Assembly: GCA_963969365.1 (NCBI GenBank)
Contig: OZ017762.1
Coordinates: 124,001 to 188,000 of the forward strand
Length of the DNA: 64,000 bases
Reading direction: 5' to 3'
Source: Asterochloris sp. CNOR1
Lineage: Eukaryota; Chlorophyta; Trebouxiophyceae; Trebouxiales; Trebouxiaceae
Numbering within the stretch: position 1 is the first letter of the stretch; each line of letters begins with the position of its first letter. Shown here piece by piece: positions 1 through 64,000 of the stretch. A program made the translations under genes and the position numbers. Under the pieces are notes generated by a model, which was not told the DNA's origin, searched no databases, and saw only the letters and a program-made list of their open reading frames with translations.

Positions 1-3000
1 CAGCGAGCTCAGCTCCAGGGCCGACCTGCTGCGCTGCATACCTCCCCCCGGGCCTTCAGAACAGGGCGGCGGCTGGCGATGCAGCAGCTGCGGCGGATGC
101 TGCTGCTGGGGCTGCTGAAGCTGCTGCTGTGGCTGGAGGCAGCCAGTGTCCACCACGGCAGGAGGCTGGTGCCCAGGCACCTGGAAACGAAGCAAGGCAA
201 TCAGATTTTGGAGGACTAGGCATCTGCAGGGACTGAATCTGCGCTGGGGCTGGAGGTGGCCGGTACCCACCACCACAGGGGCCTAACGCCCAGGCACCTG
301 CAAGCGAAGAAGAAGAAGGAATAGAAGTTGCAAGGCTGCGCATCTGTTGGAGCTGCTGAGCTTGGGCTAGAGCTGGAGGGGGGTGGTGTCCACTGCTGCA
401 GGGAGCCAAGGTTGGGCACCTGCACGGTAGTGATTAGAGATGTGACAAAGGCTGATCTTCACAAGCAGTGCTGAAGGGCCACGAAGCAAGCAAGTCAGGT
501 GGGGACGTGTCTAAGTTTACCACTGCAGGGAGGGCGCCAGCATGGAAGTTGCTCGCATCTGCAGATGTGGCCTGCATTGGCTCCTTCTAGCGTAGTTCCA
601 TGCACAGCACAGCTTCCAAAGCAAGACACCTGTCCTGCCCTGCAAAAGTTGACGACCAGGGCCCTTCATAACAGCTGGCCGTGACCATATGCTGCAAGGA
701 GCTGCTACAAAAGTGATGCGCAGGTACCAGGCAGCCTCAATTCAGCTGATGTCTCAGCCTGCGCACAGGAAGCATTTCGCAGACAGCCATGATGTAGCCA
801 CTTTTACCTTTGGTGCACGCAACAGGACACGCCAATATTTTTTCCCCAGATAGGTCAAGGAGTCAGCTCCTGGTGGCATGCTTTCTTGCCATTTAGTACA
901 GGTTTCATAATCACCGCCCCCTGAGCAACTTCAACTGCCCCTGAGCATGTACGCCATCAGCAAGCCCATACTGCTTAAAGATGAGGCAGCTTGGTCCCTT
1001 GTCGGTGCCTGTAAACTTCCACGGCCTGCTGCTGGACCAGCGGAGGCGGTTGCAGGGACCCTGCTGCTGTGCATTGTGTCTGTTGTGGTGCACCGCACCG
1101 CCCAAAAGTCACCACTGCCCGCTGCTGAGCCATGGGGTGTTGGCTTGGGTCTGGTTGCAGCAAAGTCCAGCAGGCCTCTGATGAAGTGGAGCTAGGGCTA
1201 AGCAATGCCTCACGCTCACCATTGCCGCCTGCTGGGCCATGATGAGTGGCTCCACAGGGCTACAGCTGCAGCAAGCAGCCTGTGCCTGACAAGGCCCACG
1301 CCTAGTGCAACACACCAACCAGAACTCACCACCACCAGCTGCCGAGACAAGGGCGGGCCCATGAGGTCTCTGCCTGGAGGCGCTCAGAACTGCGCCACCC
1401 AAGGCACCACCGCTGCCTGCCACTGGGCCAGCCCCCCTGCGCCACTGCTGGGGACTCTTCCAGCAGCAAATTGCCTGGATGGGGCCACAGTAGCGCACTG
1501 CTTTGTGCTCACCATTGCCTGCTGCTGGGCCATAGGGGGCTGCTGCAGTGGTCCCGCCTGGAGGTGGAGAGGCTGCAGCGACCCAAACAGGGTGTCCCCG
1601 CCAACAGTGGAAGGCACTGTCTGGAACGGGGATGACGGCAGTTGCCTCGAGACCTCAGGTCCTAGTCTCGCAACTGCAGTGTGAACACAGAGCATCAGGT
1701 GATGAGGTGGCATGGTGCCTTGCCTGCCTGTTGAGTGAAAGATTGCTGTCTGGAGTGCCCCCGATCTGGCTGCCTGGAAGTCCCAGGGCCTATCCCTGCA
1801 AGTGCACACGTCAAAATGAGTCCCTTGGTAGACCGATTGTGTGCTGAGTCAAGGGCGCTGTCCGGATGGGCAGAGGGTGCCTGAAGGCCTCAGGGCCCTG
1901 CCCCGTAACTGCACACAACAGCCAGACACTGTCAGAACAATGATTGCGGTGCCCCGAGGCCCAGGCCGCTCCAACTCAACACAGCAGCCGCCTTGAAGCT
2001 GACTCCTACCCTGCAGCTTTGCAGGGTCTTGGCTCGAGCATCCCTCTGCTAATGGCAGCAGCTGCCGCTGCAAGAGATCCATCCAGCCTGCCTGTAGCTG
2101 CATGCCTAACAGCAAACTGAGCACGGTATGGTTGCTTTGGCGGGGCGCCTGCACCATGGCACTAGAAAGTTTGCTGGCATTGGCACTGCTGAACCAAAAG
2201 GCCCGGCTCCTCTGAAGGGGCTGCCATGGCATGCCGCAGGGTGGCGGCTGTCACCTCATCGATCCTTGTCCTGGACCGGCTTGGGCCTTGGGCCTGCCAT
2301 GGTGATGTGATCTGTTGGGAACTGTGCCAGGACATAAAGTGCGCTGGCCACTTGCCCCAATTTGGTGCCATGCTCGGCTCCAGCAGCTTGCTGGCTCGCT
2401 GCTGATGCAGGCTGAGTCCATGGCATCGCAGCCAGGGACAGGCATGTGCGAGGCTTGATGCCCAGTCAGCAAGGGGGTCGCAGTTGGTGCACAACATGTG
2501 CAGCATAAGAGAATGCCTGCCAGGTTCTTGTTGTGCCTGAGCAATGCGTGAATGCATGAGCAGAGCAGCGCAGTGCAACGCAGCCATACATGCTCATGTC
2601 CACATGACCCTTGATCATACGTGCATGTGCTTGGCCAAGGTGAACGCTAGCATGAGCAAGTGTGCGTCTGAAGCGTCTGTGCGGCAGCCTGGGCAGCAGG
2701 TGCCGTGGTGCCAGGCAGGCAGCCTGCGCCTATGAAGCGCTGTGCAGCCAAGCAGCAGTGACTGTGCCCAGCTAAGGCCACAGGCCCAGTACCTGAAGCC
2801 TCTGGTATTCGCGGCAGGGATCCGAGGAACTGGAGGTCCAGCCCTGGCTCTGGCTCTGGCTCCCGCGCCAGCGATGCCAGATCATTGGCGCTGTAAGCAT
2901 TCCTGTGCAGCTGGCGCCGCGCTGATGCTGGAGTGTCCGCAAAGGGATCCACGTCCAGCACATCAAACAGGCCTGCAGGCAGGGGAGGTATCAGCGCAGG

Positions 3001-3114
3001 CAGTGCACATGATTTAATGGGCAAATTTGCCTGCAGACCTGAGTGTCCCAGAGAGTCCAGGTCCAGGGGAGTGTTGAGCAGGTCCTCCAGTGCTGGGTCA
3101 AGAGGGAGGTCCAT
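1..3114 (-). CDS. Gln-rich probable transcription factor, 5' half (runs off left edge)
   Basis: Four exons join in phase on the minus strand: 3039-3114 (first ATG at 3112-3114), 2793-2972, 1513-1673 and 1-180, giving at least 199 residues. The first two exons encode an acidic, Leu/Asp-rich start (DLPLDPALEDLLNTPLDLD, then a LFDVLDVDPFAD stretch) followed by an Arg/Ser patch and a Glu-Pro run. Exons three and four are Gln/Pro-rich (LQPQQQLQQPQQQ) and end in a RSRSALELSS segment at the window edge. Acidic plus Gln-rich regions suit a transcriptional regulator. The HRNAYSANDL and RSRSALE patches faintly recall the Ser-rich segments of plant bZIP factors, but no DNA-binding domain lies inside the window, so the family is a guess. 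It is head-to-head with GARS. Exon junctions rest on phase and splice consensus only. Confidence 0.55.
225..425 (-). repeat. Decayed copies of the 1-180 exon start inside the preceding intron
   Basis: On the minus strand the real exon begins after a TTTCCAG acceptor at 181-187 with GTGCCTGGGCACC. Two further copies of this acceptor plus about 50 nt of exon lie upstream, starting near 300 and near 425. The first reads GTGCCTGGGCGTTAGGCC and so carries a stop in the exon frame; the second has diverged further. They look like pseudo-exons left by local duplication. Confidence 0.6.
1105..1430 (-). repeat. Decayed copies of the 1513-1673 exon end downstream of its donor
   Basis: The exon ends ATGGCCCAGCAGCAGGCAATG before GTGAGC. 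Close copies of this end, donor included, recur further along the intron: near 1205-1245 (ATGGCCCAGCAGGCGGCAATG then GTGAGC), near 1105-1135 and, weaker, near 1400-1430. The remainder of the intron (about 430-1105) has no supported feature. Confidence 0.55.
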
Positions 3115-3301
3115 CACAGCCCTGTCCACCCTGGGGCCTGGTGTCCCCACTCCCAAGCAAAAGCCCTGCCCGGTCGGCCGCGATGGTGTTCAGCAGCCTA
3201 CCGGGTGGCCTTTTCTTCCGGGGTTGTGCCTTATGATGAGCAGACAGGCAGATCTGAGGCTCGAAGAAAGCTAAAGTAATGCAGCAGACAAGACTCGCGG
3301 C
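3115..3301. promoter_or_regulatory. Shared head-to-head promoter region
   Basis: Only 187 bp separate the start codon of the minus-strand regulator gene from the proposed GARS start. Any core promoters and 5' UTRs of both genes must sit here or extend into each other's transcribed region. No clear TATA box is visible. Confidence 0.4.
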
Positions 3302-6300
3302 ATGCTGCCTGCCTGCTCCAGGCATGGCCAGATCAGGTGGCCAGCGCCTGCCAGCAGGAGTGGCGCTCGCTTCAGGTACAGGCTGCTCCTTTGCAGCTGC
3401 CTGCACAATGTAGCAGTCATTGGCAGTGGCGCCCGGGAGCACTCCGTGGCCTGGAAGCTGGCCCAGAGCGATAAGACTGAAGCCATCTACTGCCTGCCTG
3501 GCAATGCTGGCACAGCCCGGGAGCAGAAGTGTAGCAACGTGCCAGCCATAGCTGCTTCGGATCATGCTGAGGTGCTGCTAGTACACCATCCCTGCAATCT
3601 TCCCTCAAATTGAGCCTTGCTGACATTCAGCGCAATGTGTGCAGCGCTGCTTGTAGCCTGGCCCTTGCTGAGTGTGACCACACCACTGCAGAGGCTGGCA
3701 GTGCTGAGAGTGAACGCATTCCTGCAGGCATGGCATCATCAGCATTGCTGTCTGCTGAGCAAGTGATATGCCACTGTAGGTGCTGGCGTGGTGCAAGAAG
3801 CAGTCGATCGACCTCGTAGTGATAGGCCCAGAGGCTCCACTGGTTGCTGGGCTGTCTGATGATCTGAGAGCTGGTGGCTTGCGGTGAGGGCCGGCGATGC
3901 AAGTGCTGCAACACCATGCTGCTACATGTGTGGTCGTGCAGGCTGTCGTGCCCTGTTTGCTGACCATGCTGGCGATCCAACACGCCACGGCATGTATCAA
4001 GGGCTGGTCCTTATTGTGCAAATGATTCAGAGGTCTCCCACAGCAAGCGCTGGGGGCTGACTTCTTTGTAAATTTGCTAGCTCATGCTCAAGGTCTCACT
4101 GAGGGTCTGCACTGATGGCGTCTGCCTGCTATGGTGTCATGCACTGCAATACTGGTGTCTGCCTGCCATGGCATCATGCCTGCCAAGCACGCCGGGGAGC
4201 ATCTGTAGCATTCAGACTTTGCTCAACGATCCTTCTGATGGTTTGCTGAGAAAGGCGGCAGGTGAGGCATAAAAAGGGCACAGGCTTGTAATAAATATTG
4301 TAACCGGCGCTGCTCGCAGTGTTTTTGGGCCCAGCAAGGACGCTGCGCTCCTGGAGGGCTCCAAGATATTCATGAAGGTAGGCCTGGCTAACTTTGAGCA
4401 GCCTGTGACCTGGAAGGCTGCCTGCTGTCTCAAACTCACAAGAGGCTGCGGCTAACTCCTGCATTGTGCCTGGCGTGACCTGCTACTTAGATGAATAATC
4501 ATGTTCATTGACAAGGCAGCCCCCAACAAGCAGGACGCACATTGTCCCGCGGTCCTGGCGACCCCCTGCATATGTTCGAAAACACGCCGCAGCCTGGCTG
4601 CTGTTAACCCAGCCCAAGCCTGCGTGCTACCAGGTGGCAGCCTTCAGTCCCTTGCACCTCGCACATGGGTTTCTTTGCGAGGCGCTGCATGTCTGCTGTT
4701 GCCTGGACAGGCCCTCAGTCAGCAACAATTGGCTGCGCTCTGCCACTCCCTCCTGCAAGGATGAGAGGCACAGCATCCATGCAGCCGCCAATGGCCTCTC
4801 TGTTACCAGCTGCTGCAAGTCACAGGGAGAGTGTGAGCCTGTCGGACTTCTGTGAAAGGGGCTGCATTCCCACAGCGCCCATGCAGTTGATTTCACCACC
4901 TGTAGCAGGGACAACATGTGCCTGCAGGAGTTCTGTAAGAGGCACAGCATCCCCACAGCTGCCCACGCCGTCTTCCACTCAGCGGCTGAGGCCAAGGCCC
5001 ACCTGCAGCAGCAGCAGGCTTACCCAGTGGTCATCAAGGCTGATGGGCTGGCAGGGGGGAAGGGAGTCATCATTGCAGAAGACTTGGAGACAGCCTGCCG
5101 GACAGTCGACAGCATGATCTCAGACGCCCAGTTTGGAGAGGCAGGTTTGCAGATGAGGGTTCTTGCAGAGGGGATTCTTGCACAGGGCGGTGTCTGGATC
5201 TTTTCCTCCTTTTCATTCTTGGGTGGGGACCCTGATGCAACCTCAGAGCGGCAGTTGGCTTGATTGAAGATTTATTGTTGTCCTTTGCATGATCAGCCGG
5301 GATACTGGACTAGCGACCCTGATGCAGCCTCAGGACGGCAGACAGCTTGATTGATCAGTCAGGCTCAGATCTAAGTTGTATGTGCAGCAGTCTGTACCGA
5401 TTCATCTGCTGCAATGGTGGAGGCGTCGCAGGCATATGCATGCCTGAGCAGGGCACTGCAGGGAGGGACTGCAATGACGCTGCCCAGTTAGCCGTGCCCG
5501 GGTCGAGAGGCAGCTTTGTGAGTGCAGCCGTCTGCTGGTGATGCAGTGGGGTCCCGCAGCTTTGAGCTTTAATGGTCTAGTGCTGTCGCTTACCTGGACA
5601 GCTTGGCCAGCTCCTGCTCTCTGCTGCGCAGCTGCAGTGGCCAGCTGTGGTCCAGCATGCCGCAAGTCCTGAACTGCAAGAGGCACTGGCAGATGCAGCA
5701 GCACATCTTGTTCTTTGGGGAGAGCAATGATGCTGCACAGGCTGTGCTGGCTTCTTTGGCGTGTGTGATGGGAGTTGCCATGCAGCGCAGCACATGCTGA
5801 GTCTGGCCGCTGGCCTGCCGTGCTAGCCACAGCAGTGCATGGTGTTGCACTGCCATGCTGCTGCATGCATGTTGTGTCGTCTGGTCTGCCTTGGACGCGC
5901 CACCTTCCAGCTCTTGTCAAATCAGTGGTGCTGCATGCATCGTGCCTGTGCTGGCCTGCTGTTGCCATCACAGCAGCCAGCAACGTGTCTGCTGCGGTCC
6001 TCGGGTGCGCAGGAGCCCCACAGCGGCGCACACGCCGCCTGCACCACACGACATTTTGCTGTATGGGTTGCATGACACAGAGCCCCACATGCTCTGTGCC
6101 CTGCCTACAGACCGCCCCGTGCTGTGATCGGGGCCTGCCCATCACTGTGCATCACTGCTGCCTGCACCGCGGCTTGTGCACCATGGGCATCACATCCTGC
6201 CTGCAGGCAGCACACCGCAGCTATGCGTATCCTGTAGCCTGCAGACCTGTGCCGTTGTCACTCTGCCATCGGTGTGCCACAAAGCCCGACATTGTCCTTG

Positions 6301-9300
6301 CCCTCCCTGCAGGCAGCCGCATAGTGATCGAGGAGTTCCTGCGGGGCGAGGAGGCCTCCTTCTTTGCGCTCGTGGACGGGGTGACCTGCGTGGGGCTGCT
6401 GTCCTCCCAGGTGGGTGGCCGTGCTTTTGTCAGGGCTGACATGCATGCCTGGAAGGGATCACTATCGACATCATCCACAAAAGAGGCTTGCCTTAGCCAG
6501 CACAACAGTGTGTGGGGCTGCCGCTTGTCCAGGTAGCCACCAGGCAAACGGGTTAGGGCCTAATATTGCCAGACGTATCCCAGGGGGCAGGCAAGACTCG
6601 GGTTTGGCTTGCCTTCGTGCAGGAGGGGGCCTGCCTATCGCTTCTGCCTGCCCAGGGTCGTGGCGCGTTAGCTGAAGTGTATGTGTTGAAGGGCAGAGGA
6701 GCCCTGGTGCAACAGGACTCCTCTCTGGCAAAGCAATGCCTGGTGCAACAGGACTCCTCTCTGGCAGAACAATGCCTGGTGCAACAGGGCTCCTCTCTGG
6801 CAGAGCAGAGGAGGCAGGCCCTGCTGGATTGTCAAGCAGATGGAGCTGAAGGTGTTCTGGCAGACACATGCCGGTGACCTTGCGCTTGTGGACGGGCACA
6901 CCTGTCAGAGGCGGCTGCCCTGCGGCTCGAGACCCTGGGGCCCTGCCTGGTGCTTGGCATGGCTGGCCATCTCTTTGGCTAGGCCACAGGCATGCCTGGC
7001 CATCTCAGGCGGCTGAAGCTTGGCCACTTGCTTTGCTGCAGCAGGCCTGCACAAGGCATCTGGGTGGTGGGTCTGGCTGAGTCGATTTCATGTCTGGGAG
7101 CCGCAGCTTGTTGTCTGGCAGCCGCAGGCCTGCTGGCTGCCAAACCCAGCAAGCTTCTTGCATAGCTGGCTTGAGTGAAGCCCAGTGGCTGAATGCAGCC
7201 TGTCATGAGATTTAAGCAGGAGTGCCCTGAAGGCCAGCATGCTGCGCTGCACTCTGTAGGCGTAGGTGTGGGTCAGGGTCTTGCAGGACCACAAGGCTGG
7301 AAGCGAGAGCGGCACAGCCCCCGTCAAAGCCAGTCAGTGTGACCATAGCATGCTCAGCAAGGCAAAATACCCCTAAGGCCCACAAAACTGCAAGCAAAGG
7401 CAGCTCAGTGCCTGATGCGCCAAATTGAGGCCCAAACAGCAAAGGCGACAATGTTGAACTCTCACCTGCCCTGCGCAGGACCATAAGGCTGTGGGCGAGG
7501 GTGACACCGGCCCCAACACGGGGGGCATGGGAGCCTACTCGCCTGCCCCCATAGTCACCCCCGACATGGCGGCCCAGATAATGGAAACCATCGTGCAACC
7601 CACCGCGCAGGGGATGGCAGCCGATGGGCGGCCGTTCTCTGGCGTGCTCTTCTGTGGAGTCATGATCCGGGATGGGAAGGTGGGGCCTGGCCACTCTGTG
7701 CTTGTTGTGTGACGGTGCAGCCCTCCGCACAGGGGAGGGCAGCTGGGGGCTGCCCCTTCTGACACAATGCAGGCTCTCCTTCAGGGGGTCAAATCGTGTT
7801 CTGGGGGCTCAGTTGCCAGGGCTGTCATCACTTGGCTTGTCATCGCACGCACCAACTGCTTGGATGCGTGGCGGCCCCTCCTTGCAGTCTCTGGGGCTGA
7901 ACTCTGTTTCCCACACCTGCCCAGAAGGGAAGCAACCCACTTGCGGGAAACTGCACAACCAAGGCCCACCTCGGGACTCAGCATGCACCGTGCTGACGGT
8001 CGCTCAGAATGCTCATAAGCTGTCGCATGTCCATACAGGCTCTGCTGCTGGAGTTTAATGTGCGCTTCGGGGATCCCGAGTGCCAGGGCCTCATGATGCA
8101 GCTGGAGACGGACCTGCTGGATGTAGTCATGGCCGCCTCAGAGGGGCGCTTGGAGACAGTGCCCCTCAAGTGGTCGTCACAGTCCCATGCGCTGACGGTG
8201 GTGATCGCTGCCAAGGGGTACCCTGGGGCCTCTGAGAAGGGCTGCCAGATTGATGGGCTTGATCAGCAGCTACCTGCCAAGGTGGGACATGCGCTGTGCA
8301 TGCTGCTTGGGCTCCTGCTGTGAAGGCTGCTGCGTTTGTCGCGACATGATTATCCCGACATGGTCAGCAATAGTGTGCTCGTGCCTCGTGCCTCGTGGCA
8401 AAGAGGGAGTTGGCCTCCCTTCAGCGGCACCTGCAAGCACTGTCACTTTGCTGGTCGTCAGATGTGCTGGCAGTGGTGGTTGCCAGAAAGGGAGTATTGA
8501 CTGGGCTGCCACATTGATGAGGTTGACTAGCAGGTATCTGCTGAAAGGGGGTGCTGCCTGAGGTCATGTTGTCAGCGCTACAGATTGACAAAGAGCAGCT
8601 GCCCGCCAAGAAAAGCTTTGCTGCCGCGCTGGCGATGGTCTCCTTTGCCTGGTCCTGGAGGGGGCCTGCCACATTGATAGGCTCCACTCGCTGAGCTGGG
8701 CTACAGTACTGCCATGTGTCTTGCCGTGGGGACTGCTGGGGGAGGTTTCCACCGTGAGGCTACCAGCAAGACCCAGCACATGATTGCTACTGGCCTCAGG
8801 TGATTCGCAGGGGGCTCCACTGCGAGCTGCGTGCCAGGGTGGGTCCTGCAGCTCCGACTCTTGCATTGCCCCCTTTGAAGGGCACCGCCTGCAGAGGCGG
8901 GCCGGACAGACAGCTCCCACCAGAAGGCTGCTCGCATATGCGCACAGCTGATGCTTGATCTTCACCTGAGCTTGTTGCGGCCCGGGCAGCAAAGGGGCAC
9001 CCACAAAGCTTCCTTGCCAAGCAGTGCCAGTGTCGCCAGTAGAGCTACATGGGTCATATTGCGGGACCTTGTTGATGTGATCAGGTCTGCAAGCATTGCT
9101 CAATGCTCAGGAACCTTCTTGTTGATGCCTTTCCCATCCTGTTCATGCCTGCAGCTGTTCCATGGCAGCACCTACATTGGGGAGGACGGCACAGTCAAGT
9201 CTGGCGGCGGCCGTGTGATGTGTGTCACCGCCACAGGCAGCACTTTGCAGGAGGCACAGCAGAAGGCTTATCAGGCAGGTTTTCTTGGCACTTGCCTTTA

Positions 9301-9491
9301 CACCACTTTGTTCAATTCCACAGCCTGCCCCTTGCACAAGGACACTGCACTCAAGTCCTGCAGACTTCAACTTCAAAGCCAAAGTAACTTTGGGACTATC
9401 TGTCTATTTGCAGGCAGTAGATAACATCAATTGGTCTGGAGGATTTGTGAGACGAGATATTGCCTGGCGCGCTCTGTCTACATCCAGCTGA
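3302..9491 (+). CDS. purD: Phosphoribosylamine-glycine ligase (GARS), nine exons
   Basis: Catalyses the second step of de novo purine synthesis: ATP + 5-phosphoribosylamine + glycine to glycinamide ribonucleotide. Exons 3302-3571, 3780-3883, 4320-4377, 4928-5144, 6313-6410, 7479-7679, 8039-8281, 9155-9278 and 9418-9491 join in phase to 462 residues. Landmarks in order: [13 protein letters not shown] (N domain), [14 protein letters not shown], the ATP-grasp glycine-rich loop [55 protein letters not shown], and the C-terminal RRDIAWRAL. The first ~35 residues (Arg/Ser/Cys-rich, few acids) precede the conserved start and could be an organelle transit peptide; plant GARS is plastid-targeted. This is the monofunctional form, not fused to AIRS or GART. 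The donor of exon 1 (GTGCTG) is weak but fits phase. The last junction uses the second of two adjacent CAG acceptors. Confidence 0.95.
4757..4890 (+). repeat. Two decayed copies of GARS exon 4 start in intron 3
   Basis: GARS exon 4 begins GAGTTCTGTAAGAGGCACAG at 4928. Upstream in the same intron, 4842-4890 reads as GACTTCTGTGAAAGGGGCTG followed by a match to the CATTCCCACAGC part, and 4757-4795 repeats GAGAGGCACAGCATCCATGC. Both are imperfect, out of use, and sit in the same order as the exon start. Confidence 0.6.
6704..6808 (+). repeat. 36-bp minisatellite, about three units, in GARS intron 5
   Basis: Units start at 6704, 6740 and 6776 with CTGGTGCAACAGGACTCCTC and continue to AATGC; the copies differ by a few bases and the third is incomplete. 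Confidence 0.85.
8465..8700 (+). repeat. Decayed copies of GARS exon 7 end in intron 7
   Basis: Exon 7 ends with an ATTGATGGGCTTGATCAGC segment and CTGCCAAG before its donor at 8282. The following intron repeats this segment near 8513-8545 (ATTGATGAGGTTGACTAGCA), near 8583-8612 and near 8676-8690, each more diverged and with stops. Confidence 0.55.
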
Positions 9492-9515
9492 ACTCGTACT
9501 GAACTGGGCGTAATC
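9492..9515. other. 24-bp gap between convergent stop codons
   Basis: The GARS TGA ends at 9491 and the opposing TAA occupies 9516-9518, so the two 3' UTRs must overlap or each must run into the other's coding exon. Nothing else fits here. Confidence 0.85.
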
Positions 9516-12500
9516 TTAAACAATGGGGATCTCTAGCGACTGCTCAATGCTCTTGACAAACTCAATGGCTTCCTCCACAGTTGGCTTGGTGACCATCAGC
9601 TCTGCCACCCATGTGGGCATGCCATCAGTGACAGCTGTGCACCGCTGACCAGCCTGCACCAGCGGGCGGGCGTACAGGACGTCTGGGTGTGTCTCCCATT
9701 CCTGTAGGCAGGCAGAGTTGTGTTGAGCTCAGTTGCTGCACTGTGCTGTCTTATGAGCTCAGTTGCTGCACTGTGCTGTATCAGGACAGCTGGCATCTTC
9801 AACAAAAGGGAGTTGCCCCAACATATGTCAATGCCCCATGCCTGGCAGGACATGATGTGCTGAAGCATGCCAAAAAAGCACACATCAGGCCGCTAAAGCC
9901 CTTCAGATGTTCTGCTAGCGTGCCGCATGCTGCCCTACCATCAGACCCGAGGCGCACAACTCAAGTCAGTGGTTGAAGTGCCCTGCTGACCTTGAGGAAG
10001 TCAGTGTTCTGCATGCGGCCAGTTTTGACAGCATTGATGGAGTACTCAGCGATGTGCATCAAGGGGTGCTTGGACACCTGCGGCCTTGCAGGGATGCCAG
10101 CTGTCACTAGCAGGTGCTCCTGCAGGATTGGAAGCAAGGATCATTGCACTGTTTGAAGTGTCAAGACTGCTGGCCAATTAGTGCGACTGGGGTCCAGTAT
10201 TCAGGCTTCAGGGAAGCAGGCAATCGGCCGTTGAGCAATTTGGTGTGGTCAAAAGAGGCCACAAATGCTCAGAGCTACAACTGACCAACTCAGATCACCC
10301 CAGACCCCAAAACTTCAACATCAAGAGTTCGACATCAATGCAAATTATGACATTGACCAACATGGGTATCCCCAGGCTTACCTCCACCATGTCCACTCCC
10401 CAGACGAGCAGGTTGGTGTTGCGCACAGGGCCGCCGCCCATGCGGCAGTTGATCTCTATGAGGCGGGGGCCTCGCGAGGTGTACTTGAGCTCCACGTGAA
10501 ACACACCCTATAGGCAGGAAACAGGAACATGAGCCGTGGACTGAGCCGTTCAAGCTGTCAGATGCTTTTGGGCTGCAGGAGCAAAGCCTGATCTGTGTAG
10601 AGGGGTTCTATTGAGACACGCAGAGGGCAGCTCTGTGCAGGCCGTGAAAGAACATGCAGTCTGTCAGTAGTGTTCATCATGTTGCTGTTAGTATCCTGTT
10701 ACAGGAGGAGGCATTGATGGGGGGGTTTGCACACGCCACAAAGCACTCAAAGCGCATAGCCACTGTCACAGGCACACCTCAGCAAGGCTGTCAGCCAAGC
10801 ACATCGGCGCGCAGGCACTGCACAGCCTGCTATGACCTCAACAGCTGGCCCCTGGCACACCCAGGCACTGCCCTAATCCCTCAATCATCCCTGGTGCTAA
10901 ACCTGGCACACACAGGATATGCACTGCAGACCCACTCAGGCCAACGTGCAACCAACACATGCTGACCATCTGGAAGCCCAGGCCTGCACACACTGGCTGC
11001 CAGCTCTCTCAGCTCCGCTGCCATAGCTAGTGTCATATGCCCATGTCATGCCAACGTCACAAGACTCGCCATGCACTCTTCATCTGGCAGCACAGGCACT
11101 GCAACCTCCAGCCACATCATCCAGCATCCACCTGTCGTGGACAGAATCCAGTGTCTTGACAGGGTCATGATCTGCTCAGTACGGACTAACAACAAGCCAC
11201 AATATGTCCACGCCCATAGTTGTTGCAGCCCATGGCAGCCTATGACTCACCATCTGGAAGCCCAGGCACTGCACAGCCTGCACAGCCAGCTCAATCAGCT
11301 CCTGCTGCTGTTTCATGGGCAGGATGGAGGGGCAGTTGCTGCCTGTCTCGTTGAAGTAGGGCTCCACCGTGGGCCAGTTGTCAGTGATGGCGCCGTACAC
11401 AGCCTGCAGCCCAGTCACATGAATGTTGACATTGCAACTTGGTTGAAGCAGGGCTCCACTGTGGGCCAGCTGTTTGTGAGGGCGTCGTACACAGCCTGCA
11501 CAGCTCATTCACAAGTGGCTTGTCTCTGGGCTTCACTGTGCACCAAGACGCCATAGACAGCCTGCAGCACAGCTCAGAAACGCCCCGCTTTTTGAAGTGG
11601 GGCTCCATGGTGGGCTGTTTGTTTATGATTGCGCCGTTACAGCCTGTATCAGTCTCCATTCAGCAACATGGCAGCCCCAGGCTGGAGCAGGACTCCATTG
11701 AGTTTGGAACAACCCTCACCAAAGCACGCCCTGTAAGGTGCTGTAGATATGATGGCCACTGGCAGTCAACTGGACGCCGTCCTCCCCATGCACAATGAAC
11801 CCCGTAACTGCTCTGAAGCAAGCAGCAAGCAGTCTTTGGCAACCCTGACCAGCCTCTGTGACACAATCACTTCCAGCAAAGGTCTCTGCAAGACTACCTT
11901 AGCTGTCCCAACAAGTCAACTCCATTCCCAGTGCAAGACCTCAGGCCCTTGCCTTGCCCAAGACCTGGCCGACAGACTACACACTGCCTCAGATTACAAG
12001 TCAACCCACCTGCCCCTCGGAGAGTACCAGGTCCACGTCCACCTCAGGCCCATCCAGGTACTCCTCCAGCATCAATGTCATCTTTATCCAGCTGCTTGCA
12101 TTCCCCTGCAGGCAGACAGAAGGATTGAGAAGCAACCTGCGGTGAGGGACTTGGGCAGGCAGAGAAGGGCAGTGGTGCAAATGCATTGCACAGCAACAGG
12201 GCCATCTAGGGTCATGCACTGCACATGTATAATGGAACGACGCAGGCACCTGATGTTTTCATTTCACTGGTCTCCCTCAGAATGACACGATCTTTTGCCC
12301 AACATTCTGCACATCAACAGGGCTTGCCAGCCCCCTGCCACACAGGGGGTGGCTGACCCACTCGCATGCTTGGCGACCTGGGGCCAAGGCAACTGCTTTT
12401 GAGCCCCTGAGCAAAGGTAATCTCCCTGGTGGACAATATATATTCACTGTATGGTTTATAGCCTATATGTTATTGTGCACTGCCAGGAAGCCACAAGCGC

Positions 12501-15500
12501 TGCCCACAACAGAGGCTGCTCACCTCCTGCCTGACCGGCTTGGCTGACCCGTCTGCAGGCTCGTCCTCGTCTGAGGCGTCTGCCTGCTGCAGGGCCCCCG
12601 CGACGATGCGGGCCCCCGCCATCTCCTTGACCACCTTCTTGTACGTCTTCTGCAGCTCCGCCATGTTGTTCACGCGGACCACACCAATGGAGGCGGCGCC
12701 ATAGATTGGCTTGATGACTGCAACCAGCCGGGGAACAGCAGTGAGTACCATGGAGGAGCTGCACCAGGGCAGCAGGAGTGAGCGCTTGAAAGATTGGGGC
12801 ACTCAATAGGCTGCACACCTTGTTCGCAACATGATTGACGGTTCAGGGCTCCTTCATGACTCCCCACAACTTCATCACAAACGACATTCAGATGGAGGCC
12901 GCATGCATGCTGCTGAAGCACCAGCAGGAACAGAGCGGCGGCAATGACAGGCCCCAGAGCTCCAGGCAGCAAGATCACCTGCAGGGAACTGCACATGGTC
13001 GCCTGCCGCCTGCAAGTCCTTGGCCTCGTGGATCAGAGCGTGGCGGGGGGTGGGCAGCTTGCCGACCTGCATGGCTGCACGGGCAGCGTGCTTGTCGCGG
13101 GCAGCGTCCACTGCACTGGGAGGGTTGCCAGGGAGGCCTGTAGGGCATGACAGGATGCTGTTTGAAGTTGTAATGTATCATGTCGCTTGCAGGGGATCAT
13201 TGCATGCAGAGGGACGGCACCTTGGGGTTTGTCAGGCAATCATTGCTTTGTATACATAGCCACTTGGTATGTTACACAGAGGCAAGCGAGCGCGCCCCAC
13301 TGCTTCTGCTAAATCATGCACCACCACTCGCTAGGCTGCCCTGTCAAGACGGGGCACCAGGGGAACAGCTTGACTTGTGGGCTGCTCCTTGTGGTGCAGG
13401 AATGCGCCAGTTCGCTCCATTACGCCATGCAGCAGTGCCTGCCAGTGCTGGGTTGAGTGGGTGCGCAATGCACTGCAGTGTTGTCTGCTGGCTGTCGATC
13501 TGCTGTGCAGGGGAGAAGGCGCTCACCAAACTGCTCTGCCAGGCGAGACACCAGGGGGACCGCCATCTCGCAGAAGGTGCAGATCCCATCCAGCTCCCCC
13601 AGTTGCTGCAGCCACAATAACAGTCTGCTCAATACCTCTCAGAAGGGTGTCAAAATCTGGACAGCACACCCTGAGCAGGACACTCACATGGTGCTTCAGC
13701 TTCTGACTCGTCACAGCGGCAGATGGTCCCCCTGGGTGGGGCGGAAGCTGTCTGGCCGGTTCTCCCGAGCCTTCCTTCGAAAGGAGCCATGCAGCCAACA
13801 TGTCTCAGCCTCCAGACCAGGAGGTCCCCTTGCAGGCCAGCATGCCACCAAGGCAGGCTGGTCAGGAAGCAGCCCGGCTTGCCAGCAGTTCACCAACTAG
13901 TGGCAAGTCACCATCCAGACTGTGCAGCAGGAGGGGTGCTGAGGCTCCAGCAATGCATTGTGAGATCCACTGCCTGGGATGGACCCCGACTCTGCCCTTG
14001 CAGCCCTCAAATGCTTGAGGATCCAGCCAAGGGTTGCTGAGGCTCCAGCAATGCAGTGTGTGGTCCACTGCATGGGATAGACCCCGACTCTACCCTTGCA
14101 GCCCTCAAATTGAGGAGTCGCTGAGGCTCCAGCAATGCAGTGTGGGATCCACTGCATGGGATAGACCCCAGCTCTACCCTTGCAGCCCTCAAATGCTTGA
14201 GGATCCAGCCAAGGGTCGCTGAGGCTCCAGCAATGCAGTGTGGAATCCACTGCCTGGGATGGACCCCAGCTCTACCCCTGCAGCCCTTAGAATTGAGGAT
14301 CCTGCCACACAGCGTGAGCTTGCTGGGTGGGACCCTGACCTCCTGGCAAAACCCTATGTTTGTGGCTGAAGGTTGCACTGCTCTGCGTGCACCCACCACC
14401 CTCAACACAATGGGGCCTCAGCGTGGCTGCCGAGCATGCAGACCTGGCTGCTAGTCAGCTGCTTGACTGTAACGGAGGCGGCAGGGGGGTCGAACTCCAT
14501 GCACAGTTGTAGCCGATGGATGGCTCTCTCTGGGTGGCGTAAGGACATCAGACCCCCGAGATAGCAGTGTGCCCATGGCGCATTGCAGTCGGTGTGGTGC
14601 AGCCTTTAGCTTAGTAACCTAGAGGGTCTGCCCGCCGCCTCAACATTGGCGATGGTTGTCAGGCAGCACATTCACACAGTCTCGGCATCATTAAAAGCCA
14701 GGCCCCTGCAGTCGCCACCCCTGGAGAGTTTGTGCACTCTTCAGGCTGCACTCCTGCTGCTGTCAGCAGCCCCAGCCAAAGCAGTAGGCACACCCCCGCA
14801 CTTGTTAACATGGGCCTGGCTGAACCAGCCACTGGATCAGCCTGATGCAAATGCGTTGCCTCTGACCTGCTTGACATCAGAAATTGCTGTCAGGCAGCGC
14901 TCGTACACGGTCTCAGCGTCCGCAAAGTCCAGGCCCACAAAGTTCTCGATCAGGCCCTCGTCCTGCAGCGTCTGGGACCAGCTGTCCGGGCCATCAATAA
15001 TCACAGAGCGCACACCCAACTCCTTGGCCTGCAGGGAGACAGGGCTCAAGCTGATGTTGCACTGCCAAGGAAGCAATGGAGCCAGACGGCTGTGCCCAGC
15101 AAGCAGCATGCCCGGCTGCTTGCAGTGCAACGGGCTGCCAGTGATGACTTTACATCCCAGCAATACACACTTGGCATCCAAATCGTCAACAAGACTTCAA
15201 CAGTAAATGTCAAGAGCCCCTCTGCAGCAGTCATGGCAGATGATACTAATATTTGCCACAGACGAGCATTCTAAGGAGGGAGCACAGCCTGCTTTGTGAA
15301 GTCATTGGTGCAGGCAAGGTATGAGCCTGCGCCCCACCTTCTCAAAGATGAAGCGCTTGCCGGAGTAGCCAGCTGTGATGAAGACGATGACGGCTCCCCT
15401 CAGGACGTGCTGACGCAGTCGGCGGCCCTCCATCGTGCGGCTGCCCACCTTGTCCTACAGGCGCAGGCACGGGGGGATTTTCATGCTGTTTCAGCTGTGG

Positions 15501-17498
15501 ACACTGAGCTGCAGCAGGCGATTGTGGGTTTGGGCAACCTCAGTGTATAGCAGCCACGCAGGTGCTTTCATGGCGTCCACTCTTGCGCATGGCAGCTGCC
15601 GCAGGGTAGACAGGGCAACTGACGTGTTCACGCCACCTGAGGATCCACAACCTCCATGCTGCTCACCCTTCGGCATGACATTGACCAGCTCAAGCGAGGG
15701 AGAGAAGGCCGTGCTGGCTACCTTAGACACTCACCAAAAACAAGGCCTCAGGCAGCATGCTGAAATAGCCACTCCCCTGCGCCTAACAGGCACAGCTGCC
15801 CAGGAGGGGACCCTCACCATGGGCATGGAGTTCAGCAGCTGCAGCGAGGGGGACAGCGGCGTGCTGGCCATCATGCGCTGCCTCTGATCCAGGGTCATGC
15901 CCTGCGGCAGGCTGCCGATCACGGCGGGGGCCATGAAGTTGCTGTGCAGGCTGGCCGATCCCAGGGACTTCCACCGCGCCTGGTCATCCTGAAGGCAGAT
16001 GGGGACAGGTGCTGAGGACTCTGTGCAGATGCGCTTGTGCCAGCCTCAGCCAGTGCTGGCTTGCAGGCCTGGAGTCACGCGACGGTGCCAGCCTCGGCCA
16101 GTGCTGGCTTGCAGGCATGGGGTCACGCAACACTGCTGAGCTGCAGGGGGGGGGGCTGACCCCAGGAACCTCCGATGTGCCTGGCCACTCTGCAAGCAGC
16201 GCTTGTCAAGGAGTGCGCTGCACATGATGAGAGCCAGCATGCAGGGTCACCCTCCCAGTCTTACTGCAGTCTCGCAGCCTGTCCTACTCAGGCACTGTGG
16301 GGGAAGTAACATGCCAGTTTTTTGTTTTTGTTTTTTTAAGCACATGGGCAGCTTGACTGGCCATACCCAGCTGGTGTGACCCACCCTACCAAGCTGCCAG
16401 CCACTCCAGCCAATGGCAACTAAGGGTGAGTCACTGAGCTGATGGCGGCTGGGAAAGTCAAGCGGTCCCCAGCAGCCAGGCCAGCAAACTTGCTGGGCCC
16501 TGCCTTAACAGGCAAGTATGGGTGAGACAGGAAAGGATGCTTTGGGCTGCTTCAGGACAGAGGTCCAACCTGGCAGGCAACCGCATGAACAGGCACCTGC
16601 CAACCACCAAAGAGCACTGCTGATGCTGTGCTGGGCTGCCCTGCCAGCTCAGCAAACTAGCCACCAGCAAACACAGCAGCAGCATCCCAAGGTCTGTAGC
16701 CAGCGCGAGGCGCCGGCTCATCAATGTATTCTTGGGGCAGGCCACAGACGCCCACTCACAAGTGACTGCGCCGGCTCTGGCACCCGCTCCTCTCCACCCC
16801 TCCTCCGGTAGGGGTTCAGCTCATAGTCAGCCTGCAGGCAGCAGCGGCATGAGAAGTGGTGAGACAAGAGGACAGCCTCTACCCTCAGCTGATAGGCAGC
16901 CTGCAGGCAGCAGTGGCACGACACACCCATTGTGGGGGCAACACACTGAGGGACAGGAAAGCAGCCTCTCCCCCCAGCACATTGACATTTGCTGTCCAGG
17001 CTGGCCGCTGGCACGCTCTGCTGCTGTGGCCAGCTGTGGTCATGTTGTGCAGTCCTCTGAGCATGGCTTTGACTGCAGTGTGTGGCTGGACTGCAGAAAG
17101 AGGCAGCCCTTCCTGGCTGCAGTGCAGTTTATGGACTGGCTGGCTGTCAATCACAGGCTACGAGGGAGGCATCAGCTAGCCAGTCAATGCCTCCACGAGC
17201 AGGTACACGTGCAAGCTGAGACCCCATGCCTCAGGCCGAGGGAGTGATGCAAGAATATGCAGCGCAGGCAGGGACTGACCGCGATGGAACCATCCCTCAG
17301 CAGGACAGCTGTGGGGGCTGAGCCAGCGATGCTGGCGCGTGAGACTTCTGGGAACTCATTGTCCTCTGGGGAGCCATTGGCTTGGTCATTTCCCAGGCAG
17401 GGGAAGCCGCTGAACTCGGGTTTCTGATGCGCAGCATCCGCTGACTGCTGCCCTGGAGGCTGCTGCAGGGCAGCTGATAGGGCAGAGACTGGCGGCAT
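9516..17498 (-). CDS. Carnosine-synthase-like ATP-grasp ligase, 13 exons
   Basis: Exons 17280-17498, 16760-16831, 15818-15988, 15338-15454, 14867-15028, 13527-13605, 12979-13137, 12524-12717, 12010-12105, 11251-11403, 10382-10507, 9991-10119 and 9516-9701 join in phase to 620 residues. The first ~150 residues are a poorly conserved N-terminal region. AVIVFITAGYSGKRFIFEKA (about 174-194) and IDGPDSWSQ are typical of the N-terminal part of CARNS-type ligases. The ATP-grasp domain follows: AARDKHAARAAM (~290), VIKPIYGAASIGVVRV (~327-342), LMLEEYLDGPEVDVDLVL (~402-419) and the metal-binding RLIEINCRMGGGPV (~488-501). Family members join an acid to an amine or amino acid by acyl phosphate; the substrate cannot be read from sequence, so beta-alanyl-histidine synthesis is not implied. 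An acidic insert (ASDEDEPADGS, ~375-385) lies between ATP-grasp strands. Start chosen as the first ATG of exon 1. Confidence 0.86.
11430..11650 (-). repeat. Decayed copies of the ligase 11251-11403 exon start
   Basis: The exon start encodes AVYGAITDNWPTVEPYF. In the adjoining intron the same stretch recurs near 11440-11500, partially near 11545-11560, and near 11590-11645, recognisable by the motifs GGGCTCCA-GTGGGC and TACA-GCCTG on the plus strand. All are degenerate. Confidence 0.6.
13938..14302 (-). repeat. Four tandem ~84-98-bp repeats in the ligase intron
   Basis: Copies begin at 13938, 14037, about 14122 and about 14220 with GAGGCTCCAGCAATGCA on the plus strand; the second and fourth lack about 14 bp around GCTTGAGGATCC. 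They lie in the intron between exons 14867-15028 and 13527-13605. Confidence 0.85.
16318..16337 (+). repeat. T-rich run with G interruptions in a ligase intron
   Basis: A 20-nt tract made of three T blocks broken by single G residues lies in the intron between exons 16760-16831 and 15818-15988. On the transcribed minus strand it is a poly-A-like tract, so it is not a polypyrimidine tract for this gene. Confidence 0.8.
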
Positions 17499-18321
17499 AT
17501 GTTCTCACGCACCCTGCAAATGAGGGCAAATGATTTGTCATGCAACATTGTGCATGCTGGGATGCCAGCTGCCATCAGATCCAGCTGCTCTGGCAGGGGC
17601 ACACGTGATGTGCCTCACCAAGCTCAAAATGTGATCTGGAGTGGTGAAGGCGTCTACCCTGTGGGCTGTCCACGAGATACGTTCTCGTCACGTTCGGCTA
17701 TCCTAGCGATGTCTAAGCAAGCTGTTCACGGAATTGGCACATGGGTCAGCACCTGGGATATAACGAAAGTGGCATGGGTCAATGGCTTTCCCTGTTGCTC
17801 ATCCAGCTCTGACCCCGCTGGTTGTTGCGTCCTCCATGTCGAATGAGCAATCAGGGCAAAGGCGAAAGCAGCACCTGCTTGGACTTGCGCACTGAGGCAT
17901 CATGAAGACAAGAGCAGAGCATGTCTCTGCACCAGATACAATCCACACAGCAACACGGCTCTACAATCATACCAGTCCAGCACATGTGCACCTCAACATT
18001 GTCACTGCGCCTCGCCTCTGCCGTGGCTGGACGACGCCAGCGATTTGCGCAGAGGTTTGAGAAATGCCAGGGCTTCATCAGGCTGTGCTTCTCAGTGCTG
18101 CTGGTGCAGATTGTCATGCTGCGTTTGAGCAAAGCGGGTGTGCGGAGTCATTGCAAGTCGTGGGTATCTGGCGTCAAGATTAGCAGCTGCTCTAGCACAG
18201 CAGCTAGCCTTGCAGTGAGGCGTCCATTGGCTGCTAGCCAGTGATCGCCTCCATGAAGTGGAGAGGCCATGCAGGCGCAAACCTCTGCAGGGGCACATGA
18301 GTACCAGCATGTGTCATTCAG
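17499..18321. other. Region between the ligase gene and the next exons
   Basis: This is the 5' flank of the minus-strand ligase and probably the 5' part of the plus-strand gene that ends at 18659. 17630-17850 is less repetitive than its surroundings. Open stretches near 17836-17895 and 18030-18110 (plus strand) could be exons, but I could not join them with good splice sites. Confidence 0.4.
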
Positions 18322-18659
18322 CACAAGTTTGACAGTAACGACACCGTCTGGCTGCAGGAGCTGAGCTGCGCAGTCACAGTGAGTGGCTTGTCCTTGTCTG
18401 CCCATGCAGCCGCCCAACGATGACCTGTGGACTGCCACAAACGCCTTGCTGCAAATGCAGCAGGAAGTAAGCGGTTGAGCTGTGCTGCAGCTGCAGCTGC
18501 ATAGGCTCCTTGAGGCATTCAGGCATTCAAGGAAGAGGCCAAGCAACGAAATGGACCAGCCAAAAAAAAGGACAAGGTGAGGTGCTTATAGCACACTTTG
18601 CTGTCCCCTTATCTTGGACAATTACCACCAACTGCACAATGTGTTTGCAGCTTGGTTGA
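18322..18659 (+). CDS. Unrecognised protein, last four exons
   Basis: Exons 18322-18378, 18410-18466, 18523-18576 and 18651-18659 are each bounded by AG and GT and all join in phase 0. The predicted C-terminus begins HKFDSNDTVWLQELSCAV, continues PPNDDLWTATNALLQMQQE and ends in a Lys-rich tail (AKKKDKLG, then TGA). The residue choice looks like a real globular C-terminus with a helical, charged end, but I do not recognise the family. Upstream exons probably lie in 17.8-18.3 kb. The 9-nt final exon is the least certain part. Confidence 0.45.
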
Positions 18660-18949
18660 CTTGTTGAGATTGCCATGCAGATAAGGGCATGATGTTGCTG
18701 CTGTAGCAGCAGGAGCTGTTGTGCTAGCGTTGCTGGGCAACAGAAATGAGGTTGGGTTGGCTGTCATGCCCCATGCACTGCATGCTCGCTGCATGCCTTG
18801 TATCATGCACTCGATGGACCCCAGAGCTTTTGCCCTCGGCCTCAAGGTGTGGTAGGCCTTGATTTTCATTTTGTCAAATATAAATGATTGTGTACTGTCA
18901 AAATTTTATGTCCTAGAACTCTAAATGCATGAACTTCCCCTTCTTGTGC

Positions 18950-19050
18950 GCAAACGTGCCCGAGTGGTCTAAGGGGGTAGACTCAAGTTCTAAGCTATTC
19001 AAAGCGGACAGCTATCGCGAGATGCCTGGGTTCGAACCCCAGCGTTTGCA
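18950..19050 (+). tRNA. tRNA-Leu(CAA) with probable 22-nt intron
   Basis: A seven-base acceptor stem pairs GCAAACG (18950-18956) with CGTTTGC (19043-19049), with discriminator A at 19050, the base expected for leucine. The A box GTGGTCTAAGG and B box GGTTCGAACCC are intact and the T stem CTGGG/CCCAG is perfect. The anticodon CAA is at 18984-18986. The mature fold needs removal of 18988-19009, just after position 37, where eukaryotic tRNA introns sit; the anticodon stem then has four of five pairs, the pair at 31-39 being mismatched. The A and B boxes act as the internal Pol III promoter. Confidence 0.88.
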
Positions 19051-19058
19051 ATATAATC

Positions 19059-19063
19059 TTTTT
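19059..19063 (+). terminator. Pol III T-run terminator
   Basis: Five T residues begin 9 nt after the tRNA discriminator base, as expected for Pol III termination. Confidence 0.7.
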
Positions 19064-20526
19064 AGTGATGGTCTTATAATTAAGGAAGGTTGTCCAGATG
19101 TTGGAGATCGAATGAGGGCAGCCATCCTTTTGCTAACCCCGTAACGCAGAGGCCTGCTAAATTTTCCTCCGTCCCTCTGTCCACCCACAAACAGGCATCT
19201 GCCTGGCAGCATCGAAGATCTGATTTGCAATGCCTGATCGCTGCACCCTGGCAGAGCATCCGTGAGGCGCTGCTGGCGCCCCACAAATGCATGAGTGCCT
19301 CTACCCAGAGGGATCTCAGCAGGGTCTGCAGACTTGCACACGTGTATAAGCTGCTTGACTTTTTAGAGGCGAGTCTGGCTGTCAGTGCTCCACCGTGAGC
19401 TTGAAATTGCAAAGGAACACTGACAAGGCTTGGGGTGGCCTGACTTGAGGTGGAGAAGTGGCAATGCAGTTGCTTGGTGTTTCTGTCAACACACAGTCCA
19501 GGGGACTTTGCGTTGCACACACAGCTGCTTTCTGGTTGCACAGTGTTCCAGTCTGTATGGGCTGGATGTGCAAGGGCATCCTGATGGTGTCTGGATATTG
19601 AACTGAGGTTGCCAAGTGTGCCTGCCAGATGCTGGAGGTGTGGGAGGGCACCAGGTCTGGTGGCCCACCCAGGAGGTGCTGTTCAGTGTGGCAGCAAAGC
19701 CGCTTTCTGCCCCATATGGGCATGATCTCTTTCAAGTATCTGGGGCAGCGCCTGCAGGCTGGATGTAGCGTCAGCTGAGCTGGGTGGTGAGACAGGCAGC
19801 ATCTCTGCAGCACCGCAGCCAAGCGACATTCTGCTGAGCAACCCCTTCACGGTACAATACTGGCTGGCATGGACATGCTCAGACCCCTATATAGGATATA
19901 TCTACAATACCACTGACCTCAGCGCCCACCTGTGACAGGATGGTGAGACCATCCATGTGGCAGAGTGGCTCCACAACTTCTGCCTGGTCTGCAACAAAAC
20001 CTGGGGCTTTGCCGGAGCCATCAGAAAGGCAGCAACTGTCAGGCTGTGCATGAGGCTTGCAGAGCCCCCTGCAGAGGGTAAGTTGCAGCTCCCTCTATCA
20101 AGCAAGCTGGCAGTTACACCAAACACACTGCCCTTCTGCACCGCCCTGCATGTGTGCCCTGAAGCGAAGCAATATTGTGCATACCACCCAAGCCCAACGC
20201 TTCCTGCTAAACAGCCTTGTGTTTTCATGTGCAGGAAGCAGACACAATGGCTCTGTTAACGCGCCAAGTGTCAGTGGTGCTGTGGCATCATTCAGGCCCA
20301 CATGGCTTGCCAACCGCCCTCAGCTCGTATTGAACAGCTGTGGCCAGTCCTTTTGCACGGTCAATGCTGTGCCTGGGCAGGAGGCTCAGATCCCTCAGCT
20401 CGTATTGAACAGCTGCGGCCAATCCTTGCGCATGGTCAATGCTGTGCCTGGGCAGGAGGCTCAGATCAAGCGGCCTCACAACCGTCTGAGGAGAACATCA
20501 GATGACCACAGGTTCACCAATGCAAT
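19064..20526. other. Intergenic stretch without a supported gene
   Basis: Open frames exist on both strands but none has convincing composition, splice sites or a recognisable motif. The only clear structure is the direct duplication listed separately at 20322-20467. Confidence 0.5.
20322..20467 (+). repeat. Direct tandem duplication of ~73 bp
   Basis: Two adjacent copies (about 20322-20394 and 20395-20467) share CCTCAGCTCGTATTGAACAG at the start and TGCCTGGGCAGGAGGCTCAG at the end, differing at a handful of bases. Confidence 0.85.
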
Positions 20527-21447
20527 TCATCCTTGCCGTTTCATAAGACTGATGTGCTGTCGTATTATGTTCCTGACAACCACTTTCACTTGCTGCTGCC
20601 ACTGCCTACCATCTGGACCTTTCCAGGCCACATTTTTGTTTGAATGCATGACTACATCACCAGGAGTCAACTCTCCATTTGACACAGGATCCCACAAGTC
20701 AGCTGCCTCCGGGCACTGCACAGCCAGAGAGTTGCAGGCGCATACAGCCATGCCAGCTGGGAACGGGGAGCCAGTGTTGCTTCCTGTGCGACTATCTGGT
20801 GATGCCTGCCATCTGTGCACCAGGCCCAGCTTGCACTCGTCTTGCACGACCCAGTACACCTGCTTGTGCGAGCCCAGAGTGATCAGGTCAGGGTGCCAGC
20901 CAAGCCTCGAATTCGCTTCCCAGTCCCACTCAGCCAGCAGGTGTGGTGCTCCATCGCTGATGCTGGGCTGCCTTGGCTGGATGCGGCGGGGCTCACGGGC
21001 ACACTGGGGGCATCCGGTGGCACGCATTCTTGTTCTGCTGGCCACAGCGGCGCTCCAGCTGTGCCCACAAAGGCCACACCTCCAGGCTGCTTGGGTGTTG
21101 CTGTTGACAGTGATGGTCTCTGGTGTCCTCTCCCCATTGGCCTCCCAGTCCCATTCTGCTGCCACTTCTGGGTGGTTGTGGGCCAGATCATTGCAGGGGC
21201 ACACAGCTCTGCCTGCATCGTAGGGGCAGCCAGTGCCCCTTGAGCGACTGTTGACTGTGGCCTGCCACCTGTGCGGCTGCCCGGTCTTGCACACGCCGCT
21301 CCTCCACCAGACCTTTCGGCCGCTCTGAGGCGCGATGGTGATGTTGCCCAGGTGGGCGTTGGCTGCATGGTCCCACTCCTGTTGCAGGTGCGGAGCGAGT
21401 CTGCTGATGTTTGGGCCAGCCTGCTCCTCTGAGTTGCCTGCAAACAC
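20527..21447 (-). CDS. DUF4379-type (treble-clef zinc-ribbon) repeat protein, intact copy
   Basis: A single open frame of 306 residues holds four repeats of the tryptophan-rich DUF4379 module. Module 1 runs from LAPHLQQEWDHAAN to GCPYDAGRAVCPCNDL. Module 2 has EWDWEANGERTPETITVNSN, WRCGLCGHSWSAAV and CPQC, and is the only one with a full CxxC...CPxC zinc-ligand set. Module 3 runs from LLAEWDWEAN to HRWQASPDSR and VCACNSL. Module 4 keeps LWDPVSNGELTPGDV but has lost the cysteines. The first Met (21445-21447) may not be the true start, because related N-terminal pieces lie upstream at 21.6-21.95 kb. DUF4379 arrays occur in algae, other eukaryotes and large viruses; their role is unknown, perhaps nucleic-acid or protein binding. 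It is the first unit of a tandem array. Confidence 0.72.
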   Translation of the reverse strand: MFAGNSEEQAGPNISRLAPHLQQEWDHAANAHLGNITIAPQSGRKVWWRSGVCKTGQPHRWQATVNSRSRGTGCPYDAGRAVCPCNDLAHNHPEVAAEWDWEANGERTPETITVNSNTQAAWRCGLCGHSWSAAVASRTRMRATGCPQCAREPRRIQPRQPSISDGAPHLLAEWDWEANSRLGWHPDLITLGSHKQVYWVVQDECKLGLVHRWQASPDSRTGSNTGSPFPAGMAVCACNSLAVQCPEAADLWDPVSNGELTPGDVVMHSNKNVAWKGPDGRQWQQQVKVVVRNIIRQHISLMKRQG

Positions 21448-21611
21448 AGCAGATGTGGTGCTGCTGTGTGTGTGGCAGGGAGCGATCCTGGTTGTCTACT
21501 GCACTAGGTGGGCCTGCTTGCCTTGAGCTCTACTGGTTTGCCGCAGATGCATGGCCTTGCCCATTGTGGATTCCTGCTGGAGCCTCCTGTGCAGCTCGGG
21601 CAGCGTCGGTG

Positions 21612-21955
21612 TCAGGTGCCTCCTGCATGACCTTGACAGCACAGCTGGGGTCTGACAGTTCCAGCAGGGACGCGTGGCCTCAAGCATGTCAAGTTGCTGC
21701 AAGGAGGGCAGCATGCTTTCCAGGAGGGCAGCATGGAACCACAGCTGTGGGCCTCAAGACTCAAATCCATGCAGAGCCCACTAGAGTGCCTCTGGGCTCC
21801 TTTAATAAGGTGCTGCCTGTCAGGACAGGGGGGATACCTTGGCTGCAGCAGGGGCTCCATGTGTGACCACAGAGGCCACACCTCCATGCTGCCTTGATGT
21901 CGCTGCCTGGCTCCACAATTTCTGGCGCCACAACCTCTGGTATCTCTATCCCCAA
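21612..21955 (-). pseudogene. Upstream DUF4379 module remnant of unit A
   Basis: On the minus strand EIVEPGSDIKAAWRCGLCGHTW, minus its partner ligands, is followed by diverged sequence and a LPELHRRLQQES stretch that is also present upstream of unit B (LPELHRLHHAAT). It may be a 5' exon of the 306-residue gene or a decayed module; no clean splice junction to the main frame was found. Confidence 0.45.
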
Positions 21956-22285
21956 TGGCCGCTCAGTTGAAGTCTGCTGGGCAGTTGTGGGCCATCACAA
22001 GGGCAATTTGCTTTGCCAGGCAGCCGGTATTGGGCCAGACTGCCAAGTTTGGTTGCAGACACAGCATGTCGTGTTATCCATCGCTCCTGCCAACCAAGAT
22101 GGGCCCAGTCTTGTGGAAAAACCCTTTTGCGGATGAGGCAGAGTGACGTGCTGCATAGTCAGGGCATGCATTGGCAGTATGGAAGGCAGAAGACATGTCA
22201 TTGCACATCTCTGGTGGATGCGCCCCGCTCTGGCACAGACAACATCACAGTTCGAAATTCAAAGTGGGCAATCATACTAATGAGG

Positions 22286-23231
22286 TTACTTCGTCAACTT
22301 TGCTCGATGTCTTCTGACAGTGCCAACAACCACATCAACTCTCTGCTGCCACTGCCTGCCACTTGGCGCTTTCCAGTAGGCAACCTGACAAGACTGCACA
22401 GTGACATTGTCAGGGGTCATGCTCTGATTTGCCTGGTGGTCCCACATTATGGCTGTCTTCGGGCACTGCACAGCCAGAGAGTTGCAAGCACACACAGCAT
22501 GGCCGGAGGGGAACGGGGAGCCAGCCTTCTTATTAGTTCGATCAGTTGGTGGTGCCTGCCATCTGTGCACCAGACCCAGCTCTGCACTCATCTAGCACGA
22601 CCCACTGCACCTGCTTATCTGAGCCCAGAACAACATGGTCTGGGTGCCAGCCATGTGCCTCGTTGGCTTCCCAGTCCCAGTCAGCCAGCAGGTGTGGTGC
22701 TCCATTGCTGATGCTGGGCTGCCTTGTCTTGACACGGCGGGCCGCATGGGCACACTGGGGGCATCTGCTGGCACAGATTCTTGTTCTGCTGGCCACAGCG
22801 GCGCTCCATCTGAACCCACAGAGGCCACACCTCCAGGCTGCTTGGGTGTTGCTGCTGGCAGTGACAGTCTCTGGTGTCCTTTGCCCGTTGGCCTCCCTGT
22901 CCCACTGCGCTGCCACCTCTGGGTGGTTGTGGGCCAGGTTGTTGCAGGGGCACACGGCTCGCCCGCTATCGTAGGGACAGCCGGCGCCATCTGAGCGGTT
23001 GCTGACTGTTGCCTGCCACCTATGCGGCTGCCCGGTCTTGCACAAGCCGCTCCTCCACCAGGCCTTCCTGCAGCTATGGGGTGTGATGATGCTGCTGCCC
23101 AGGTGAGCGTTGGCTGCATGGTCCCACTCTTGCTGCAGGTGTGGAGCCAAGCGGTTGATGTCGGGGCCAGCCTGCTCCTTTGAGTTGCCTGCAAGCAGAG
23201 CATGTGCTGTGATGCTGTGCTGTGGCAACAA
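22286..23231 (-). pseudogene. DUF4379 repeat gene, second copy, frameshifted
   Basis: The same four modules as in the intact copy are present, but in two frames. The first frame (to 22542) covers modules 1, 2 and most of 3 (WRCGLCGFRWSAAV, CPQC). At VVLDECRA it has one extra base relative to the intact copy (TGCAGAGCTGG against TGCAAGCTGG, near 22585-22595), and the remaining module 3 and 4 sequence (LGLVHRWQAPP to AYWKAPSGRQWQQRV) continues in the next frame to 22286. Unless the base is a sequencing error, this copy makes a truncated product. Confidence 0.7.
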
Positions 23232-23287
23232 CAGATGCTGAACGACAGAACTGTTGCAGAAGGCAGGTGTGGTTGCCCTGAGTGCTA

Positions 23288-23640
23288 CTAATCTGTCTTT
23301 GCAAGGTGTTGCCTAGTGTGGCGGCATGGTGAAGCCTGTGTAGCTCTGGCAGCTTTGCTGCAAGCTGCTTCATGCAGGACAATAGCATCACGGCTGGGAT
23401 CTGGCAACTTCAGAAGCCAGTCACTGGAATGCTTCAGTTGTTCAGTCTCTGATTGAGGATGGCAGCATGGAACCACAGCTGTGGACCCCTGACAAACTTT
23501 ATGCACAGTCGATTGCGTGCTTGTGGCCCCTTCTGGTTCCGTGCTGACTGTTCACATCAGAAGGGCAGAGTGGCTGCAGGAGGGGATTCATGTAAGCCCA
23601 CAGAGGCCACAATCTGATGCTGCCATGTCAGCTTTAGGGC
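23288..23640 (-). pseudogene. Upstream remnant of DUF4379 unit B
   Basis: It matches the 21.6-21.95 kb remnant in order: a fragment corresponding to the GLCGH region near 23590-23620, an intervening diverged stretch, then LPELHRLHHAATLGNTLQ (near 23300-23350). There is no continuous frame. The position, about 1.75 kb from its counterpart, shows that the whole unit was duplicated rather than the open frame alone. Confidence 0.45.
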
Positions 23641-24188
23641 AAGCTGCTCTGCCAAGCTTCAAGCCAGTAACTGCTGCTGTATATCCATTTGCAGACTGTC
23701 TTGAGCCACTTGTGCAGCAGCCTCGTCTTGCAGATGAGACTGGGTCCAGCAGCCCTTCTTCCCACTCTGAGATGTGATGGTGCTCCTGCCAGGTGGCCTG
23801 GTCCCACACCTGCTACTGGTGCAGGCCAGGCGGCTGGTATCAGGGCCGGTCCTCTGGTTCAGACTGCCCTATTTCGATTGCAGAAGAGGTCCATGCTGCC
23901 CCTGCTATGCTGAGTCAGGCGTGCAACACATAGCTGAGGTCTCAATGGCAGGCCTACCCTCAGCGAGGCTGCTGAGTGTCTCGCTATGGCCACACACCAT
24001 GAGGTGTCAAGCAACACTTCTGCTCAGGCCACACAGGAGGCTTCACTGCAAACCTACAAGCATAGGCAGTTGAAAGACAGAAGACATGCTGTGCATGAAA
24101 AGGGATGCCCCCTGATTATGCACAGACAACACCGCATTAAAACCTGCTGAGATGATTGGGGCATGGCACCTGTGCTGATGAAGCTATG

Positions 24189-24780
24189 CTATGAAACTGA
24201 ACCAGTGCACCTGCTTCTCTGAGCCCAGAGTTCTCTAACATGGTCTGAGTGCCAGCCATGTGCCTCATTGGCATCCCAGTCCCACTCAGCCAGCAGGTGT
24301 GGTGCTCCTTTACTGATGCTGGGCTGCCTTGTCTGGATGCGACTGGCTGCACGGGCACACTGGGGGCATTCAGTGGCTCGGACCTTTGTTCTGCTGAACA
24401 CAGCGGCGCTCCACCTGTGCCCACAGAGGCCACACCTCCAGGCTGCTTTGATGTTGCTGCTTGCTGCCATGGTCTCTGGCGTCCTTTCCCCATTGGTCTC
24501 CCAGTCCCATTCTGCTGCCACTTCTGAATGGTTGTGGGCCAGGTCGTCGCAGGGGCAAACTGCTTTGCCACTGTCATAAGGGCACTTGCTGCCATCTGAG
24601 CGATGGCTGATGGTTGCCTGCCACCTGTGCGGCTGCTCAGTCTTGCACATGCCGCTCCTCCACCAGGCCTTCCTGCAGCTGTGGATCCTCCCCAGGTGGG
24701 CATCGGCCGCATAGTCCCAATCCTGTTGCAGGGGCAGAGCCAGTGTGCTGATGTGAGGGCCAGCCGCTATCCAGACTTGT
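24189..24780 (-). pseudogene. DUF4379 repeat gene, third copy, truncated
   Basis: Module 1 (LALPLQQDWDYAADAHLG, WWRSGMCKTEQPHRWQAT) has lost about five residues compared with the intact copy. Module 2 is complete (WRCGLCGHRWSAAV, CPQC). Module 3 breaks after EWDWDANEAHGWHSDH, where the frame shifts and ends; module 4 is absent. The start of this frame cannot be placed. It is the copy furthest from the intact unit and the most shortened. Confidence 0.62.
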
Positions 24781-25141
24781 CTGCAGACAAAGTGGCCTGC
24801 ACAAAGCCTCAGAGGGGTCCATGCGGCAGCACTTTGACCTCTGGTAAGATCAAATTCCATCGACGCAGTAAGAGCGTCTGCCAGTGCCTGACCCCATTCT
24901 GTGTGCTGACCCCCCCTCCTTGGGTTTACATGCGAGCAAGTTGTCTGTCTCGTTGGAACAACAACTTGGAAATGAATGGCTTGCATGCTGGGGCGGAGGC
25001 ATGCTACATGTCTTCCATGTCAGCAAGATAAAATGGTCTTTAATGATCACCGGAAAATAGAGAGTTGGAAGCTGATACTGAACCTTCCAGCTGGAATCCC
25101 GGCAGATCGTTCAACTCCGATTTTCAGCTCACAAACAAAGC
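24781..25141. other. 5' flank of the GIN-like gene
   Basis: No gene is seen. The last ~110 bp are noticeably less GC-rich than the following exon and probably hold the promoter and 5' UTR of the gene starting at 25142; no TATA box is obvious. Confidence 0.4.
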
Positions 25142-28100
25142 ATGAGACACCTTGCTCTTGTAGCAATTCTGGCCTTTGCCATGGCGCGAGGCAGACTTGT
25201 ACGAGCTGAAAGTCTGGATTCGTTCAACAAGGTGGCCATCTGCGCCCCTGTGAATGCCAAGATCACCCCAGGCAGCGGCTACAGCTACCAGCTGGACGCA
25301 GATGACGATGTGAAGGCCGCTCTCAAGTTCACAGTGTCAGGAGGAACCCTCTCAGTGGAGACAGGCGCAGACTTCACAGCCCAACAGCCTGTCAAGCTCA
25401 CCGTTGAGCTGCCTGCTGACCAGCTGACAGGCGTGGACACCCGGACCTCAGATGTGCTGGTCACTGAAGGGTTCAGCAGCAGCTCAGATCTCATCGTGGC
25501 CAATGCTGGCACCGGCAAGGTCGTCCTGCAGGGAGCCAGGGCAGGGTCCCTTGCCATTCAGGCCTCGGGGTAAGTGACAGCTTCCATCTGACACGGCACT
25601 GACGGTGCTTAGATGCCTGGCTCTGGCCTGTCCCAGGTCTCGTCGGAGGAGTGCTGCCCATGCGCTGACGTCCTGAACTGCCCTTGAGACTGGCTGCCGG
25701 GCTGGCAGCTCTTGGACTCCTGAGTCTGCTGCTGAAAGCTGTGAACTGGTTGGCGCCATTTTGCATGGCACAGGTACCACGGCATAGGGGCTGCTGGTGT
25801 TGAGGCCATGGGGGTGCCAGGGAGGCTGGCTGCCCCATTTGGCAACATGTGCATGCTGCAGATGCCCGGTGAAGTGCAGCTGCCTGATATGGGCCTCATC
25901 CCATAAAGTGCTCCCCTGCATCTTGCCTCGTGCTGTGGTGCCCAGCTCTGCCCAGGCAGCCCCTCCAGGCAGCATGACTAGGCTGCAGAAACAGGGGGAG
26001 GCCGCAGTGCCGTGAGCAGGTGCCGCAGGCCGCGAGGCACGCGGCTGCCAGCAGCTGCTCACACACCTGACTTCCAACAAGACTGGCTGTGCTGCCTGCA
26101 ATTCTGTCTGCAGTCTGGCGCTGTCTAGCCCCTGTTGCGCATGCAGCTTCCATTGAGACACCTGGCAGCACCTTTGGCATGCTTTGGTGTGTTGCAATAC
26201 CCTCCATGTGACTGGCAGGGTGTGGACGCTGAGGCAGCAGTTTCCCAGTTTGCATTCCTGCATCTTGCTGCCAAGCGCTATGGTGGTGCTGATGGCGACA
26301 GCTTCCGCTCTGTGGGCATCTTCTGGCTGTTTGCTGCATGGAGGATGCTCTGCTGGCTGCAGGACTGGCAGCGTGTTGCCCAAGACCACAAGCCTTGGCC
26401 AAAAGGCCATCTGGGATAGGACTGACACCCGGAAAAGACCTTTGTCTGCCACATTTTGTGATTTGCAGGATCGGCACAGCTGTGGCTGATGGCAGTGGCT
26501 TGAACGCTGTGGGCTGCCTGCCTGTCCCAAAGAGGCTGCTTTGCTGGCTGAAGGAGAGCTGGCTTGGTGCAGGGAGGCACTGCGGCGCCTGGCAGCAGAG
26601 GTCTTGGCCATAGGGTCCACCACATACAGTGTATGGGGGAAGAACAAGAAACTTCAGCTGCCTCACTTTGCGGCTGCAGGACAGGCTCGGTGGTGGCTGA
26701 CGGCGGTAGCTTTGGAGCTGTGGACCTGACATCCTCAGGTGTCAACAAGGTCTACCTGAAGGGCGACATGAGCAGCGTCACAGTCCACCTGTCAGGTGAA
26801 CAGCACTGCTTTTGAGGCAAGCGAAGACAGTGGCCAGCTGCAAGACTGGCAGGGCTGGGTTTGGCAATGTTTCCCTGACCTGTCCCATTTCTCTGGGCCC
26901 CTCCTTCTCCCAGAGTCCTGCTGTGGGACTCATGCTCACCTCAGTTTGCTGCACCACAGTGCACCGGCCAGGCTGGCTGAGCCTATCACAGAAACCCTGT
27001 TGCTCCCTGGAATGGCTGTGTTGCTTCAGCCAGGTTTGACGCAGCTGATGCACGCGATGCACTGAAATCTCAACATAGCAAAAATGTTAATTAATTAATT
27101 GAGAAGGAGTGACTCATCTCCTTGCCTGCTTTATGAGTTGCCGGCTGCTGTACAAGCCTTGGACTGCTTGCTCATGCAGTGCTATATCATATACTGGGTG
27201 TGACAGGGCCTGCACACACAGTGTGCAACCATGCATGGCTGCCTCGGCCATCTGCAGGGAGCTGGAGCATGCTGCAGCATGTCATGCACGCTCAGCTCCG
27301 TTTGCTAGGTCATTCCCAACAACAATTGACTCACAAATGACTGGCTGTGGGTCTGTCTTGGCTGCAGGCATCTCTGAGGCCCACTTGGACCCCACGAATG
27401 GTGAGCTCTTGCTGCCAAGTTGTAAGCTAGCGACCCTCATGCTGGCGCATTCCATGGCTGGCAGAAGGACTCCTCAGCCTGCTCCTGAAGTACAAATGTC
27501 AGAAAAAGCACTGCAGCTTGTGCTGCTGTGCATTCTGCAGCTCCACAACTGTCGCACCTGCCTGGCCCCCAACAGGGCAATGTGACGCCTGCACATGCTC
27601 AACATGTTGCGCTCGCATTGTGCACCCCAGCCTTGCTCGTGTACGCTCTCTGCTTGCATCTAGCAGTGTCTCCAGTGTCCTCACACACTGCCATGCCTAA
27701 TGGCCTGCGCCTGGGAGAGCTGGCTGCCATGGCCTGCCTGCACAGCTTACAGGAACTTGCACTTCTTAGCGTCTGCCACTCTGCCTAGCCTCACAGACCC
27801 CTCAGTTGGACTGCCAGCTCATGCAACCCGCTGCTTCCTCTGGACAGCAGGGTGCATGTGGTTGAGATGCCGCCTTTCATGTCCTGAAGCGGCACCTTGC
27901 CGCCACCCTGCCCCCTGTGCCTGCCCGCAGACGCCTGATACAACGCTGCACTCATGCTGTGCTGCACCAATGCGTCAACCTCCGCCCTGTGCCTGCCTGC
28001 AGGTGCCTGCCACACCAATGTCCTTGTGCTGTGCTGCACCACTGTGCCTCACTGTTCCTGCTGTGCCTTCCTGCAGACGCTGCTCCCATTAGCGGCAGCA

Positions 28101-29851
28101 CCACGGGCATCAGCAAGATCCTGTACACGCGCGGGCAATGCAACCTTGGGGTGAGTGCTTTGGCTTAGTGGATCTGCAGAGGCCAGCTTACAGCTTGCAG
28201 GCTGACCGATTTGCCACATGCTCCTTTGCAGCTCCTTCGCCTGTGCTTGCAGATTGCGGCAGTGAACTGGATGACATTGCCCACAGGTTTGGGCGCTAGC
28301 TTCTTTCAGCAAGCAGAGACTGCGCGCATATGCCTGACTATCGACAACCGGGCTCATGTCCACCTTACGTTGTAGACAGCTTGTGCTAGGTGCACCAAGC
28401 TGCAGGCGCATAGTGCCTGTCTGTCATGACATGGCATGCCAGACTGCAGCAAGGCCCCTGCTATTCACCAGCATTCAGGCCAGCTGCATCAACTGACAGT
28501 ACACCATGCCCCCGACTGACAGTGCACTCGCCTGCCTGTGACTGGCTGCAGTGTCATGCCCGCTGCTCGAGGTGCAGGCAGCCACAGCTGGGGCGGCGGC
28601 GGCGGCGGCACTGCCGGCAGGGGCTGGTCCACCCTTCCAGCAGCTCTTGCAAGCATCTGACGCACCAAACTCCTGTGCCTGCAGGGCTCTGGGATGCCAG
28701 GCTTCCCCGGGCTGGCTGCCGTGGCCGGCATGTCCTTCGGCAACCCCTGCAAGCGCGTCGCCAGCATTGCCCTGCCCGAGACCAGCCTCAAGTGGACTGC
28801 GGGCATCAAGGTCAAGGGCGTGTTCTCCTGCTCAGGTCAGCAGCATGCTGGCAAGAAGTTTGACAGTGTGCTGGGTGCTTCTGCTGTTTTGCCAGACGGC
28901 AGCCGGCCCTGTGAGTGGTAATGAAAGGGCACACAACATCCCATTTCAAGGTGAGATCCTGCTAGCCTCAGCCAGCACCTGCTGCAACTCGCAGGCCTCC
29001 TGCAGAGCGTACACCTCCTGTCGCCGTCCTGTCGGTGGGGATGAGGGCACACAACATCCTGAACCCTGGCCAGACCCTGATGTGCTTTTCTGGCACAGCC
29101 CCACCATCTGTGCACGTGCAGGCGTCACTGGTGCTTGTCACCACAGGCCTGAGTCAGCTCAACAGCAGTCAGTGGGCTGCACTTGCACACGCAGCGACAC
29201 ATACTGGAGCCCACCCACCACAGTCTTCTTCCTCTGCCTGTGTGCAGGGGGCACTGGCGCCTCAGCTAGTACCAGCGGCAACGGGCAGGCCTCTGCCACA
29301 GCCTTCAGTAGTGGGGGCAGCGGTGGCAGCTCTTCGTTCAGCTCGTCTGCAAATGGCGGCAACGTGTACACCTCAGGTAGGCTGGCACCCCTGCTTTCTG
29401 CCAGTCTGTGTGGCAGGCATGTTCTTCTGCCACTGAGGTAATGTATGGCTGCTGCAGAGCTGTTGACAAGCTGTGCTGCCTGCCAATTTCCTGCAACACC
29501 CTGCTCTTCTGTCATCTGCAGCTGCACCTCTCATGGCCCAATGCACAGCAGCTAAGGCTGTGTGCTGCGCATGCGCGACTGCTTTTCCTGACCAGGCATT
29601 GAGCGTCTTGCAGTGACATTGGGAACTCGATATGCCCTCCATGCTGCTGTGCAGCGAGCTGCCACACAGATGTATTGTGGGCAAGCAATGTGACTACTTG
29701 CAGCCGCTTCAATCTTGCTCCTCATGCTGTAGGTGGCAGCGTGAGCAATGCTGGCAGCGGCGGCAATGTGGTCAGTGGCAGTGGAGGCAACACCATTGAG
29801 AGGCTGAGCACCTCTGACCTGCCTGACGCGGCGCTCAGAATGACAGAGTGA
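25142..29851 (+). CDS. Secreted GIN/DUF2807-like protein, seven exons
   Basis: Exons 25142-25569, 26680-26795, 27368-27400, 28077-28150, 28685-28835, 29248-29376 and 29733-29851 join in phase to 349 residues. The N-terminus is a signal peptide (MRHLALVAILAFAMARG, cleavage likely near VRAES). SLDSFNKVAICAPVNAKITP, then a beta-rich run (KFTVSGGTLSVETG, DQLTGVDTRTSDVLVTEG, DLIVANAGTGKVVLQG, VVADGGSFGAVDLTSSGVNKVYLKGDMSSVTV) matches the pattern of the putative auto-transporter adhesin head GIN domain of bacteria (GDFNKVEV... followed by repeated beta strands). A Gly/Pro segment with Cys residues and a Gly/Ser-rich tail (SATAFSSGGSGGSSS) follow. Probably a cell-surface or cell-wall protein; role unknown. 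The 33-nt exon 3 and the internal junctions rest on phase and splice consensus. Confidence 0.72.
26468..26535 (+). repeat. Decayed copy of GIN-like exon 2 in intron 1
   Basis: After a TTTGCAG, the frame reads as IGTAVADGSGLNAVG, parallel to TGSVVADGGSFGAVD of the real exon 2 at 26680. It lacks a good donor and soon diverges, so it is a probable pseudo-exon. A weaker echo (GCAGGACTGGCAGCGT) occurs near 26358. Confidence 0.55.
27900..28076 (+). repeat. Serial copies of GIN-like exon 4 acceptor
   Basis: Three copies of a CCTGTGCCT(G/T)CC(C/T)GCAG acceptor block stand in a row, ending near 27929, 28002 and 28076; only the last is followed by the conserved exon ACGCTGCTCCCATTAGC. The spacers share GCTGTGCTGCACCA. 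Confidence 0.6.
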
Positions 29852-32800
29852 GACACGCCGATTCAGAAAATGTCCTGCTGTACCTCTCTGTCTGGCCCTC
29901 TCAAGCTGTGGCGATGTGTCATGTGTTTGTCCCTCCATGAAAGTTAACGATGTCATGAGCCCTCAGATGTGTGATTGTTGTCTTGTATAACTGCTGTAAG
30001 CAGTCTGCTGTTGCTGCACATGTGAGATGTCGTCCAGCCTTCACCCTCACTGTAACGTCATGCACAATCCTGAGGTGGGATGCCAGGCCTGATGTGGTGA
30101 CCATGGGATATCCCATCGATGTTAGACTTTGCATGCCTGGGCAATTGGGGCCGCACTAATACTGCCGATTGTTGCCGCCAGCTGGCCATCTGCAGATGGC
30201 ATGCATACACTAGCCAAGGTGGCAGCCTGCCTCTGTTGTTGACCAGCGTCCAAAGTTGAGCATGTCTTCAAGGACTTGCAATTTGTTGAGTCTTCGTGCA
30301 CACGTGTTTGTGGCAGACATGCCTTGCCGCTGCAGGCAATGGCAAAGTGGCTTGAGCTGTTGCCTGCTGCAGGTACCTTCACTGTACGTAACAGAGCCCC
30401 AATATGCTGTACACTTGAGAGTCAGGTGCATGTTGGCTTCCTGAGATGCTGGCTTTGGCAGCCAAGCTGGCTCTGGCTGGGCTCAGCCTGAAGCTCCAGC
30501 CTTGTGGTTGGGCTCATGAAATGAGAGGTACAGCTGCCCCAGCATTTCCTCTGTCCGGTACAGAGACAAAAGAGCGTCAAGGCCCTCCAGCCAAGATGTG
30601 CAATTTGGCAGAACAATTGTGTCTCTCATGTTCTCCAGGGCGTTTGACAGCTTCGCAGGCATAGCCTGTGCCCCCATTGCATTGCCCTCGACATGGCTTC
30701 TCAAGTTCAATCTCGCACCTAAGATTGGCTATACGACGCATTTTGGCTCGCATTACAATCATTCCCCAGCTGTCTCTTGGACAGAGAGATGCGATCCAAT
30801 GCCACGTAGAGCAGATCGGTGTAGCCGGCATTCCTGCATTGCTGCCTCGTACACCCATAACGGGTACCCACTCGTGACTGCTCCATGTGACTCCATGCTG
30901 ACGGGGTCAGAGTCAGCAACCACGAGCAGTTCAGCCCATAGGTGTGCAACAAGGACCCATGGCTCCACCACTCTTTGCGCATCAGTGCTCGGGGATCGGG
31001 GCAAGGGGCCAATCTTGCAAGAATCTGCACGTACACTACCTGGTCTGCAAGGCCTTCCATGGCCCACCCCTTAGGTGAGATCTGAGCTGCATAGGGGTCC
31101 TTGTAGCACATGTTCATGTATGCATTGTCAGCACTGCAATCTACATCTGCATTGCAGCAGCTCAAGGGCACAGACACATCAGCTCAGCCCTTGCACGACA
31201 GACCCCATTCTACACGCATGACTGCACAGGGCAATTGTCAGGGCCCCATCACACCCTCTTGCGGCGTGACCCAGCACAGGTTGTCCTTGTTGTTGACATG
31301 GCTGATAAGGTTGCGGCAACCGCCGCAAGCGCATCAGGTTTGACAACAACATGAACTATCTGTGGTGAACCACCCTCACTGTCATCAAACCAGACTGGAT
31401 ACATGCTCTGGTTAGCCTGTTGTTGTGAACAGAGCAGCGCTGCTCTGAATAGAGCAACGGCGCAATTAAAGCAGACATCAAGCCTGATGAGGTGACAATG
31501 AGGCGTCGGCAGTCGTCGTCACGTGTAAAGAGTTGGATGGCTGGCTTGACATCAAGCACATGAGCTCTGGTGGGAGGAGATTTTGAAAATGGCATCAGCA
31601 GCGTACGCTGCATGAAAACCGCAGCTCTCGGGCACTCTGCCATGCAATGCTCTGAAAGCTGACTCTCCCCTGCTGGGAGGTCTGCTCTTGGGGGCACCTG
31701 AGCAGCTCGCGTCCCTGCTGCCTTTCCCAGTGTCTGTAATGACCCCCTGTCCTTCCTGGGGCCTGCGCCAGACCAGAGGGTACCGCAGGGCATGGCAGAG
31801 GGTGGTTGTCTTGGAGCAGAGCCTAGCGTAGGGCATCTCAGAGGGTGACTGGATGCCAGCTCACTGCGAGCTGGTATGGAGTTGTCTTCTGCGATGCCCT
31901 ACTCTAGGCTGTGCTCCAAGACGTCCACCCTCTGCCATGCCCTGCCCTACCTTCTGCTCCAGCTCAGGCCTCAGTAAGTCCAGTGTGTCCTCTCGCGGAC
32001 ACAGCCCTCAACCCACTGGTTGTGGTGGAAGTCCCCCCACCCTCTCACCCTGTGCAGGTCAGTGTGCCACCTGGTGCTGAATCATCCTAATGCGGCTTGA
32101 TCAGACCAGATCTCTGCTAGACCACTACTGTGTCATAGTATGGTAACTGGCCAGCTGCCAATAGGACGGAGAGATGCGACGCAGCAAGCACGTAAAGGGT
32201 AACGTCTGCGCGGTAGCAGCTGCCACCTGCACTGCAGGCCACAGCACCCCAGATTACACAGAGCTGGCAGCAGGAGGCCCAAGTTTCCAAATGCAGGCTG
32301 CTGGCCACCAGCAGCTGCCCAGACTCTGGAGAGCATGTGTGGCTCCCTCAACGCAGTCCGGCATGAGCTGAGCTGGAGGCAGGAGAGTGTGACGCCTCAG
32401 CGGCACACAAGGTGTGACAAGGCTGCGTTGCGCTTCTGCTTGGAGCACCAGCGTGCCTCGCATGCCTCTGCAGCAGAAGGTGGCCTCTGACCCCGGGTCC
32501 CTATCAGCACAGGTGTGCCTTGTCAGCACTGCGCCCTGCATGTGACAGCTCAAGGGCACACAACTACCAGCTCACTGCTTGCTCAACAAGCTCAGTTGTG
32601 CACAGCATGACTGCACAGGGCAAGTGTCCAGGCCCCACCACAACCTCATGAGGAAGTGGCCCACCACGGACTGTCTTCAACAAGGTCAGACTGGATGCGG
32701 TTGCGGTGGTTGCCACAACCTTGTGGCGACCACTGCATCCGCAGCAGGTGCAACAACCACAAGGACAATATGTGCTGGACCACGCCCTTACTGTCAACTC

Positions 32801-34409
32801 ACCAGGCTGGATTCATGCTCTGGTTATACCTTTGCTCTGAACAGCACAGAGCAGTACTGCTCTGAACAGAGCACAGGCTCAATCAAAGCAGACATTCAGC
32901 CTGATGAGGTGACGGTGAGGGGTCAGCACCCAGCCCTGCATGAAGAGTCAGCTGTCCCGCTTGCAACAGATCACAGGAGTTCTGGTGGGAGGTGAGCGGA
33001 AGAACAGGGCATCAGCAGTGTACTCTGCATGAAAATCTGCAGCTCTAGGACACTCTGCCCTGCAATGCTCTCATAGCTGGGCTTCACCCTGTCCTGCTGA
33101 AGGTCTGTTATCAGGGGCAAGTGAGCAGCAAAGGAGTACTGGCAGTCTGCATGTGTGAAGAGCGGGTTAGCAGCAGGAAGGCACTGGCTGTCTCTGCATT
33201 TGGAGAGCATGCTCGCGCACCACATAGCATAGGACATAGGCAGTCTGTTTGCCTGGAGCTCCATTTGCTCTCGAGAGCAAATGGGCAGCAAAAGGGCGCT
33301 GGCCGCCTGCTTGGGTGGTGTGCAACATGGCCTGCATGTATTGTTGACCCTACCCAGGGATGCAGGCTGCACGACCGTGTGGCGCAGCGGCTCTACATCC
33401 TTGACAGAAGTGGCTGAGCATGATGGTGCCACTGCTGAAGCAAGATGGCGCTGCTGCTTGTGGAGGTGTAGCGTCGAGCAAGCTTGCTGCAGGGTGCGCA
33501 AGAACTCCACCATTGTCACAGGCTGCGCCCCTGTGTTGGCAGTGGCTCTGCACCCTTGCCCAGAGTGGCTGAGCATGATGGTAGTCACCCACCGCATTCG
33601 GCAACTTTACTTTTAAGTGGCCGGCATTGGATCACCAGGCCTGGGCGCTGTTCCTGAGCACCAGCTGCGTGAGCAGGTTGTCAGCCTCGGGACCTGCTGA
33701 AGGGTGGCCCTCCACCAAGCACTGGACTCCCAGACCTGGAAGCATGGCACCCTGGCCAGGAGCTACATTGCCAGCCATCTAGGTTCGAAGGGCGACACTC
33801 TGACTTCTGCTGTCTGCGTGTGGGGCTGCTGCAGAACCAGTGCGGCTGAGCGACGCAGAGAATCAGCTCTAGAGACCCAAGCATGAGCTCTTCAGCTGAC
33901 GGGCTTCTGAGCACCTGCATCAGACTGACCCAGCCAGCTTCAGGCATCTCTGCTTACGTGCCTGGAGATGACAGGCCCAACAAATCAAGACCCTTTTCTT
34001 GATGACTCTGCCTTGTGTCCAATGCAGAAGCAGCAGCGTCTCGGAGAAGGCAATGAGTGCACTGCCTCCTCCAGACAGCTGCCGCTTCTGTAGCGGACAG
34101 AAGGCAGAGCAGAGGCGGATGGACGAGCTGCTGTCAGCTAGTGAGATGTGGGCAGCTTTGGCTCTGCGCTCAGTCTACATTCTTGTTGCAGACACCCTGG
34201 TCAGCACTGCTGTGTATCGTCTGGCTGCTGCCCTCAGGCAGGCTCATTTGCATGCCTAGGCAGCCGCACATCGCTGCAGTGGCTTCAGTCCTGCCCTGCA
34301 AACCCCTGCAGCTGTTGCAGTTTGTGTTGCGCCAGGCTGATGCTGACAATGCCTTGCTGCAGTGATGTGGACAAATCGCCTGCTAAGCAGCACAGGGTGG
34401 GTCCCGCAG
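29852..34409. other. Repeat-rich region without a resolved gene
   Basis: Two paralogous segments lie here, 31155-31500 and 32545-32930, with a third at 41240-41510. All share CAGCTCAAGGGCACA near the start and decayed coding-like text: DWIHALV, then a SIKADIQPDEVTV-type stretch read clearly near 32880-32915. Stops and frame changes interrupt every copy. 32215-32345 is the paralogue of 40620-40755. The rest has no recognisable gene on either strand. Confidence 0.5.
29995..29999 (+). terminator. Possible TGTAA poly(A) signal
   Basis: TGTAA, the usual green-algal polyadenylation signal, lies 144 nt after the stop of the GIN-like gene. A pentamer this short is weak evidence by itself. Confidence 0.35.
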
Positions 34410-34534
34410 GGGCAGGGCAGGGGCCAGCAAGAGCAGCATTGGGCAGCTGCCCATTGCTGCATCAGCTGCACCTGGCTCAAGGCCAGCTGCAGCCGGCAGG
34501 GCCGGCTGCCCAGGATCTGGCACTGCAGGGGCGG
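34410..34534 (+). CDS. Candidate exon, unrecognised protein
   Basis: An open segment bounded by CCCGCAG and GTGAGC reads Ala/Gln/Leu-rich (LLHQLHLAQGQLQPAG). It may belong with the open frame at 34687-35100, but the junction is not resolved. The family is unknown and the exon could be a chance open frame in GC-rich DNA. Confidence 0.25.
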
Positions 34535-34686
34535 GTGAGCTGCTGATATCATCCAGCCGCACACAAGAGGCCTCCTGCTGCAACAGCCTCTTCCTCAAGC
34601 TGCTGGACAACCCTTATTGCCAACCTGACCTCGTGCGTGGATGGCTAGTCAGCAGCCCATCATGAGTCTGCAGACGCATATGTCCT

Positions 34687-35100
34687 GTGAGAACAGCTGT
34701 TGCCTTCAGTGCCGGGCAGGCAACAGCCAGCCCCAAGACTGGAGGTAGACCAGTCAGGGCTGCCCCTGATGTGGCGCAATATGCTGTGGCAGTTGAGTCC
34801 TGGGAATCACGGCTGAGGAAGTGCCAGATGGACCCACAGACAGGAGCAGCTGCCCTGTCGGTCCTCTCGTCTTCCTCCCCCACTGCAGGTGTGTGCCACT
34901 GCAGTGACATCCAACTGCAACGTTGGGGCCAACAGGTGACAGGTACATCAGAGCATCTGCATCAGTCTGTGGGGCCCAGCGCTGCGCCCATCGACCCATG
35001 CTTTTTTGACGTGGGAACCACTGGTAAGGTGCTGCTCTGCCAGCCTCACAGTGAGCCCTCACAGCAAGCACATCTGCTTGCCGATGAGCTTGCGCTTTGA
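34687..35100 (+). CDS. Unrecognised 137-residue open frame, paralogous to two decayed copies
   Basis: The frame includes AQYAVAVESWESRLRKCQMD, PQTGAAALSVL and FFDVGTTGKVLL and ends in LLADELAL before TGA. The block recurs at about 36500-36790 and 45470-45740, where PQ(H/T)...DSRDSQLRECQVD-type text is still legible but shifted or stopped. Being the only uninterrupted copy hints at a real exon or a recently active gene. No family was recognised, and an intron near CCCCCACTGCAG (34880) is possible. Confidence 0.3.
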   Translation: MRTAVAFSAGQATASPKTGGRPVRAAPDVAQYAVAVESWESRLRKCQMDPQTGAAALSVLSSSSPTAGVCHCSDIQLQRWGQQVTGTSEHLHQSVGPSAAPIDPCFFDVGTTGKVLLCQPHSEPSQQAHLLADELAL

Positions 35101-35465
35101 GCTTAGCTCAGTTGTACAGCTCGCAATGCCCAAGATGCAGCAATGTCATGCTGCAGGAGCATGACCACCCCCAGTGCTGAGCTGCTGCCCACGCTACGCT
35201 CTGGCCCCACCTGTTGTCTGGCCGACGCTTCACAACCCATGTCTCTCTCTTGGTGTTGTTGACCTTCACCACCACATCAGGGCCCTGATGCTGTGTCAGG
35301 TGGAGATGCAACCACACCTTGTGGGTGGCGTGTGTTGTGAAGCATCCGCCACCCAACAGGTGGGGCCGCCACTCTGCAACAGCCTGTGCTGGCGCTAAGG
35401 TCAGGTGTTAGCAGCTTCCAAGGGTGTTATGCAGCAGAACGCTTTTGCAGTTAGGCCGCTCCTGT
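35100..35465. repeat. Paralogous block, first copy
   Basis: From TGCCCAA-(G/C)-TGCAGCAATGTCATGC to GGTGTTATGCAGCAGAACGC this block repeats at 40145-40500 with only scattered differences and, from CCTGATGCTGTCAGG onwards, more weakly at 42718-42890 and 44405-44580. No coding frame survives in all copies. Confidence 0.7.
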
Positions 35466-35579
35466 GGTCCTGGTCAGGAGGGTCCCTGCTGACTACCAAG
35501 GAGGCCAAGTAAGCTCACCATGCTCGATTGCTGTCGCGGAACTCTTTGGGGTGGGCTGCTTAACATGATCTGGGCCTGC

Positions 35580-36115
35580 TTGCAAGGGTGTACGGAGGTG
35601 GGGCAGTCCTTGACCTGACTGCTGCTCAGCACCACCCAGAGGGGCAGTCCTTGCTACTCAAGCGGGGTTTTTTCAGCTCACCAACATACAGCTGGGTGCA
35701 TCCATGCCCTGCCCCTGCAGGTGCCTCAAGGTCCTCATGCTGGCTGCTGCACAGGGGTGCCCAGAGAAGGACTCTTCCCTGCTTCAGTTCACAACTGCCA
35801 CCTCTCCAAGAGGTGGCCACAATGGACTTGGGGCTGTCCGTGCAGGTAGCTCAAGGTGGGGCACCCACTGTCCTGGCTGCTTAGCACTGCCCAGAGGAGC
35901 TGTCCCCCGAGCCGGAACCCTAGACAGCCCTGATGCAAACCGACAGGGCTTTGGGGCAGCCCTGGGGTGCGCTCAGTGGGCCCAGTGGCTCTGGCAGAGG
36001 CGCAGCAGTGCCATCCAGTGCCTGCCCATCCAGACCTGACCCCCCTGATCGCCTCTTGTGCCGCCTCCGTCAAGGCTGGGCGTCCCTTGCCTGCAGTGGT
36101 GCCGCCTGCCTGCAG
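35580..36115. other. Paralogue of 44755-45190, no resolved gene
   Basis: Contains a legible plus-strand VYGGGAVLDLTAAQHHPEGQ near 35590-35650, whose counterpart at 44760-44820 carries stops. Further on, GTGCCTCAAGGTCCTCATGC recurs at 44890 as a diverged copy. Confidence 0.4.
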
Positions 36116-36214
36116 CGCTGAGTATTGACGGCGGCAACATGAGAGGCGTTGGGCTGTCAGGCTGCAAGGGGCAGGCGCTGGATGGCACCGTAGGGACCTA
36201 TGGTGGGCTTGAAG
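36116..36214 (+). CDS. Candidate exon, Gly-rich, unrecognised
   Basis: Bounded by CCTGCAG and GTGAGC and open throughout: SIDGGNMRGVGLSGC then KGQALDGTVGTYGGLEG. Copies at about 45197-45290 (LDGGIMRGDG, GQALNGIAGTHGGLE) and 46725-46850 (decayed) keep the same frame for part of their length, which is mild support for past coding use on this strand. No family identified. Confidence 0.3.
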
Positions 36215-36489
36215 GTGAGCAGTTAGGGGACGCTGCTCAGGCGGCAGCTGGCCTTGAGCTGCAATTGCCATGTCAGGCTGCAGTGTGGCGTGTCTCAGGC
36301 CTGAGCGTGGCCCTGCCGCTGCCTGAGCTGCCTCCTCGTCGAGGGCTGCTGCCATCAATCTGGCTTTGCACAACATGGCAAGTCAGGTGTTCATTCACTT
36401 GTTTGCTAACAGACATCGTCAGCAACCAGTGATTGAGCTCCTACTCGCCATGCTGCGCGAAGCCAGATCTGCAGCAGCAGCTTGGGACA

Positions 36490-36830
36490 AAGTCAGGCCA
36501 GCCATCCACCTCAAATGAAGACAGACCAGCCAGGGCTGCCCCTTCTGCGCCGCAACACAGTGTGGCAGCAGATTCCAGGGATTCACAGCTGAGAGAGTGC
36601 CAGGTGGACACACAGACCACAGCAGCTGCTCTGTCAGGCCTCTCGGCACACCTCCCCACCACTACGTCCCATTGACACATCATCATTGACCTGGAAACCA
36701 CTAGTGAAGTGGTTTAGATGTCGGCGATGATGGGTTGCTGGGGCCCAGTGCTGGTGAGGTGCTGCTGCGCCAGCCTCACAATGAGCCTAACAGCAAGCAT
36801 CTGGCAGTGTGGCATTTGTTGGGCACGACC
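36490..36830. repeat. Paralogous block shared with 45470-45790 and 34740-35060
   Basis: Marked by CAGGGCTGCCC, CCTGGAAACCACTAGTGAAG and AACAGCAAGCAT(C/A)(T/C)GGCAGTG. The three copies are imperfect; the 45-kb copy keeps a perfect hairpin that is broken here. Confidence 0.65.
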
Positions 36831-38025
36831 AGCTTGGTAGGTCTCTAATTACTGCACTGGTCTGGCCTGACCTATACATGGCCCTGCCAGCATGCTGGGG
36901 CTTGCTTTGCCAGTCTAAACTCCTGAGAGTGATCATGCGCACCGGACGCTCTGCGGGAGCACCGCAAGTAGCAGTCTGCTGCATGTGTCTCCAGGCCATC
37001 TGGACCAAAGCAGTCAGGACTCTGTTCCCAGATGTGCGTTTGCAAGGACAGTTGTGTCCAACCATGCCTGGGTCTGCTGCCATACCTTACCCTCCCTGCA
37101 GGATCACTGAAGAAAGCAGGCCGCATTCTGGAGACTGCAGCTGTACAGTGCAGCTGCAGTCTCAATGATGCGGTCTGTTTTGTACAGTGGTCCTGCTGCC
37201 ATACCTCTCGCTGGGCTGCATGCGTCTTCTGACACTGGGGATGCCTCTGGGATTTGTCAACCCCTGCCCACAGTGAAGGTGATTTAGACCTGCTGTGCGC
37301 ACAGAGTTCTGGAACGAGCCTGGCCTCCAGTGGGATGGCGTTGCGGGTGGGGCCAGGCGATGGCCCTCAGCTGTGGTGCCCTGTGCGGGACCTTCCCAGG
37401 AGGCTGCCAACACAGGAGCTCTTAGCGACAGCGTGGGGCGCTCCAAGAGGCAGAACCTCAGGCAGGGCAAGGTGGGCTGGTGCCTCCCACGGCATGGCAT
37501 GTAAGGCTGCTGCAGTACCTGGCCAGGGCAGCTGATCAACACAGAAGGCTGGCACAGTGGGCTGTGCTCCCCAGAGAATCCAGCCCCATGTCCCTGAACC
37601 TCTGAAGGCGGTGGCCCGCTCTCAGGCGGCAAAGAGAGGGCCAGGATGCCTGAGGGTGCTGTTGGGTCTTTGCTCTGTTGCTCTGTACAGTGGAGTGTGG
37701 GGAACTCTTCCATTATGGCGTGCACTTGCAAAGGCTTGTGAGCTAGGGTGACCTGTGCTGCCGTCCTGCACAGATTGGGCGATCTGGGACAGCAGAGGCT
37801 CAGCTGTCAGCTTGAAGAGGGTTGCCAGCCATGAGCAGCTGCACTGCAAGCCCTTGCTGAGGCGTTGACACTCTCCGGCGCTGTCTGTGGGTGTCGCGAA
37901 GTTGTTGGCTCAACTGCCTTAGGGAGGGACTGCCACTATACCTGCTGCTGTGCTGTGAGAGGCACTGATTGCTCAGACTCAAGGAGGTGTCCTTCATGAT
38001 GTCATACCTCTCCCCCTGCCTGCAG
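36831..38025. other. No resolved gene
   Basis: 36790-36970 matches 45745-45930. 37280-37500 is open on the plus strand (RQNLRQGKVGWC) after a CGCACAG acceptor, but no family or good partner exon was found. Confidence 0.4.
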
Positions 38026-38211
38026 GTGCGCAAGGACATGCGCCTCAGTGGCTTCAATAGGCCTCTTGACTGCGAGCAGCACTTCCAGCGTGCCATCTGG
38101 AAGCTTCACCATAGCGTGGTGGTGGGCAAGCTTGCACTTCGCACACTGGACTTGCTGCTTGGGATCACGGGGGGCACGCAGATGCCAACTAAGGCGCAGA
38201 TGCTTGCACAG
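38026..38211 (+). CDS. Candidate 62-codon exon, unrecognised
   Basis: A textbook exon: CCTGCCTGCAG before it, CAG followed by GTGCCC after it, 186 nt, phase 0 at both ends. It reads VRKDMRLSGFNRPLDCEQHF, then a mixed hydrophobic/basic helix-like segment and GGTQMPTKAQMLAQ. Composition is that of a folded protein, but I do not recognise it and could not place flanking exons with confidence. Confidence 0.35.
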
Positions 38212-40636
38212 GTGCCCACGCAAGAGGCAGCTGACCCTCCTGCACATGGAAGGCACCTTGGCACCCCATGTTGCCTGCCACTTTCTGGCAGGTGCCACAG
38301 CTGCCAGCTGAGGGGACCTGCCAGAGCTTGGTCTTCACCATTGTGCGCTAGGGTGCCTTCCTGAAGGCGCTGCTCTCTCTGGGTTCAGCAGGAGGTGCGC
38401 CGCAGCCTCTGCGCTCAAGGTGCAGACGGGAGGCGTCCCGGCTGTGCACGCCTCAAGCCCCACGCTGGCAGGTCTCTCAGCTGAGGGGCCTGCCAGAGGG
38501 TGGCCTGCTGCATGCCGGGCCAGAATGCCTTCCTGAAGACTGTCCAGCACTCTGGCCTGTTGCCATGTTGTGTGAGTCACTGCCTTCAGGCACTGCTCTC
38601 TCTGGGTTGAGCATGAGGTGCGCCCCCTCCCTTGTGCACGAGATGCATTCCAGACCTGCTGCTTGCGGCCATGCACCCTTAGGGTGCTGGCTGTCTTGCT
38701 GTACAAGATCGAGTAACATTTGGTGCAGCAACCACCAAACGTGATCTTAGCAGCTGAACCATGACATCCAGCCACAGCAGGTCTGTGCCACCGGCAAAGG
38801 GTCTGGTGTTGGTCTGCAGGGGCTTGTGCCCCTGCTGCTCTTCCCAGGGTCTGCAATGCCCTGTGCCTGCAACGCTACCCTCTGCTCTAGCACAGGCCCC
38901 AGGCAAACATCCCTGTGCTGGTCCGCCAGCAATGGCTGCGGCCTCGGCGCCTCCCTCACACCATGCCCTCGCCCTGGCTGCAGACAGGTCGCCCTTGGTG
39001 TTGGTGTCGCCCTTGGTGTGCAGCCTGTGTCCAATCCTGCTGCCCGAGTGGCCACATCCCCGTGCTGGTCACCCACAAACGACTGCACCTTTGACTTGCC
39101 CGCAGCAATGTGTCCAGGTAGCACCACCGCGGAGGCACCTCCAGGCCCACTCTCCAGAACTCTTGTTTTGTAGAGTGGACTTGGGGTTTTTCTGCAGTGG
39201 CCCTACCTGAACTCAGTGCAGCTGGCATGCCACTGCTGGTGCAGGTGCAACAATACGCTGGTGAGCAACTGCAGCCCTGGTGGCACCTGACTGTGCAGGT
39301 TGCACTGCTTGCCGGCATGCTCGGGGCTGGTGGGTTATGTCATCATGCCATTTCAGCTATAGAGCGGAACCAGTGCTTTGTACGGCCCTCCATTGTGCAG
39401 CCTGCAGCTGATTGGCACGTCTGCGGCATGCAAGGCCATCTGGCTGTTTGATAGCGCCCCCTTTTGGATGCAATTGGCTGTGCAGGATGCAGCCTGCATG
39501 CTGGCATGCAGTGCTTAGGGTGGTGGGGCAACCTGGCAGATGACGTGCGCCGTGGGGCTGCAACGTGTCATGACACTGGTCAGTCAGCATGCATGCATGC
39601 ATGCAGCGTGCTCCAGGCCGTGCTTGCACACAGCACTGTGGCAAGCCTAGCCTACAATGGGATGGCGCTGCAGGGTGAGGGCTGGCCATGGCCCTGACTT
39701 GGACGCTTCCTGCACCAAAGCACTGCTGCAGTGGGCTTGCTTGCCCTCTGATGCACAGGTGCACCGGCCAGCCACTCCAATGAAGTGTGAGGACGCCAAC
39801 ATTGTCAGGGGCGTAGAGGTGAGGCTCCACATGTCAATCAGGTCTGCAGCTTGAGCATCCTGTTCTCAAGGATTCAGCTGAACCTCAGGGTAAGTCCACA
39901 GCCTTCCTCTGGGTGGCAAGATGCCATTGTTGATGTCTGCGCATTCCTTTTTGGCAGAGGGGGTCCAACGGTCACGTTAGTTTGCAGCAGCGCACGCAGC
40001 ATGTGGCATGGCCTGCCCCTGCTGCCTTTGGCCCCATGAACAATCACACTGAAGCTTCATGGTCAAAGATAGAGTTTGCTTCATAGGGCTGACCAAACAA
40101 CTGCCAAGCATGAGCAGATCTGCTTGCCTATGAGCTTGCACTTTGAGATGAGCTCAGTTGTACAGCTTGCAATGCCCAACGTGCAGCAATGTCATGCCGC
40201 AGGAGCATAACCACTCCCATCGCTGAGCTGCTGCCCACGCTACGCTTTGGTCCCACCTGTTGTCTGGCCCCACCTGTTGCTTCACAACCCACTCCTCTCT
40301 CCTTGTGTTGTTACATCATCATCTGACAGCATCCAGGATGCTGTGTCAGGTGAAGATGCAACCACACCTTGTGGGTGGCATGTGTTGTGAAGCATCCGCC
40401 ACCCATCAGGTAGGGCCGCCATTCTGCAACAGCCTGTGCTGGCGCTCAGGTTACGTATGAGCAGCTTCCAAGGGTGTTATGCAGCAGAACGCTTCTGCAG
40501 TCGTGCCTTGCACAAGCGTTGCCAGAACCCCAGACTACAGCCTCGTGAAGCAACAAATGGCCCCTGCACTGTGCACCATCATGCCCCCAGCTGCCACCCT
40601 CTGGCCTGGCCTGCCCTGCTGGTTCCTGCTGCTCCT
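38212..40636. other. Decayed paralogous sequence, no resolved gene
   Basis: Short exon-like islands occur at about 39040-39115 (VATSPCWSPTNDCTFDLPAA, with a diverged duplicate at 38895-38990) and 39195-39330 (ALPELSAAGMPLLVQVQQYA). 39780-40060 is paralogous to 42120-42460: EDANIVRGVEVRL against EDAVIVRTVKLRP, then RIQLNLRV against RIKPDLRV. 40145-40500 copies 35100-35465. None of these forms a gene model. Confidence 0.4.
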
Positions 40637-40749
40637 CACCAGCAATGCAGCAGGGAAGGGATCTGTCTGTGGCAGAATACAAGACTGGGAGCTGGAGGCC
40701 CAGATCTCCACATGCAAACTGCTGGCCACCAGCAGCTGCTCAGACTCTG
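40637..40749 (+). CDS. Candidate Cys-containing exon, unrecognised
   Basis: Open to a GTGAGC donor, reading NAAGKGSVCGRIQDWELEAQ then ISTCKLLATSSCSDSG. The paralogue at 32240-32335 keeps EAQVSKCRLLATSSCPDSG but its donor is lost. The left boundary is uncertain. The even Cys spacing suggests an extracellular or zinc-binding piece, without more proof. Confidence 0.3.
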
Positions 40750-43700
40750 GTGAGCAAGTTTGCTTCTCTGAGCGCATTCAGGCCTAAGCTGGGCTGGAGG
40801 CGGGGAGCAGGTGACACCTCAGTGGCACACAAGGCATGACAAGGCTGCGTTGCATTTTGGCTGGAGCATCAGCATGCCTCGCATGCCTCTGCAGCAGAAG
40901 GCGGCCCCTGACCAGAGGCTACCTGCCCTGCAGGCTCAGCCCAGTCCGCCATGGCAGGGCGTGAGGCCTGTCACTCAGGGCAAGCTGCGCAACACCCTCC
41001 TCAGCAGATGCACTCACCTGGGGTTAGGCCATCGAAGGCCTTGCACACCAGTATGTGAACGCACAGATCCTTCGCCTTGACCCCCGTGCACTGGTATCAG
41101 TTCTCTGGGATCAAATTCATGGACCTGTGCGTTCACCTGGTCTTCAAGGCCTTCAATGACACCATTCCCAGGTGACATCTCAGCTGCACTGGGGGCCTTG
41201 TAGCACAGGTGTGCCTCGTCAGCACAACAGGCTGCATGCAGCAGCTCAAGGGCACAGACACATCAGCTGGCCCACCACAGATTGCTCTTGTGATTAATTT
41301 GATCTGACACCGCTGCAATGGTTGCCACAATCTTGTGGCGCCCACTGCAACTGCATCAAGTCCGACAACAACAAGGACACTCTGTGAAGGCCCAGTCCCT
41401 CACTGTCAATCTGACAGACTGGATATCTGCGTTGGTTGCGCTTCCTTTTTGAGCAGAGCAGTGCTGCTCTGAACATAACTGAGGTCCAAGCAAAGCAGCT
41501 TGACTGCAGTGGCAGCCTGCCCGGCTTGTGTTGGATGCTGCATGAGACTTTGCCCTACATGGGAAGCGACAGGTCTGGCCAGGGCAGCTCTCGCTACTGC
41601 GTGGTGCTCTGCAATGTTTGGCAAGGCAGCTGGTGTGCTGTCTACAGTGCTGGGCACAGCACAGAGCATGACCAGGCTGCATCTTTTGCTTTGCCCCAGC
41701 TGTGCTCCATAGTGGCCCTGAATCCTTGCTCAGGCTGGCTCAGCATGATGGTGCCACTGCCTTTTGCAAAGTGCGCACCCTTTGGACTTCTGCCTGAGGA
41801 TGACAAGCTGCTGAGCAGCTGTCCTCTTGCGAGAGTCAGTTGTTTCGCACCTTACAACAGGCAGGCAATGACGCTGGTGCACGAGCATGGAGCTGCAGTC
41901 CCGGGCGTCGTGCTACCGCACCAGCTGGCTGAGTGCTTGCCCTCCATAGGAGTCCAGTGCTTGGCCTCCTCAGGATTGCAGTGCTCATGCAGCTGGTGCA
42001 CAAGCACCGCACCCAGGACTCGATCTTCAGTGCTGGCCACTTCGAGAGGCGGCGCACCCACCAGAGCTGCCACTCGCGGCGGGGTGACCCTGCTGGAACC
42101 CCGAGGCCTTCCCTGAGCGGGAGGACGCTGTCATTGTCAGAACCGTAAAGCTGAGGCCCCAGATGACAATCAGGGCTGCAGCTTGAGCGTCATGTCCACA
42201 AGGATTAAGCCTGACCTCAGGGTCAACCAGGAGCCTTTCCCTGACTGGCGCGATGCCATTGTGGTCAGGGGACAGAGGCCAGCCTGTGCTGCAACATGTC
42301 AATATGATATTTTTCTGTGCGCAATGCTGTATGGCAGAGGGGCGCATCGGCGATGTTGTTGTTCTGCAGCAGAGCGCGCACAGCATGTGGCATGGCCTGC
42401 GCCTGCTGCCTCTGGCCTCATGACTGAACGCATGAACTTTGATGGTCAGGACCTGAGCTTCCTTCGGATGTCTGCCCAGACAACTCCCAAGCACAAAGCC
42501 TGCCTGTGACCCTGCAACTGGAGCTTCACTCCTGCAGCTCTGAATGCCTAGCATGCCTCGTAGCTATCAAGCTGTGCTACAGGAGTCATGACTGCTCCTG
42601 GGTCCGCATCGCCAAGGTGCTGCCACGCCATGCGCTAGTGCGCACTGGTCCCCACCTTTGAGATTGCTGATCCTACACCAACCTCTTCTCGCACTTATTG
42701 AGTCTGTTGTCCCACCAGGCCCTGATGCTGTCAGGTCCCGGTGCACAGGCAGCTTCAACAAATGGGAGAAGGGAGCAGTGCAGCGTCAGCCACTCAAACA
42801 GGTGTGACCGCCACTCTGCAACAGCCTGTGCTGGTGCTCAGATGGGCTCTTGAGCAGCTTTTCAGGATATCATGCAGCAGAGCGCTGCCCATCATGAGTC
42901 TGCGTAAGCGGATGCATCCCTGGTTTCAGCTGCTCACCACAGGACATAGCCTTATGCAGATCTCGATGGCCGCCATTGTTCTGGCTGTGACCTTGCTGCT
43001 GAGTGACTTGTGCTTGTGCAGGTCTGCAAGCCTGCAGCGGTTGGTTGGTGTGAGGTGGCACATGCACAACTGATGAGCCATGTTTGTGACTTCTTTGCCA
43101 CTGAGCACCAGCTTGCCATGTGGCCCATATGGCTCACACCTGCTCACAGGTTAAGAGTTCACAGGTGAGTCTCTTCAGACAGCCACTCTGAGGCCATCCC
43201 GCTCAGCTGCCCTGCAGGTGCATCATCTGCGTGGCTCTCACCCTGCCCGCAGGAGAGACGATGCAGGTCATCAAAGAAGTTAGGCCACCCAACTTCATTG
43301 CCCTCACCACTGCTGACCTCAGGCAGATGGTGTGCTGACATTCTGAATTTCTTTTTGCTGCCGCTCTCATGTCTGACAACGTTCTGGGCCTCATCAGTGC
43401 AATATGTCAGGCATGCGAGCGGCAGCGCTGACGAATCCTGCGTGTCACTACATCCTCCGGCTGAGGTCAGCATCACTCCTTGGCTTCAAGTGCACTGCCC
43501 AGGATCTCGTGAAGGCAGTCACGATTTGTGCACAGCTGTTCAGGTGAGCTACGCAGCTGCCCTTTTTTAACCCAGCTATTCTTTCACTTTGCTCTGGTGC
43601 TGAGGCTACTCACAACAACATTGCTTCGTGGAAGGACATGCCCATTGCTTGGGCTGCCACTTTCCAGTCAGCAGCTGGTTATGCAGGACGGAGAGCGGTT

Positions 43701-44580
43701 ATCAATGCAATCCGCTTGTCCATCCACGCTACATTGATGGTTGTGGCCGCCAGCTTCATGTCTGTGCATGCTGCTTCACGCTGCGTCCTGGATCTGCAGC
43801 CAGCCCTGACACAGATTGTGGAGCAGTCACCCAACACCTTGGTAAGGCCAACATGATTGTGTTCGTCTTCAACAGAAGGCTGGAGACTGCTCCACAATCT
43901 GCGTCAGTCTCATTGGGCTCGCGAGTGAGCTTGTGACAGCGCTGGGCAGCTGCTCTGTAAGTCGCGCCTCCAGACCGTGCATGACAGCCGCTGCGTGCTG
44001 CAGAATTGAGTTGAAGTTTTGGGACGAAGACCTTTTTGGGCAGACTCACGCTTGCTCTGCAGCATTCTGGACCCATGAGCACAGGACATAAAGGCCGTCC
44101 AGGTGAGCTCAATGCCGATGGCAGTCAGGCCTCAAAGCAAACGCCTGACCTGCCCTACAGAGCAACTCCAGCTGCCTGGATCAAGTCCATCTCTGCCCTG
44201 TTTGCCGGGGTGACACCATGTGCTTTGGCTGCTGGAAGGGTGCCTGAGCAGAAGCATGTGCTCTGGCTGCTTGAAGGGTGCTTCCTGCAGCATGCCTTCA
44301 TCAAGCGCGGCATTGCACGCTGAGAGCCAGAGCCTCAAGCTGCCTCCACAAATGCTGCGATGGCCTAGCCCCCTTCCTTCACTAGGTTTTGTTGTACCTC
44401 GTCAGGCCCTGATGCTGTCAGGGCCTGGTGGGAGTCCAATAACACCAAGTGGGAGAAGGAGCCAGTGCAACGTTGATCACCCAACAGGCGAGGCCGCCAC
44501 TCTGCAACAGCCTGTGCTGGTGCCCAGGCGGGGTCTGTAGTGGGTTCAAGTATATTCGCAGCAAAGCGCTTCTGTAAGTC
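40750..44580. other. Decayed paralogous sequence, no resolved gene
   Basis: Contains the third copy of the 31.2/32.6-kb block (41240-41510), an open plus-strand stretch at 41490-41800 (GSLPGLCWMLHETLPYMGSD), the second EDAVIVRTVKLRP block (42120-42460) and a short plus-strand candidate at 43263-43339 (MQVIKEVRPPNFIALTTADL). 44405-44580 is another weak copy of the 35.3-kb block. Confidence 0.4.
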
Positions 44581-47200
44581 TGCCTTGCACAGGCGCTGTG
44601 CCAGACTTGGCCTCAGTTTACACATCTCCCCGCATCAGCAAATGCAGTCAGGAGGGTGCCTTCCTGGACCCCCAAAGAGGCCAAGAAAGCGCATTGTGCT
44701 CAACCGCTGTCACAAACTCTGTACGGTTGGCTGCATGACATGTGGGCCTGCCTGCGCGGGTGTACTGAGGTGGGGCGGCCCCTTGACCTGACTGCTGCAC
44801 AGCACTTCCCAGAGGGGTCCCTCCCACCCAAGCGGGGTTGCTTCAGCCCACCAGCACAGAGCTGGCTGCATCCCATGCTTGCCTCTGCAGGTGTCTAAAA
44901 CTCCTCATTCTGGCTGCTGCTCAGGGCTCCCCCTAGCAGGACTCCTGGTTGGCCCTGCTTCAGTGGTCCACTGTCGCCCCGCACCAGGTGTGGCTGCATG
45001 AGACCTTGGGCTGTCCATGCAGGTACCTTGAGGCGGGGCGCACGTGGTCATAGCTGTTGCAGCTCTGCCCACATGAGTTGTTTCCTGAGCAGGACTCATC
45101 AGCGGTCCTGTTGCAGCCCACCAGAGGTTTGAGGCAGCCCAGAGGCCTGCATGACTGCCCGCAGTGGGCCCAGTGGCTCTGGCAGAGGACGCCGCCCGTC
45201 TTGACGGTGGCATCATGAGAGGCGATGGGAGTTTGGAGGGGCAGGCGCTGAATGGCATCGCAGGGACACATGGTGGGCTTGAATGTGAGCGGTTGAGGGA
45301 GCCTGCCCAGGCGGCAGCTGGCCTTGAGCTGCAGTTGCCATGTCAGGCTTTGATGTGGCGTGTCGCAGGCCTGAGTGTGCCCCTGCTGCTGCCTGAGCTG
45401 CCCCCTCATTCAGGGCTGCTGCCTTCAGAGCCGGGCAGGTATTATCAGCCCAGACTCAGCCATCCCCTCAGACCCAGACGGGCCGGTCAGGGCTGCCCTT
45501 CTGCGCCGCACACGCTGGGGCAGCAGACTCCAGGGATCTACAACTGTGTGAGTGCCAGGTTGACCCACAGACATGAGCAGCTGCTCTGTCAGGCCTCTGA
45601 GCACACCTCCCCACCACTGGGCCCCATTGGCTCAGTCTCTTTCGCCTGGAAACCACTAGTGAAGTGGTTTCCAGGTCAGATGCTGATGGCTTGATGGGAC
45701 ACAGTGTTGCTGAGGTGCTGCTTTGCCAGCCTCTCAGTAAGCCTAACAGCAAGCATCCGGCAGTGTGGCAGCCACTGGGCAGGACCAGATTGGTAGACCA
45801 ATCATGCTATGTTGCACTGGCCTGCCCAATGCTTGGCCCCAAAGACTGCAAGCAGGCTTGGGCATGCTGCTCCAGTCTGGAGTGCTGAGACTAATCGTGC
45901 ACGTGCGCCTCAGAATCTCTGCAGGAGCACTTTGATAGACGCAGTGTGATGATCCAAGTCTGACTCCGTGATCCAGCTGCAGCAAAGCGGTTTAAACTCT
46001 GTATTGGGCTTTGCCCTTGGGTCACGTTCTTTATGCAGAAGCGCTATACTATAGAGCGCTCCACCATCCGGGGTCTGACTCTGTACCTCAGAATCCCTGC
46101 AGGACCAGTGATCAATGCGCAACGTGGAGACTGCAGCTGTGTCCTAGGCACTTCACTGGGAAAGTATTGATGAGGCTCTCGCAGGCGGCTCCGGCGTCAA
46201 AGGCGTCTCTGGGGCCTTTGACACTGGAGATGCCTCTGGGATTCCTGTCAACACCTGCCCAGCGAAGGCTGCCTGCAGGAAGCCGCCGCAGCTGTTTCAT
46301 GGCAGGATGCTTCCCCCAAGCACCCTAGCACGTTCATCAAGTGAGCACAACTGCAAGCTGCTGCGTGCTGGCCAGCAGTGACTGACTTGTTACAGACGGC
46401 GGTGCGCTCAGCGCCCCAGCTCGCACCGCGTGTGCATGCTCCGACTGCCCACAGCGTCACTGTCGTTGCACATGACATGCCTGCTGTCTGTGGTTCCCAG
46501 ACTGACCTGCCTCATCAACAGCAGAGACACAAACCCACTCAAGTGGCTGTGCGTGCTCTGATGCCTGACCTGGCAGCTTCATCAGCTGAGGCAAGGTGGG
46601 TTCCATGTTGTGCAGTCTCCCCAAGACCTGTAAGGACACTGGCCTGATGTGGAAGATGGGTCTGTGATGCTGTGGACTTGTCTCACTTGCTGCCTGCCTG
46701 CGGTAGCGCCGCCTGCCTGCTGTAGCCGATGTTGACGGCTGCAGCAGGAGAGGCAATTGGGGGTCATGCTCGGATGCATCTGATCCCCATATGGGCAGGC
46801 GCTGGATGGCGTCGCAGGGGTGCATGGTGAGCTGCATGAAGGTGAGAGATAAGAAGGGGGAGCCTGCTCAGGCGGCAGCTGGCCTTGAGCTGTGGTTGCC
46901 ATGTCAGGCTTCAGTACGGCGTGTCTCAGGCCTAAGTGCGCCAGATCTGCAACCATCTCGGCAGGGAGGTGGCAAGTAGTGTCAGCATGGCTTGCTTGCG
47001 CCACAAATGTGCGAGGTGTCCAGCCCGCAATGCACTGCATGCTGTGGCCAAGGCAGCAGGTTTCTTGATGGCCCCTCTGCCATTGGCCGCCCCGCTGCTG
47101 ACTGCTTGACTCAAAACTGCACCACAGCAAGCTGCAGCCTTCCTACAAACACAGTGGTCGCATGTCATATGCGCCCTGCAGCTGTCCATGCGCATTTTAC
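44581..47200. other. Second, more decayed copy of the 35.5-37-kb region
   Basis: 44755-45190, 45195-45440, 45470-45790 and 45745-45930 align in order with 35580-36115, 36116-36360, 36490-36790 and 36790-36970, an offset of about 9 kb. 46725-46960 is a further partial copy of the Gly-rich exon block. Frames are interrupted throughout. Confidence 0.5.
45645..45675. repeat. Perfect hairpin, 13-bp arms, 5-nt loop
   Basis: CCTGGAAACCACT (45645-45657) pairs exactly with AGTGGTTTCCAGG (45663-45675). The paralogous site at 36690-36712 keeps the left arm but its right arm stops after AGTGGTTT. Confidence 0.85.
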
Positions 47201-48263
47201 CTCACAGCCTGTAGCGTGTGCTCTGCAGCAGCGGCCCGTGCAGCTGACAGGGCTTGGCAGCCACCCTGCCTGACCAGCTTGGGTCTAGGGTGTCACCAGC
47301 CCTGGCCTGCAACATCATGGCACTGCTCCGCTTCAGCTGAGTCAAGAAATCATCCATGCCTGCCACGTTGGCGCCCATCCTGTCCACCAATAGCCCACGT
47401 GCCTTGTTTGACTGCTTGCAGGCGGCTGGCCACCTCCTCCTCATCCTGCCACAGTCTGGCAAGGGGCATGACCAGCCCTAGTCTGCTGATCGTCACCAGG
47501 TCCCTGCTGTTGCCTCCGCTTTTGAGGGCAGCAACCCCCAGTACTGCACGCTGAGGCTCTCCAGCAGTCAGCCAGGACCTTGCACTCTGTTTGGTATCAT
47601 ACGAGAAGCCCCAGCCAGGCGGCCTCCTCAGAGAAATGCACAATGCCGTGCAAATGAAGTGCTCTGTGAAGGTCACCCTGACCAATCAGCAGCCAATCAC
47701 CCAGCCTAGGACTGAGCATTTTGCCATTGCTGACACGTTGCCCCTACAGCAGAAACTGTACTGTGGTGGCAGCTACTTTGCTTACAGCATCCCCACACCC
47801 CAGCTTGTCCCAGAGCCATATGGTGTCAGCTCCCCTGTTCCCCTTGAGGAGCTCAAGCGTGAACTTGTGTGGTGCCCATGCAACAAATTCATCATTCGCA
47901 ATGTGCCTAGTTATAGTACTGAACACTGGCTTTTCACACAGCATTGTCACAACAACTCCTATGTCGATGCAGAAAGTGCAGCAGATAAGTGAAAGTTCAC
48001 AGTGTGAGTGATGTCTCTTGAGCATCATGAAATCCTGAGCAATTGGTGTGTTGCCAAAAGGGGTTTCCAGGTGCTGGAGTCAATACAGTGGCAACACGCC
48101 TGTCAGGGCGTCCAGCCTCTGGCACGTTTTTGTGCAGGGGCTTTGCGCCCCAGAATGTGTGCATGACATGTGACAGGGGCTCTGCACACATATGCTTGTC
48201 AAGGTTCATGTGTACCCCGTATGAGCCAGATTGGTCTGCTAGTGCATCCTGTGCCTGCTGCCT
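47200..48263. pseudogene. Coding-like relic, strand ambiguous
   Basis: On the plus strand an open frame at 47591-47992 reads smoothly (SYEKPQPGGLLREMHNAVQM ... LPLQQKLYCGGSYFAYS). On the minus strand, patches in several frames also look coding: RHIANDEFVAWAPHKFTLEL near 47880, WLLIGQGDLHRALHLHGIVH near 47650, then SRLGLVMPLARLWQDEEEVA and MGANVAGMDDFLTQLKRSSA near 47340-47480. Neither strand yields a complete gene or a recognised family; a frameshifted minus-strand pseudogene is my preferred reading. Confidence 0.3.
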
Positions 48264-48608
48264 TCAGAGCCAGCCAGGCAATTGCCTGACAGAAGGGGCA
48301 GCCCTGACGGGCTGTGGCTGAGACTGGGCTGGCTGCTGCACAGAGACTGTACAGAAGCATCTGCAAGATTGCGCATGCAATGCATTGCTTGGGGTGGCAA
48401 GGGGGGAGCTGGCGAGAGCATTGGCAGCACCAGCTGAGACAGCAAGGCCAAAAGTGTGGCAGATGGTCAGCCGGCAGCCAGCAGCCGCCAGCGCAGCCAA
48501 AGTATCATGCTCACCCACCACGCGGTGCACCAGACTCCGCAGCGAGGCTGTGTGCGCAGCACTCGCCAAGGCATGGTCCATCCTGTTGTTGGGGCTGTTC
48601 AGGCGCAT
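48264..48608 (-). CDS. Hypothetical protein, Ala/Leu-rich
   Basis: A 114-residue open frame beginning MRLNSPNNRMDHALAS and containing VVGEHDTLAALAAAGCRLTI. Composition is plausible for a helical protein, but no motif, splice partner or homologue is recognised, and GC-rich DNA of this kind throws up chance frames. Confidence 0.25.
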   Translation of the reverse strand: MRLNSPNNRMDHALASAAHTASLRSLVHRVVGEHDTLAALAAAGCRLTICHTFGLAVSAGAANALASSPLATPSNALHAQSCRCFCTVSVQQPAQSQPQPVRAAPSVRQLPGWL

Positions 48609-48778
48609 TTGCTGGCCGTGCTTAACTTATAGGCCAGCTGGCTGTTCATATGAGCATGTCACTCAGCCTCATGCTCTTGATCAACAACAGAAAGCCACCC
48701 AGGCTGTCAGCAGCACCTATGTTGAACAAACAAGAGGACGCTTACAAGTTCAGCATCGTCAACAATGGCATCACTTCA

Positions 48779-49760
48779 TCACGGACTGCCACCCAGGCTG
48801 TGGCACCTTTCTTGAGCATACATGTTCAGTGTTGCCAGAAATGGCATCACTGCATGGGCGAGTTCCTCAAACGCTTCAAGCGCCTCCTGTGTGTGCACCC
48901 AATCTCCTGACTCCGCCACGCTCAGGGAGCGCAAACTTTTGACCAGACGTATATGCATCAGGCAGCCTGAAGTCAATGTGTGGCAACTTTCCAAGTCCAG
49001 TGACTGGAGCTGCAGGTGTGTCAGGCGGCCCAGGTGAGTGTCCACTATGGGCCACCCCCACAGGGTCAGGTGGGTCAGCTGGTGCAGGCTCCCAACAGCA
49101 CTAAGAGCCTGGCCTGTAATTGTGTCAATAAAGTCCTGCACCGTCATCCTCAGGTCTTTCAGGAGCTGCAGGCTGCTCAGGTACCGCACACCCTCATCTG
49201 TCGCCGGTTCCTGCTGGGGCGGCGCCAGCGTTCCCGGAAAGTACTTCCCCCTGTAGGGCTTGGCTTAAAGGTCAATATCCAGCCTTGTCAGGTGGCTCAG
49301 GCTGCCAATGACTTGCAGCAGCCCGTCCGTGGCTCCGTCCCCGCACCAAAAGCTGACAGTGCTCAGGCTGAGCAGTCGCGTCTGCCTGAGTATGAAGTCC
49401 TGGCCCTCTGGCAACAGCAGAGCGCCTATGCCCAATTTGAGGTCCTGGAGTCGCGTGAGCGGCCTCAAAGTTGAGATCACATCTCTGCAGTTCTCGTCTG
49501 GTGACGCCAGCTGTTTCAGAAACAGCACCAGCCGCTCTAGATAGGGCCACCTCTGGCCAATGAGCCTCATTCCTTAGCTCTTCAGCTGGCTCTTGACCTG
49601 GCCACGCGGAGTTGTGAAGCTCTAGCTGGCGCATAGCCAGGTTGGCTGCCTCGTTCCAGCCACGGCTGACGAGGCGCAGGGCGGGGAGGCTGCTGTGCTC
49701 CACCCAAGCAGCTGTCTGCACGCGCAGCTCCTCTGGCAGATCACTGATGCCCTGCACCAT
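48779..49760 (-). pseudogene. F-box/leucine-rich-repeat gene with one frameshift and one stop
   Basis: From ATG 49758-49760 the frame reads MVQGISDLPEELRVQ ... SLPALRLVSRGWNEAAN, an F-box-like segment (LPxEL, LxLVSRxWN). About 55-60 codons on, near 49570-49600, the frame must shift by one for the LRR region to follow (GQRWPYLERLVLFLKQL, TRLQDLKLGIGALLL, LSHLTRLDIDL). A TAA at 49265-49267 then interrupts it, after which the same frame continues through VRYLSSLQLLKDLRMTV, LHQLTHLTLWGWPIV, LTHLQLQSLDLESCHTL and SLRSLSVAESG to a stop at 48779. In plants and algae such proteins act as SCF ubiquitin-ligase receptors. Either this copy is dead or two sequence errors are present; a tiny intron cannot remove the TAA. 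A decayed copy of its last codons (VMPLLTMLNL) lies just downstream. Confidence 0.68.
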
Positions 49761-50554
49761 GCCAGTGTCCTGGTCCTGGGCTGGGCTGGGCTCTGCCAAG
49801 GGGTGGTCACTGCATCGCCTGCAGCAGTAGGGTCTAGAGTAACAAGACTGTGGCGGGCCTGCATGACAGCGGCAGCTTCCAAAGTCTGCATCTGCACGTG
49901 CATTAGGACTGGCACACACAGAGTGGGGCTTGCCTCCAAGTTCAGAGCAGCGCTTCAGCCTGACTGACCTGATCTGACAGCTCAGAGCCCACTTGATTTG
50001 AGGTCGCAAGCCGCAAAAACGCTCACTTTTAGCGTCCCCAGACACCATCCTGGGTGCCGCTCATGGGTGTCTGAGCGGAACTGGTGTGAACTCAAGTTGA
50101 TGCAGCTAATGAGGCTGTTAGCTCAGATACTTCTGAGATGACAATCTTGAGGGACCAAGAGCTTAATGCTCTGATGCTTGAATCGATGCTTACAGGTCTG
50201 TGGAGAAGGTCACTGTTCTCTGAGCAATATTGCTACCAGGGCGGCGTGTCCTGGTTCCATGTTGAGTCATGGCGAGCACTGAATGATGTTTGAGGAGCAG
50301 CCTAAAGTCTTCAGATGAAGCTGTGGTCTTGATTGTTGCTGTGACCCTGGCCAGGTGCTAAAGGAGGCAACACTGATCCCTTGGGACAGGCAGGGAAGTC
50401 AAGATACTGGAGCAATCTGGTCCCACCTGAAGTCCTGCCACCTGGTTTGTCAGGCGATACAGCCAGGTGCGGCTTACGGACAAGCATAGCTGACATTTCA
50501 TGGCGCGTATCAAGCTCCTACTGCATTGCTGTTGCCAGTTGGCATGTTCATTGA
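49761..50554. other. Spacer between the F-box/LRR and PP2A genes
   Basis: 50049-50554 holds the PP2A 3' flank and no supported gene. 49761-50048 is open upstream of the F-box start on the minus strand and could include an extra 5' exon or UTR. Confidence 0.4.
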
Positions 50555-53500
50555 TCAAGCACCAACTGTGAGGCTGTTGCAGGCTTGCATGGCCTGCTGG
50601 GCAAAATACTTGACATCAGTGTCATCGTCCTCCATCAGCTCTTGCAGGCAGGGCTTGATTTGCTGGGTGACCACAGTGGGATTCAGCAGGGGCGCCAGGC
50701 CTTGCAGCTGCTTAGCCACATTAAATTTGATGTTGGGGACCTGCAGTGGCAGGACAGAGGGTTGAAGTGCTGTTGTTGTCACCTGACAAGCTCATAACAG
50801 CCAACGCTCGTCAACAGCCCTGAAAGCCCATGCAATGCACAAGTGCCGACATGCATACTGCAGGCACTCTACCTTCAGTTACAACCTTCGGTCTACAATA
50901 GCGATAGACCATCATGGACAGCCTGCCCACTCCAAAAAAAGTTTGTGCACACAGCGGCACACCAGAGGTTCCAAGTACTTGCCACAACGAGCAGCCCCCC
51001 TTTGAAAAGTCTCTGGCACAGCTCAAACACTAGACTTAAGAAGGTCTCTATCATCAATAGGTGTGGCTTAGCTGAACCTGTACTTCCACCAGCCTAAGTG
51101 CATGCATCACGGACCTTGTCGCGGGCACATGCCACCATGACTGGCAGCATATTGTGGCATAGGCAGTCATGGGGCACAGCCGGTGCCAGGGAGGCAATGG
51201 CCACCAGGACCGTCATCCTGTACAGGTAGTGGGGGTTGTCGATCATCCCCAGCACCTGCAGGAGAGGAGAATGTAGTGAGATCATGAGGGTGCGCACTGT
51301 GCAGCGTGACAGTGCATGCTGTCCTGAACAGGAACTGGGCATTGTTGATGATACTCAGCAACAATGAGGCATTGAAAACAGGCAGGCACCAGCAAGGCAT
51401 GAAAGTCAGGCAAGCACCAGCAGGGCATGAAGAATAGGCAGTGGTTGTGTGTGATGAGCAGCTGCGCGGCTGGCAGCCCCGCTGGCTGCCCTGCAACTTC
51501 CTGCTGGCTGGAGCATATGAGCATGTGTGAGCATAACAGCTTGACGAGTTGTGGGCGCTCAAAGAGATCACCATGATGCACAGCAGACAAGCACCTGTGC
51601 TGGGAATGCGCTGCACCACCAATCACCAAGTCAGATGATTCAACGTGGATTGTGGCAACGGACTGTGTACCCAGCTTGGTCTTGAATAAGGCCATCCTTG
51701 CAAGCTGTGACCTCACAGCACCTAGGCATGCAAGTGCTGCCGGGCACTTTGCAGTGCCTGGACGCTGCACCTAGAGGCCCACAAGTCAGCACACCTGGGG
51801 GACAAGGTGCTCCTTGGCCCAGTCTGGCCCAAACTCCCTGGCCAGCCTCTGCAGGTTAGCTGTGGCAGCCTCACGGATGCTGAAGACCTGCAAGCAGCAG
51901 CCAAGACGGCAATTCTCAATCTGATTTGAGCACATGCAACGCCATGCAACCTTCAGAGGTACACTGCCAGCACGCAGGATGAGCAGCTACTCAAGGCACG
52001 CACAGCACTCACCTGGTTCTCCTGCCACTTCATGCACAGCAAGCTGCTGCTCAGACAGCTTGGCATGCAACCTCCAGAGACACACTGCCAGCAGACAGGA
52101 CAAGCGATGAGCTAAGGCGCCCACTGCACCCACCTGGTCCTCCAGCCACTTCATGCACTGCGTGCCCAGCTGCTGCTCAAATAGCTCGGCGCCCAGCTGG
52201 CTGGCCAGCAGGGGGATGTACTCGATGATGGCCAAGCGCACCCTCCAATGCTTGTCCTCAGCAAGCTCCTCAATGGCGGGCAGCAGGCTCTGGGCTAGCA
52301 GCTCGATGCCAATCACCTGCAGGGCACGAACAGGCAACTCTTAGATGACTCATCAAGACACTTGACCAGCAGCTTCCAGCCAGCGTCCTCCACAGCAGTG
52401 GGACAGGCTCTGGGCTGCAGCTGACCACTGTAACGCCCTGCAAGCATGACCTTTGCCAGATCCTCAAGGGCGCCCAGCAGCGTGCTCATTCCCAATGAGC
52501 TGCAGGGGGTTAAGGTCCGCCCTCAACGAGCCAACAGATGGCTGGCAGCAGCCTCCAGAAGATGACGGCCAAACTGGGGTCCAGTCAAGTGCCGCTGTGG
52601 TGTGTGCACAGTCACCACAGCTGCGTCTGATCGTTGCTGGCAGCAGGCTCAGAACCAGCATCTCAATGCCAAAGGCCTGCAGGAAGATGAGTGGGGCTCA
52701 AGCGGGTGCTGGCCCTCAGACAGCACCTGAATGCAATGGTGCTGACTTCCTGCTTTACCTGGTTGACCTGCTCCAGCTTGCCGATGATGTTGAGCCTGAC
52801 CTCTGGGAAGTCGTCCTTCAGCAGCGACAGGAACACAGGCAGCAGGTGCTCGATGGTGGCGCTCTTGCCCAGCACAGGGGCCACCTCCATGACCACAGAG
52901 GCAAGGGCGGAGCGCACATACTGGGAGGAGTCGGCCGCCAGCTCCTTGACACAGGGCAGGATGGCTGACACCACCTGCAGGCAGTGGGAAAGAAGTGAAG
53001 GAGCACCTCCAGAGAGCACTGGCAGAAGGACGGGACCTTGCCAGACTTCTGCGGTGAGCCAGCTTCACGCCAATGTGACGAAAATTTAGGAGGCTAGCAC
53101 GTCAACTGCTGGGAGGCTGCCTTGACCTGCCAACAACCAGAGCAAGCATGGGCTTGTCTCACCTGGTCTGCAGTGAGCACCTTGCAGAAGGCTGCCACCT
53201 TGCCGGCTGCAGCCACGCGTACCTCTGCCTCGCTGTCACGCAGGACCTTGTCAAAGCAGGGCACCAGCTCAGTCCTGCAGGGCACAAGTGTCGCAACCTC
53301 TCGAAGTCAGGGCTATGGGCCTGACCGAGATGCCAGCACAGCCAGTCCACTGCACAGGACCCGGGAAAGCAGGGCACAATTGTGTCCTGCAGGGCACAAG
53401 GAACATCCTCTGTAGCTGAGGGCAGTGCTGTGGAACCGAATGGGCTGCCAGCACAGCCAGACCATCGCACAGGACCTTGACAGAGCAGGGCACCACTGCC

Positions 53501-56500
53501 GTCCTGCAGTGCACATGTGACTTCCTCTGTAGTTGAGGGTGCTGTGGGGCTGAATGCGCTCTCAGCACAGCCTCAGTGCTAATCTGCATTGGGACAGAGC
53601 AGGGCACCAGCTCTGTCCTACAGAGCAGGCAAGGACCCAGAAGTAAGAAGGAGGACATCTCAGCCTGTGGGTCAAGCAGCTGCATTGGATACATGTGAGT
53701 GGTGAAGCATCATATGTGTCACGCAGCACTAATGGCCAGCAGGGCACAGCCCCATCCTGCAGGAAGGTGGTGCAGTGGCTCTGGTTGTAAGGAGTAGGAC
53801 AGAAGTCAGGAATGTGAGAGCTGTTAGCAGTGCAGGCAACCTCGACTTAAAAAGCCTGGCTAGTCCAGTGCACACTGCGACACCAGTACATGGCTTGCCT
53901 GGCCAGCTCTGGCCCCAGCCCCTCGCATAGCTGCGTCAGCTGCTGCGCCACATTGTAGCGCACCCTCCAGGACTTGTCCTGCAGGTGATGCCATGCTGCT
54001 CAGCTAGTGGCAGCAGGCCTGTCCATTGCTATGCTGACCAAGGGCGGCATGCAGTTCAGGCCTGCACTGTCCTTGAAAGTCCACAGATCCAGGCTGACCA
54101 GCCCCAGCATGCAGTTCAGCCCTGCGCCGCCCTTGGTGCAAGACCAGAGCTGTGCTGACAGAGAGGCCTGATGATTACTTAGAACCAAAGCCCCAAGCAC
54201 ACCCTTTCGGCATCCAGCGGGGCACAGCAACGGCACTTGACCTGACACAGCTGCCCTTGTTGCCAGGCAGGGGCCACTCTGCCCACATCAACAGACAGGC
54301 AAGCTCCAATGAGCTCTTCCGGGTTGATGCAGGGTCTCTGGGCCCATGCAGCCAGATCTCAGTTGAGCAGATGGCCCTGCGGGCCTCCGTGCAGCCACCA
54401 TTGCCACACCCTCCCAATGGTGCAGGGCCACAGCTGGGGCCTCGCCTTGACAAGGGCTCTGCAGGCAGCCGGCCTCACCTCTGACAGCCTCTGCACGATG
54501 GGCAGGATCTGCTTGACAGCCTCCTGCTTGCTGAGCAGCTTTGCGATGGGGCCGCAGGCCTCCACAGCAAGTAGCCGCACAGAGTCCTGGTCTGCAGGCA
54601 CCAAACAATAGGGCTTGGCAGTATGCCCTCAGGGCTGCTGGGAGACAGCAGCAATGTCAACGTGCAGTTGACCATGGCTGGCTTGACCAGTGGGTAGGAG
54701 CCCACCAAACATGCAGCCCACTGAACATGCAACGAGGCACAGACAGGTGCACATGCCAGTGGGTGGGAGCCAACCAGACAAGTCCATGCAGCTTTTGTCT
54801 CTGGCTGATCTTGGTCTCACTGCTCACTGCTCCCAGCCAGCGCAGTGGGCGGCAGAGCTGTGCAGCTGGAGGCCTGGCCTCACAGAGGGGTGTGACATGG
54901 GCTCCAATATCCGGGAACCCTGAAGATGTAGACCTGATATGCAGAGCACCGCCCGCTCACCGTCCTGTGTTAGATCCTGGAACGCCGGGATAATCTCACG
55001 TCCTATCAGGTCTGCCTCCACCTGCTCTGCGTAGCGCCCCAGGTGCTGGGCAGCCGCTCGCCGCACCTGCACATGGCATCAGGACTTGTTCACACAGTCT
55101 GTGAATGCAGCACATGCCACAGGGCAGGGGCAGCACAGGCACTTTCGTGCAGCACGCAGCGTGGCACAGGCTGGCCGGGCAGCAGGTGGGCATGCTGGCA
55201 GACCACATGGCTCTTCCCAACCTTTTCTTGTGTCAGACAGGGGGTTCCACGGTCGACGCTGCTCAGGAGGACTGGCATCGATGAGATTGGCTGCATATGC
55301 CTGCCGCTTGGAAGTGCAATATAATATTTTTGAGCAGCAGCTGTGACCTCACCATGGGGGTCTCGTCGCGGCACAGCAGGCCGTACAGCTGGCGAAGGTC
55401 CGCCCGCTGGCTGCCTGTTGTGCGGGCATAGGCCCCAGCAAAGAGGCCGCAGGCGCTGATGCGCGAGGTGAACCACTCCCCAGTCGCCAGCCTCTGCAGC
55501 GCAGATGAGGGAGGAGGCGTCGTTCAAGCTGCAAACATCCATGGAACTGCTGCTTAGCAGAAGGTGGACACTGGGGCCCAGCAAACAGGGTACAGGTGCT
55601 GGTGCATAAGGTCAACCACTGCCCATCTGCCAGCCACTGCAGCGCAGATAAGGAGGGGGTGGTGGCAAGCATTTGGGTAGTCTGACTGAGCCAGAGTTTG
55701 CGCCCAGGCATGCAGGCGCTGATGTAACAAGCCGCTCCCCCTGTCTCGCCCTCTCCAGCAAATGTAACAGGAAGCTCAGTGATGGGGCTGGGCAGAGGGC
55801 TACCTGGTCATCATGGGTGTCACCTGGTGCTCACGCTGCTGCCAAGCAATTAGTTCGCGACTTGGATGCCGGGGCCATGGTGTTCCAAGATGCTCCTGTC
55901 TGGCAGCTGGGACACCCCCACTATTCAGCGATGAGGCGCAAAGAGCTGCTACCACATGCATCCCCTGCTGCTCAGGCAACAGCCAAGAGAGGGCCACTGA
56001 CCTTCACCAGGGGCACATAGTGCTCGGATATGCTCCCGTCGGGCAGCTGGGCAGCCACCTTGTTCAGCGACTCCATGGCCTTGTCCCTCACCACAGTCTC
56101 CTCCACCACTGCCAGCCCCTCGAGGGGAGCCAGCAGGTGGTGAGCATGCTGGGGACCACCCACGTACTGGACAAAGGAGCCCAACTCGGCTGCCATGGCC
56201 AGGAGCACCTGCAGCAGGTGGGGCCCGGCTGAGGCAATTGCAGCATGCCCTTGTGGCCATAGTCAGAGATGCTGTCTACATGCTGAACAAAGGAGCCCAA
56301 CTCGGCTGCCATGGCCAGGAGCACCTGCAGCAGGTGGGGCCCGGCTGAGGCAATTGCAGTATGCCCTTGTGGCCATAGTCAGACGTGCTGTCCACATGCT
56401 GAACAAAGGAACCCAACTCGGCTGCCATGGCCAGGAGCACCTGCAGCAGGTGGGGCCCGGCTGAGGCGATTGCAGCCTGCCCTTGTGGCCATAGTCAAAA

Positions 56501-57843
56501 TTGCCTTCCACATCCCTGGACAAGGTGAGGCACTTGCAGGAGGCAAGTGGCTGCCCTGCAACACATCATCATGCATCCGCATGCAGCCGCGCAGCAGCAG
56601 AGACAACCTTCTGGGTGCTCCCAGCTTGACGCACTAAAGACATACCTCGTCTTCATCGTCATTGCTCTCGCACAGGAAGGGCACCAGCTCCTTGCGGGTG
56701 CGCTCCTCTCCCAGGGCCAGCGCGATGGTGCTGAGGCGCTTGACGCTGTTCAGGCGCAACGCCACATCCTCGTTCTTGAGCTCATCTCTGCAGAGCGAAA
56801 GCAGTCAGGGTGAGAGAGGAGAGGAGTAAATTCACAGGTTTGGCAGTGCCCTGCTGCAGTTCCACAGCACCCGCGCACAGTGACGGCAGCGATGATCAGG
56901 TTGGACAGCACAGGCACCAATGTGAGATGCTTGCCACTGTCGAGGAGCATTGCCTTGATATGAAGCTCATCTGCACCAGAAAGACAAGGAGCTGAGTTCT
57001 GTTCCCTCTTCAGTCCAGTCCAGGGGCACAGGCAAGGCTGGGCCCAGCACCCCTCACGCTGACACGCTGGGCTGCTGGCAGTGCTCCCATCTGCCAGCTT
57101 ATCTGCACAGATGACAAACATGTCAGTCTCCCCCCAGCGCCAGCCCAGCTCTGGAGTCGTAAGTGACGCAGTTCAGGCGCACAGGGCTGCGGGCTTGTTT
57201 TAGACCTTGCATTCTTGAATTTGACTCTGCAGCGCTGTGCAACTTGCTCTGCAGCTCAACTGGCAACAGCAAAACAGCACACATGGCGGAGGACAGCTAC
57301 ACTGCCAGATGGGATGCTGCTGGCCAGTCCAGCGCTGCCTCGACATCTGCAGGCAGCTGTTTGAGCACTTCCAGCTCAGTGCAGAGCCAGCTACAGGCCC
57401 AAGGCCCCAGCGGCAGTCAGCTGGACTGCTGCAGGCATTTCCGTGCAGCGCTGCTGCAGCAGCCCTGCATCCAGTCGCATGCGCTCGCAACAGCGCACGA
57501 AACCTGGAGAGCTAGCATCATTGATGGACAATCCTGGCCCAGCAGGCATGTGCGATGTAGATGAGGCCCAGTGCAGAGCAACAGCCTGCGCTGTTTCACA
57601 AACAGGGCGGGAGGACGTAGTTGCAGAATGTGCAAGGCCCGCATGCTGCACAGTGCATTCAGACGCCCAGTCGCTCTCTGCAAGCCTGGGTTGGGTGCTG
57701 AACTGAGTACTGCAGCCCAAACCACACCTGAGGGACCTCTGCCACACCTGCCATGCGTGAAGCGCAACGCTGTTTTGTTGAGCAATTCGAACTCACATCA
57801 GAATGGCAATGGGGTACAGCGACTTGTCTTCTGGCTCCCCCAT
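50555..57843 (-). CDS. PP2AA: PP2A scaffold subunit A (PR65), 13 exons
   Basis: HEAT-repeat scaffold that holds the catalytic and regulatory subunits of protein phosphatase 2A together. Exons 57797-57843, 56646-56787, 56002-56208, 55353-55493, 54961-55066, 54479-54591, 53899-53978, 53163-53274, 52759-52974, 52134-52316, 51795-51887, 51115-51255 and 50555-50740 join in phase to 588 residues, the usual length. Landmarks: [20 protein letters not shown] at the start, [74 protein letters not shown], the highly conserved [34 protein letters not shown] and [13 protein letters not shown]. Each exon carries roughly one or two helices of the 15 HEAT repeats. Exon 1 is only 47 nt and lies about 1 kb from exon 2. 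The donor after 53899 is GC rather than GT. Confidence 0.96.
52010..52075 (-). repeat. Copy of PP2A-A exon 10 end within intron 10
   Basis: Exon 10 ends CACTTCATGCACTG / GGTCCTCCAG (plus-strand view, 52134-52160). The same edge with donor recurs at 52010-52060 (CACCTGGTTCTCCTGCCACT). The spacer also repeats CCTCCAGAGACACACTGCCA against TTCAGAGGTACACTGCCAGC near 51955. Confidence 0.65.
53365..53765 (-). repeat. Serial copies of PP2A-A exon 8 start
   Basis: The exon 8 start, seen on the plus strand as AGCAGGGCACCAGCTCAGTC then CTGCAG (53256-53280), recurs at about 53370-53400, 53482-53510, 53595-53625 and 53738-53765, all in the same orientation and each followed by a CTGCAG- or CTACAG-type acceptor. 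Spacing is about 110-140 bp and similarity falls with distance. Confidence 0.7.
56171..56515 (-). repeat. 116-bp tandem triplication containing the start of PP2A-A exon 3
   Basis: Repeats begin at 56171, 56287 and 56403 (ACAAAGGA(G/A)CCCAACTCGG on the plus strand), with a few differences between copies. Each contains the intron 2 acceptor and the first 38 nt of exon 3 ([13 protein letters not shown]). Only the copy at 56171-56208 is joined to the rest of the exon; the others sit upstream in the intron. 116 is not a multiple of three, so using an upstream acceptor with read-through would shift the frame. Confidence 0.9.
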
Positions 57844-59049
57844 TGAGCCTGCGCCGGCGCCTCGCTCTCACAGGCCTCTTCACCTTGTCATGCCTGGGAT
57901 CCACCAGCCTGATCCTGCTGCAGCCAATACAAAGTACGCCTGCAGGTGTGTATACCTGAGGCACAGCATTGCTGCTGGCCAGTCCAAGGTGTCAGGCCAT
58001 GCAAAGCGGACTGGAGGGCCTGCAGCGACAGGGTTACCGGGCCCCTGGCTCACCTTGCTGGATGCACAGGGCAATGTGGGCTGGCTGATGAATGGCAGCT
58101 TCGTGCTGTACTCACACTGGAGCGAAATCGGCAGTTTCCTTGCCAAGAAAGCGAGTACAGCTTTGACTGAGATTGTCTGCCACCTCTGCCCCGGCTGCTC
58201 ATGACGTACGCATCCACCTGAGGTCCCTTATATTCGCCAGAATCCCACCGCTCATGATGATGATGATTTAAATTTAAAGTCCGTAGCCTCAATGCACGGG
58301 CATAGGACTATGATCATTTCATCCTACCAATGAACTTTGCTGAAGGTGTAGGGGTACAAAAAGAAGCAGTACAGGCATATCAAGCAGGTCACTGTACTTG
58401 GCTGGTAAAGAGGGAGCCGGCGCTCATAGCAGGCCTTGGCACTGTGCTGGGCTTCATCACCACGTTGGACTGCTAGCTGAGGTTGCTGCCCGAAATGCAA
58501 ACACCCTGGATCCTGTATGGCGCAGGGGGGGGCTCAGCCCCCCTGACTGGCTTGCCACGCCCTCTCAGCTCGTAGACTTCGCAGTCATGAGAGAGTTATG
58601 CTTGGGTATGACTGTGACCAGCAGTCTTCCCCTCGCAGGGCACCAGGCTCCAAGGCGGCACACCCCAAGCAACAACTCAGCATGGGGACCTTAGGGGAAG
58701 ACAATCATGTGATGAGTCTAGCGCATTGCTATGAAATTGGGGCTCTAATCAGCAGCTGGTAAGCTGGGGACACATCACGGCACATAGAGGGGTCACCCAG
58801 GGTGTCTGTTCCTCATTTAGGCCCAGATGTGCCCCCAGTGATGCCCAGCATAGTTGCGTGCTGGAGCAGTGCTGCCCTGATGTATGTGGCCACTCGGCTT
58901 GGTGGTTGTTCAAACAGCGTTGCCAACGACTGCTGCTGCTCCGCAAACAGGTGGCTGTGAGCAGACCGGAGGTCTGCTCATATCGGGTTAAACCTACGAA
59001 TTTCGCTTAAGCCGGGCACCAAGCCCATTTGGACTCCCGTTGGACTTAG
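57844..59049. other. PP2A 5' flank and dispersed repeats
   Basis: 57844 to about 58200 must hold the PP2A promoter. Two segments have partners further right: 58270-58345 (GTCCGTAGCCTCAATGCACG) matches 60877-60955, and 58783-58940 (GTGTCTGTTCCTCATTTAGG) matches 61060-61200, in the same order and orientation about 2.3-2.6 kb apart. No gene was recognised. Confidence 0.55.
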
Positions 59050-59640
59050 CTAGAAATCGTTGGGAATCGTTGGAAGTGATGCTGCCACTGTTGTGTGACT
59101 GCATGTGTCAGGCGAAACACCAGTCCAGTCCTGCTGCCTTTGGGGGAGTCTGCTGGCTTCAGGCTCAAGCACCCCATGGGGGATAAGAATGAGCAGGGAG
59201 AGATCAGCTAGGGGAGGGGGGGATCTTGAGCTTTTCTTGTCATGTGCCTTCTGTTCTTCCGGGGTCCTCTTTCTCTTGGCCAACTTTTTGGCAACCTTCT
59301 TCTGAGTAGCAGGCATGATGTCAAACTTGGTGCACTGCAGCAGGAAATGGATTCAGCATATGCTGCAGTGAGTTGCAGCACATGCAGTCAGCAGCCCACC
59401 TTAGGAGGCTTTGGAGGCAGCAGCAGGCTCCACAAGAGGCTCAGCAGGCAGCAACAGGCTGCACAGGACAGAGGCAGCAGCACCAACAGCAGGTTCAGCA
59501 GCGGGACCAGCAGGCTGCTTTGGGGCCTCAGCAGAGGCAGCAACAAGAGTCTCAGCAGGAGCATCAGGAGCCATGTCATCATCCTCAGAAGGGGGAGGCT
59601 CCTCATCAGCCTGAACAGGAGCCTGAGCAGGCCCACTGGC
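59050..59640 (-). CDS. Hypothetical Ala/Pro-rich protein with basic C-terminal part
   Basis: Two open stretches on the minus strand. 59420-59640 reads acidic then Ala/Pro-rich (ADEEPPPSEDDDMAPDAPAE, APKQPAGPAAEPAVGAAAS). 59050-59316 starts MPATQKKVAKKLAKRKRTPE and stays basic before a Pro/Leu tail. An intron between them is likely but its ends are unclear. The order acidic, Ala-rich, basic resembles the plus-strand gene at 61.9-63.4 kb, so the two may be related. Low-complexity sequence makes this tentative. Confidence 0.35.
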
Positions 59641-59649
59641 AGCACATCA

Positions 59650-60603
59650 GTGCATTCCCATGGGTCAGTGCTGTCACACTGATCAGTGCAGTCAGATCAA
59701 CCAGTGCTGTCAGATTGTTTGGGCTCTGAAGCAGGGGCATACTCTGTAAGTTGTGCATGCGATGTTGACATTGGACAGGACCAAAACAACCTGTGATGTC
59801 TCATAGAACTGCTCCAACAAGTACCTGAGGCCCTCAGCTTCTCAAGTGGCTGTGACAAAGCAGCCACATATGGTGCAAACCTCCACTCACATGTGAGGAA
59901 CAGCGCGGGAGACCTGACGCCCTACCCCTGCACAACAATGCCTAGGTGGTGCTGCTGGCTTTGACTACTGATCAGCTCCTGCAGTACAGGACAAGCTGCA
60001 TGCCGCCAGAGCTTTGAGCTCCCAAAACCTGGCCAGGATCAGGCGGCCCCTGCAGGGTTAGACCCTTGAATGCTGCTAAAGACGGGCACCAAGCTCATAT
60101 AGCCAGGAACTCCAAATTCAAGTCAACCACGCACACTTTCTCCAGTCTCAGACAGCGTGCAATGTCATACTGGAGGTTAGTTTCGACGCTTTCTAAGAGA
60201 AGGTGGAGCACCTGACTTGGTGCTGTACAGCAAACATCTGACGCTTGTGTGAAGAAGCTCCCATGTCCCTGCACGCTGTGCTTCTGCTGCAACTGCCTGG
60301 GAGGCCAAAGCTCTGCCAAAGCTCTGGTGGCATCCTGCGTGTCCTGTACTGCAGGCAGCGGCGCCCCTGCAGGAGCTGACCAGGAGCCAGGCCAGCACCA
60401 ACACAGAGGCTGCAGAAGTAGGCCATCAGGTCATTCCTCACACGTGAGTGGAGGTCTGCACCACATGGGGCTGCTCTGTCACAAAGCTGAGGGCCTCGGC
60501 AACTTCTTGGGGCAGTACTGTGAGACATCAGAAAGTGTCTTGATTCAGCAGTTCACTGACTACTATTGCACAGCCGCAGGCGGCTGCACAGTGTGGAGAC
60601 AGG
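59650..60603. other. No supported gene
   Basis: 60085-60110 (GGGCACCAAGCTCAT) echoes 59013-59035 (GGGCACCAAGCCCAT), perhaps remnants of a repeat bracketing the Ala/Pro-rich frame. Nothing else is recognisable. Confidence 0.35.
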
Positions 60604-60816
60604 ATGCCAAACGAAGTTGCCGCAGCAGTGGTGGTGGCAGGAGGTCTCCTCGGAGCCAGTGCAATTTTTGCCCGCACCTTCTGGAATGCTATCCATGGGG
60701 GAGACATGCACTTTGAAGGCAGCGCTCGGGTCTACAACCGGGACAACGAACTAATCAAGGCCATGAAGGAGCAGACTCGGGAGATTCAAAAGCTGCAAAA
60801 AGCCAACAGAGACTGA
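60604..60816 (+). CDS. Small single-pass membrane protein, 70 aa
   Basis: Starts MPNEVAAAVVVAGGLLGASA; residues 5-26 form one hydrophobic segment rich in small residues. A short polar loop with Asn/Asp (VYNRDNELIKAMKE) follows, then a charged helix ending QKLQKANRD. The compact order of membrane helix then amphipathic tail, and the lack of low-complexity sequence, set it apart from neighbouring chance frames. It could be a small organelle inner-membrane or complex-associated subunit; no family is recognised. Upstream exons are not needed but cannot be excluded. Confidence 0.5.
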   Translation: MPNEVAAAVVVAGGLLGASAIFARTFWNAIHGGDMHFEGSARVYNRDNELIKAMKEQTREIQKLQKANRD

Positions 60817-61850
60817 CAAGACTGCTGTGCTGCTGTCTGGGTCTGCTCTATCTGCGCACAGTTGTACAGACAATGTCCGTAGCCTCAACGAACGGGCATG
60901 TGACTATGTTCATTTCATGTCGTTCAGTGGTGAGCTTTGCTGATGTGTGAAGTACATGGATGAGGAGACTCATTGCATTCCAAATGGTGAGCTTTGCTGT
61001 TTGTTACAGAATCAGCCTCAAGAATCAGCTGACAGACTGGGGGATCATACAGCAGATACAGGGGTCATCCAAAGTGTCTGTTCCTCAATTAGGCCCAGAC
61101 GAGGTCCCAGTGCTGCCCGACGATGGCGTGCTGTAGCAATGCTGCCCTGACAAATGCGGTTACTTGAGTAGGTTGCTGCCTAAAGAATGCTGTCTGTGAA
61201 AGCTGCTGCTCAGCCTGCAGATGCTGCTGGCAATGATGATCACCCAATTGAGCTTGATGGGCCTGGTCCTTCTGGTTCCTGGGGATTTTGGCAGCTCAAG
61301 GTCAGTCAGAGCCCTGCTTTCATTTCGTGGCTCGCTACCTCTGTCTGATCGCACGTTAATTGCTGCAGTACTCCGTGCAGTTCCCCTGCTGTGCAGAAAC
61401 CCGGGGAGAAAGAGCGGAATGGAGTTCCTAGAGTTTGGGTTCGAAGGAAATATGCGGAAAGTCCCCTGAGGGAAATTCGGGAAGGCCTCAGTCCTCTGAG
61501 CGAGGGCTGTCGTGATGGCCACACCTGCCACAACAAGACCTTCTCTGAGATATTGAGTGGGAAGCAGGACCCTAGCCAGCTCTCACAGTGGCATGCCTGT
61601 GTCTATGGCACAAAGTGTGAACACAGGAAAGGGCCAGCTCTCTCCAGTCCTGGCTACCACTGTGACATCAGAGAGGAGCTAGAGGTTGCAGGGAGGAAGG
61701 TCATCGGAAGATGAATGTGATGATTGCTGAGTGAGTGCCACCATGAATGCTACCTCATGCTACTTGCAGCCATGCCTTGCAGAGAGTCAGGATCAAGAAG
61801 ATCTACATGTACTCCTGGACTCCTGAAAGATCCTCTCCATTTGTTGTCAG
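60817..61850. other. Repeat partners and unresolved sequence
   Basis: Holds the second copies of the dispersed repeats (60877-60955, 61060-61200). 61500-61715 is open on the plus strand (CRDGHTCHNKTFSEILSG, WHACVYGTKCEHRKGP), with a Cys/His spacing that could be a zinc-binding relic, but no boundary or family is clear. Confidence 0.35.
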
Positions 61851-62181
61851 GAGGAGTCGAGGGATGTCAATCAATTCATGGCTGCCCAGGTGAGTGAACA
61901 TACTTCTGACTGGGGTTTCCCTGTCATGCTGAGCTGCTTGCTGATGATGTTGCTGAGCTGCTGCTGTGCTGCAGGACATGCCATATGTGTCACCTATACC
62001 AGATTCTGAGACTGGTCCCCTGACACCAGGCCCTGTTAGGGCTCTTGCTGAGCATCCTGAAGATGCTGAGGTTGAGGAGTGTTCTAAGGATGAGGAGGCT
62101 CCTGGGGATGAGGTGCCTTATGAGAATGAGGATCAGCTTGCTGCTGAGGCTCAGGCTCAGGCTGCTCAGGTTGCTGCTGCT

Positions 62182-62286
62182 GCTCAGGCTGCTGAAGCTC
62201 AGGCTGCTGAAGCTCAGGCTGCTGAAGCTCAGGCTGCTGAAGCTCAGGCTGCTGAAGCTCAGGCTGCTGAAGCTCAGGCTGCTGAA
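62182..62286 (+). repeat. 15-bp coding minisatellite, seven units
   Basis: GCTCAGGCTGCTGAA repeated seven times without interruption, encoding AQAAE in the host frame. It ends two bases before the inserted element, overlapping the target site. Confidence 0.95.
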
Positions 62287-62288
62287 GC

Positions 62289-62585
62289 TGTAGCGTCCGG
62301 TGCTGCCTCACGATTGTCTGCAAAAGCAGACCTCTCAAAGGCAACCTCAGGGTTCCTAGCGGTCAGTGACCTGTAGTGCCTGAGGGCTTTCCCCTCCAAG
62401 AAGGTAGAGGTCACTGGCACATACTGCACTGGGTCCAACAAGGCCATTTGCAAATATGCCAACATGGAATGCAAGAAGTCATGCACCTCATTGGCATCTT
62501 TGACGGCACTGCCAGATTTTGCAGGCTTGGCAATCAGGTCTTGAGGCTGTTTGTCATTGACACGCCCACCTTTCAGGCCAGCTTA
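62289..62585 (-). CDS. Gag-like fragment inside the element
   Basis: The open minus-strand frame contains VHDFLHSMLAYLQMALLDPV, then TSTFLEGKALRHYRSL, the helix-turn pattern of Ty3/copia-type Gag N-terminal regions (a hydrophobic helix, a TSTFLxGxAL turn and a WW/HY-RSL end). It follows a TAA at about 62586-62588, has no ATG before the HSM codon, and reads through the element terminus into host DNA. It is therefore a fragment, not a functional Gag. Confidence 0.6.
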
Positions 62586-62998
62586 ACCGAACACAAGCCA
62601 GGGCTTGAGGCAAGTGAAGAGCAAGCAAGGCAATGCCAGACCTCAAGGAGATGGAGGGCTGGTAGAGGTGCAGCGCTGGTCTGGAGCGCTGGCTGATAGC
62701 TGTGCTGTACTGGCTGTATTGCTGATAGACTTGAGAGCGATAGAGAGAGAGGATGGGGAACCTGGTTAGAGGTGAAGGCTTGGAAGTCCTGGGAGTCCCA
62801 GAAGTGTCCAGAGTGAGAAGTAGTGCCCTTTTATAGTAGCTCTTAGTAGGGGCTGAAGCTAATGAGGCAGTTGGTACAGCAGAGCTTCCCAAGGAAGTTG
62901 GATCAGTGCTCCATGCGGCTTGAATAGTCAAATAGGTTGACTAGTCAGATAGGTCATGAATGGCAGCTCTTATGAAGGGAGCATCCTGCAATGCTACA
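62289..62998 (-). mobile_element. 710-bp LTR-type retroelement insertion
   Basis: The ends are TGTAGC (62289-62294) and GCTACA (62993-62998), a 6-bp inverted terminal match with the TG...CA ends of LTR elements. It is flanked by a perfect 5-bp duplication GAAGC (62284-62288 and 62999-63003). Read on the minus strand, a TATA-like TATAAAAGG lies at 62827-62835, about 165 bp from the 5' end, and a Gag-like frame fills the last ~290 bp. This could be a solo LTR whose Gag frame starts inside the LTR, or a small internally deleted non-autonomous derivative. The minus orientation is inferred from the TATA box and Gag frame. Confidence 0.85.
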
Positions 62999-63355
62999 GA
63001 AGCTCAGGCTGCTCCTGCTGCTGAGGCCCATGCTGAGGAGCAGCAGCAGCACAAGCCTGTGTTGACAGAGGCTGATCTGCTACCTGTACCTGCGGCTGCT
63101 CCTGTTGGTGCTGCTGCTGAGGTCAGTTGCCTGAGTGCATGTGGTGCATTGCTTTGTACAAAACAATACTGAGTCCCATTGCTACCTCTGCAATCTGACT
63201 ACAGAAGTGCAGCACAGAGCAGAATAGATGAGAGTGCTGTCAAGGAAAAGGCAGAGGCAAAAGATGCAAGGAAAGCTACCAAGCAGCAGGCTCCAGCAAG
63301 CATTGAAGAAATTGACAGGAGGAAGCTCAAGAGACTGAGACTTGTTGGCTGCTGA

Positions 63356-64000
63356 CATGCATGTACACATGTATTCTCCTGCATTTCATGATCCGTATGA
63401 GTATGGAGGCGAATCACGGCCATACAAATTTCCAGGTTTTGATGTGGACGTGACTCAGCTCTTTTGGCAAAATCACGGACGGGACTTCTAGGCAAATCCT
63501 GGCTACTCATGATTGGCTTTCCATTACAGATCACAGGCAAATCTGCTACTGGATGATTTCAGGGTCAGGTGAAGCCAACACAGGCAATCAGCCTACGTGG
63601 AGAGCATGTCCACTGAGATGTGCCTACTTGATTTTGTCATGTTGAGACACACTTTTGAAGCCAGCGTGTCCCGCAGTTGCAGGCATTTATTGAAGAACAA
63701 CAAGCCAAAGTCACTCCCGTGCGGCATGCTTACCTGACTTGGAAGGCCACCCGTTGTTGCTGATGATAGGATGCAAACAACTTTCCATGCAGGAGACACA
63801 TCTGTAAAGGTTGGTGCACCTACATTGAGGATCCAATTGTAAGTAAGAGTGGCTGATGCAGGGTCGAGCTGGGCAGTCCAGTCACAAGCTCAAGCAGTGC
63901 GGGACTGTTGCGGTCATGCAACAGCCCTTGTCATGCGTCCACTGAGCTTCACAGACTGATCAGCACTGCTCAACACAGGTCAGGGACTTGACAAATCAAG
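63356..64000. other. No supported gene
   Basis: A plus-strand stretch near 63590-63750 (ESMSTEMCLLDFVMLRHTFE) looks mildly coding but has no clear boundaries or family. It may be another retroelement relic. Confidence 0.35.

Follow-up and report, generated by a model that had tools for sequence, protein, structure and literature searches.

The genome is alga-like and rich in introns. Short stretches of its DNA are frequently duplicated beside themselves, and introns show fading copies of their own exon edges because the conserved exon still reveals where a copy came from. In four genes (PP2A-A, GARS/purD, an ATP-grasp ligase of the carnosine-synthase-like type and a GIN-like gene) of the window, the whole 64,000-nucleotide stretch that was analysed, a same-strand copy was found in the own intron at 18 of 72 exon edges and in 16 of 36 introns, against 0.55 expected. 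A sequence-only reading had claimed that such copies share the orientation of their exon and are not random, and both points are borne out. Generic short tandem duplication followed by neutral decay, not aimed at exon edges, is probably the best explanation.

Exon-edge copies in sampled genes

The sample consisted of 31 other genes on 15 contigs, with introns confirmed by protein homology, plus the window. Exon matches for the 31 genes were typed by hand; most rows with internal stops were left out, the remaining such rows were dropped later, and kinase and AMP-binding matches were excluded. All 112 adjacent exon pairs were solved, and 111 were used, one intron of more than 1,500 nt being dropped. 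Each 60-nt exon edge was compared with its intron and with 100 matched controls from other introns. Window introns were taken from gene-finder exons (regional runs) after short spurious exons had been removed by hand; among the 36 is the curated GARS intron 3572-4323, which ends in GTGTT, not AG, has a doubtful acceptor and gave no copy.

An own-intron copy was present at 17 of 111 donor edges (0.33 expected) and 15 of 111 acceptor edges (0.34 expected), that is, at 32 of 222 edges against 0.67. These figures supersede a preliminary test of 87 introns at a score of at least 24 (10 donor and 11 acceptor edges). Copies lie on both sides of introns, often with splice-site remnants. The 'genome-wide habit' claimed by the sequence-only reading holds for the sample examined, 31 genes on 15 contigs and the window. 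Its figure of one to four copies per intron applies where copies occur, but most edges have no legible copy.

The splice motifs CTGCAG/G and AG/GTGAG (the slash marks the junction) are common in this genome, and chance or CTG/CAG composition bias might be thought to produce such matches. However, only 0 and 1 of 111 edges matched the reverse complement of their own intron, and only 1/70 and 0/70 matched the other flanking intron of the same exon. Together with the matched controls, these results refute a chance origin at the present sample size, and we give it practically no weight.

The repeats are local and direct. Within 900 bp, direct repeats outnumbered inverted ones by 99 to 2, and 51 of 52 strong direct pairs lay at offsets of 60-600; no such strong local repeats were found in shuffled sequences. 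Tandem Repeats Finder (TRF) reported periods of at least 30 in 13 of 53 rows (loci and window), and 28 of the 31 gene loci had no array with such a period.

Two other sources were rejected. An introner or transposon family does not account for the sampled loci, whose introns share almost no sequence (similarity to another sampled locus or to the window covers 443 of 53,244 intron bases). Insertion of mRNA-derived sequence was discarded since the copies do not continue into the next exon (mean z 0.07, n = 39; two of the 39 top all controls).

Copies and arrays in the window

The following features were located (minus or plus strand; intron-internal arrays are unstranded):

56160..56497, minus: PP2A-A, young tandem array, period 116 bp, 2.9 copies, 94% matches
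53253..53635, minus: PP2A-A, older acceptor-side array upstream of exon 53163-53274, period 113-117 bp, about 70-79%
52404..52672, minus: PP2A-A, start of exon 52134-52316 repeated four times in decayed form within intron 52317-52758 (52404-52422, 52455-52480, 52538-52555 and 52636-52672)
52013..52064, minus: PP2A-A, donor-side copy of the end (last 57 nt) of exon 52134-52316, 79%
55577..55635, minus: PP2A-A, start of exon 55353-55493 copied on the acceptor side, 76%
55871..55911, minus: PP2A-A, end of exon 56002-56208 copied on the donor side, 81%
11442..11637, minus: ATP-grasp ligase, start of exon 11251-11403 copied twice on the acceptor side (11442-11495, 87%; 11592-11637, 78%)
10809..11103, minus: ATP-grasp ligase, end of exon 11251-11403 copied three times on the donor side (11081-11103, 10967-11021 and 10809-10830)
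16816..16921, minus: ATP-grasp ligase, 69-bp tandem unit across the acceptor of exon 16760-16831
13931..14307, unstranded: ATP-grasp ligase, intron-internal tandem array in intron 13606-14866, period 98/182 bp, 83-89%
4764..4887, plus: GARS, start of exon 4928-5144 copied twice on the acceptor side (4845-4887, 77%; 4764-4789, 85%)
8503..8541, plus: GARS, end of exon 8039-8281 copied on the donor side, 82%
6703..6807, unstranded: GARS, intron-internal tandem array in intron 6411-7478, 36 bp, 2.9 copies, 94%
28965..28999, plus: GIN-like gene, start of predicted exon 29248-29376 copied on the acceptor side, 83%
27901..28076, unstranded: intron-internal tandem duplication adjoining predicted exon 28077-28150, offset about 72 bp, 73%

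The PP2A-A arrays directly show junction-crossing duplication, as fresh 116-bp units and as the older array of 113-117 bp. Each of the three fresh units comprises about 70 nt of intron (ending CTGCTGCAG) and 42-49 nt of exon start. The final unit alone (56208 downwards) is exon, the other two lying inside intron 56209-56645, and in translation the first repeat and the last one both match a single set of residues in PDB PP2A-A. In the set of four decayed copies, the pair 52276-52323/52636-52683 was also found by the local repeat search. In the ATP-grasp ligase, copy 11442-11495 belongs to a 92-bp unit continuous with its original; the 69-bp unit aligns over 16 exon nt and 21 intron nt (89%), with AGCTGA common to both breakpoints. 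The array 13931-14307 is a young duplication distant from every exon edge. GARS exon 4928-5144 is confirmed by GARS_A and PDB purD.

The GIN-like exons are predictions; two ORFs of this gene gave no Pfam match, nor did any of the ten window ORFs scanned at E 0.01. At the left edge of the window, where the sequence-only reading placed copies at 225-425 and 1105-1430 in a putative gene, there is a duplication (115-259/233-376), and no exons with homology support were found in that region.

Most intervals named in the sequence-only reading reappeared as own-edge copies (4757-4890, 8465-8700, 11430-11650, 52010-52075, 53365-53765 and 56171-56515), 26468-26535 weakly so (score 27; best of 100 controls 25). 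Two others need rewording: 16880-16925 falls in the real 69-bp unit, but its 16 exon nt are below the threshold of the 60-nt edge test, and 27900-28076 is a real tandem duplication, but one without any exon sequence that merely abuts a predicted exon. A general fall of similarity with distance did not hold up: the nearest detected copy scored best at 7 of 12 multi-copy edges (6 of 8 in the window, 1 of 4 in the 31 genes), as counted by eye among copies above threshold. PP2A-A intron 53275-53898 also has a sub-threshold copy at about 53361-53387, nearer than the counted ones.

Decay and age of the copies

Mismatches in the copies are spread nearly evenly over codon positions 1, 2 and 3 (62/417, 51/412 and 76/409), which leaves coding constraint on them without support. 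This bears on the proposal that copies are selectively kept as functional decoy splice sites or alternative mini-exons. In the intronic PP2A-A copies, CTGCAG acceptors are indeed preserved, as are open pseudo-exons of 45 nt, which the gene finder accepted, and 9 of 13 changes at donor position +1 are G to A. However, the donor G and T at +1/+2 are each kept in 10 of 23 copies, within the range of neighbouring positions, and most copies are partial; we regard such retention as improbable. The G-to-A changes might also hint at selection for donor inactivation, but identity at +1/+2 is not clearly lower than at the positions beside them.

When pairs from 147 introns were divided by identity, those of at least 85% over at least 30 nt split 6:6 between edge and interior, those of 75-85% split 31:5 and those below 75% split 7:1; pairs shorter than 30 nt, of any identity, numbered 7 at edges and 1 in interiors, with 2.2 expected. 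The edge-richness of older pairs is predicted by a constant exon lying next to a decaying intron, and the even split of young pairs means that junction targeting is not required. Random placement would give 3.6 young edge pairs, and the slight excess of the observed 6 is counted against generic duplication, as is the edge-richness of the pairs shorter than 30 nt. Two of these six belong to a single PP2A-A array.

A process tied to splice sites, which would copy 20-75 nt of exon with the splice motif into the adjoining intron, might arise from break hot spots, R-loops or microhomology between splice motifs. It would fit the excess at edges (32/222) over intron middles (4/105), heads (6/105), tails (2/105) and exon interiors (3/187), the end of the copied region near the splice motif and the location of copies often more than one unit away. 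It would also fit the near loss of intron-side similarity in most old copies, whose 16-mer profile stops at about +4 for donors and -12 for acceptors, with an extension z of 0.63 against 2.6 in a steady-state, identity-matched simulation. Against it stand the 6:6 split, the long intron parts within young junction-crossing arrays, and simulations of old duplications, which give the same weak intron side and the same absence of internal pairs. We therefore consider targeting of junctions unlikely. Its junction-specific, exon-only version, first suggested by the steady-state simulation, was set aside once the single-age simulations and the age split had accounted for its features.

With a single age of 0.3-0.4 substitutions per site and units of 60-130 bp, simulated core identity was 0.81-0.82 over cores of about 40 nt; 32-55% of junction-crossing duplications were detected, and a random mid-intron window detected an internal duplication in 0.8-3.8% of introns having one. 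The steady-state simulation gave an edge:mid ratio near 1, against about 4 observed. Past the core, exon-side similarity has a mean z of 0.35 and 0.42, lower than the values of about 0.9-1.7 from the simulations that fitted best, and longer simulated units predict more exon-interior copying than was observed. Intron-only sequence has an excess of direct self-similarity at offsets of 20-120. Inverted similarity within the own intron likewise exceeds control (by factors of 1.7-2.4 in 20-24 nt windows and 9.8 at 30 nt), so that local composition may account for some of the internal signal.

The introns themselves could be duplicated exon, born by exon duplication under the AGGT model or by the repair of staggered breaks, which would leave short direct repeats on either side of the whole intron. 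They do contain exon sequence of their own junction, and the end of exon 1 matches the start of exon 2 better than all 100 controls in 5 of 111 cases, with about one expected, none reaching a score of 26. However, the copies do not take the layout of AGGT exon duplication (Rogers): in 36 of 39 the start is no farther than half the intron length from the edge that was copied, instead of at the far end (the exceptions are at 0.52, 0.61 and 0.70), and the exon beyond the intron shows no match to the copy flanks (z 0.07). The chance that such births explain the copies is very slim.

Probable intron growth by local duplication

Own-edge excess, direct strand, intact PP2A-A units and near-even decay by codon position lend good support to local duplication followed by decay. 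Accordingly, the proposal of the sequence-only reading that introns lengthen by duplication across the boundary is retained as regards short local duplication and the decay of intronic copies, but the boundary need not be special. Under generic duplication, short tandem duplications would arise frequently across the genome, with units of 36-116 bp in the young arrays of the window and, to judge from the simulations, roughly 60-130 bp for the old copies; the age split suggests that the process is not aimed at exon edges. Selection would remove units inside exons (none of 64 pairs is exon-exon within 80 nt of junctions). Wholly intronic units would be tolerated and soon become unreadable because both copies mutate. 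Junction-crossing units would be tolerated because the extra copy is spliced out, splicing presumably still using the outermost donor or acceptor, and they would stay legible roughly twice as long because the intronic copy alone mutates against a conserved exon. Introns would in this way come to contain a series of fading copies of the adjoining exon edge, splice site included. At the breakpoints of two young units 6-8 nt are shared, which suggests slippage or microhomology-mediated duplication as the source.

This scheme needs two additions. Among the 39 copies from the 31 genes, not one is at least 95% identical over more than 20 nt, and the steady state fits poorly, so a constant rate fails and an older burst or a loss of young copies must be added. 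The distance to the original, with a median offset of 165, is over 130 bp for 27 of the 39. This exceeds the fitted unit and requires serial duplication or later insertions as a further assumption.

Since 14% of edges have a copy and a third to a half of duplications would be readable, roughly a quarter to nearly half of edges would once have been duplicated. We tentatively suggest, as a possibility and not as the likelier case, that introns are largely palimpsests of repeated tandem duplications, with edges as fixed clocks of an intron growth that perhaps had a past burst and shows little activity now.

Relation to known systems

In a potato RdRp gene, Ma et al. 2016 (PMC4974935) describe a tandem duplication across an intron-exon boundary, its unit being a 3' intron part with splicing signals and a 5' exon part; they also mention an intron-internal 83-bp duplication. 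The PP2A-A array is alike in that its unit joins intron end, splice site and exon start, but the potato case concerns a single gene in which the duplicate made a new intron, whereas here the extra units stay in an existing intron, serially and in many genes. Contiguous, intact young repeats of this kind, spanning intron, splice site and exon, are the PP2A-A 116-bp and the ATP-grasp 69- and 92-bp units, and the local and direct character is shared by the 99 direct pairs. Most old copies are probably of the same junction-crossing type, their intron part being unreadable. In AGGT-type models (Lehmann et al. 2010, PMC2891723; Yenerall and Zhou 2012, PMC3443670), local tandem duplication of an exon leaves one copy non-coding. 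There an exon interior is duplicated and a unit-sized intron arises between the copies, whereas here the unit crosses an existing junction and the intron lengthens. Junction-crossing duplication is known from single cases, and the new part appears to be its frequency here, measured in one genome.

Like introners, the process described here changes introns on a large scale, but the sampled introns share almost no sequence. Introners (PNAS 2022) are reportedly copies of one element inserted into many genes. Gao and Lynch, in 2009, are said to have found internal gene duplication to be common in a survey that counted recent internal duplications; decayed exon-edge copies are not known to have been scored there. 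Gain of intron length without transposons is a poorly known process. Should junction-crossing duplications be as common as this, an internal yardstick would be available in the conserved exon edges, a decayed copy dating its duplication in otherwise unalignable DNA, and the rate of intron growth, unit size and age profile could be read from a single genome. The copies are raw material for alternative splicing. They also matter for annotation: in PP2A-A they misled a simple gene finder into extra mini-exons, and the residues that it added at the older array form an 18-aa insertion relative to PDB PP2A-A.

Gene models and intron sample

The assembled genome comprises 56.4 Mb in 21 contigs. The window, positions 124001-188000 of contig C17, is intron-rich, with a G+C content of about 53-60% (4-kb windows). 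To obtain introns independent of judgement by eye, exons were seeded by genome-wide Pfam matches to Cpn60/TCP1, HSP70, class I tRNA synthetases and kinesins, and 31 gene regions on 15 contigs were taken. A small gene finder trained on the Pfam exon matches learned the splice consensus (A/C)AG|GTGAG for donors and CTGCAG|G for acceptors. A single intron was solved between each pair of adjacent exon matches with nearly contiguous profile positions. This succeeded for 112/112 pairs (median length 413 nt), the runner-up solution lying within 2 score units in 4 of the 112. The acceptor CTGCAG|G is very strong in these loci, and GC donors occur in 7 of the 112 verified introns.

Within the window, PP2A-A is backed by a solved homologue (E 1e-212) and GARS/purD by a solved homologue (E 1.5e-103) together with a GARS_A domain match. 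The ATP-grasp ligase likewise has solved homologues, whereas the GIN-like gene is a prediction:

9522-17462, minus strand: ATP-grasp ligase, its closest PDB matches being the bacterial L-amino-acid ligase BL00235 and BacD (E 3.4e-23)
25181-29847, plus strand: GIN-like gene, predicted only, two of its open reading frames having no Pfam match at E 0.01

The start of the latter gene is presumably GIN/DUF2807-like.

Exon edges are copied into adjoining introns

The terminal 60 nt of exon alone were aligned to the adjoining intron, a score of at least 26 being taken as a match. In the 31 genes, own-intron copies are present at 17/111 donor and 15/111 acceptor edges, versus 0.33 and 0.34, respectively, expected from introns of other genes. 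Against the reverse-complemented intron, the same edges gave 0 and 1 matches (111 each). In the four window genes, copies occur at 18 of 72 edges, in 16/36 introns (0.55 expected). The exon-edge copies reported by the sequence-only reading are thus real in these four of its five genes, and the comparison it proposed, of own with unrelated edges, reveals a strong own-edge excess. An additional control, the same exons against their other flanking intron, gave 1/70 and 0/70 matches.

Repeat units crossing the junction are directly visible in young arrays, one of which has an older counterpart:

56160-56497, minus strand: PP2A-A array of three near-identical 116-bp units
Intron upstream of 53274, minus strand: older PP2A-A array of the same size, period 113-117 bp, about 70-79%
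Acceptor at 11403, minus strand: ATP-grasp unit of 92 bp
Acceptor at 16831, minus strand: ATP-grasp unit of 69 bp

Every 116-bp unit combines roughly 70 nt of intron, terminating in CTGCTGCAG, with 42-49 nt from the start of the exon. In this array the first and last peptide repeats align to the same PDB PP2A-A residues, so two of the units are extra and intronic. The breakpoints share TTGTCCAG between exon and intron in this array and AGCTGA in the 69-bp unit; these two cases only suggest microhomology or slippage as the mechanism.

Anatomy and decay of the copies

The 31 genes contain 39 copies at 32 edges, with two to four copies at 4 of these. Exon cores span 16-60 nt, the upper end being limited by the 60-nt query. 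The copy starts within half the intron length of its own edge in 36/39 cases; the offset from the original has a median of 165 bp and exceeds 130 bp in 27/39. Similarity was said to fall with distance, but this is no rule: the best copy is the nearest detected one at 7/12 multi-copy edges of the 31 genes and the window together. Inclusion of the splice site is plausible for the origin of the copies, although the motif itself is often lost. G at +1 and T at +2 of the donor are each retained in 10/23 copies, and the acceptor G and A in 10/16 and 8/16. Mismatches with the exon fall almost equally on codon positions 1, 2 and 3 (62/417, 51/412 and 76/409), so the copies resemble neutrally decaying DNA; the slight third-position surplus is what silent changes in the exon itself would produce. 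Local repeats are overwhelmingly direct (99 versus 2 inverted at 34 bits or more; 52 versus 1 at 40 bits or more, where dinucleotide-shuffled sequence gave none).

Does duplication favour exon edges?

A process tied to splice sites might copy the exon edge into the adjoining intron. Matches elsewhere are well below those at edges: mid-intron pieces matched the rest of the intron in 4/105 cases (heads 6/105, tails 2/105) and exon interiors in 3/187. A steady-state simulation with duplication everywhere predicts approximately equal edge and mid-intron rates, unlike the data. Moreover, old copies are barely alignable on the intron side (mean z 0.63, versus 2.6 in the identity-matched steady-state simulation).

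However, simulating old duplications of fixed age reproduces both the weak intron side and the rarity of internal matches without any targeting. Single duplications of 60-130 bp, at 0.3-0.4 substitutions per site, give core identities of 0.81-0.82, a core length of about 40 nt and z values of 0.5-1.4 on the intron side. Of junction-crossing duplications this old, 32-55% remain detectable, whereas a random mid-intron window detects an internal duplication in 0.8-3.8% of introns having one. At 0.1 substitutions per site, detection is 82% for junction-crossing and 52% for intron-internal duplications.

Repeat pairs from 147 introns (111 plus 36 from the window) were also split by age, edge expectations being those of random placement. 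Pairs with at least 85% identity over at least 30 nt divide into 6 edge and 6 interior (3.6 edge expected), two of the edge pairs coming from the PP2A-A array. Edge dominance appears in the lower-identity pairs: 31 versus 5 at 75-85% (12.6 expected) and 7 versus 1 below 75% (2.4 expected). Pairs shorter than 30 nt also number 7 versus 1 (2.2 expected), and none of the 64 pairs is exon-exon. With edge copies masked, intron-only sequence shows direct self-similarity at offsets of 20-120, exceeding the control 5-7 times when 17/24 positions match and 20-57 times when 21/30 do. Part of this may be composition, since own-intron inverted similarity is also raised (about 2.4 and 9.8 times control, respectively).

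Duplication is probably generic, exon edges mainly making it legible, and targeting to the junction seems unlikely. The large copy offsets nevertheless reduce confidence in generic duplication and raise it in targeting. In many cases an old copy is more distant from its original than one fitted unit, which calls for serial duplication or later insertions. Similarity on the exon side extends less far than in simulations, and a modest edge preference may exist among young pairs. In the 31 genes, all cores above 20 nt stay below 95% identity; the window holds one at 98%. A constant duplication rate would have left more young copies than are seen. Either duplication was formerly more active or young copies tend to disappear, perhaps through competition between duplicated splice sites.

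Relation to known work

One tandem duplication across an intron-exon boundary is described in potato (Ma et al. 2016, PMC4974935), and duplication is treated as a route to intron gain (Lehmann et al. 2010, PMC2891723; Yenerall and Zhou 2012, PMC3443670). Among the titles and abstract openings listed by full-text searches of a literature poor in subscription journals, none describes decayed serial copies of exon edges throughout a genome, which is weak evidence of novelty.

Other features

The window also contains:

20576-24792: long repeat with three dispersed copies that are 75-80% identical across 0.6-1.3 kb, probably either a duplicated gene or a mobile element
31000-47000: many blocks resembling one another, several of them spaced by about 5 or 9 kb (among others 35067/40113 and 36499/45457), probably a gene family or a cluster of elements
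62140-62289: 15-bp tandem array, 9.8 copies of GCTGCTGAAGCTCAG

Contig C19 (43,319 bp) encodes a complete kinase domain in a single open frame of 713 aa, in contrast to the intron-rich genes of the other contigs, and is perhaps of organelle, symbiont or contaminant origin. On contig C13, two HSP70 exon matches with equal scores (1549656 and 1574821) lie 25 kb apart, a likely recent segmental duplication which, if true, could date intron decay.
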